DNA from: an uncultured Clostridia bacterium
GTDB taxonomy: Bacteria > Bacillota > Clostridia > Christensenellales > Borkfalkiaceae
Length of the DNA: 32,334 bases
Direction of reading: 5' to 3'
NCBI GenBank assembly: GCA_944341075.1
Contig: CALVLV010000023.1
Coordinates: 1 to 32,334 of the forward strand
Under the pieces are notes generated by a model. It did no database searches and was not told the origin of the DNA. It was given only the letters and a program-made list of their open reading frames with translations. Position 1 is the stretch's first letter. Each line of letters begins with the position of its first letter. Shown in pieces: positions 1 to 32,334 of this stretch. Both the position numbers and the translations under genes were made by a program.

Positions 1-13
1 AGTTTTCATTATA

Positions 14-64
14 ACTTCTAATAGAAGTATAGCCCACTATACTTCGCAAGCGAAGCCGTGGGCT
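14..64. repeat. Cluster of overlapping palindromes at the left edge
   Basis: Four inverted repeats are nested or mutually exclusive here. ACTTCT at 14-19 pairs with AGAAGT at 23-28. GAAGTATAG at 24-32 pairs perfectly with 37-45 over a 4-base loop. CTTCGC at 42-47 pairs with 50-55. AGCCCAC at 31-37 pairs with GTGGGCT at 58-64 and encloses the third hairpin. Stems built around a CCCACGGCTT core resemble subterminal hairpins of IS200/IS605-type elements, but no transposase is in view, so that identity is only a guess. Confidence 0.5.
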
Positions 65-65
65 T

Positions 66-196
66 ATGAAGAGGCTTTTATTCCACACAAGAGAAAAGGG
101 TTTCAGGGAAAACTTTCTCCGGGTAATGACAATCGTTTGTGCTCGCCACCACTTATTTGGTTCTGATTACAATTCTGCCTCCGCGCCGAAATAAGG
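66..196. other. Non-coding stretch with no recognised feature
   Basis: No credible reading frame with a ribosome binding site was found between the palindrome cluster and the terminator-like hairpins. It may be the 3' flank of something lying to the left of the window. Confidence 0.4.
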
Positions 197-217
197 GCGG
201 GTAGTTTTTCTACCCGC
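197..217. terminator. Terminator-like hairpin
   Basis: An 8-bp stem GCGGGTAG/CTACCCGC closes a five-T loop. The flanking T-runs are weak on both strands, so it could serve a plus-strand gene left of the window or back up the hom terminator. Confidence 0.45.
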
Positions 218-232
218 TTTCTGATATAAAAC

Positions 233-258
233 AAGGCCCGCGCATGTGCGCGGGCCTT
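233..258 (-). terminator. Intrinsic terminator of the panT-like/coaX/hom operon
   Basis: A very GC-rich 11-12 bp stem, AAGGCCCGCGCA/TGCGCGGGCCTT, is followed on the minus strand by TTGTTTT. It lies 35 bases past the hom stop. A shorter hairpin, GCGGCA/TGCCGC at 269-283, sits between the stop and this stem. Confidence 0.8.
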
Positions 259-292
259 AGCCTTTTATGCGGCACGTTGCCGCGATTTGTTT

Positions 293-1579
293 TTAAGAAA
301 CTACCCTTATAACGGATACCACCTCTGCTATTTCGCTGGTGGCGTTGATATCGTCCACGGCCTTCATAACGCTCTTTTCCTTTGTCATATGAGTTATGAA
401 CACAAGGGGAACGTGGCCGTCTTCTTTGCCGTCGTCCTCCTGGATCATCTGCGCAACCGATATGTTGTGGCGCGAGAATATAGAGGACACCTTGGCAAGA
501 ACGCCCGTTTTATCGTGCGCGTCCAGCCTGATATAATATGCGCTTTTAAAGTTATCTATAAACTTTACAGCAGGGTCGGCTTCGGCAGTGTTCTTAAAGG
601 TGGAATATCTGAACGTGGGGTGGGTAGCGCAGTAAATAACGTCGCCCACAATGGCGCTTGCCGTGGGCATGGCTCCCGCGCCCCTGCCGTACAGCATAAC
701 ATCTTCAACGCAGTCGCCCGTAATGTATACGGCGTTATAACTGTCGTTTACGCTTGCAAGCGGGTGCGACTTTTTAATGTATGTGGGGTGAACCCTGACT
801 TCTATGCCGTCTTCGGTATTCTTGCCTATGGCAAGCAGTTTAAGCACATACCCAAGCTGCTTCCCGTACTGAATGTCGGCGGGGGTTATTTTGGTTATGC
901 CTTCGCGGTGTATCTTGCCGAAGGGTATCTTTGTGTGAAATGCAAGGCTCGACAGAATAGAGAGTTTGTACGCCGCGTCGTATCCCTCCACGTCTGCCGT
1001 GGGGTTGGCCTCGGCATAACCGAGCTTTTGCGCGTCTTTGAGCACTTCTTCGTACGAGGCGCCTTCATCTGTCATTTTGGTAAGTATATAGTTTGTGGTG
1101 CCGTTGATTATGCCCATCATAGACAGCACTTTATTGCCCTGAAGGTTATCTAAAAGTGCGCGTATAACGGGAACGCCGCCAACGCAGCTTGCCTCGTAAA
1201 ACAATCCGCAGTTGTTTTTTCTGGCGGCTTTTTCAAGCTCGTGGTTATATTTACAGAACAGCTCTTTGTTTGAGGTAACTACAGATTTTCCTGCATTGAG
1301 TGCAGAAAGAACAAAAGTTCTGGCAGGCTCCACTCCACCCATAACTTCTATAACAATGTCTACGTCGGGGTTTGAGCATATTTCGGCTATATTCGAAGCT
1401 ATCTTGCTCTCCTGCACGCCGAGGGCAAGCGCCTTCTGCTTGTCACGTTCGAGTACGTTTTCAACGACTATGTCTATTTCCTGCGTCTGCTGATAAAATT
1501 CTCTGTGTTCGGTGAGCATTTTGTATGTTCCGCCGCCCACGACGCCCAGGCCGAGAATGGCAACGCCTACCTTCTTCAT
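293..1579 (-). CDS. hom: Homoserine dehydrogenase
   Basis: This enzyme reduces aspartate semialdehyde to homoserine with NAD(P)H, the branch point to threonine and methionine, in the cytoplasm. The 428 residues carry the N-terminal Rossmann motif GLGVVGGG (about 10-17), the homoserine dehydrogenase signatures GIINGTTNYIL and NPTADVEGYDAAYKLSIL in the middle, and a C-terminal ACT domain (about 350-428) that starts YYIRLDAHDKTGVLAK. The ACT domain is the usual site of threonine feedback inhibition in this family. Length is normal. An AAAGGAGG lies 13 bases before the ATG. It is the last gene of a three-gene operon, 36 bases after coaX. thrB and thrC are not in the window, so pathway context is limited. 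Confidence 0.96.
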   Translation of the reverse strand: MKKVGVAILGLGVVGGGTYKMLTEHREFYQQTQEIDIVVENVLERDKQKALALGVQESKIASNIAEICSNPDVDIVIEVMGGVEPARTFVLSALNAGKSVVTSNKELFCKYNHELEKAARKNNCGLFYEASCVGGVPVIRALLDNLQGNKVLSMMGIINGTTNYILTKMTDEGASYEEVLKDAQKLGYAEANPTADVEGYDAAYKLSILSSLAFHTKIPFGKIHREGITKITPADIQYGKQLGYVLKLLAIGKNTEDGIEVRVHPTYIKKSHPLASVNDSYNAVYITGDCVEDVMLYGRGAGAMPTASAIVGDVIYCATHPTFRYSTFKNTAEADPAVKFIDNFKSAYYIRLDAHDKTGVLAKVSSIFSRHNISVAQMIQEDDGKEDGHVPLVFITHMTKEKSVMKAVDDINATSEIAEVVSVIRVVS

Positions 1580-1615
1580 TTTTCTACCTTATCCTCCTTT
1601 GGTGTTTTACCTGTA

Positions 1616-2392
1616 TTACCGCTCTTCGCTGTTCAGGTAATACAGATATTTCAGACCGTCGAGCGTGAGAAATTTATCCACGCAGTCGATACAGTCTATC
1701 TCCTTTGCTATCACTTCTGAAAAGCCGCCCGTCGCAACGGTTTTTATGTCCGGCATCTTCATTTCTTTCTTTATTTTTTTAACAATGTAGCCTACAAGCC
1801 CAGCAAAACCGAACACAATGCCCGCCTGCATGTTGGTAACGGTATTTTTGGCTATCACGCTTGCAGGGCGCTCTATCTCCACTCTGGGGAGTTTAGCCGT
1901 GCCGTTAACAAGGCTGTCCAGCGAACCCTTTATTCCGGGCGCTATCACGCCGCCTATGAATACGCCGTTTTCGTCGAGTATGTTGAATGTGGTTGCTGTG
2001 CCGAAGTCTATGACGATAAGCGGCGCACCGTATTTTTTAAGTCCGGCAACGTTATTCACAACGCGGTCGGCACCCACTTCGCGGGCGTTATCCACTTTAA
2101 TGTTCAGCCCCGTCTTGAGCCCGGGCGCAAGAGTGAGCGGTTTTATGTGAAGGTATGTGGCGCACATCCTCTCCAGGGTGTAGTCCAGTTGCGGCACGAC
2201 CGAAGAAATAATGCCGCCTTTTATATCCGAAGCATTTACGCCGTTATTTGAAAGTATGGTTAAAAGCTGAGCGCCGTATTCGTCGGAAGTCTTTTTTACG
2301 TCCGTCGCCACGCGGAAACTTATAGTCAGCTCCTCGCCGCTGAATACAGCGTATTTTATGTTGGTGTTGCCAACATCCATGCAAATTATCAT
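1616..2392 (-). CDS. coaX: Type III pantothenate kinase
   Basis: CoaX phosphorylates pantothenate as the first step of coenzyme A synthesis. The 258-residue protein has the ASKHA-fold phosphate-binding motif DVGNTNIKYAVF at the N-terminus, the central IDFGTATTFN motif and GGVIAPGIKGS, which binds substrate at the dimer interface in this family. Length matches the type III family, which lacks the CoA feedback inhibition of type I enzymes. It starts at ATG 31 bases after the ECF transporter gene and precedes hom by 36 bases. The pairing with an ECF S subunit suggests uptake and immediate phosphorylation of pantothenate, though that substrate is inferred from context. Confidence 0.95.
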   Translation of the reverse strand: MIICMDVGNTNIKYAVFSGEELTISFRVATDVKKTSDEYGAQLLTILSNNGVNASDIKGGIISSVVPQLDYTLERMCATYLHIKPLTLAPGLKTGLNIKVDNAREVGADRVVNNVAGLKKYGAPLIVIDFGTATTFNILDENGVFIGGVIAPGIKGSLDSLVNGTAKLPRVEIERPASVIAKNTVTNMQAGIVFGFAGLVGYIVKKIKKEMKMPDIKTVATGGFSEVIAKEIDCIDCVDKFLTLDGLKYLYYLNSEER

Positions 2393-2423
2393 TTTGAACC
2401 CTTGCTTTGTGTATTAATTATGT

Positions 2424-3083
2424 TTAAGGTTTGTCGTTTGTACTATATTTCTTATATTTTCTATTTGAAAGCTGTTTTAAAATTACTCTGTTTACAGTGT
2501 AAAGGGCAGGCGAACAAATGATGTTGATTGCTAATTCTACTAAAAAATTTACTCCTGCACAACCTACTATAATAATATAGCTTGCCGACAACCCCATCAC
2601 GTCGTAACCAATTGAAGACATTGCGTCCACAATAGTATTACTTATAATGAAAGCGCCAGCCACAAATATACCCGTGTTTACTATTGGTGCGCATATAGCA
2701 GCGATAAATACAGCTACGTACTTATTTTTTTTAGCAATCAATTTATACAGTACAGCTGGTATAAAACCAGCGGCGACCCCTTTCAATAAGCACAAGAAGA
2801 CAGTAAATACCGGACTATCGTTCAGCATGTATAAAGTGAAGGCGTCAAGACCTACGACAGCGGTGACGATTACAATTATACCAAACAATAACCCGAGAAT
2901 TGTTCCAACGCCGACACCCATAAGCATGCCTCCGAGCACTATTGGTACCAACACAAAACTCATGCGCGTTGTACTAATGGCTATAAAGCCTGAACAAAGC
3001 TGCAAAATTATTATAAGTGCAGCAAAAACGGCAAGATACGTAATGTTTTTTGCCGTGAAAAAGGTACGCTTTACCTTTTCCAT
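2424..3083 (-). CDS. ECF transporter S component, probably pantothenate (PanT-like)
   Basis: This is a substrate-binding membrane subunit of an energy-coupling factor vitamin transporter, which works with a shared EcfAAT module not present here. The 219 residues form about six hydrophobic segments, starting with one at roughly 14-33. Short loops, a basic C-terminus (NRKYKKYSTNDKP) and the alternating helix pattern are typical of S components. The substrate is not readable from sequence; pantothenate is inferred because coaX follows directly. The start has GGAGGTG seven bases upstream. The gene is visibly more A/T-rich than its neighbours, which could mean acquisition from elsewhere or membrane-protein composition. 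A promoter and folded leader precede it. Confidence 0.85.
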   Translation of the reverse strand: MEKVKRTFFTAKNITYLAVFAALIIILQLCSGFIAISTTRMSFVLVPIVLGGMLMGVGVGTILGLLFGIIVIVTAVVGLDAFTLYMLNDSPVFTVFLCLLKGVAAGFIPAVLYKLIAKKNKYVAVFIAAICAPIVNTGIFVAGAFIISNTIVDAMSSIGYDVMGLSASYIIIVGCAGVNFLVELAINIICSPALYTVNRVILKQLSNRKYKKYSTNDKP

Positions 3084-3124
3084 AAAACACCTCCATCGGA
3101 TTCCGTAAAGAATATCCGCAGAAA

Positions 3125-3203
3125 AAAATTTTTACCTTCAACAACACCGATAATGCGGTCGGGCTATGCATAGCATATGCAAGCCGCAGGTATTTATTAA
3201 AGT
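3125..3203 (-). promoter_or_regulatory. Structured 5' leader of the ECF transporter operon
   Basis: On the minus strand a closing stem TACCT/AGGTA (3188-3192 with 3133-3137) encloses two hairpins. One is GGCT plus TGCATA/TATGCA plus AGCC, spanning 3162-3185. The other is ACCG/CGGT at 3146-3159. The result is a three-way junction. A further weak hairpin at about 3098-3119 (CGGAT.../...ATCCG) sits directly before the ribosome binding site. It does not match a riboswitch class I can name. Confidence 0.4.
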
Positions 3204-3209
3204 TCATTA

Positions 3210-3238
3210 ATTATAACATCTGCCCGCACTTTATGCAA
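3210..3238 (-). promoter_or_regulatory. Promoter of the ECF transporter/coaX/hom operon
   Basis: The minus strand reads TTGCAT, exactly 17 bases, then TATAAT, a near-consensus vegetative promoter. Transcription would start near 3203, leaving an untranslated leader of about 120 bases. Confidence 0.75.
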
Positions 3239-3399
3239 GCAAATGGAGCAAGTGTAACATTTTTAAGCCAAATTAAATATTATTTAGTATAGCCACACGG
3301 AATAAATACACAACATATTCCGCTCTGCTAAAAGCAAAAACAGCAAGGCAAGCGCATTTTTACATACCGCCTTGCAACTTAAAATTCAAGGAGGAACAT
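3239..3399. other. Intergenic stretch, nothing firm apart from A/T-rich sequence
   Basis: The stretch separates divergent genes. It is A/T-rich and presumably holds the promoter for the small plus-strand gene at 3400, but I could not fix a convincing -35/-10 pair. Confidence 0.3.
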
Positions 3400-3618
3400 A
3401 TGAACATATTCTCTAACTGCGGTTGCGGTTCCAACAGCTGCCTGTGGATACTTTTACTTCTGCTAATAGCGGCAAGCTGCAGCGGAAACGGGCTTGAATC
3501 GGTACTCAGCGGAAGTTGCACGCCCGTGCTCATCGCCCTTGTATATGCAATGTGGAAGAATGGCACGCTCTCTTCGATATTCTGCGGCAACTGCAACTCA
3601 TGTGGCTGCAACGGCTGA
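3400..3618 (+). CDS. Small cysteine-rich membrane-associated protein
   Basis: I do not recognise a named function. The 72 residues contain nine cysteines (7, 9, 14, 27, 40, 62, 65, 68, 70) grouped at both ends. Between them are two hydrophobic stretches, about 15-26 and 41-52. Gly/Asn/Ser spacers such as CGNCNSCGC are typical of short Cys-rich proteins that databases of Clostridia often label chorion-class high-cysteine proteins; that label is a similarity name, not a function. Reality as a gene is supported by a textbook AAGGAGG eight bases before the ATG and a terminator 37 bases downstream. Metal binding or disulfide cross-linking at the membrane are possible roles but unproven. Confidence 0.75.
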   Translation: MNIFSNCGCGSNSCLWILLLLLIAASCSGNGLESVLSGSCTPVLIALVYAMWKNGTLSSIFCGNCNSCGCNG

Positions 3619-3645
3619 AACTGCGGCCACGAAAATCGCATGCCA

Positions 3646-3678
3646 TAAAAAAACAAGGGGCTGGAAACAGCCCCTTTT
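3646..3678. terminator. Bidirectional intrinsic terminator
   Basis: A 9-bp stem AAGGGGCTG/CAGCCCCTT with a GAAA loop sits between convergent genes. It is followed by TTTTCT on the plus strand and by a run of seven T on the minus strand, so it can end both the small Cys-rich gene and the Nudix operon. Confidence 0.9.
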
Positions 3679-3697
3679 CTGTTACGCGGAAAAATAA

Positions 3698-4240
3698 TCA
3701 GATTTTTTCCGTTTTTGAGTCGTATATGTATTTGAACACTGCGGCTATCGTCTTTGCGTCGCATATCTCGCCGCTCTCTATCATTGCCACAACGCGGTCA
3801 AGTTCAACAAACGCCGCGTTTACAAATTCGTCTTCGTCGGGATGCTGCCCCGCAAAGCCTGCGGCTTCGGCGCTGAATATGTAAATTATTTCGTCCGTAT
3901 AGCCGGGTGTGGGATAGATATTTACAAGCGGCTTAAGTCTGGCCGCACGGTAACCCGTCTCCTCCTCAAGCTCTCTGCGCGCGGCATGTTCGGGCGCTTC
4001 GCCCCCGTTCAGTTTGCCTGCGGGAATCTCCCATATCACCTTGTTGTACGGAAATCGGAACTGCCTTTCAAGCAATACCTTGTTTCCGTTTACAAGCAGA
4101 ACGGCCGCTCCGCCCGGGTGGCGCACAACTTCGCGCGCAGCGGTGTTGCCGTTGGGAAGTTCCACTTCAGAAAGTTCAAGTTTTATTACCTTGCCGTCAA
4201 AAAGCCGTTTTGTGGAAAGAGTCTTTTCTTCAAGCTCCAT
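3698..4240 (-). CDS. Nudix hydrolase, ADP-ribose pyrophosphatase type
   Basis: This family hydrolyses ADP-ribose, and related nucleoside diphosphate sugars, to AMP and ribose 5-phosphate. The 180-residue protein holds a complete Nudix box (GX5EX7REXXEEXGX) with REL-EEETGY at about 89-97, which binds the catalytic metal. N-terminal strands such as KVIKLELSEVELPNG are typical of the NudF-like group, and the proline-containing stretch YPTPGYTDEIIYIF after the box fits the ADP-ribose subgroup. It starts one base after the stop of the upstream unknown gene, so the two are almost certainly cotranscribed and translationally coupled. Substrate is inferred from family resemblance. Confidence 0.92.
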   Translation of the reverse strand: MELEEKTLSTKRLFDGKVIKLELSEVELPNGNTAAREVVRHPGGAAVLLVNGNKVLLERQFRFPYNKVIWEIPAGKLNGGEAPEHAARRELEEETGYRAARLKPLVNIYPTPGYTDEIIYIFSAEAAGFAGQHPDEDEFVNAAFVELDRVVAMIESGEICDAKTIAAVFKYIYDSKTEKI

Positions 4241-4241
4241 T

Positions 4242-5018
4242 CTATGCCTCCATAGCCGAGACGAGCAATTGTATCAGCTGAGAAAAGTTATTATGACAGG
4301 CAGAGTAGTATTCATATCCCCTGATCAGCGCGTCTGCAGCCGCTCCCCTGCCCTCGCGTATGGCGCGCTCGAGTTCGGAGAGCATGGAGACGCCGTCCTG
4401 CCTGTCGCGCTCTGAAATATTCAGGCCGGAAATTATATTCTTTTCGCGCGCGATGAGAATGGAAACAGCAGAAAGCTTTTCGGCAGCCCCCGGGTCGGCA
4501 TGTTGCGCGGCATCGGCCCGGCCTGCACTCTGCCCGGAGAAATCTGCCTGCGGTGCAGACTGCTGTGCGGATTGCTGTTCGTTACGTTCGTCGCGGAACA
4601 GGTCGGCAATGATTTCTTCAAAGGGCACTATCACCTTGTCGCAGAAGCTGTGAAAACTTGAATAATAGCTGCCGTCTTCAGGGAAAAAGCGCCTTAAAAA
4701 TTCGTTGAAGTTTATTGTATTATGGTCGAACTCCACCAGAAGACAGAATATGAACGCCAGTTTATCGGCGGGATCTTCGGGCAGGACAAGGCGGCTGCGG
4801 TCAAGCAGGCCCTCATGCGAAACGATGAGACATTTGCGCTTTGCCGAAATATAGTCAAAGCCCTCCGTTACGGCATGGAACAGTTCGTATAAAGTTGCGC
4901 TGTTTACAATGCTTATAAGCAGGTCTTTGATGCGCGTGGTAGCCATTATGAATTTACTGCGTTTCAGCTGGCTGCACTTATCCAAAAAATCATTAACTTC
5001 CTCTTTAATGTCCTTCAT
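4242..5018 (-). CDS. Protein of unknown function with Q/A-rich linker
   Basis: I do not recognise this family. The 258-residue protein is soluble, with no signal peptide or membrane segment. The first 145 or so residues look mostly helical and well ordered. A low-complexity linker rich in Gln, Ala and Ser follows (about 145-180), then a helical C-terminal segment of about 75 residues. The start is supported by AAAGGGTG before the ATG and a promoter at 5062-5088. Its stop lies one base before the Nudix start, so the pair forms an operon. The conserved-looking blocks and the linker suggest a two-domain adaptor or regulator, but this is inference only. Confidence 0.75.
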   Translation of the reverse strand: MKDIKEEVNDFLDKCSQLKRSKFIMATTRIKDLLISIVNSATLYELFHAVTEGFDYISAKRKCLIVSHEGLLDRSRLVLPEDPADKLAFIFCLLVEFDHNTINFNEFLRRFFPEDGSYYSSFHSFCDKVIVPFEEIIADLFRDERNEQQSAQQSAPQADFSGQSAGRADAAQHADPGAAEKLSAVSILIAREKNIISGLNISERDRQDGVSMLSELERAIREGRGAAADALIRGYEYYSACHNNFSQLIQLLVSAMEA

Positions 5019-5061
5019 GTCACACCCTTTACAAGCTTACTGCTCTATACTATACAATAAG

Positions 5062-5088
5062 ATTATACCATAACTTTTTCAAAATCAA
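5062..5088 (-). promoter_or_regulatory. Promoter of the unknown/Nudix operon
   Basis: The minus strand shows TATAAT preceded by ATGG, with a TTTGAT -35-like hexamer 16 bases upstream. It lies about 45 bases before the ATG at 5018. Confidence 0.55.
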
Positions 5089-5108
5089 ATTATTTTTGGG
5101 GTAAATAG

Positions 5109-5137
5109 TTGCTTTTGTACGGCAAATTATGTATAAT
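5109..5137 (+). promoter_or_regulatory. Promoter of the DUF4364/TSCPD pair
   Basis: TTGCTT and TATAAT are separated by exactly 17 bases. The start codon follows 41 bases after the -10 box. Confidence 0.75.
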
Positions 5138-5177
5138 TATATCACTTTTTTCGGATTTCAGGTGAATTTTCAGTATT

Positions 5178-5702
5178 ATGTTAAACACGGGCGAAACGTC
5201 TATCAACAAACTTATAATACTTTTCGTGTTCGATAAAATGGAGAGCGCCATTTCTGAACGGACTATTGTGGACATGTGCTCTTCCTCCAACGACTGGATG
5301 GGCTACATGGATTGCGTAAATGTTATTCATAAGTTGCTCGACGACAATTTTATATGTGTTGTGAACGAGGACGAGGATACGCTTTACACGATCACGCCAG
5401 ACGGAAGGGAAACTTTGGCAAACTTTTACATAAAAATACCCAAGAGCGTTCGGGAAGAAATTTCTCAGTTCGTAAAAAAGAACAGTTCCCACTACCGCAA
5501 CAGGCAGGAGTGCCGCTCTGACTACTACCAGAACAAGGACGGGACTTATACCGTATATCTTAAGATACTCTCCCCCGTTCAACCCATACTCGAACTGAAG
5601 TTTGTTGTGCCTGACAGAAAGACTGCAAATAAAATATATAAAAAATGGGAGGAAAAGGCTTCCGACGTATACTCTGTGATATACGAGAACCTTTCAGACT
5701 GA
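5178..5702 (+). CDS. DUF4364 family protein, winged-helix-like
   Basis: The 174-residue protein matches the DUF4364 family of Clostridia. The N-terminal half (about 5-80) reads like a winged helix: INKLIILFVFDKM, a helix-turn region around VIHKLLDDNFI, then a wing DTLYTITPDGRETL. This pattern is shared with PadR/MarR-like DNA-binding domains. The C-terminal half (about 95-174) is an alpha/beta segment with LKILSPVQPILELKFVVPD. The role is presumed to be transcription regulation, but no target is known. It begins downstream of a clear promoter and ends three bases before the TSCPD gene, so the two are cotranscribed. The ribosome binding site is weak (TCAGG-like sequence). Confidence 0.88.
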   Translation: MLNTGETSINKLIILFVFDKMESAISERTIVDMCSSSNDWMGYMDCVNVIHKLLDDNFICVVNEDEDTLYTITPDGRETLANFYIKIPKSVREEISQFVKKNSSHYRNRQECRSDYYQNKDGTYTVYLKILSPVQPILELKFVVPDRKTANKIYKKWEEKASDVYSVIYENLSD

Positions 5703-5705
5703 CTT

Positions 5706-5954
5706 ATGTTTACTTATAAAACTCAGGGAACATGCTCAAGGGCGGTATCTTTTGACGTAGATACAGAAAACAGGCTGCGCAACGTGAGGTTTGAAGGCGG
5801 TTGCAGGGGCAACACGCAGGGCGTTGCAAAACTTGCCGAAGGCAGAACGCTTGACGAAGTGGAAAACCTTCTTGCGGGCGTACAGTGCCGCAACGGTACA
5901 TCCTGCCCCGACCAGCTTTCAAAGGCCATAGAGGCATACAAACAGTCGCTCTGA
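5706..5954 (+). CDS. TSCPD domain protein (TIGR03905-like)
   Basis: This 82-residue protein carries the TSCPD motif that names its family (residues 65-69) and four conserved cysteines: C10 in GTCSRAVSF, C33 in GGCRGNTQG, C61 and C67. The same fold is found at the C-terminus of some vitamin B12-dependent ribonucleotide reductases, where the cysteines are thought to bind metal. As a stand-alone protein its function is unknown. Length is typical for the stand-alone form. It follows the DUF4364 gene by three bases and is ended by the hairpin at 5985-6020. Confidence 0.9.
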   Translation: MFTYKTQGTCSRAVSFDVDTENRLRNVRFEGGCRGNTQGVAKLAEGRTLDEVENLLAGVQCRNGTSCPDQLSKAIEAYKQSL

Positions 5955-5984
5955 AGGCGGCCGTTCAACAGACATAGAACTTAG

Positions 5985-6022
5985 AAAAGCAGCCCGCCAA
6001 AAATACGGCTGGCTGCTTTTAG
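5985..6022. terminator. Bidirectional terminator between convergent operons
   Basis: A 10-bp stem AAAAGCAGCC (5985-5994) pairs with GGCTGCTTTT (6011-6020) around a 16-base loop. The T-run overlaps the stem on both strands. It separates the TSCPD gene from the convergent minus-strand gene ending at 6045. Confidence 0.8.
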
Positions 6023-6044
6023 TTTTAATGCGGCGCCGCTTACC

Positions 6045-6449
6045 TTAATTGAAATTTGTTATAAAGTTGTAAAAGGCGCTCATGTTGCCGCCGCGCAGAT
6101 CTATATAGTAGCATCTGCCCTGGTAGCCGTGATCTGCATTGTAGCGGCTGACGTTAAAGCCCATGTACTCGGGCCTGACATCTATAAGCAGTTTTTCAAA
6201 CGGCATCTCCCCTATGGTGAGCGGTTTTTTAAAACAGAATTCCACCCACACTCCGCTCTGCATGGCGCGTGTGGTGTGTTCGTCTATACTGACGCCGAAG
6301 GCGGGCATCACGACAGAATTTTCAAGCATGTTCTGCCATTGAACGATAATTTCTTCAAATTTTTCCCCGCCGCAGTCATAGGTGGTTTTTATGCCGTCTC
6401 TGTATACGGCTATCTGTTCCGCCTGCGAAAATACCTGTTGTAACTGCAT
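6045..6449 (-). CDS. Small protein of unknown function
   Basis: I do not recognise a family. The preferred start is the ATG at 6449 (134 residues, MQLQQVFSQ...), because AAGGAGG lies six bases before it; a longer frame to 6476 has no such site. The protein is soluble and mixed alpha/beta, with a conserved-looking C-terminal half rich in aromatics (GFNVSRYNADHGYQGRCYYIDLRGG). It follows the NfnB-like gene by 31 bases in the same direction with no terminator between, so it is probably the last gene of the nfn operon. No functional link to that enzyme can be read from the sequence. Confidence 0.7.
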   Translation of the reverse strand: MQLQQVFSQAEQIAVYRDGIKTTYDCGGEKFEEIIVQWQNMLENSVVMPAFGVSIDEHTTRAMQSGVWVEFCFKKPLTIGEMPFEKLLIDVRPEYMGFNVSRYNADHGYQGRCYYIDLRGGNMSAFYNFITNFN

Positions 6450-6480
6450 AAAGCCCTCCTTGTGCGGTTTGCGCACATAT

Positions 6481-7908
6481 TTAATATGTCTGCTTTGAGC
6501 TGATATATTCGTCTATGGCCTTTGCCGCCGTTTTTCCCGCACCCATGGCAAGAATGACGGTTGCGGCGCCCGTAACGGCGTCGCCGCCTGCATACACGCC
6601 TTCCTTGCTCGTTTTGCCGGTGGATTCCTCCACAATTATCCCGCCGCGGCGGTTTACATCCAGCCCCGTGGTGGTATTTTTTATCAGCGGGTTGGGGCTT
6701 GTGCCTATAGACATTATCACGCAGTCTACATCTATAATATATTCGCTGCCGGGGATCTCTACGGGGCGGCGCCTGCCCTGCTCGTCGGGTTCGCCAAGCT
6801 CGCACTTTATAACTTTTATGCCCGTTACAAAGCCGTTTTTGGGGTCGCGCCTGTCGTCGGCGTTGTGGTAGCCGACAATTTCTACGGGATTGCGGAGGAT
6901 ATCAAAGACAATGCCTTCCTCTTCGGCGTGCTCAACCTCTTCTTTTCTTGCAGGCAGCTCTGCCATAGAGCGCCTGTATATTATATGCACGCTTTCGGCG
7001 CCCAGCCTCAGCGCCGTGCGCGCTGCGTCCATTGCCACATTGCCGCCGCCCACCACAGCCACGCGTTTTGCGTGCATTATAGGGGTATCCGACCCGTCTT
7101 TATACGCCTTCATCAGGTTGCTGCGCGTAAGAAATTCGTTTGCAGAGTAAACGCCCTTAAGGCTTTCGCCGGGTATGCCCATGAACCGCGGCAAACCTGC
7201 GCCCGAGCCGATGAATACTGCCTCGAAACCGTCCTCGAACAATTCGTCTATGGTGAGCGTCTTGCCTATAACGACGTTTGTCATTATTTCAACGCCATAA
7301 GCTTTAAGGTTTTCAACTTCCTTTTCCACTATGTCCTTGGGCAGTCTGAATTCGGGTATGCCGTAAACAAGCACGCCGCCGGCAAGATGAAGCGCCTCGA
7401 ATACAGTCACCCTGTATCCCTTTTTGGCAAGGTCGCCCGCACACGTAAGCCCTGAAGGGCCCGAACCGATGACTGCGACCTTGTGTCCGTTAGACACGGG
7501 AACGGACGTAAGCCCCTTGAAATTTCTATTGTGATAGTCCGCAACAAAGCGCTCCAGTCTGCCTATGCCCACAGGCTGGAACTTTATGCCCAGCGTACAC
7601 TTCTGCTCGCACTGCGTCTCCTGCGGGCATACCCTGCCGCACACTGCGGGAAGGGACGAACTCAGGGAAATTATCGAATAGGCATCTTCAAACTTTCCCT
7701 CTTTTACCTTTGTTATAAAGCCGGGTATGTCTATGTTTACGGGACAGCCGCTTACGCAGGGCTTGTTTTTGCAATTCAGGCAGCGCTGCGCTTCGGCAAC
7801 GGCAATATTCTCGCTATAGCCTAAAGCAACTTCTTCAAAGTTACGTGCGCGAACCTTTGGATCCTGCACGGGCATTGCATGTTTTTCGGGTACAATTGCC
7901 ATGATCAT
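6481..7908 (-). CDS. NADPH-dependent glutamate synthase small-subunit homologue, NfnB-type
   Basis: Paired with the upstream NfnA-like gene, this is most likely the large subunit of NAD-dependent ferredoxin:NADP oxidoreductase, a cytoplasmic flavin-based bifurcating transhydrogenase. The 475 residues start with a ferredoxin-like domain, with cysteines in CLNCKNKPCVSGCP and CGRVCPQETQCEQKC for two [4Fe-4S] clusters. An FAD-binding GSGPSGLTCAGDLAKKGY and a NADP-binding GGGNVAMDAARTALRLGA follow. The product is often annotated gltD or gltA because the folds are shared; no glutamate synthase large subunit is in the window, and the neighbour favours NfnB. The start overlaps the nfnA stop as ATGA, with AAAGGAGG four bases before it. 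A second ATG two codons in is also possible. Confidence 0.93.
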   Translation of the reverse strand: MIMAIVPEKHAMPVQDPKVRARNFEEVALGYSENIAVAEAQRCLNCKNKPCVSGCPVNIDIPGFITKVKEGKFEDAYSIISLSSSLPAVCGRVCPQETQCEQKCTLGIKFQPVGIGRLERFVADYHNRNFKGLTSVPVSNGHKVAVIGSGPSGLTCAGDLAKKGYRVTVFEALHLAGGVLVYGIPEFRLPKDIVEKEVENLKAYGVEIMTNVVIGKTLTIDELFEDGFEAVFIGSGAGLPRFMGIPGESLKGVYSANEFLTRSNLMKAYKDGSDTPIMHAKRVAVVGGGNVAMDAARTALRLGAESVHIIYRRSMAELPARKEEVEHAEEEGIVFDILRNPVEIVGYHNADDRRDPKNGFVTGIKVIKCELGEPDEQGRRRPVEIPGSEYIIDVDCVIMSIGTSPNPLIKNTTTGLDVNRRGGIIVEESTGKTSKEGVYAGGDAVTGAATVILAMGAGKTAAKAIDEYISSKQTY

Positions 7909-9005
7909 TTTACCTCCTTTTTAAAGAGGTTACACTCTTCTTCTCTTGCATGCGCTTCAAAATCGCAGTACATGCGCGAACGCTCCATCGCCTCGTCAAA
8001 ATCAACTTCATAGCCGTCAAAGTCCGGCCCGTCTACGCAGGCAAACTTTGTTTTGCCGCCTACGGTAAGGCGGCAACCGCCGCACATTCCCGTGCCGTCT
8101 ATCATTATAGGGTTCATTGAAACGGTTACGGGGACGCCGAACGGCCTTGCGGCGCCGACTACAAATTTCATCATGATAAGCGGGCCTATGGCAATTATCC
8201 TGTCGTACTGCTCGCCGCCTTCAAGCGCCTCCTTCAAAGGATCTGTAACTACGCCCTTTCTTCCGTAACTCCCGTCATCGGTCATGACGGTGAGCTTTGA
8301 CGAATATGCGGCAAACTCTTCTTCTAAAATGAGCAGGTCTTTATTTCTGAAGCCTATTACAGAGTGTACTTCGCACCCGAGTTCGTGCAACTTCTGCGCG
8401 ACGGGCAATGCTATGGCACACCCCACGCCGCCGCCTACTATGCACACCTTTTTAAGCCCGTCGGTCTCGGTAGCGCAACCGAGAGGCCCGCAAAAGTCGG
8501 CAAGGCACTCCCCCTCGCGCTTTGCGTTGAGCTTCATTGTGGTTGCGCCGACTATCTGGAATATTATTTTTACCGTGCCCGCCTTGCGGTTATAGCCTGC
8601 CACAGTTAGCGGTATCCTTTCGCCGTTTTCGTCTACGCGGAGTATGATAAACTGACCTGGTTCGGCTTTTTTTGCCACGAGCGGCGCATATATTTCCATC
8701 ATGGTCACCGTAGGGTTGAGTTCGCGCTTTTCAATTATCTTGTACATCATATAATCTCCCTGCCGCTTTTTTACAACATCCCTTACATACTTTATAAGGT
8801 ATATGGGGTATGGCGCGTCAACGTCCTTTGCATACCGCACCTCGCGCACGACGCCCTGCTGAAGGCGGCTGTGCCTGCCGAGCGGCGCAAGAACGATATC
8901 GCCCTCCTCTACGTCTTCGAACGGGCAGATATACCAGTATCTGTGCCCGACAACGTTGGGGTCGTCCGGAAATTCTATTGCGGCAAAATATATCCTGTCT
9001 TTCAT
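7905..9005 (-). CDS. NfnA-type FAD/NAD ferredoxin oxidoreductase subunit with extra N-terminal domain
   Basis: Residues 86-366 are a complete sulfide dehydrogenase/NfnA-like subunit. They include the FAD-binding ERIPLTVAGY, the NAD-binding GGGVGCAIALPVA, and a cysteine set in GTGMCGGCRLTVGGKTKFAC for a [2Fe-2S] cluster. The usual family length is about 280, so residues 1-80 are additional. That segment (YWYICPFEDVEEGDIVLAPLG then QQGVVREV) resembles the N-terminal DNA-binding domain of PriA, a beta-barrel of similar size; this is my comparison by eye. The ATG at 9005 has no ribosome binding site and lies 10 bases after a -10 box, so the message would be near leaderless. ATG 8750, the ordinary NfnA start, has AGGGAG in front. 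It overlaps the NfnB gene by four bases. Confidence 0.92.
   Translation of the reverse strand: MKDRIYFAAIEFPDDPNVVGHRYWYICPFEDVEEGDIVLAPLGRHSRLQQGVVREVRYAKDVDAPYPIYLIKYVRDVVKKRQGDYMMYKIIEKRELNPTVTMMEIYAPLVAKKAEPGQFIILRVDENGERIPLTVAGYNRKAGTVKIIFQIVGATTMKLNAKREGECLADFCGPLGCATETDGLKKVCIVGGGVGCAIALPVAQKLHELGCEVHSVIGFRNKDLLILEEEFAAYSSKLTVMTDDGSYGRKGVVTDPLKEALEGGEQYDRIIAIGPLIMMKFVVGAARPFGVPVTVSMNPIMIDGTGMCGGCRLTVGGKTKFACVDGPDFDGYEVDFDEAMERSRMYCDFEAHAREEECNLFKKEVK
8748..8761 (-). promoter_or_regulatory. Internal ribosome binding site and in-frame start inside the NfnA gene
   Basis: On the minus strand AGGGAG (8756-8761) is followed after five bases by tandem ATGATG, codons 86-87 of the long frame. 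It would give a 281-residue protein of normal NfnA length. The long-form start at 9005 has no comparable site. Confidence 0.55.
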
Positions 9006-9015
9006 TATACAATTA

Positions 9016-9044
9016 ATTATAGCACACGCGCCGCGCCATTACAA
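9016..9044 (-). promoter_or_regulatory. Promoter of the nfn operon
   Basis: The minus strand reads TTGTAA, 17 bases, TATAAT, and then only 10 bases to the ATG at 9005. If transcription begins six or seven bases after the -10 box the leader is three or four bases long. Confidence 0.7.
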
Positions 9045-9050
9045 CAAAAT

Positions 9051-9077
9051 AAGGCTTGCTTTTTTACGGCAAGCCTT
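9051..9077 (-). terminator. Intrinsic terminator of the adhE/kinase operon
   Basis: A perfect 9-bp stem AAGGCTTGC/GCAAGCCTT closes a 9-base loop and is followed on the minus strand by ATTTTGTTG. It ends the operon whose last stop is at 9125 and abuts the nfn promoter. Confidence 0.85.
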
Positions 9078-9124
9078 ATAAAATTTAAATATTATGTATA
9101 ATTATACATTGATGCGCCCTGCAA

Positions 9125-9874
9125 TTATTCATATTCCACAACATCTATCCAGCGCATAAGGAAGGCTTTTTCCTCTTCAGGCGCCTTTACAAGGCGGGAA
9201 GCGGCCACTATAGGTATCCATTTCTGCACATACTGAATGGCTGTATCTGATTTCTTGCAGAAGAGTTTTATATACTTTTCCGCTACTTCCTGCCTGCCCT
9301 GCAGATAGAACAAAAGGTAAGTGCGTGCAACGTCTGCCGCCGCATTGCCCTGAGTTGCGTGTGCCCAGTCTATTACATAGGGTGTGCCGTCGGCGGTGAT
9401 TATAACGTTGCTGGGGTTATAGTCGCCGTGGCACAGTTTGATATGCTTCTTCATGCCGATGAGCCTTGTATGCAGTTCATAGCGGGTCGTTGCGTCAAGG
9501 TCGGCTGCGCTAATCTTCCTGTTCATCTTTTCAATGAGGAAGTTTAAAAGGGGCACGCGCTTTGAATGAATGTTGAGCTGAATGTCTACGAAGAGCTCAA
9601 GGTATTCGTCCAGCTTTTCAGGGTGCTCGTTCATCAGCTGTTCAAGCGTTATACCCTCTATATAGTCCATGGTTATAGACCACTTGCCGTCGACTACCGA
9701 AACCGCCTGAATTTTTGGTATGTTGAGATCGGTCTCCTCCACGCGCGCCTGATTGAGCGCCTCGTTTAAGATATCTGCTTTGGAATATTCTTTATCGAAG
9801 AGCTTTACAAGTTTGTCGCCCTCCCTGAATATCTTTTTGCCCGATTTTTCCAAAATAACTTGTTCCTTGCTCAT
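9125..9874 (-). CDS. Aminoglycoside phosphotransferase-fold kinase
   Basis: The 249-residue protein has the core of the APH/choline-kinase fold. The catalytic loop is HGDYNPSNVI (about 150-159), and the metal-binding aspartate is in YVIDWAHA (about 168-175). The N-terminal lobe (1-90) carries the ATP-site strands KIFREGDKLVKLF and a hinge-like MDYIEGITLEQL. The phosphate acceptor is unknown; small metabolites such as choline, sugars or antibiotics are all possible in this superfamily, and nothing here shows drug resistance. A strong AGGAGG precedes the ATG. It lies 16 bases after the adhE stop and is cotranscribed with it, so a role near fermentation is possible but unproven. Confidence 0.88.
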   Translation of the reverse strand: MSKEQVILEKSGKKIFREGDKLVKLFDKEYSKADILNEALNQARVEETDLNIPKIQAVSVVDGKWSITMDYIEGITLEQLMNEHPEKLDEYLELFVDIQLNIHSKRVPLLNFLIEKMNRKISAADLDATTRYELHTRLIGMKKHIKLCHGDYNPSNVIITADGTPYVIDWAHATQGNAAADVARTYLLFYLQGRQEVAEKYIKLFCKKSDTAIQYVQKWIPIVAASRLVKAPEEEKAFLMRWIDVVEYE

Positions 9875-9889
9875 TATATTTCCTCCTTA

Positions 9890-12499
9890 TTATTTGCCGT
9901 AGTATGCGTTGAGGTACATCTGCTTGATCTCGCTCATCAGCGGGTAGCGGGGATTTGCGCCCGTGCACTGGTCGTCGAACGCCTGCTCCACCATGTCGTC
10001 CAGCCTGTCAAGGAAATCTTTTTCGTCTATGCCGTACTCTTTAATGGTCTTCTTTATGCCTATCTTTGCCTTGAGGTCGTCTATAGCCTTGATGAGGTTT
10101 TCAAGCTTATCCTTATCTGTCTTTCCGCCCAGGCCGAGCGCTTCGGCGACTTCTGCGTAGCGCCTTAAGGTCTTGGGATGGTCGTACTGACTGAATGTAC
10201 CCATCTTTGCGGGAGCTTCGGCAGCGTTGAAGCGAAGCACTTCGTCTATCATAAGCGCGTTGGCAATGCCGTGGGGCAGGTGATGGAAGGCGCCCAACTT
10301 GTGCGCCATGGAGTGGCATACGCCGAGGAAGGCGTTTGCAAAAGCCATGCCCGCCATCGTGGCGGCGTTTGCCATCTTTTCCCTCGCCTCCACGTCCGTC
10401 TGGCCGTTTTCGTATGCGCGGGGCAGGTATTTGAATATTACCTTGAGCGCCTGGATGGCAAGCCCGTCGGTATAATCGGTCGCCATTACGGATGCGTACG
10501 CTTCAAGCGCGTGCGTTACGGCATCTATACCCGATGCCGCCGTAAGGCCCTTGGGAGCGCTCATGTGCAGATCGGTATCGACTATAGCCATGTTGGGCAG
10601 CAGCTGATAGTCTGCAAGGGGATACTTCACGCCCGTCTTTTCATCGGTGATAACGGCAAACGGCGTAACTTCAGAGCCGGTGCCTGCCGAGGTTGGAATG
10701 GCGATAAAGTAAGCCTTTTCGCCCATCTTGGGGAAGGTGTATACCCTCTTACGGATGTCGATAAAGCGCATAGCCATGTCAAGGAAGTCGGCTTCGGGGT
10801 GTTCGTACAGCACCCACATTATCTTTGCTGCGTCCATTGCGGAACCGCCGCCGAGCGCGATTATGGTATCAGGTTCGAAGGCCCTCATCTGGGCAACGCC
10901 CTCAAGAGCGCACGCAAGCGTGGGGTCGGGAGCGACATCAAAGAACGTGGCGTGAGCTATGCCCATTTCGTCGAGCTTGTCGGTTATGCACTTTGTAAAG
11001 CCGCTCTTGTAGAGGAAGCTGTCGGTAACAATGAATGCCTTCTTTTTGCCCATGACCGTCTTGAGCTCGTCAAGGGCAACGGGCAGGCAGCCCTTTTTGA
11101 TATATACCTTTTCAGGCGCTCTGAACCAAAGCATATTTTCCCTCCTCTCGGCGACTGATTTTATGTTGAGAAGATGTTTTACGCCGACGTTTTCAGATAC
11201 AGAGTTGCCGCCCCAGCTGCCGCAGCCGAGCGTGAGCGAAGGCGTGAGTTTGAAGTTGTAAAGGTCGCCTATGCCGCCGTGCGACGAGGGGGTATTCAGG
11301 AGGATGCGGCAGGTCTTCATGCGTTCGCAGAACTTATCGAACCTGTCTTTAGCCGTCTTTTCGTTGAGATAGATCGAGGAGGTGTGTCCGAAGCCGCCGT
11401 CCGATATAAGCCTTTCGGCCTTGGCAAGCGCGTCGTCGAAATCTTTTGCCTTATACATTGCAAGCACGGGCGAAAGCTTTTCGTGAGCAAACTCTTCAGA
11501 GATGTCCACAGATTCAACTTCGCCGATGAGAACCTTTGTGCTTTCAGGAACTTCAACGCCTGCAAGCTGAGCTATTCTGTATGCGCTCTGGCCGACTATC
11601 CTTGCGTTGAGCGCACCGTTTATAATTATTGTTTTGCGCACCTTGTCAAGCTCCTCGCCTTTAAGGAAGTAGCAGCCGCGGTAAGCAAATTCCTTTTTTA
11701 CTTTGTCGTAAATTTTGTCGGCAACTATCACTGACTGTTCCGACGCGCAAATCATGCCGTTATCGAAGGTCTTTGAATGAATTATCGAAGATACCGCAAG
11801 CAGAATGTCGGCGCTCTCGTCGATTATCGCGGGAGTGTTGCCCGCGCCTACGCCGAGGGCGGGTTTGCCGCTGGAATATGCGGCCTTTACCATGCCGGGG
11901 CCGCCCGTTGCAAGAATCGTATCCGATTCGGTCATGAGAAGATTAGTCATTTCCAGCGAAGGACTGTCTATCCAGCCGATGATGCCTTCGGGGGCGCCGG
12001 CCTGCACTGCAGCTTCGTATACCACTTTAGCAGCTGCAATGGTGCTCTTTTTTGCCCTGGGGTGAGGGCTTATTATAACGCCGTTGCGCGTTTTAAGGCA
12101 GATGAGCGTTTTGAATATTGCCGTAGACGTAGGGTTTGTGGTGGGGATGACTGCCGATATCAGGCCGATGGGCTCGGCTATTTTTTTAAAGCCGTAAGCC
12201 TTGTCCTCTTCTATAACGCCGCAGGTTTTTACAAACTTATATTTGTTATAGATATATTCGGCGGCATAGTTGTTTTTTATGACCTTGTCTTCAACAACGC
12301 CCATTCCCGTCTCTTCGACGGCAAGTTTTGCAAGCGGTATGCGCGCCTTGTTTGCCGCTATTGCGCAAGCAAGGAAAATTTTATCTACCTGCTCCTGTGT
12401 GTAGGTAGAAAAGATCTTCTGCGCTTCCCTTACTCTTTTGATCTGCTCTTCAAGCTTTTCAACGCTGTCGCAGACCTCATAGGTAAACTTAAATTCCAT
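9890..12499 (-). CDS. adhE: Bifunctional acetaldehyde-CoA/alcohol dehydrogenase
   Basis: AdhE reduces acetyl-CoA to acetaldehyde and then to ethanol with two NADH, and is the main ethanol-forming enzyme of many fermenters. It assembles into cytoplasmic spirosomes. The 869 residues contain an N-terminal aldehyde dehydrogenase domain (about 1-440) with catalytic cysteine in FDNGMICASEQ. A linker and a C-terminal iron-dependent alcohol dehydrogenase domain follow (about 455-869), with NAD motif GGGSAMDAAK and iron ligands in HSMAHKLGAFHHLPHG. Length and order are those of the family. GAGGAG precedes the ATG. The gene leads an operon with the downstream kinase and has a long upstream region, as expected for redox-controlled expression. 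Confidence 0.97.
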   Translation of the reverse strand: MEFKFTYEVCDSVEKLEEQIKRVREAQKIFSTYTQEQVDKIFLACAIAANKARIPLAKLAVEETGMGVVEDKVIKNNYAAEYIYNKYKFVKTCGVIEEDKAYGFKKIAEPIGLISAVIPTTNPTSTAIFKTLICLKTRNGVIISPHPRAKKSTIAAAKVVYEAAVQAGAPEGIIGWIDSPSLEMTNLLMTESDTILATGGPGMVKAAYSSGKPALGVGAGNTPAIIDESADILLAVSSIIHSKTFDNGMICASEQSVIVADKIYDKVKKEFAYRGCYFLKGEELDKVRKTIIINGALNARIVGQSAYRIAQLAGVEVPESTKVLIGEVESVDISEEFAHEKLSPVLAMYKAKDFDDALAKAERLISDGGFGHTSSIYLNEKTAKDRFDKFCERMKTCRILLNTPSSHGGIGDLYNFKLTPSLTLGCGSWGGNSVSENVGVKHLLNIKSVAERRENMLWFRAPEKVYIKKGCLPVALDELKTVMGKKKAFIVTDSFLYKSGFTKCITDKLDEMGIAHATFFDVAPDPTLACALEGVAQMRAFEPDTIIALGGGSAMDAAKIMWVLYEHPEADFLDMAMRFIDIRKRVYTFPKMGEKAYFIAIPTSAGTGSEVTPFAVITDEKTGVKYPLADYQLLPNMAIVDTDLHMSAPKGLTAASGIDAVTHALEAYASVMATDYTDGLAIQALKVIFKYLPRAYENGQTDVEAREKMANAATMAGMAFANAFLGVCHSMAHKLGAFHHLPHGIANALMIDEVLRFNAAEAPAKMGTFSQYDHPKTLRRYAEVAEALGLGGKTDKDKLENLIKAIDDLKAKIGIKKTIKEYGIDEKDFLDRLDDMVEQAFDDQCTGANPRYPLMSEIKQMYLNAYYGK

Positions 12500-12565
12500 G
12501 ACGTTCTCCTCGTGAAATTTTTTAAACGACCGTAATAAACAAATCGTAATTTTTTTATCAGTAAA

Positions 12566-12594
12566 ATTTTATCAAATCAGATAACTTACGGCAA
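12566..12594 (-). promoter_or_regulatory. Candidate adhE promoter
   Basis: On the minus strand TTGCCG, 17 bases, TAAAAT gives a reasonable promoter with a leader of about 60 bases before the adhE ATG. Confidence 0.5.
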
Positions 12595-12620
12595 GCGTAC
12601 GACAGTGAAAAATAAAAAAG

Positions 12621-12638
12621 TTGTTAATTTGTTACATT
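12621..12638 (-). promoter_or_regulatory. Weak Rex-like operator upstream of adhE
   Basis: The minus strand contains one perfect half of the clostridial Rex consensus (TTAACAA) beside a poor second half (AATGTAA) with the right four-base gap. Rex commonly controls adhE, so position and gene fit. The site lies upstream of, not over, the best promoter, and only about 10 of 14 consensus bases match. Confidence 0.25.
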
Positions 12639-12745
12639 TTGCAAAAAACAGTTAAAATCAAACAGCAAAGTTACTACAATTTTATTTTACACTAAAAAAC
12701 ACATATTCGCAACAGGCAATTTAAGGAAAATGTTATATTTTTAGC

Positions 12746-12774
12746 TTGACTTTGAAACGATCATTCATTATAAT
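12746..12774 (+). promoter_or_regulatory. Strong promoter of the tRNA-Leu locus
   Basis: TTGACT, exactly 17 bases, TATAAT is close to perfect. It predicts a start near 12781, so the precursor would carry a 5' leader of about 126 bases that includes both 41-bp repeats. Confidence 0.85.
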
Positions 12775-12820
12775 ATTTAATGTTTTGCAGACATAGTATC
12801 GGCAGTTACTTCGATTCTAT

Positions 12821-12902
12821 TTATGCGGATATGGTGCGGGCAGACGCGCTTTATCATTTTTTTATGCGGATATGGTGCGGGCAGACGCGCTTTATCATTT
12901 TT
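12821..12902 (+). repeat. Two perfect 41-bp tandem repeats carrying 5' fragments of tRNA-Leu
   Basis: Units 12821-12861 and 12862-12902 are identical. Each contains GCGGATATGG then GGGCAGACGCG, matching the acceptor 5' strand, D-stem and start of the anticodon arm of the tRNA-Leu that follows. Four bases (TGCG) replace the seven-base D-arm segment CGGAATT of the real tRNA. The three GCGGATA copies start at 12825, 12866 and 12907, exactly 41 bases apart, so the true tRNA begins where a third unit would. Each unit ends in a T-rich tail. Confidence 0.92.
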
Positions 12903-12906
12903 TTAT

Positions 12907-12989
12907 GCGGATATGGCGGAATTGGCAGACGCGCAGGTTTCAGGTTCCTGTGGGCGACCGTGCAGGTTCAACTCCTGTTATCCGCACCA
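12907..12989 (+). tRNA. tRNA-Leu, anticodon CAG
   Basis: Acceptor strands GCGGATA and TATCCGC pair over 7 bp and the 3' CCA is encoded. The D-arm region GGCGGAATTGGCAGACGC is that of leucine tRNAs. The anticodon loop TTCAGGT gives CAG, on a stem with one T-T mismatch at its loop end. A long variable arm (TGGGCGACCG) marks a class II tRNA. The T-arm GCAGG/TTCAACT/CCTGT is complete. It decodes CUG. A strong promoter lies upstream and a terminator immediately downstream. Confidence 0.97.
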
Positions 12990-13028
12990 AAAATCGGTGC
13001 AAGGTTTTCTACCTTGCACCGATTTTTG
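12990..13028 (+). terminator. Intrinsic terminator of tRNA-Leu
   Basis: A 15-bp stem AAAATCGGTGCAAGG/CCTTGCACCGATTTT with a 7-base loop follows the CCA directly and ends in a T-run. Confidence 0.92.
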
Positions 13029-13034
13029 GTTTTG

Positions 13035-13249
13035 TGTGGATTATACAGGAGTTGAGGGACGAGCGAGGCATTTCATAGCACAATGGACACCCATTGTGCG
13101 TGCCGAAGCGAGATGAGCAAACGCATATGAAAGGCGTTTGCGGTGACCGAATGCGGCGGCATTTTACATTACGCCGCACGAGACGGCAAGAGCGGGAGCC
13201 AATTTAACCGTGCGCCGCGCTCAAGCGGCAACTCCTGTTATCTGCACAA
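13035..13249 (+). repeat. Fold-back element ending in a copy of the tRNA-Leu 3' end
   Basis: The right end (13229-13249) matches the last 21 bases of the upstream tRNA-Leu (12969-12989) at 19 positions. The left end (13035-13054) is an imperfect inverted copy of that tail, with CAGGAGTTG conserved. The arms therefore form a terminal inverted repeat of about 20 bp. Inside are further hairpins: CACAATGG/CCATTGTG at about 13080-13099, AAACGC/GCGTTT at about 13119-13139, and GCGGCG/CGCCGC at about 13154-13177. No open frame with a ribosome binding site is present. It resembles a small non-autonomous element anchored on a tRNA tail, or a decayed partial tRNA duplication. Confidence 0.6.
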
Positions 13250-13372
13250 TTTATACCTTATTTTTTAGATTTATCCGCTTCACTCTTTTCGTTCGTTTCG
13301 GTCAAAATTACATGATAAAGACTCAAAGCAGTCGCACAAAAAGATGCGAGCAGTAATAGTTCCCTCTTACTA
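13250..13372. other. Short non-coding gap, nothing recognised
   Basis: A/T-rich sequence between the fold-back element and the promoter of the next gene. No gene or structure could be supported. Confidence 0.3.
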
Positions 13373-13402
13373 TTGACTTCCGACAATAATCCATGGTATC
13401 AT
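13373..13402 (+). promoter_or_regulatory. Promoter of the WapI/DUF6228-like gene
   Basis: TTGACT and TATCAT are separated by 18 bases, and the ATG follows 22 bases after the -10 box. Confidence 0.65.
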
Positions 13403-13424
13403 ATGTAAAAAAAGGTGTATTGAC

Positions 13425-13787
13425 ATGGCAGTTCTTACAGCCGAAGCGTTCTCTGTTGAAATAACTTTTAAAAATGATATCGTCTGTATAGCCGTAATTG
13501 ACGACGCTTACAGCGGGCGCATTTCCCTGAACTATCAAAAGCAAGATTTTGCCTCTTTTGTAAGTGAGCTTACAGAGCTGTTTCAAAGCCTGCACAAGGG
13601 CACGGCAAGCCTTGAGGAATATTACGAGCCTGAAGAAAATTTTATTGCCTTTGAAAGCGACGGAATGGGTCACTTCAATGTGAACGGTATTCTGAACAAT
13701 TGGGAAAACTGGACGCTTAAATTCAGCAAGACAATAGACCAGTCGTACTTTAAAAACTTTATCAGGCAATTGCAATCGGAAATTTAA
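13425..13787 (+). CDS. WapI/DUF6228-like small protein
   Basis: The 120-residue protein resembles the DUF6228/WapI group, some members of which are immunity proteins against contact-dependent or Rhs-type toxins. The resemblance rests on order of features. There is a two-stranded N-terminus and a helix DFASFVSELTELFQSLHKG. The strand GHFNVNGIL comes next, and a C-terminal DQSYFKNFIRQLQSEI helix completes the family pattern. Length is normal. No toxin gene is adjacent, so an immunity role is not supported by context. It has its own promoter and terminator and is more A/T-rich than its neighbours. Sitting just past the tRNA-Leu fold-back element, it could be a transferred single gene. AAAGG lies about ten bases before the ATG. 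Confidence 0.65.
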   Translation: MAVLTAEAFSVEITFKNDIVCIAVIDDAYSGRISLNYQKQDFASFVSELTELFQSLHKGTASLEEYYEPEENFIAFESDGMGHFNVNGILNNWENWTLKFSKTIDQSYFKNFIRQLQSEI

Positions 13788-13797
13788 CAGCAAACTC

Positions 13798-13827
13798 AAG
13801 CAGGGCGGCCATCGTGCCGCCCTGCTT
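13798..13827. terminator. Bidirectional terminator between convergent genes
   Basis: A 12-bp stem, AAGCAGGGCGGC/GCCGCCCTGCTT, closes a 6-base loop and separates stops at 13787 and 13832. T-runs outside the stem are short on both strands. Confidence 0.8.
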
Positions 13828-13831
13828 GTCT

Positions 13832-14746
13832 TTATCTGATATGTTGTTTTATAAATGTACCTATCTCCTCCCACGCCTGCCTGCTCTCTTTAAGTCGCGG
13901 GAACAGATACATGAAGTCGTGCCACATTCCGCAAAAACCATGCAACTGCACGCATGCTCCCGCCTCTGCCGCCGCTTTACACAGCATTATGCCGTCGCTG
14001 GCAGAGGTCTCCAGCTCTCCGTATTGCACGAGCATTGAGGGAAACCCGTCAAAATTTCCGTATACCGGCGAAAGGTAAGGGTCTGTATATGGCGTATTGC
14101 CGCAATAGGGCGACTTTCTGCGTATCTTGCTTTCATTCTCTTCAAATGAAAAACTTTTGGGCATGCCGTAGAGCGGATCTTTGTAACAATTGTATCTGTA
14201 CGAATCGCCCGAGGCCGACATGTCGACAAACGGACAGAGACACACAAGCGCACGCGGCAATGCTATGCCCTCTTCGCGCGCTTTAAAACAGGCTGAGAGC
14301 ATGAGGTTTGCCCCGAAGCTGTCGCCTATGGCCACAAATTTTTCCCCGTTAAGTTCACCGGCTGTCATCGAACTGTATGCGGCAAAACAACTTTCGTGCA
14401 CAGACGGAAATACCAGCCCTTTGCCCGTATCGTAGTCTATGCTGTAGACGGCGCAGTCGCACATGAGCGACAGCCTTTCGGCCGCGCGCCTGTACATTGT
14501 ATTCATGCCCGCAGTGTGCCCGCCGCCGTGGAACTGGATTATCGCACCGTCGACAGGCCCTTCCGGAGCTATTCTCTCCACTCTCACGCCGCCGCAATTC
14601 AGCACTTCAAAGCCAAATCCACGCGGAGCACTGTAAGGACGGTTTTTAAGCTTTACCGTACGCGACAGCGAACGGAAATTTTTGCGGTACGGGTAGGTAT
14701 ACAGTCGCAACAGCGCACGCACGGCAAGCGCCCCGAGCGATATCAC
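13832..14746 (-). CDS. Alpha/beta hydrolase, hormone-sensitive-lipase-like esterase
   Basis: The 304-residue enzyme has the oxyanion motif HGGG (73-76), the nucleophile elbow GDSFGA with Ser143, and a late histidine in CGMWHDFMY near the C-terminus. This arrangement is that of the alpha/beta hydrolase fold-3 group, which hydrolyses short acyl esters. A basic, hydrophobic N-terminus (about 1-30) could be a membrane-touching cap helix rather than a cleaved signal. Translation starts at GTG, which overlaps the TGA of the upstream kinase as GTGA, with GGCGGAG in front. The two form an operon ended by the hairpin at 13798-13827. The natural substrate cannot be inferred. Confidence 0.9.
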   Translation of the reverse strand: MISLGALAVRALLRLYTYPYRKNFRSLSRTVKLKNRPYSAPRGFGFEVLNCGGVRVERIAPEGPVDGAIIQFHGGGHTAGMNTMYRRAAERLSLMCDCAVYSIDYDTGKGLVFPSVHESCFAAYSSMTAGELNGEKFVAIGDSFGANLMLSACFKAREEGIALPRALVCLCPFVDMSASGDSYRYNCYKDPLYGMPKSFSFEENESKIRRKSPYCGNTPYTDPYLSPVYGNFDGFPSMLVQYGELETSASDGIMLCKAAAEAGACVQLHGFCGMWHDFMYLFPRLKESRQAWEEIGTFIKQHIR

Positions 14747-15693
14747 AGCTCCGCCAGCCTTTTATTCATATTTTTCACAAGCGGATCCATGATAAGCCCT
14801 ACAAGCACGCCCGACTTTATATAGCAATAGACCTCGTTCCACAGCCCGTAAAAGGCGAGTTTCTGCATGCAGTACCTGCTTGCGCCGTATTTTCTGATAT
14901 ATGTTTCGCGCAGAAAAAAGCGCTTGCCCGTAAGGTTATCGAACTGAAACAGATCGTATTCCCTGTCTGCATACATTGAATTGAGGGGGTCGATTATCCC
15001 CGTTATTTCATACCCCTTGCCCACCATTATATTGCCGACATTCAGGTCGCCGTGAATAAGGCAGGCGGTCTTTACTTTTTCAGAGAAAATCACATCGAAT
15101 TTTTTCCACGCGGCGCGCATTGCCGTGATTATCTTATCGGAAATCTGTCCCTTTTTGTGATACTCCTCTGCTTTTCTCAGCACTTCGGCGGCAAACAGCC
15201 TGTAGTAGTCGAGCCAATCGTCGCAGTCGGGATCAAGAGTATCGCCGAATTTGTCGCTCGTGACCGAATGTATACGATGCAGAGCAGAAGTTATTTTATC
15301 GGCAAACTCAAGCCTTCGCTTTTTGCTCATGAAGAGCATGCCGAGTGCAAAAAGCGCGCTCTTGCCCTCTATCATTTCCATGCCGTAACAATCGACCGGA
15401 ATTGTTTTATCGGCTTCGCGCGTGAACATAACGGCGGGTATTTTAATGTCGCAGTTAGCCGAAAGCAGAGATAGGTCGTGCGCCTCCTTTGCCATCATAT
15501 CTTTTGCGCGCAGAAATTTGACGACTATTCTTTTGCCTTTAAGCGTTGCCGCCACAGCCCTTCCGAAAGATCCGCCGCCAAGGTATTCAAGCGCGGTCGG
15601 CTGTTCGCCTGTTTTCTCTTTTATAACAATTCCTGCATATTGCAGCGCCTGCCCCTTTGTGAGCGGCAGGGCCTCTATTCTTTCAACTTTCAC
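14743..15693 (-). CDS. Fructosamine-kinase/APH-fold phosphotransferase
   Basis: The protein has the ATP-lobe motif LGGGSFGRAVAATLKGKRIVVKF near its start. The catalytic loop HGDLNVGNIMV and the metal-binding aspartate in GIIDPLNSMYADREYDL follow; IDP with DRE is the form seen in fructosamine and ketosamine kinases. The start chosen is GTG 15693 (316 residues), because GGTGGG lies six bases upstream; a longer frame opens only with TTG at 15753 and no ribosome binding site. A TATAAT at 15717-15722 would give a very short leader. It overlaps the esterase start by four bases. The acceptor could be a sugar-amine adduct or another metabolite. It shares the superfamily, not close similarity, with the kinase at 9125. 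Confidence 0.87.
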   Translation of the reverse strand: MKVERIEALPLTKGQALQYAGIVIKEKTGEQPTALEYLGGGSFGRAVAATLKGKRIVVKFLRAKDMMAKEAHDLSLLSANCDIKIPAVMFTREADKTIPVDCYGMEMIEGKSALFALGMLFMSKKRRLEFADKITSALHRIHSVTSDKFGDTLDPDCDDWLDYYRLFAAEVLRKAEEYHKKGQISDKIITAMRAAWKKFDVIFSEKVKTACLIHGDLNVGNIMVGKGYEITGIIDPLNSMYADREYDLFQFDNLTGKRFFLRETYIRKYGASRYCMQKLAFYGLWNEVYCYIKSGVLVGLIMDPLVKNMNKRLAEL

Positions 15694-15777
15694 GCCGTAC
15701 CCACCTGTTTTTTTATAATTATACTGCGCCCGTCGGCATGATTCTATATACAATATTTACCTGCTCATATACTTATT

Positions 15778-16749
15778 TTACCTTTTCAGCAGAGCACTTC
15801 TGTACTGCGCGGGCGTCACCCCGAAAGTCGGGCAGAAAATTTTATACAGCGCCGAAGCGTTTGCATAACCGACCTCGGCGGCAATGCTCTCTACGCTCAT
15901 GTCTGTTCCCGCAAGAAGGCGGCAGGCCTCGCTTAAACGTAATTGACTGAGTATTTGCGAAAAGGTTTTGCCCGTGCGCTCCTTTATCAGCCTGCTGAGA
16001 TAGCTTGCGTTATAGCCGCACATATATGCATAATCTTTAAGGTTTGCCGATTTAAGCGCCCCGCAGGCATACTCGCGTATGCTTTCTATAAGTCCGTTGC
16101 AGGCTTCCGCGTTTCCACGCGCAAGTTCTACAAACAACAATTTCAGATAACATTCAGTGGCATCGGCCGTAAACCCGTCGTCAGACTGACTTTCAAACAA
16201 CAGTTTGAGCACAAGCAGTTTTGCTCCCTCGTTTGCGGCAAACTTATGCGCCCCGTTAAGTCCCTTAAACTGCGGAAAGGTTTCCGCCGTTCTTTCAAAC
16301 AGATCTGCAGGAATAGACAGTTTTAAAATAATGTCGCCCTTGCCGCACCGCTCTATTGAATGCGCCGTGCCCGGGCATAGGAGCATGCATTGGCCTGCAT
16401 GCATTATGTCTTTCCCGTCAGCCAATGTCTGTCTGCACGTTCCGTCAAATACGAATATAAGCTCGTAGTAGTCGTGGCCGTGGAAATACGGCCGCTGCGA
16501 CGACGTATGTTTTTTTACGGAAAAATGTTTCTCCGTGCGTATCGGAAGAAAACTGAAGTTTGTTTTTGCCGCACCGCTCTTTTGAAACCTGCTCAGCGTA
16601 AGTCTGCGGGCGCGCGCTTCCTCTATTATACTCTGGCTGTTTACAAATTGCCGCTTTATTTCGGCAAAGAAAAGCTCTTCGTCGGCGCTCTCTTTCAGGT
16701 CGCTCTTCTCCTGCGATTGCAGTATCTGTAAAAATCTGCCGTTTTCCAT
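15778..16749 (-). CDS. AraC-family transcription regulator
   Basis: The 323-residue protein has a cupin-type sensor in the N-terminal part (YFHGHDYYELIFVFDGTCRQTLADGK at about 100-125, with HAGQCMLLCPGTAHSIE after it). A C-terminal AraC DNA-binding domain with two helix-turn-helix units (about 225-320) follows, including MSVESIAAEVGYANASALYKIFCPTFGVTPAQYR. Such regulators bind a small ligand, often a sugar, and activate nearby genes. AAGGGGGG precedes the ATG. It has no obvious operon partner: rpiB ends just upstream behind a hairpin, and the kinase operon starts 85 bases downstream. The kinase/esterase pair is a possible target by position. Confidence 0.93.
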   Translation of the reverse strand: MENGRFLQILQSQEKSDLKESADEELFFAEIKRQFVNSQSIIEEARARRLTLSRFQKSGAAKTNFSFLPIRTEKHFSVKKHTSSQRPYFHGHDYYELIFVFDGTCRQTLADGKDIMHAGQCMLLCPGTAHSIERCGKGDIILKLSIPADLFERTAETFPQFKGLNGAHKFAANEGAKLLVLKLLFESQSDDGFTADATECYLKLLFVELARGNAEACNGLIESIREYACGALKSANLKDYAYMCGYNASYLSRLIKERTGKTFSQILSQLRLSEACRLLAGTDMSVESIAAEVGYANASALYKIFCPTFGVTPAQYRSALLKR

Positions 16750-16788
16750 GTCGTTCCCCCCTTAGCACTCGGCTAAATTAAAATATAA

Positions 16789-16816
16789 GGGTGGCGCTAG
16801 TTATGATGCACCACCC
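16789..16816 (-). terminator. Terminator of the sbcD-to-rpiB run
   Basis: A 9-bp stem GGGTGGTGC/GCGCCACCC with one G-T pair and a 10-base loop is followed on the minus strand by TTATATTTTAATTT. It lies 12 bases past the rpiB stop. Confidence 0.65.
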
Positions 16817-16828
16817 CGTAAAGCCGTG

Positions 16829-17278
16829 TTACTTGCAATACTTCTTTTCTATAGCGGTTATCTTATCTACCCTGCGGCTGTGCCTGCCGCCTTCAAATTG
16901 GGTGGTAAGAAACTTTTCTACTATTTTGAGCGCGTAGCCTGCTCCAACGACCTTTTCACCCATGGCAAGCATGTTTGCGTTGTTGTGCAGACGGGTAAAT
17001 TCCGCGCAATATGTGTCGTGACAGTGCGCGCAGCGTATGCCGGGCACTTTATTTGCCACGATGGAAACGCCTATGCCCGTAGAGCATACCACAATGCCAA
17101 GGTCGCATTTGCCTGCGGCAACAGCCTCTGCGGCGGGCAGAGCGTAATCGGGGTAGTCGCAGCTGTCTTTGGTGTATGTGCCGAAGTCTTCAAATTCATA
17201 GCCGTGTTCTTTGAGATAACCTATTATTTCGCCTTTGAGGTTAAGGCCGCCGTGGTCGCACGCAAGTGCAATCTTCAT
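16829..17278 (-). CDS. rpiB: Ribose 5-phosphate isomerase B
   Basis: RpiB interconverts ribose 5-phosphate and ribulose 5-phosphate in the pentose phosphate pathway; relatives act on allose or galactose phosphates. The 149-residue protein has the N-terminal ACDHGG motif, the catalytic cysteine 65 in VVCSTGIG, and the anion-binding GIRCAHCHDTYCAEFTRLHNNANML block. The family more often has CGTG where this one has CSTG. Length is normal. AAAGGAG lies before the ATG. It is the last gene of the long run that ends at the hairpin 16789-16816, following the phosphatase by 33 bases. Confidence 0.95.
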   Translation of the reverse strand: MKIALACDHGGLNLKGEIIGYLKEHGYEFEDFGTYTKDSCDYPDYALPAAEAVAAGKCDLGIVVCSTGIGVSIVANKVPGIRCAHCHDTYCAEFTRLHNNANMLAMGEKVVGAGYALKIVEKFLTTQFEGGRHSRRVDKITAIEKKYCK

Positions 17279-17311
17279 GATAAAACTCCTTTTATTTGCA
17301 ATCTATGTATT

Positions 17312-17773
17312 TTATTTATTTTCGTCCTCTGAAACGGCGGGCAGAATAATTTTTTCTATAACGCTGTCGCAGGCGATGGCAATGGCGTCGCGTGCGGCGC
17401 GGTATACATCCATGTTGCCGCCGTAAGGGTCGGGGATATCGAATCCGCAGAGATCTTTAACACTGTACACCTTGCCGCAGTTTTCAAGCACCTGTTTCTG
17501 CTTTTCAGTCATGCAGATGACGGCGTAACTCCTGTCTATTATGTCCTGGGTGAGCTGGCGGGGCGCAAATTTTTTAAGCGGAATACCGGCTTCAGAGAGC
17601 GCGGCGGCGCTGCCCTGCGAAATCGTTCCGCCCACTTCGGCGAACATTCCGCAGGAAGCCACGTCCCACCATTTTATTTTTCTTTGCTTTATCTTGCTCT
17701 TCAATATCGCTTCGGCCATGGGGCTTCGGCAGGTATTACCCGAACATACAAACAGGATCTTTTTACGTTTCAT
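17312..17773 (-). CDS. Low-molecular-weight phosphatase, probably protein-arginine phosphatase (YwlE-like)
   Basis: The P-loop CSGNTCRSPMAEAIL near the N-terminus and the acid loop DIPDPYGG near the C-terminus define the low-molecular-weight phosphatase fold. In YwlE, threonine at the fifth position of C-x-G-N-T-C-R gives selectivity for phosphoarginine, where tyrosine phosphatases usually have isoleucine or leucine. This protein has that threonine, so arginine phosphatase activity is the best guess. The start chosen, 17773, gives 153 residues. It overlaps the TGA of the Sua5 gene as ATGA and has GGGAG six bases upstream; an upstream in-frame codon at 17788 is less likely. Sua5, ywlE and rpiB neighbour each other in Bacillus subtilis too, supporting the name. 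Confidence 0.9.
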   Translation of the reverse strand: MKRKKILFVCSGNTCRSPMAEAILKSKIKQRKIKWWDVASCGMFAEVGGTISQGSAAALSEAGIPLKKFAPRQLTQDIIDRSYAVICMTEKQKQVLENCGKVYSVKDLCGFDIPDPYGGNMDVYRAARDAIAIACDSVIEKIILPAVSEDENK

Positions 17774-18789
17774 TTTTTGCTCCCGCACGCCTTGGTCAGC
17801 CTGTTCATGACGCCCGTCATAACGCCGCCCCTCTCCCCGGGAGCTATCGCTATTATCATATTGGCGACACGCTCGCCCTCGCGCAGCCTGTCATACAGGT
17901 TTGCGGCGATATCTTCCCCGCTTTCGCCGAGAAAAAGGAGATGTTCGGGGTTGAGTTCGCGGGCGCACTCGCCGTTGCACATGATATACGCGTTTACGCC
18001 CGCGGCGCGCTGTCTTTTATACTCGTCCATTGCGGCATAACGCTCTTCAAAACTGAAGAGCATGGTGTCGCAGTTGGGGGAATAATGTTTGTATTTCATG
18101 CCGGGGGAGCGGACTTTTTCGCCCGCCTTTGGAACAAACTCCCCGCAATCGCCCGCAATTTCGGCTATCATTTCGCGCGTGACAAGCCCGCTGCGGAGCA
18201 CGCACGGAACAGTTCCCGTGCAATCGAGCACTGTGCTCTCTATGCCGCCCGTGCACTTGCCGCCGTCTATGATGAGCGGAATTTTACCGTTGAGGTCGGA
18301 AAAAACGTGCTCGGCGGTGACGGGGCTGACATGCTTTGAGATATTTGCCGACGGCGCGGCTATTGGCAGACCGACAGCCCTTAAAAACCTCTGCGCATCG
18401 GGGTGCGAAGGCACACGTATGCCTACCGTATCCAGCCCGCACGAAACGGCGTCCGCCACAGTACCCCTGCTTTTGAATACCATAGTGAGCGGCCCGGGGA
18501 GGTATTTTTGCGCAAGTTTTTTTGCATAGTCGGGGATATCTGTGACGATGCGCGAAATATCGTAACCCTCGTGCACATGAACTATCAGAGGGTTGTCCTG
18601 CGGCCTGCCCTTTACGCGGAATATGCTCAGCACGGCCTCTTCGTCAAACGCGTTGGCGCCCAGCCCGTATACCGTCTCTGTGGGAAAGGCTACAAGCCCG
18701 CCCTGCTCTATTATATTTCTGGCCGCCGAAAGGCAGTCGCTGTCAGGTTTTTTTATTTCTGTGATCATTTTACTGCCCGTAAAATTCAT
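17770..18789 (-). CDS. Threonylcarbamoyl-AMP synthase (Sua5 type)
   Basis: The enzyme makes threonylcarbamoyl-AMP from threonine, bicarbonate and ATP for the t6A37 modification of ANN-decoding tRNAs. Residues about 10-200 are the YrdC/TsaC domain, with VAFPTETVYGLGANAFD and KGRPQDNPLIVHV. A linker containing RSPGMKYKHYSPNC leads to a C-terminal Sua5 domain (about 240-335). The 339-residue length is that of the long Sua5 form rather than short TsaC. The frame opens at ATG 18789, overlapping the dnaB TGA as ATGA. A second ATG at 18768 would match the family N-terminus slightly better, so the exact start is open. It overlaps the YwlE-like gene by four bases. Confidence 0.94.
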   Translation of the reverse strand: MNFTGSKMITEIKKPDSDCLSAARNIIEQGGLVAFPTETVYGLGANAFDEEAVLSIFRVKGRPQDNPLIVHVHEGYDISRIVTDIPDYAKKLAQKYLPGPLTMVFKSRGTVADAVSCGLDTVGIRVPSHPDAQRFLRAVGLPIAAPSANISKHVSPVTAEHVFSDLNGKIPLIIDGGKCTGGIESTVLDCTGTVPCVLRSGLVTREMIAEIAGDCGEFVPKAGEKVRSPGMKYKHYSPNCDTMLFSFEERYAAMDEYKRQRAAGVNAYIMCNGECARELNPEHLLFLGESGEDIAANLYDRLREGERVANMIIAIAPGERGGVMTGVMNRLTKACGSKK

Positions 18790-20285
18790 TCGCCGTTGTA
18801 TTCGTTGTCGGAAAAGACCATGCCGTCGTCCGGCATATCGCCGTCCTCGCCGAACGGCAGCTCCTCGTCGGAACGGACGTCCTTCTTTTCCTTGCCCGCG
18901 CCCTCTTCCTTATACTGCTTGCCCTGCTGGGCGGCTATCTGTTTGAGTTCTGCAGGATCGGGCGTTACAAACTTTGTGTATTCGCCTTTGAAACGCAGCT
19001 GAGTTCTGCCAAGTTCGCCGTTTCTGTGCTTTGCGACTATAAGGTCGGCCATGCCGCGAATTATCTTATTCTTTTCTATCTCTTCGGGCGTAGCAGTCAT
19101 GTCGGGGCGGTTTATAAAAATTACCATGTCGGCGTCCTGCTCTATGGCGCCCGATTCGCGCAGGTCGGAAAGCTGAGGTTCGCCGACCATACGGCGAAGC
19201 TGCGAAAGCGCTATTACGGGGACATCGAGCTCTTTGGCCATAATTTTAAGGTCGCCCGTTATGTGCGCTATCTCACGCGTGCGGTTTTCTTCCTGGCGTG
19301 AGCCGCTGGACATCAGCTGTATGTAGTCTATCATCACAAGGTCAAGCCTGCCGCCGTTTTTTGCCTTTATACGCCTGCACTTTGAAAGTATTTCGGCGGG
19401 CGTAACGCGGGACGAATCGTCTATGATGATAGAAAGCTGTTTGAGCTCTTCGCTGGTTTTTACCAGAGCCTTCCAGTCGTTGGGGGTGAGCTTGCCGGAA
19501 AGCGCGTTCGACATGCTCACCTTGGCGCTTGCGCACAGCAGCCTTTGAACTATCTGTATCTTGGGCATTTCCAGCGAAAATACCGCGCATACGTTGCCAC
19601 TGTACGCTGCCGCCTCAACGATATTCATCGCAAGCGAAGTTTTGCCGCTGCCGGGGCGCGCCGCAATTACTATAAGGTCGGAGCGCTGGAAGCCGTTTGT
19701 TATCTTGTTTAAGAAAGGGAAGCCTGTAGGTATGCCGCGCAGCGCGTCTTTATTGCTGGCTATGGTGGAAAATCTTTCAATTACGTCGCCCACCACGGTG
19801 CTTTCGCGTATGTCGTCCATAGACGAAGTGTCGCCCTTTTTGGCGATGTCGTATACAAGTTTTTCGGCATACTGAACGCTCTGCGTGCCGTCTGTGCTGT
19901 TCATAGAGTTTTCTATGATGTTGCGCGCGGCGCGTATGAGTTCGCGATTGGTGCTGTCGCGCTTTACTATATCGAAATAGTACCTGTAATTGGCGGCCGA
20001 AGGCGCCTTTTGCATCAGGTCGGTGATATAATCTATACCCCCGACCTTTGCAAGGTTGCCCTCTTTTTCAAGGCAGTCGGTAAGCGTGACAAGATCTGTG
20101 GGTCTGCGCTGGTTGAATATCTTTAAAATGGCACCCATTATAAGCTGGTGCGATTCCTGGTAGAAATCTCTGTCCGAAAGCTTGTCTACCACTTCGGAGA
20201 GCACATCGTTATCTATCAGCATGCTTGCAAGAAGTGCCTGTTCCGCCTCTAAATTGTTAGGTAAAACGTTGGTTTTGTCTGACAT
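18786..20285 (-). CDS. dnaB: Replicative DNA helicase DnaB
   Basis: DnaB is the hexameric 5'-3' helicase at the replication fork. The 499 residues have the N-terminal helical domain (about 8-110, opening NNLEAEQALLASMLID), a linker, and the RecA-like motor. The motor holds Walker A ARPGSGKTSLAMN (about 207-219), Walker B VMIDYIQLM and the sensor SQLRR. An acidic tail (about 465-499) extends beyond the core. The start is six bases after the pepF stop and lacks a clear ribosome binding site, so coupling to pepF is likely. Sua5 overlaps its stop. Many Bacillota keep dnaB beside rplI and a GdpP homologue; this placement beside pepF and Sua5 differs. A helicase-loader-like zinc module occurs in the gene at 30181. 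Confidence 0.96.
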   Translation of the reverse strand: MSDKTNVLPNNLEAEQALLASMLIDNDVLSEVVDKLSDRDFYQESHQLIMGAILKIFNQRRPTDLVTLTDCLEKEGNLAKVGGIDYITDLMQKAPSAANYRYYFDIVKRDSTNRELIRAARNIIENSMNSTDGTQSVQYAEKLVYDIAKKGDTSSMDDIRESTVVGDVIERFSTIASNKDALRGIPTGFPFLNKITNGFQRSDLIVIAARPGSGKTSLAMNIVEAAAYSGNVCAVFSLEMPKIQIVQRLLCASAKVSMSNALSGKLTPNDWKALVKTSEELKQLSIIIDDSSRVTPAEILSKCRRIKAKNGGRLDLVMIDYIQLMSSGSRQEENRTREIAHITGDLKIMAKELDVPVIALSQLRRMVGEPQLSDLRESGAIEQDADMVIFINRPDMTATPEEIEKNKIIRGMADLIVAKHRNGELGRTQLRFKGEYTKFVTPDPAELKQIAAQQGKQYKEEGAGKEKKDVRSDEELPFGEDGDMPDDGMVFSDNEYNGE

Positions 20286-20291
20286 AGTACA

Positions 20292-22067
20292 TTATAAATT
20301 CATAAGTTTTTCAAATTCAGCAAGCGTATCGCCAAATTCCTTCATGGCAAAGGCAAACGGCTGCTTGCTTTCAAGATCTACGCCCGCAAGCCTTAACAGC
20401 GATACGGGGTCGGAAGAAGAACCGCTTGAAAGGAATTTAAAGTAATCTTTTACAGCTGTCTCCCCTTCTGTAAGTATCCTGTGCGCTATATTTATCGCCG
20501 CCGTTATGCCCGTTGCGTACTTGTATACGTAGAACGCCCTGTAGAAATGGGGGATCCTTGCCCATTCGCACGAGATGTGGAAGTCGTGCTCGATTGCGTC
20601 GCCGTAGTATTCCTTTCCGATCCTGCCGTAAGTTTCGCACAGAAGCTCCTTTGTGAGCGGTTCGCCTTTTTCGGCAAGGGTGTGGGCTTCGTATTCAAAC
20701 TCGGCAAACATTGTCTGGCGGTGAAGGGTCGCGCGGATGGTGTCGAGGTAGTAATTTAAAAGATACTTGCGCAGGTTTATATCGTTCGTATCGGAGAGCA
20801 TGAACTTTAAAAGCAGCACTTCGTTTACCGTGCTTGCAACCTCCGCCACAAATATCTTGTAGTCGCTCTTTGCATACGGCTGGTTGTGCGACGAGAAATA
20901 CGTATGCAGCGAATGGCCCATTTCGTGCGCGATGGTAAAAATATCGCTTGTGGTGGGCTTGTAGTTCAAAAGCACGTAGGGGTGAACGCCAAAGCAGCCC
21001 GTGCTGTAGGCGCCGCTGCGCTTGCCCTCGGTCTCCTCAACGTCTATCCAGCGTTCGTCGTGCCCGCGCTTTAAAAGTGCCTGATACTCCTTGCCGAGGG
21101 GCGCCAGCCCCTTTATAACATACTTATAGGCCTCGTCGTAGGGCATCTTAACCTCTACGTCGCTTACAAGTGGCGCATATACGTCGTAAAAATATAACTT
21201 ATCATAGCCAAGGATCTTTTTTCTGTCTGCTATATAGCGGTGCATTGCGGGGAAGCTGTCCTTTACGGCCTCAAGAAGGTTGCGGTAAACTTTTTCGTCT
21301 ACGTCTTCGGAAGATAGCGCCCTTTCAAGGCACGAGTTGTATTTATATGCCCTGCTTAAAAATACATCCTTTTTCACGTTGCCGTAATAGGTGGATGTTA
21401 TGGTGTTCAGCAGGCTTTCATACGCGCCGTAATATTTTTCATATGCCTCCTTCCTCTTTTCGCGGTCGGAGCTGTGCATGATTAGCCCGTACATGCCGTG
21501 GGAGATCTTCACCTTTTCGCCCTCGAACTCGATTTCTGGCAGGGGAAGGTCGGCATTGTCTATCATGGAAAATATCTCGCTGAAGGTGCCAAGCATTTCG
21601 CCCGACATAGCTATAAGTCTCTCCTGATCTTCGGGGATGACGTGCGGCTTGCGCTTTATAAGCGTTTTTATCATGTAGTCGTAGTCAGAAAAGTCCTTGT
21701 CAGCCACAAGCGAATTGAGGTACTCTTCGCTCTGGGCGGCCATTTCAGGCTCGAAGAATGCCATGGCGGCGCTGTATTTTGCAATCAGCGCCGAGCACTT
21801 TGAATCGTATGCCGTATACTTTGAAACGCGCGTGTCTTCATCGTGCTTCATTGAAGCATATAAAAATACGCGTTCAACCTTTTTAGAAAATTCGTCGTTT
21901 GCCCTGAGCAGAGCGAGAAGTTGGGTCTTATCGCCGAGCTTGCCCGCATACGAGCCGAAATCTATGCTTTTTTCTGCCTCATCAAACGCCTTTTCCCACT
22001 CTTCGTCTGAAGGGAAAATATCGTCCGTGTTCCAAGTATAACGCTTTTCAACCTGATTTCTTTCCAT
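20292..22067 (-). CDS. pepF: Oligoendopeptidase F
   Basis: PepF is a cytoplasmic M3B zinc metallopeptidase that cleaves short peptides of about 7-17 residues. The zinc motif HEMGH is at 381-385, in TIAHEMGHSLHTYFS. The third ligand glutamate lies downstream in VAEVASTVNEVLLLKFML. The 591-residue length and the family C-terminal block (YRAFYVYKYATGITAAINIA) are complete. AAAGGA eight bases before the ATG supports the start. It sits 29 bases after the UPF0210 gene and 6 bases before dnaB. No transporter for peptides is nearby. Confidence 0.95.
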   Translation of the reverse strand: MERNQVEKRYTWNTDDIFPSDEEWEKAFDEAEKSIDFGSYAGKLGDKTQLLALLRANDEFSKKVERVFLYASMKHDEDTRVSKYTAYDSKCSALIAKYSAAMAFFEPEMAAQSEEYLNSLVADKDFSDYDYMIKTLIKRKPHVIPEDQERLIAMSGEMLGTFSEIFSMIDNADLPLPEIEFEGEKVKISHGMYGLIMHSSDREKRKEAYEKYYGAYESLLNTITSTYYGNVKKDVFLSRAYKYNSCLERALSSEDVDEKVYRNLLEAVKDSFPAMHRYIADRKKILGYDKLYFYDVYAPLVSDVEVKMPYDEAYKYVIKGLAPLGKEYQALLKRGHDERWIDVEETEGKRSGAYSTGCFGVHPYVLLNYKPTTSDIFTIAHEMGHSLHTYFSSHNQPYAKSDYKIFVAEVASTVNEVLLLKFMLSDTNDINLRKYLLNYYLDTIRATLHRQTMFAEFEYEAHTLAEKGEPLTKELLCETYGRIGKEYYGDAIEHDFHISCEWARIPHFYRAFYVYKYATGITAAINIAHRILTEGETAVKDYFKFLSSGSSSDPVSLLRLAGVDLESKQPFAFAMKEFGDTLAEFEKLMNL

Positions 22068-22096
22068 AATATATATCCTTTAAGCAATAATTATTT

Positions 22097-23452
22097 TCAG
22101 TTTTTATTGGAGTGGATGGGCGCCGGGATAAGCCCTCCCCTCGCTATGAATTTTGCGCTCGATTCGCCGTGTACAGGCATTATGGGCGCGCGGCCCAGAA
22201 GCCCGCCGAAGTTTACGCTGTCGCCCACCTTTTTGCCGGGCGCGGATATTATTCTTACGGCGGTGGTCTTGTTGTTTATCATTCCTATTGCGGCCTCGTC
22301 GGCAATTATGGCGCTTATAGTCGAAGCGGGCGTATCGCCGGGAACGGCTATCATGTCGAGCCCTACCGAACATACGGCCGTCATTGCCTCAAGCTTGTCT
22401 ATGCAAAGTCCTCCGCGCTCCGCAGCCTCTATCATGCCGATATCTTCCGAAACAGGTATAAACGCGCCCGAAAGGCCGCCCACGCGCGAACTTGCCATTA
22501 CTCCGCCCTTTTTAACTGCGTCGTTGAGCATTGCAAGGCATGCTGTCGTACCGTGCGTGCCCACGCTTTCAAGTCCCATTTCCTCAAGGATCTGGGCAAC
22601 GGAGTCGCCGCGTGCCGGCGTGGGAGCAAGCGAAAGGTCGACTATGCCGAACTCCGCCCCCAGCCTGCGGGCCGCCTCGCGCGCGACAAGCTGACCTGCG
22701 CGCGTTATCTTGAATGCTGTACGCTTTATCATTTCCGCAAGCTCGGTAAGGTCTGCGCCGGGAATGCTCTCTATGGCGTGCTGAACGACGCCAGGGCCTG
22801 AAACGCCCACATTTACAACCGTGCCGCTTTCGCCTACGCCGTGGAACGCGCCCGCCATAAAGGGGTTATCTTCCACCGCGTTGCAGAACACTACAAGTTT
22901 GGCGCAGCCAAAGCCGTCCCTGTCCTTAGTAAGTTCGGCAGTCTGCTTTACTATTTCGCCCATCAGGCGCACGGCGTCCATGTTGATACCCGACTTGGAG
23001 GAGCCGATATTTATGGATGAACACAACTTGTTGGTTGTGGCAAGCACCTCTGGTATGCTCTCTATAAAAGTCCTTTCATAGTCTGCCATGCCCTTGTGTA
23101 CAAGCGCCGAATAACCGCCGAGAAAGTCTATGCCGAGGGTATCGGCCGCCCTGTCGAGCGCAAGGCCTATCTTTGCCGACTGCGCGGCGAACGGCGCGCA
23201 GATGAGGCTTGCCGGGGTGACCGACACGCGCTTGTTGACTATGGGGATTCCGTATTCCATCGAGAGCGCTTCGGCGACCTCTACAAGGTGCTCCGCCTGT
23301 GAACACACGCGGTCGTAAACGCGCTTTGCCGTTTCGTCGGCGGAACCTGCTATGCACGGGAGCAACGATATGCCCATAGTTATGGTGCGTATATCAAGAT
23401 GCTCGCGCTCTATCATATTTACAGTTTCAATTACGTCGTACTTGTTGAACAT
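22097..23452 (-). CDS. UPF0210/DUF711 family protein (PFL-like)
   Basis: The 451 residues match the UPF0210 (DUF711) family along their length, with signatures [44 protein letters not shown] and [24 protein letters not shown]. Structural relatives resemble the pyruvate-formate-lyase fold, but no glycyl-radical activity has been shown and function is unknown. GGGAAG precedes the ATG. It is eight bases downstream of the ACT-domain gene; this pair is conserved widely in Bacillota, which suggests the ACT protein senses an amino acid and regulates the UPF0210 protein. Confidence 0.93.
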
Positions 23453-23460
23453 GTCTTCCC

Positions 23461-23730
23461 TCAGATCCTGTGCATTGCATTGAATATCTCTTCATGCTGA
23501 AGGTGTATGCTCATGCCTATATTTTTGCCCATTTCGGCACATTCTGCGGCAAGCACGGAGAGTTCCTCCTCCGCACCAGATGTATCTACAAGCATTATCA
23601 TGGTAAAATATTCCTGCAGAATCGTCTGGCTGATATCAAGTATGTTTACGCCTTTTTCCGCAAGGAAGGTGCTCACCTTGGCTATTATGCCCGTCTTGTC
23701 TTTGCCGACAACGGTAACTACTGCACGCAT
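23461..23730 (-). CDS. ACT domain protein (UPF0237)
   Basis: The 89-residue protein is a pair of compact ACT-type repeats starting [36 protein letters not shown], the pattern of the UPF0237 family related to GcvR. It most likely binds an amino acid and acts through protein contact. The start at 23730 is chosen because AGGAG lies seven bases before it; a longer frame to 23793 would add 21 residues not found in the family. It precedes the UPF0210 gene by eight bases. A hairpin (CCCT-GCGG/CCGC-AGGG, 23765-23790) lies upstream in the gap to lepB, without a T-run. Confidence 0.92.
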
Positions 23731-23810
23731 AGTTGTTCTCCTGTGTAATTTATGTATATAGTACCCCTGGCGGGGCAACTGCCGCAAGGGCAATTTATCA
23801 ATTTGAAAAA

Positions 23811-24473
23811 TCAGTAGATGCCGAACCTTAAAAAGTTATATATCGGCGAAAAAAATCCCTTCATCGCAAGCGACCAGTCGGCTATAACGCCCACAAGGCT
23901 GTCGTAAGAAAAAGTTCCGTAGCGGCGGCTGTCGTTACTGAATATGATCTCGTTGCCGTCGCGGTAGCCCCTGTTGTCGCCAAGCACAAACATGTGCCCT
24001 TCGGGCACGACGAGCGGATCGTCTTCCGAACGGTAGCTGTTATACGGAAGGTCGGGGTCGTTTTGCTCATCGAGGACGTAGTCCTCTTCCAGGGCGAAAA
24101 ACTGTTCCGTACCCGCCGTCTTGAGGTATACGACGCCGCGGCTCATATATATCTCGTCGCCGCCGAGCGCAATAACGCGTTTTATTATATAGCGCGAAGT
24201 GTTTTCGGGCAACACAACAACAATGTCTCCCCTGTCGGGCAGGGCATAGGTATCGGCATACAGATAGTCGCCGCCCGGCATTGCCTCACCTGAAGAAGAT
24301 TCGGGCGCGCCTGTGAGTGTGGGCGACATTGAAGAGCCGTTTACATATATGCCGACATAGCGCGTTGTAAACAGCCCTATACATACAAGCAGAAAGGCAA
24401 TTATTATGCAGAATATTACCAGCGGATCTTTGTAAGGGGCGTACCGCTTTTGCCCGAGCAGTCTGTCACCCAT
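23811..24473 (-). CDS. lepB: Signal peptidase I
   Basis: LepB removes signal peptides from exported preproteins at the outer face of the membrane. The 220-residue protein has one membrane anchor (about 18-37) and the catalytic serine 48 in NGSSMSPTL. The general-base lysine 98 lies in RYIIKRVIALGGDEI, and the box VLGDNRGYRDGNE is at the end of the catalytic core. Architecture is the single-anchor form usual in Bacillota. An acidic, Ser/Gly-rich insertion follows the serine box (about 56-68). It starts just after the hydrolase-like gene (TGATATG) with no clear ribosome binding site, so coupling is probable. Confidence 0.95.
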   Translation of the reverse strand: MGDRLLGQKRYAPYKDPLVIFCIIIAFLLVCIGLFTTRYVGIYVNGSSMSPTLTGAPESSSGEAMPGGDYLYADTYALPDRGDIVVVLPENTSRYIIKRVIALGGDEIYMSRGVVYLKTAGTEQFFALEEDYVLDEQNDPDLPYNSYRSEDDPLVVPEGHMFVLGDNRGYRDGNEIIFSNDSRRYGTFSYDSLVGVIADWSLAMKGFFSPIYNFLRFGIY

Positions 24474-24474
24474 A

Positions 24475-26154
24475 TCAAAGCCACATTATATTATTCACAG
24501 CATATTGTTCGGAACAGGTTATGGTAAAGCGCAGCCTGCCCGTGAATGACTGCAGGTGCATGCCCTGATCGCTTAAAAAATCTTTGCTCTTCAAAAGAAT
24601 GTTCTGCCATATTCCGCCCGCCACATTTAACGTCGCCTCATATATCTGTCCGCTTGACATATCGGACATGGTAAACTGCACTGCGGCGGCGTTGTCACAG
24701 AAAATATCCAACTTTAGTATGGAATCTTCGTCGGGAGCAAAGCATTGGGTATTGAAGCGGTAGGTCATAAGGCCGCACACCGAATAGACGCCCTTCAGAC
24801 CGTCCTGCTTTTCCACCACCTGGGGCAGAACGGCGTCGCTTGTAAGGAACGCGCCGCCGAGCGCAAACGAACGGTCGGCAATGGAAAGGCTGCCTGCCCC
24901 GTCCTTTGCAGAATACATGACTCTGCACTTTTTGCGCGTATTCCTGAACTTTCCGCTTATCTTTCTTACGGCCATGCGCGACCATACGGTGAATCCGCTG
25001 GTATAGCGCGCATAACAGAATGCAAAGACCGAAGTTGCCTTTTCGTAAACATTGAGATAAAAATCGCGTGTATCGCCTTCGCCGCCCTTGAGCGGTGCGG
25101 GAATCCACTCGCGTATGACGGGATCTATACAGTCTTCCGCCATAAACATGCCCGTCTCTTCGGGAACGCCCTGCGGGTCGAATTCGGCGCGCGCGATAAG
25201 GTTATCTTCTTCGTCAGACATTACCGTTATTACCGCGGGCTTGGGTAAAAATACGTGCCTCTCCCTTACGAATTTGTCCAGGAAAAGAAACATATCCTTG
25301 GTGCCTTCAACGTCTATGCAGCCGTTGCAGTGTACCGAATAAGATATTACGCTGTCGCCCACATACTGCTCGTTTATGCGCGAAAAGGTGTCGTAAGCCC
25401 TGTCGTAGTCAAATCTTTCATCGTTTGTGGAGCACAGCATGAGCACGGGGCACTTTACAAACGGCGCATAGGCCTGCGAATCTATGCCCGCCATAAAGCG
25501 ATAGCGCTCGTCGTTGAACTGCGGCTCCTGCGAGCCGAATTTATAGTAACCGCTGTACGTTTTCCACCCTGCCGCACATACGGTCACAAGGCAGGTAAGC
25601 TGCACGCCCGCAGCGAGCTTCCAACCTATTTCGCCTCCGTCGCGTATGCCCACGGCGCCTATCTTGTCTATGCCGCCGCGCGACTTAAGGTAGTTATAGC
25701 AATACCTGGCAACGGCGACCCATTCGTACCAGCTGGTCTGCATTGCGTCTTCATCCACAAAATCTTTGTGCCTTCCGCAGTTTATAAGATTGGCATAGCT
25801 TACATTTTCTGGATATTGTGTATAATTGTTGGCACCCTCCCACTTGCCGCGATAGTCGGGCATGAGAACGCTGTAGCCGTTTTTCACAAAAAAGCTGATA
25901 AGCTCGGCGTCCACCGTGCCGGTACTGTCAGGCAGCAGGATGACTGCGTCGTCGCAGGGCATGGCGTCGCTGTACGAAAAAGTGGCAAATATTTTAACGC
26001 GTCCCGCGCCTGTATCCCTGCCGTAGAAGTAAAGATATTCAGTTGTTACTCCGGCTTCGGTCTTTTCGGCGATCTTTTCGGCCATCACGTCAAGGCTGTC
26101 GTCAAAGTTTTTCCATAGCGAAACGGGCGTTAAAATATTAGACAAAACAATCAC
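24475..26154 (-). CDS. Alpha/beta hydrolase-like protein with altered nucleophile and C-terminal beta domain
   Basis: Residues about 30-300 have the layout of the acetyl-xylan-esterase/dienelactone-hydrolase group: a strand DDAVILLPDSTGT, then VLMPDYRGKWEG, the nucleophile elbow, VLMLCSTNDERFD and a terminal helix. The elbow reads GIRDGG (169-174), so arginine 171 stands where serine or cysteine should be. The acid D245 is present, and the usual histidine position is not conserved (NGCID, with H275 a few residues earlier). It therefore looks inactive or altered. The last 150 or so residues resemble a beta-sandwich of the carbohydrate-binding type. The frame opens at GTG 26154; TTG 26145, six bases after GAGGTG, may be the true start. 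It sits one base after sbcC. Confidence 0.8.
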   Translation of the reverse strand: MIVLSNILTPVSLWKNFDDSLDVMAEKIAEKTEAGVTTEYLYFYGRDTGAGRVKIFATFSYSDAMPCDDAVILLPDSTGTVDAELISFFVKNGYSVLMPDYRGKWEGANNYTQYPENVSYANLINCGRHKDFVDEDAMQTSWYEWVAVARYCYNYLKSRGGIDKIGAVGIRDGGEIGWKLAAGVQLTCLVTVCAAGWKTYSGYYKFGSQEPQFNDERYRFMAGIDSQAYAPFVKCPVLMLCSTNDERFDYDRAYDTFSRINEQYVGDSVISYSVHCNGCIDVEGTKDMFLFLDKFVRERHVFLPKPAVITVMSDEEDNLIARAEFDPQGVPEETGMFMAEDCIDPVIREWIPAPLKGGEGDTRDFYLNVYEKATSVFAFCYARYTSGFTVWSRMAVRKISGKFRNTRKKCRVMYSAKDGAGSLSIADRSFALGGAFLTSDAVLPQVVEKQDGLKGVYSVCGLMTYRFNTQCFAPDEDSILKLDIFCDNAAAVQFTMSDMSSGQIYEATLNVAGGIWQNILLKSKDFLSDQGMHLQSFTGRLRFTITCSEQYAVNNIMWL

Positions 26155-26155
26155 C

Positions 26156-28828
26156 TCAGCAACTGATGCTTATGGACGAGCCGTGGCTTTCAGTTGCTTT
26201 ACTTACTATTATTTTACTGCTTATTCTGTGTTTTAACTCCTCTACGTGGCTGATAAGCCCTATAGAAAAGTTTTCGTTCTTCAATTTTTCCAGTGCGCCG
26301 AGCACGGTGTCTATCAGGTCGGCGTCCAACGTGCCGAAGCCTTCGTCAAGGAAGAAAAATTCTATCGACTTCATTGAGCGGCTGCATATGGTGTGGCTGA
26401 GAGCCAGCGCCAGCGAGAGCGATACGAGAAATGTTTCGCCGCCGGAAAGCGTTTTTACCTTCCTCAGTTCGCCGCCGTTATAGTTGTCGCCCACGCAGAA
26501 GTTGTTGTCTGTGTAGGAAAGAAAGTATCGGCCGTCGGTCAGCTCGATGAGCGTGCGCGAGGCAAGGCGGGATATATTTACCAGATGTTCGTTGGCGATA
26601 TATTCCATAAACTTATTGTCGCGTATAAGGCTTTTAAGTTTGCCGATGAGGTCGAGCGAATGTTTTATCTGTCTGTACTGCTTTTCCAGCGCGGCTTTTT
26701 CCTTAAGCCTGACTTCCATATCTGCCGAGGACTTCTGTGAAACGGCATATTCGTCGGCGGTATCCCTGTACAGCCGCTCGACCTGATTTTTCGTGGCAAG
26801 CGCGGCTTCAAGCTCACCTTCGACAGTGGCAGGCACCGCCTGCATATCGCCGAAACTTGCCACAAGGCTCTCTGCCGCGGCGTATTCGGCGGTAAACGCG
26901 CCGTACTCCTCTATGGCGGCGCCATAGCTGTTGTATTTTTTCAGTAGTTCCCGGCACTTCTGAACCGAATGCAGTTTTGAATTCGCAAGGTTTTCCGCGG
27001 CAGCCTGTTCAGCCCTTTTGAGCTGAGATTCGAGCGACTGTACCTCCGCCTGAGAGGCGGCCGTTGCGGCCGCGTTTTGCGAAAGTTCTTTTTTGAGCTT
27101 TTCAACGCCTTCGGCAAGCACGCACTGCTTTTCTGTGGCAAGCCTGGCCTTTCTGGCGACCTCGCCGTACGCTGCGCGATAGTCAGCGACGCCTTCTCCG
27201 AAAACTTTTGCAAGCTGTTCTTCAAGTTCGGAAATTTCGCCCGAGAGCTTTTCGCCGCGCCCCCTTATCTCTTCAAGTTTTTCGCAAATCGCCTGAAGTT
27301 CGCTTGAACACGTCTTTTTCGTTCCCTCGAGCCGCGTTACCGCCGTTTCTGCCTCCCTGCGCTTTTTTAGCGTTGCCTGAAATTCTGCAAGGCCGCGGTT
27401 TACATCGAACCTTGCGTCCTTCACGGAGAGAATAAGTTGCTTATACTCCTCGGCCTTGCGCGCAAGTTCGCCGCTTAAATAGTCGTACAGTGCCGAGTTG
27501 TCGTTGAACGTGCGTATTTCGGCCTGCAGGTCTTTTATATAGTCAAGCGTGCGGGCATATTCCTCCCTGAGGATGCCGCCCTTCAGGTGTTTTTTGAAGT
27601 ATTCGTCTATATCCGGCTCGGGCATTGCCGCCAAAGCCCCCTGTGCCTCGGCAAGCGCCTTTACTATACCGTCGCACTCGCGCTGTTTTGCTACAAGGCT
27701 TTTTGAACCCGTTCTGTAACTTTCGCGGCAGGCCTCGCGCTCCCTCTTTCTGTCGTCAAGCGTTTTGCATACGGGCAACAGGCCTGCCATGGCGCTCTCT
27801 GCCTTGCTTAGTTTTTCGGCCTCGCCCGCGGCAACGCACTCGTCAAGCTTTTTCTGCTCTTCACCGAGGCGGGCGGAAAGTTCGGCAGAATGCGCGGCAA
27901 GCTCGCCGCACTTTATGCGCTTTGCCTCAAGCTCTTTTGAAAAATTTTCTGCCTCTGAAGTATATTTTGAAACTCTCTCGCAGTAAGAAAGTATGGGCAG
28001 TACCCTTGCAAGTTCGTCATAGCGCGGTTTGCGCTCTTTAAGGGCGGCAAGCCTTGCGCGCGCATCGGCGCACGCCCTGGCCTTTTCAGCCAGCTCCTTA
28101 AGCGCCGAATACTTTTCGGCCGCCTCTGCCGACTTGGTCTTATATTCTTCACAGAGCGCCGCAAGCTGTGCATTGCGCTCTTTAAGCTGCGCAAGCGCTT
28201 CCTCGGTGTCCCTTTCGTATACGCTCAGGCTGCCGAAAAGGGTGTCTGCTCGGGTTTGCGCCTTGCTCTCCCTGTCGTTTATTTTGGCCTTGAGCGCCGC
28301 GCCGTACTTTTGGAGATTGAACAGCCTTTCAATCAGCTGTATCCTTTCGGAGGGGAGCGAATTTACAAACTGCGCAAATTCACCCTGCGGCAGGGCGATG
28401 CACTTGCGGAAGTCTTCCTTGTTTATGCCTATTATCTCGGTTATTTTGTCGGTGACCGACTTTACGTTATCGGCAATTGCGACCGACTTGCCGTCGCTGT
28501 ATTCATACAGCATGGCCTTGTGGGTGCCGCTCTTGCGCTTTATGCTGCGCTCCACGAGGTAGCTCTTACGTGCGCCTTCGGTCTGAATATCGAATGTAAA
28601 GCTTACTTCAAGCTCGTCGCACTTATAGTTTATCTTGTCAAGCTTGTCGGGGTTGCGCTCTATATCGCCGTACAGCGCAAAGTTGATTGCGTCGAGTATA
28701 GTGCTCTTTCCGCTGCCAGTTTCGCCGAAGATGCCGAATATGCCGCTTTTTAAAAGCGGTTCAAAATCTATTACCGCCCTTTCGGAAAAGCTGTTAAGCC
28801 CCTTGAATTCCAGTCTTACAGGTTTCAT
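26156..28828 (-). CDS. sbcC: Nuclease SbcCD subunit C, without zinc-hook cysteines
   Basis: SbcC is the SMC-like ATPase of the SbcCD complex, which opens hairpins and processes blocked DNA ends. The 890 residues have Walker A GETGSGKS (35-42), long charged coiled-coil arms (about 180-720), the ABC signature TLSGGETFLVSLSLALAL and Walker B FFFLDEGFGTLD. Typical family length is about 1000. The hallmark CxxC zinc hook at the coil apex is missing: none of the cysteines are spaced C-x-x-C, and the apex (about 400-440) reads AMPEPDIDEYFKKHLKGG. The start overlaps the sbcD TGA as ATGA with GGAGG just upstream. Confidence 0.94.
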   Translation of the reverse strand: MKPVRLEFKGLNSFSERAVIDFEPLLKSGIFGIFGETGSGKSTILDAINFALYGDIERNPDKLDKINYKCDELEVSFTFDIQTEGARKSYLVERSIKRKSGTHKAMLYEYSDGKSVAIADNVKSVTDKITEIIGINKEDFRKCIALPQGEFAQFVNSLPSERIQLIERLFNLQKYGAALKAKINDRESKAQTRADTLFGSLSVYERDTEEALAQLKERNAQLAALCEEYKTKSAEAAEKYSALKELAEKARACADARARLAALKERKPRYDELARVLPILSYCERVSKYTSEAENFSKELEAKRIKCGELAAHSAELSARLGEEQKKLDECVAAGEAEKLSKAESAMAGLLPVCKTLDDRKREREACRESYRTGSKSLVAKQRECDGIVKALAEAQGALAAMPEPDIDEYFKKHLKGGILREEYARTLDYIKDLQAEIRTFNDNSALYDYLSGELARKAEEYKQLILSVKDARFDVNRGLAEFQATLKKRREAETAVTRLEGTKKTCSSELQAICEKLEEIRGRGEKLSGEISELEEQLAKVFGEGVADYRAAYGEVARKARLATEKQCVLAEGVEKLKKELSQNAAATAASQAEVQSLESQLKRAEQAAAENLANSKLHSVQKCRELLKKYNSYGAAIEEYGAFTAEYAAAESLVASFGDMQAVPATVEGELEAALATKNQVERLYRDTADEYAVSQKSSADMEVRLKEKAALEKQYRQIKHSLDLIGKLKSLIRDNKFMEYIANEHLVNISRLASRTLIELTDGRYFLSYTDNNFCVGDNYNGGELRKVKTLSGGETFLVSLSLALALSHTICSRSMKSIEFFFLDEGFGTLDADLIDTVLGALEKLKNENFSIGLISHVEELKHRISSKIIVSKATESHGSSISISC

Positions 28829-29973
28829 TCATCCTCCGTCAGCGATAAAAACAGCTCCAGAAGGTCTGCAGGCGCCTCCGCTCCGAAGCGTTGCCTGTAG
28901 TATTCGGTAAACAGCTGCGAAGAGCTTTTGCCCGCGTTGCGGGCGACTTCGCCCGCAGAGATCTGCGCATCCACCGCCATGTGCAGCGAATACAGATTTT
29001 CGCATGAATGCAGCGTGCTTATTTCAGACGGAGAGAGCGGTTCTGTAAGGTTAAGCGTAAGTTCTGCTATCGCGTCGCCGTTATCTTTGAGCAGCTTGAG
29101 CGCACCGTCAACGCTGTTTGCCTGAAGGCGGACAAGCCTTGCGCACGAAGTGAGCGGCACGCTTTTAAAGTTCTGTACGCCGTCTGAAGTTATGTCGAAC
29201 ACGTTGACAGACTTTTCCTGCCCCGCCTCGTCAAAAGTAAAGCGCATTATTGCGCCGCTGTAATATATGTTGTTGCCAAGGTTCTGCCTTCTGTGCAGAT
29301 GCCCCAGCGCACTGTAATCACACTTGGGAAAGAGATTTAGCCCCACGACACGCGCGCCGCCAAGGTCTATTTCCCTTTCGCTGTCGCTTGCCTTGCCACC
29401 CGCCGCAAATATATGTGACAGGAATACAGAGGGCATTCCCTCCTCCCTGCCGCGCTCGCCGTACTCTATCCAGCGCGCCATTTTTTCGGCAAAGCTTTCA
29501 TCGCTCTTACCCTCTTTGAATCGCGCTTCGTTGGGGTAGGGCAGCATATTTATATACAGCCTCTCCCCCGCGGTATTTTCAAATATCGCGTAGCCGCCTT
29601 CGGACTTTACGGGGTAGCACGCTCCGCGCTTTTTGCAGTCGAGCGGCTTTAAATTATTGCCTACCGTATATATATTCAGCTCTTCGGAAAGCGACTGTGC
29701 TGCGGTGAGCCGCACGTAATCATCGTGGTTGCCGCTTATTATCAGCACTGCGCACGATTTTGCTATGTTTCGCACGGAGGAATAGAATATCTCTTCGGCC
29801 TCGGCAGACGGAGTATAGGTATCGAACACGTCGCCTGCAACAAGCAGCAGTTCTACCTGCTCGCGCCTGCATATGTCGCCGATCTCTTCAAGCACTCTTT
29901 TAAATTCTTCTCCCCTGTCCCTTCCCATCAGCTTTTTGCCGATGTGCCAGTCGGATGTGTGCGCAATCTTCAT
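28825..29973 (-). CDS. sbcD: Nuclease SbcCD subunit D
   Basis: SbcD is the manganese-dependent nuclease subunit of SbcCD, related to Mre11. The phosphoesterase motifs are in order: SDWHIG at the N-terminus, GDVFD, SGNHDD and GHLH. The start at 29973 (382 residues, MKIAHTSDWHIG) is chosen because the family begins there. The frame continues upstream to 30117, but that part has no ribosome binding site and no family similarity. The chosen start also lacks a strong site (AAGAAATTATAAC only). It overlaps sbcC by four bases and is the first gene of the eleven-gene minus-strand run, divergent from the dnaD-like gene. Confidence 0.94.
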   Translation of the reverse strand: MKIAHTSDWHIGKKLMGRDRGEEFKRVLEEIGDICRREQVELLLVAGDVFDTYTPSAEAEEIFYSSVRNIAKSCAVLIISGNHDDYVRLTAAQSLSEELNIYTVGNNLKPLDCKKRGACYPVKSEGGYAIFENTAGERLYINMLPYPNEARFKEGKSDESFAEKMARWIEYGERGREEGMPSVFLSHIFAAGGKASDSEREIDLGGARVVGLNLFPKCDYSALGHLHRRQNLGNNIYYSGAIMRFTFDEAGQEKSVNVFDITSDGVQNFKSVPLTSCARLVRLQANSVDGALKLLKDNGDAIAELTLNLTEPLSPSEISTLHSCENLYSLHMAVDAQISAGEVARNAGKSSSQLFTEYYRQRFGAEAPADLLELFLSLTEDE

Positions 29974-30030
29974 GTTATAATTTCTTAAACGCGCCCTGTT
30001 GCTGCCGCCGCGCCATCTTTTGGCAAACGG

Positions 30031-30059
30031 TTGCATTTTCGGGCGATTTGGTTTATAAT
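30031..30059 (+). promoter_or_regulatory. Promoter of the dnaD-like gene
   Basis: TTGCAT, 17 bases, TATAAT. It predicts a leader of about 115 bases before the ATG at 30181, within the divergent sbcD/dnaD-like gap. Confidence 0.7.
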
Positions 30060-30069
30060 AATCAACACC

Positions 30070-30116
30070 TGCCGCATGATGTAGCGGCACATACAGAACA
30101 TGCCTGCCCGCAGGCA
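30070..30116 (+). promoter_or_regulatory. Two tandem hairpins in the dnaD-like leader
   Basis: TGCCGC (30070-30075) pairs with GCGGCA (30084-30089), and TGCCTG (30101-30106) pairs with CAGGCA (30111-30116). Neither is followed by a T-run. A second TATAAT (30125-30130) lies just after and could mark an alternative start. Confidence 0.4.
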
Positions 30117-30180
30117 AGATATGTTATAATTATATTCCTTTTGAGTAAATAAATCAAGCGTTGGAACAGGGTTTTGCGAT

Positions 30181-31899
30181 ATGGCTTTTATCTCCCTCTC
30201 CCCCGAACTTAAGGCAAAGTCGTTTACGGGTGTAGAAAACAAATTCATAACAAAGTACATGCCTGTGCTTGACGCGCAGGCCGTAAAAGTGTATCTGTAC
30301 GGGCTGTACCTCAGCCAGAGCGGCAGCACGTTCACAGTAGCCGACCTGGCCGCCGCCCTGAACATTACCGAGGAACAGGCCGAAGGCTGCTTTGACTATC
30401 TCGACGAATTCGAGCTGGTAAAAGTGACGGCACGCGCGCCCTTTGAAGTCACTTACCTCGACGCCGAAAACATAAGCGGAACGCCAAAAAAATACAAGCC
30501 GGAAAAATATGCCGACTTTGCGCGCAGCGTACAGACTATAATAAAGGGCAGAATGATATCGCCCAACGAATACCGCGAATACTTCTATCTCATGGAGGAA
30601 TACGGCTTTGAACAGGGCGCCCTTCTCATGATAGTCAATTACTGCGTAAATATGAAGGGCGACGATATACGCATACAGTACATAAAAAAAGTGGCTAAAA
30701 GCTTTGCAGCCGACGGGGCGACCACGGCAAAAAAGGTCGAAGAACGGCTTGCAAAATTCACATATTCCACCCCCGCGCTTACAAAAATCTTTGCGGCGGC
30801 GGGAATTACGCGCAGCCCGGGCATAGAGGACGACAGGCTGTATAAAAAATGGACTGAGGAGCTCGGCTTTACCGACGATGCCATAGCCGCGGCGGCAAAA
30901 TGCTTCAAGGCAAAGAATACCGAGCGGATAGACGAAGTGCTTGACGAACTGTTCAGGAACAAGAAGTTCGACGCAAAAGAGATAGAGTTCTATTGCAAAA
31001 ATAAAAACGCCATAAAGACGGCAACGACGGATATTGCCCGCGCCCTTGGCATATACGTGGCAAACACCGCCCCCTACATTGAAAACTATGTGGGCGTATG
31101 GTGCGATATGGGCTATGAGCTGTCTACCCTCGGCCGTATAGCCGCATACTGCTTCACGCATGAAAGAAAGTCGTTTGAAGGCATGGACGACTTTATAAAA
31201 AAACTGTACGAAAAGGGCATCATAGAGGAAAAAGCCGTACGTTCGTATATAGAGATGATGAACGCAGAAGACGCCTTTATAAAGAAAACGCTTGTAAAAT
31301 GCGGCCTGACAAGGCGAATAATACCTTCGGACAGGCAGTTTTTGTCGCGTTGGCGCGAATGGAATTTTTCAGATGAGATGATACTGCGCGCCGCCGAGCT
31401 GGCCGCAGGCAAAAATAACCCCGTGGCATACATGAACGGCGTGCTTTCGTCATGGAAGGCAGAAGGCACCTTCACGCCCGACAAGATAGAGAGCGGAGTC
31501 CATGCCGTTGCCACGCACGAGGGAAAATCTGTCGACCGCTCCGTTATAGAGAGGCATTATGCAAGGCTGAGACAGCTAGCCGAAGACAGGGCGGAAAGCA
31601 TACAGCAGAAGGCGCTTGACGACGAACTTTACGGCAAACTGCACGGCGAGATAAATTCTCTGGGGATAAAACTTGCTTTTGCCGAGGCGCGCGGAGATTC
31701 ATCGGCCGCCGAGCTGGAGACAAAGATATCTGAGGCGCAGGCCGCTGCGGACGCAAGGCTTGCAGAGCTGGGCATAGACAAGGCAGACTTTACGCCCCGT
31801 TACAGCTGCAGCATATGCAACGATACCGGGTACGACGCTGACGGCAAACCCTGCAGATGTCTTAAAAAATTTATACAGGAATATAACAACGCGGGCTGA
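30181..31899 (+). CDS. DnaD-domain protein fused to a DnaI-type helicase-loader zinc module
   Basis: DnaD proteins remodel DNA during primosome assembly. This 572-residue protein is far longer than DnaD of Bacillus subtilis (about 230). Residues 1-100 form a winged-helix-like N-terminus (DAQAVKVYLYGLYLSQSG). At least two DnaD C-terminal-like repeats follow (about 110-185 and 410-470, the latter with NPVAYMNGVLSSWKAEG). The last 95 residues read like the N-terminal part of DnaI/DnaC-type loaders: a helical arm, then a zinc module CSIC-NDTGYDADGKP-CRC (Cys 543, 546, 558, 560). In those loaders an AAA+ ATPase comes next, but this frame stops at 31899 and no ATPase follows. The ribosome binding site is weak. 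It has its own promoter. Confidence 0.85.
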   Translation: MAFISLSPELKAKSFTGVENKFITKYMPVLDAQAVKVYLYGLYLSQSGSTFTVADLAAALNITEEQAEGCFDYLDEFELVKVTARAPFEVTYLDAENISGTPKKYKPEKYADFARSVQTIIKGRMISPNEYREYFYLMEEYGFEQGALLMIVNYCVNMKGDDIRIQYIKKVAKSFAADGATTAKKVEERLAKFTYSTPALTKIFAAAGITRSPGIEDDRLYKKWTEELGFTDDAIAAAAKCFKAKNTERIDEVLDELFRNKKFDAKEIEFYCKNKNAIKTATTDIARALGIYVANTAPYIENYVGVWCDMGYELSTLGRIAAYCFTHERKSFEGMDDFIKKLYEKGIIEEKAVRSYIEMMNAEDAFIKKTLVKCGLTRRIIPSDRQFLSRWREWNFSDEMILRAAELAAGKNNPVAYMNGVLSSWKAEGTFTPDKIESGVHAVATHEGKSVDRSVIERHYARLRQLAEDRAESIQQKALDDELYGKLHGEINSLGIKLAFAEARGDSSAAELETKISEAQAAADARLAELGIDKADFTPRYSCSICNDTGYDADGKPCRCLKKFIQEYNNAG

Positions 31900-31933
31900 C
31901 GGCAGTATCCGACATATCCGATAAGACATATAA

Positions 31934-31968
31934 ATGACGGCGATGTACACCACCGCCGTCATTTTTTT
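31934..31968 (+). terminator. Intrinsic terminator of the dnaD-like gene
   Basis: A perfect 9-bp stem ATGACGGCG/CGCCGTCAT with an 11-base loop is followed by a run of seven T. It lies 35 bases after the stop. Confidence 0.92.
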
Positions 31969-32010
31969 GCACATACTGTATAAAAACATTTCTGCCTCGT
32001 AAAAATTTAA

Positions 32011-32149
32011 GCGCGTAAAAAAAAGAGATACCGTGAAAATGGTATCTCCTGTAATGGAGCTCGACGGATTTGTAAGGAGCGCAGCGACGGAATAGCCATT
32101 GTTCGCCGCAAGTCGTAATGGCGTCCATATTTCGATGATCCGGTTGGCA
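32011..32149 (-). repeat. Tandem tRNA-tail repeat, diverged copy 1
   Basis: This 139-base copy matches the next one over most of its length but has drifted. On the minus strand its tRNA-tail part (32055-32072) reads CAAATCCGTCGAGCTCCA, three bases shorter than in copy 2. The terminator stem has changed to GAGATACC/GGTATCTC (32025-32032 with 32041-32048), so both strands of the stem changed together. The inner GCCATT/AATGGC hairpin remains. The T-run on the minus strand lies at 32017-32024. Confidence 0.85.
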
Positions 32150-32290
32150 GCGTGTAAAAAAAGAGATATCGTGAATACGATATCTCTTAATATGGAGCTG
32201 CTAACCGGATTTGTAAGGAGCGGAGCGACGGAATAGCCATTGTTCGCCGCAAGGCACAATGGCGTCCATATTTCGATGATCCGGTTGGCA
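32150..32290 (-). repeat. Tandem tRNA-tail repeat, complete copy 2
   Basis: The unit is 141 bases. Read on the minus strand it starts with an arm (32279-32292) that pairs over about 14 positions with 32197-32210. Between them is the inner hairpin GCCATTGT/ACAATGGC (32236-32243 with 32256-32263). The 3' part, at 32193-32213, reads CAAATCCGGTTAGCAGCTCCA. This looks like the T-loop, T-stem, acceptor strand and CCA of a tRNA, probably of the threonine type. A strong intrinsic terminator follows. Confidence 0.88.
32156..32188 (-). terminator. Intrinsic terminator inside repeat copy 2
   Basis: A perfect 12-bp stem AAGAGATATCGT/ACGATATCTCTT with a 4-base loop is followed on the minus strand by a run of seven or more T. 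It lies four bases after the tRNA-like CCA. Confidence 0.85.
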
Positions 32291-32334
32291 GCGTGTAAAA
32301 AAAGAGATATCGTGAATACGATATCTCTTAATAT
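32291..32334 (-). repeat. Tandem tRNA-tail repeat, copy 3 cut by the window edge
   Basis: The first 44 bases repeat 32150-32193 without a difference and include the same terminator stem (32302-32329). The rest lies beyond the window, so the array or its parent tRNA gene continues to the right. Confidence 0.88.

Follow-up and report, generated by a model that had tools for sequence, protein, structure and literature searches.

A family of small hairpin elements at tRNA and tmRNA gene 3′ ends with arms that follow the adjoining host tail

Introduction

Small hairpin repeats are known from many genomes; we are aware of no kind whose outer arms both match the neighboring gene and track it. We asked how fold-back elements of one architecture come to carry the tails of two different tRNAs in the window analyzed here, the whole 32,334-nucleotide stretch of contig CALVLV010000023.1 (1-32,334, forward strand; assembly GCA_944341075.1) from an uncultured Clostridia bacterium (Borkfalkiaceae).

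Results

The initial annotation had described a single fold-back plan attached to two tRNAs, and this was borne out at tRNA-Leu and at a tRNA-Thr array at the right edge. On the plus strand, tRNA-Leu(cag) (12907-12989; tail C56-A76 at 12969-12989) is separated from its element by T1, a terminator-like perfect hairpin at 12986-13030 with arms at 12986-13005 and 13011-13030. The left arm of the element (13034-13054) is the tRNA-Leu tail in antisense with small insertions, and the right arm (13229-13247) is the tail in sense, matching 12969-12987 at 18 of 19 nt. The core between them (13055-13228) contains extra hairpins; an R1 match extends over 13030-13248 (44.4 bits, E 5.2e-9), and this core is a divergent member of a genus-wide element.

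The right-edge array lies on the minus strand. Its unit at 32149-32289 contains a sense tail (32193-32213) and has imperfect antisense arms, relative to the tRNA, at 32137-32151 and 32278-32292. The outermost tandem unit (32010-32148) is degenerate and 87% identical to the next one, and the start of a further unit (32290-32334) is truncated at the contig end. A tRNA-Thr gene on the minus strand of contig C7 is cut by the start of that contig, which falls inside its tail; the 18 tail bases that are left all match the 21-nt tail, read on the minus strand. The right-edge units fit this tRNA-Thr, which apparently lies just past the contig end. The unit's own continuation leads us to infer that the two contigs abut, in which case the tRNA-Thr of the array would lie rightward, in reverse; the plan reads the same in both directions because it is palindromic.

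The expectation of a common core was not supported: the architecture is common to both elements, but the Leu and Thr cores lack detectable homology. BLAST of one element against the other returned a 9-mer at best (E 0.2), and a single common core for both was rejected on this ground. For the same reason, the inner hairpin words CACAATGG/CCATTGT, which do occur in both elements (13079-13098, a CACAATGG palindrome in the Leu core; 32237-32262), amount to a resemblance rather than a detected homology. Because visibly different cores occur within one common plan, the lack of detectable homology concerns the core and not the architecture. Each window core also has matches among hairpin repeats in the rest of the genome (34 and 32 in all, those in the window counted).

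For an inverted and then direct copy of the tail, 8 of the 22 tRNAs of this genome with at least 150 nt downstream scored no lower than the 99th percentile of 402 comparisons with swapped tails. One of these, L018, is explained by a convergent array whose tail is that of a tRNA-Pro on contig C41; thus, 7 of the 22 testable tRNAs have the plan of terminator, antisense tail, hairpin core and sense tail beyond the swapped-tail controls. Since the arms track the tRNA at many tRNAs and in many relatives, such flanks are not peculiar to the two tRNAs that suggested them. The proposed family of small elements with arms that follow the adjoining tRNA is upheld.

A covariance model built on the commonest core matched 62 of the genus's 93 genomes and 7 of 151 in the order, all 7 from the same family; among the genomes searched, the main core is confined to one family. 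The carriers are a group of uncultured gut Clostridia. Many of the 31 genus genomes without a model match are incomplete MAGs, to which stricter filters applied. In the one other-family genome tested, the plan was present at 0 of 37 tRNAs. We collected 160 unique copies, of which 118 lie downstream of a same-strand tRNA, in one orientation relative to it; tmRNA also serves as a host gene. Neither an upstream tRNA nor a CCA tail end was present for 19 copies, 10 of them with less than 210 nt of upstream sequence. Within 250 nt downstream of the copies, the sole opposite-strand tRNA seen carries a tail other than the copy's own.

Overall, the element is a lineage-specific unit of about 140-165 nt at tRNA and tmRNA gene 3′ ends. 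It is flanked by two copies of the T-loop-to-CCA tail of its host gene, sometimes with the terminator included, and its position between them leaves the host RNA intact. The outer helix, P1, is host-derived: its right arm is the sense tail and its left arm the antisense, mainly of nt 56-65. Scored against the adjoining tRNA over the 21 positions from T-loop C56 to CCA, the sense copy reached 19-21/21 in 96 of 118 copies (fewer than 19 in the other 22), compared with 9 of 2360 swapped tails, and in these 96 the insert lies between direct repeats of the tRNA's 3′ terminus, as in tRNA-integrating elements. The antisense score was at least 10 in 92 of 118 copies and in 76 of 2360 swapped tails. 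Constant terminal inverted repeats of the MITE kind were not found, the outer inverted arms varying with the host tRNA.

These arms bear on the roles that had been proposed. A template for repairing tRNA ends is doubtful because the antisense arm, with a median score of 10/21, mostly spans only ~10 nt around the T-arm and extends through CCA in some copies only (L010c, L013). RNA pairing with tRNA acceptor stems is a possible role, and a mobile palindrome at tRNA tails fits best among the three.

T1 and its counterpart T2 were similar (score at least 20/33) in 24 of 81 copies, as at L065, where the repeat extends beyond the terminator. Where they differed (n=57), the longer perfect stem was in T1 in 35 copies and in T2 in 17, with 5 ties. 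Judged by eye, terminator-like sequence stands behind many tail copies. At L010c and L013, a single continuous palindrome runs through the terminator, and the tRNA ends L070 and L089 have junctions like those of integrative elements, with the element there too.

Five helices of the element show compensatory change. Both sides had changed in some sequence at 27 of 35 pairs, Watson-Crick pairs made up 91-98% of helix cells, and G-T accounted for at most 3.3% of cells in every helix. The excess of G-T over A-C mismatches (99 versus 52) is a weak RNA signal, and the fitting of the alignments to the model gave this strand test a partial bias. Runs of 5 or more acceptor-like pairs occurred in 31 of 99 copies, compared with 151 of 2798 swapped, and all 31 copies have a bulge of 1-4 nt at the acceptor/T junction. 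The left-arm bulge differs from what plain fold-back copying yields. The core keeps a conserved GGGGAGGC beside the antisense stretch, with a weaker AATA-like consensus on the other side of that stretch.

In genome G002, the cores after tRNA-Leu(tag), tRNA-Arg(cct) and two tRNA-Pro(cgg) units share 93-97% identity from tRNA to tRNA (89% for a third, decayed Pro unit), while the arms fit the local tRNA at each of the Leu, Arg and Pro sites. Core identity was at least 0.8 in 20 of 132 same-genome, different-isoacceptor pairs. When 117 cores were assigned nearest neighbors, excluding those of the same genome and same tRNA, for 20 the neighbor came from the same genome (30 shuffles gave a mean of 2.7 and at most 7), for 24 it had the same isoacceptor (mean 8.3, maximum 12) and for 73 it shared neither. 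From these counts, cores seem both to move and to descend vertically. At syntenic tRNA-Ser(gct) loci of four genomes, behind the same upstream gene (72-81% amino-acid identity), the element is retained with tail scores of 18-21/21; this persistence across species resembles that of a vertically inherited functional RNA and speaks against a mobile reading. The element-free tRNA-Arg loci L096 and L099, read by eye, come from different species and do not delimit an insertion junction.

In searches at a threshold of E 1e-5, the window genome (94.7% complete) had no match to Y1 transposase (PF01797), the cognate enzyme of a REP/RAYT system, and none to reverse transcriptase (PF00078), as a retroelement or group II intron derivative would need. 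PF01797 is present in 26 and PF00078 in 30 of the 93 genus genomes. Neither matched in G002, G025 and G026 (9, 12 and 7 copies), though Y1 matches exist in three 9-copy genomes, G015, G115 and G001, the last with a reverse transcriptase match too; transposition by a resident Y1 enzyme or reverse transcription was rejected with these several matchless carriers in view. In Rfam 15, tRNA and tmRNA alone reached the gathering score (the window; 10 loci; 6 loci to E 1), and a known structured RNA was likewise set aside. An attC-like or a TnpB guide-RNA reading was considered but not adopted; the intact tRNA would itself be what such a guide targets.

Discussion

With about as much doubt as conviction, we favor a non-autonomous family of mobile hairpins that duplicate the tRNA tail and have their arms re-templated by fold-back copying. 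The core would move as DNA and enter at the T-loop by duplication of the tail, and template switching on the hairpin as it is replicated would renew the left arm from the right one. Such switching could yield both the two-sided pair changes and the high Watson-Crick share of the helices. Against this explanation, no mobilizing enzyme was identified for the element and no clean empty site was found in a close relative.

We tentatively speculate that a dedicated process, not merely a mutational one, reads the recipient, so that a landing core gains sense and antisense copies of its end. A new host tRNA or tmRNA would supply 21-nt sense and 9-10-nt antisense copies of its T-loop-to-CCA end, with rewriting of the antisense stretch beside the core's GGGGAGGC. 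If so, the element would be mobile, with arms programmed by its host and a 3′ end like that of a tRNA, and would give the 'genomic tag' idea a living analogue.

The main rival, which we consider rather unlikely, is that the unit makes a structured RNA with a function and a 3′ end resembling that of a tRNA, selection maintaining the arms. Read-through of T1 would produce an RNA closed by a T-arm/acceptor helix, with CCA and a terminator of its own at the end; tRNA enzymes might process it. The compensatory changes in five helices, the single orientation, the terminator-like sequence behind many tails, the tRNA-Ser(gct) loci and the acceptor-like pairing are all consistent with this. However, the scarcity of G-T pairs, the visibly different cores on one plan, the near-identical tandem copies and the lack of an Rfam family argue against it, as do the genus genomes without a model match, allowing for their incompleteness and stricter filters.

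It is improbable that the units are miniature tRNA-targeting integrative elements, exchanged by a site-specific recombinase in trans with a crossover at the T-loop and a carried tail that restores the tRNA. The direct tail repeats, starting at the T-loop and ending near CCA, do resemble att identity blocks, T1 tends to appear newer than T2, and L070 and L089 combine the element with integrative-element-like junctions. However, each unit has its own host's tail while similar cores stand at many tRNAs, a combination that simple site-specific exchange would not give, and the antisense arm is left unexplained. That the elements are a pure mutational by-product, made by replication slippage and template switches at the palindromes of T-arm and terminator around an immobile core, is very unlikely: these are natural fold-back points, and L010c and L013 fit such an origin, but the presence of near-identical cores behind unrelated tRNAs in a single genome needs movement, which already weakens this reading, and the plan did not appear in the single other-family genome tested.

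Rickettsia palindromic elements, mitochondrial double-hairpin or repetitive hairpin-forming elements and yeast GC clusters are short, multi-hairpin, multi-copy and non-coding, as is the tRNA-tail element, and to our knowledge have no known enzyme of their own. However, their arms are element sequence, whereas the outer helix here copies the host tRNA tail and varies with the host gene. REP elements of the RAYT system are also small imperfect palindromes in many copies, but the window genome lacks a Y1 match and our copies are bound to tRNA and tmRNA ends. In ICEs and phages that integrate into tRNAs, the tRNA is likewise kept whole by a direct repeat of its 3′ part (the att identity block); in contrast, the tRNA-tail element measures about 200 bp and has no genes, an extra antisense arm and a tail that is nearly always its host's own. 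Integration into tRNA genes, and fragments of tRNAs, are treated in PMC9897764. Template-switch mutation, as treated by Monttinen and Loytynoja 2022 (PMC8794818), makes or mends hairpin stems; it would yield the reverse-complement copies and multi-base compensatory changes, although it is a mutation process and the tRNA-tail elements are an element family. Among the matches listed in a literature search covering mainly papers free of subscription, the plan was absent; it may nonetheless have been published before.

The many natural copies at different tRNAs turn the spread of palindromic elements with no known enzyme into a testable question, and equally the extent to which template switching, and not selection, maintains paired stems. 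They also present tRNA and tmRNA 3′ ends as a landing site that is duplicated while the host RNA is left whole. The element may, moreover, account for assembly breaks at tRNAs in carrier genomes.

Two tRNA elements in the window

The initial annotation had described one fold-back plan attached to two different tRNA tails, and these proved to be the tails of tRNA-Leu and tRNA-Thr. Behind the tRNA-Leu(cag) gene (12907-12989), a terminator-like hairpin with perfect pairing (12986-13030) comes first. Next is a hairpin core (13055-13228) flanked by two copies of the tRNA tail, antisense on the left (13034-13054) and sense on the right (13229-13247). Truncated tRNA 5′ parts lie upstream of the intact gene (12825-12849 and 12866-12890), as they do at L016 (C4:81877-81930), L093 and L100. 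Among the relatives of tRNA-Arg(cct), several such parts stop at about nt 57 (T-loop), and other hairpin cores come next; this arrangement mirrors that of the 3′ arrays.

The right edge (32010-32334) holds two complete tandem units plus the beginning of another, and these carry the tRNA-Thr tail on the minus strand. The window is the entire contig C23, and the matching tRNA-Thr gene, with its anticodon read from sequence, is cut at the very start of contig C7. Because C7 opens with the continuation of the right-edge unit, the right end of C23 probably adjoins it. In this genome, 11 of 28 tRNA matches (of 29) are less than 700 nt away from a contig end, compared with about 0.9 expected; the tail arrays may therefore break the assembly.

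Arms matched to the host gene

The architecture recurs with arms that match the adjacent gene. R1, a covariance model of the commonest core, gave 172 matches that were reduced to 160 unique copies, 118 of which have a same-strand tRNA in the upstream 1 kb. The element starts 33-46 nt past the tRNA CCA in 90 of these 118, the gap being a terminator-like hairpin. The sense copy spans T-loop C56 to CCA and scored 19-21 of 21 against its own tRNA in 96 of 118 copies, whereas only 9 of 2360 swapped tails reached at least 19; antisense scores of at least 10 were obtained for 92 of 118 copies and 76 of 2360 swapped tails. Nineteen isoacceptor labels occur among the hosts, with Ser, Leu, Pro and Gly the most common.

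Among the other 42 copies, a CCA tail end stands upstream of 23 and is absent from 19; 10 of the 19 have less than 210 nt of upstream sequence present, and at least two (L070 and L171) do come after a tRNA-like tail, with the sense copy missing. At four loci Rfam placed a tmRNA directly upstream where ARAGORN showed no gene, so the target is the T-arm/CCA end and not the tRNA as such. L165 (G061:C50), behind tRNA-Pro, combines a left arm partly of tRNA-Pro type with a tmRNA-type right tail and is apparently a recombinant between two elements.

Inverted-then-direct tail copies, which the initial annotation had proposed seeking after other tRNAs, were scored with each tRNA's last 21 nt and compared with tails swapped between tRNAs. 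Among the 22 tRNAs of the window's genome having at least 150 nt downstream, eight scored above the swapped tails (p at most 0.0025). L018, among these eight, lay only just above the 99th percentile and owed its score to a convergent array with the tail of a tRNA-Pro on contig C41, which leaves seven of the 22 (Leu, Glu, Tyr and four Ser). The plan was also present, with different cores, at 2 of 42 tRNAs in a same-genus genome without a main-core match; in one genome of another family of the order it was seen at 0 of 37 tRNAs.

Structure and distribution of the family

The consensus fold comprises an outer helix, P1, formed by the arms, and four inner helices. In an alignment of 23 copies, 27 of 35 consensus pairs have both partners changed in one sequence or more. 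Watson-Crick pairs make up 91-98% of helix cells. Overall, G-T mismatches outnumber A-C mismatches in helix cells (99 versus 52), a faint sign of selection on a sense RNA. Covariation alone does not prove RNA function, because template switching on hairpins yields reverse-complement copies and multi-base compensations (PMC8794818). Rfam contained no fitting family for the element.

The R1 distribution, which describes the main core only, covers 62 of 93 genus genomes (the window's own counted) and 7 of 151 genomes in an order-level sample, all seven from the same family and from three genera. Nine sampled genomes are identified as same-family, and the 124 genomes given without kinship had no match. 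R1 thus matched none of the sampled genomes outside the family, which number at most 142. In the window, the Leu element scored 44.4 bits as a divergent member carrying extra hairpins, and the right-edge units had no match to R1. A core-pattern search among named genomes returned 15 stretches, all in Clostridia MAGs, including Candidatus Coproplasma avicola and Candidatus Coproplasma stercoravium.

Probable movement between tRNAs

There is strong support for the core having moved from one tRNA to another. In one relative, G002, cores 93-97% identical follow tRNA-Leu(tag) at 546 nt, tRNA-Arg(cct) at 36 nt and tRNA-Pro(cgg) at 39 and 443 nt, and the left arm and tail of each unit fit the tRNA that it follows; a third Pro unit has an 89% alike core and a decayed left arm. 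Cores were at least 80% alike in 20 of 132 same-genome pairs with different isoacceptors. Nearest-neighbour cores shared a genome in 20 of 117 cases (shuffle mean 2.7) and an isoacceptor in 24 (n = 117; shuffle mean 8.3). Descent in place is suggested by tRNA-Ser(gct) loci in four genomes, where the gene upstream is shared (72-81% amino-acid identity) and the element is retained at every locus; their cores are 74-87% alike and their first terminators differ.

At E at most 1e-5, Y1 transposases were found in 26 and reverse transcriptases in 30 of the 93 genus genomes. Y1 matches occur in G015, G115 and G001 (9 copies of the element each), with a reverse transcriptase as well in G001; at this threshold neither enzyme was found in the window's genome (7 copies), G002 (9), G025 (12) or G026 (7).

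Possible origin

The plan and the match of its arms to the host gene are directly shown; how the element arises, and any function it has, are inferred. A complete tail copy is present in 81 primary copies, and their terminators after the tRNA and after the tail copy are alike in 24 and different in 57; at L065 the repeat extends beyond the terminator. Because the first terminator more often has the longer perfect stem in the differing copies (35, versus 17 for the second and 5 ties; medians 11 versus 5, means 10.1 versus 7.8), there is moderate support for the tail and first terminator being newer and the original end displaced. Terminator stems of 11 tRNAs without the plan in the window's genome average 7.1 (range 3-16). 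A displaced original end is what would be expected had the element entered at the T-loop and duplicated the tail.

Pairing also extends to the acceptor strand, over 5 or more consecutive positions, in 31 of 99 copies versus 151 of 2798 swapped combinations, and each of these 31 copies has a bulge of 1-4 nt at the acceptor/T junction. This bulge is difficult to produce by plain fold-back copying; it is a boundary of the element or else a feature of an RNA.

At L070, L089, L146, L157, L184, L203 and L207, the element adjoins a cut tRNA or just the last tail bases, apparently at integrative-element junctions; a neighbouring reading frame at L089 resembles, by eye, a serine recombinase. Away from tRNAs, dozens of sites in the window's genome (e.g. 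L026-L037) carry mosaic multi-hairpin repeats (CACAATGG, GAGCG/GCGA words), which, judged by eye, are apparently nested in loops of other palindromes.
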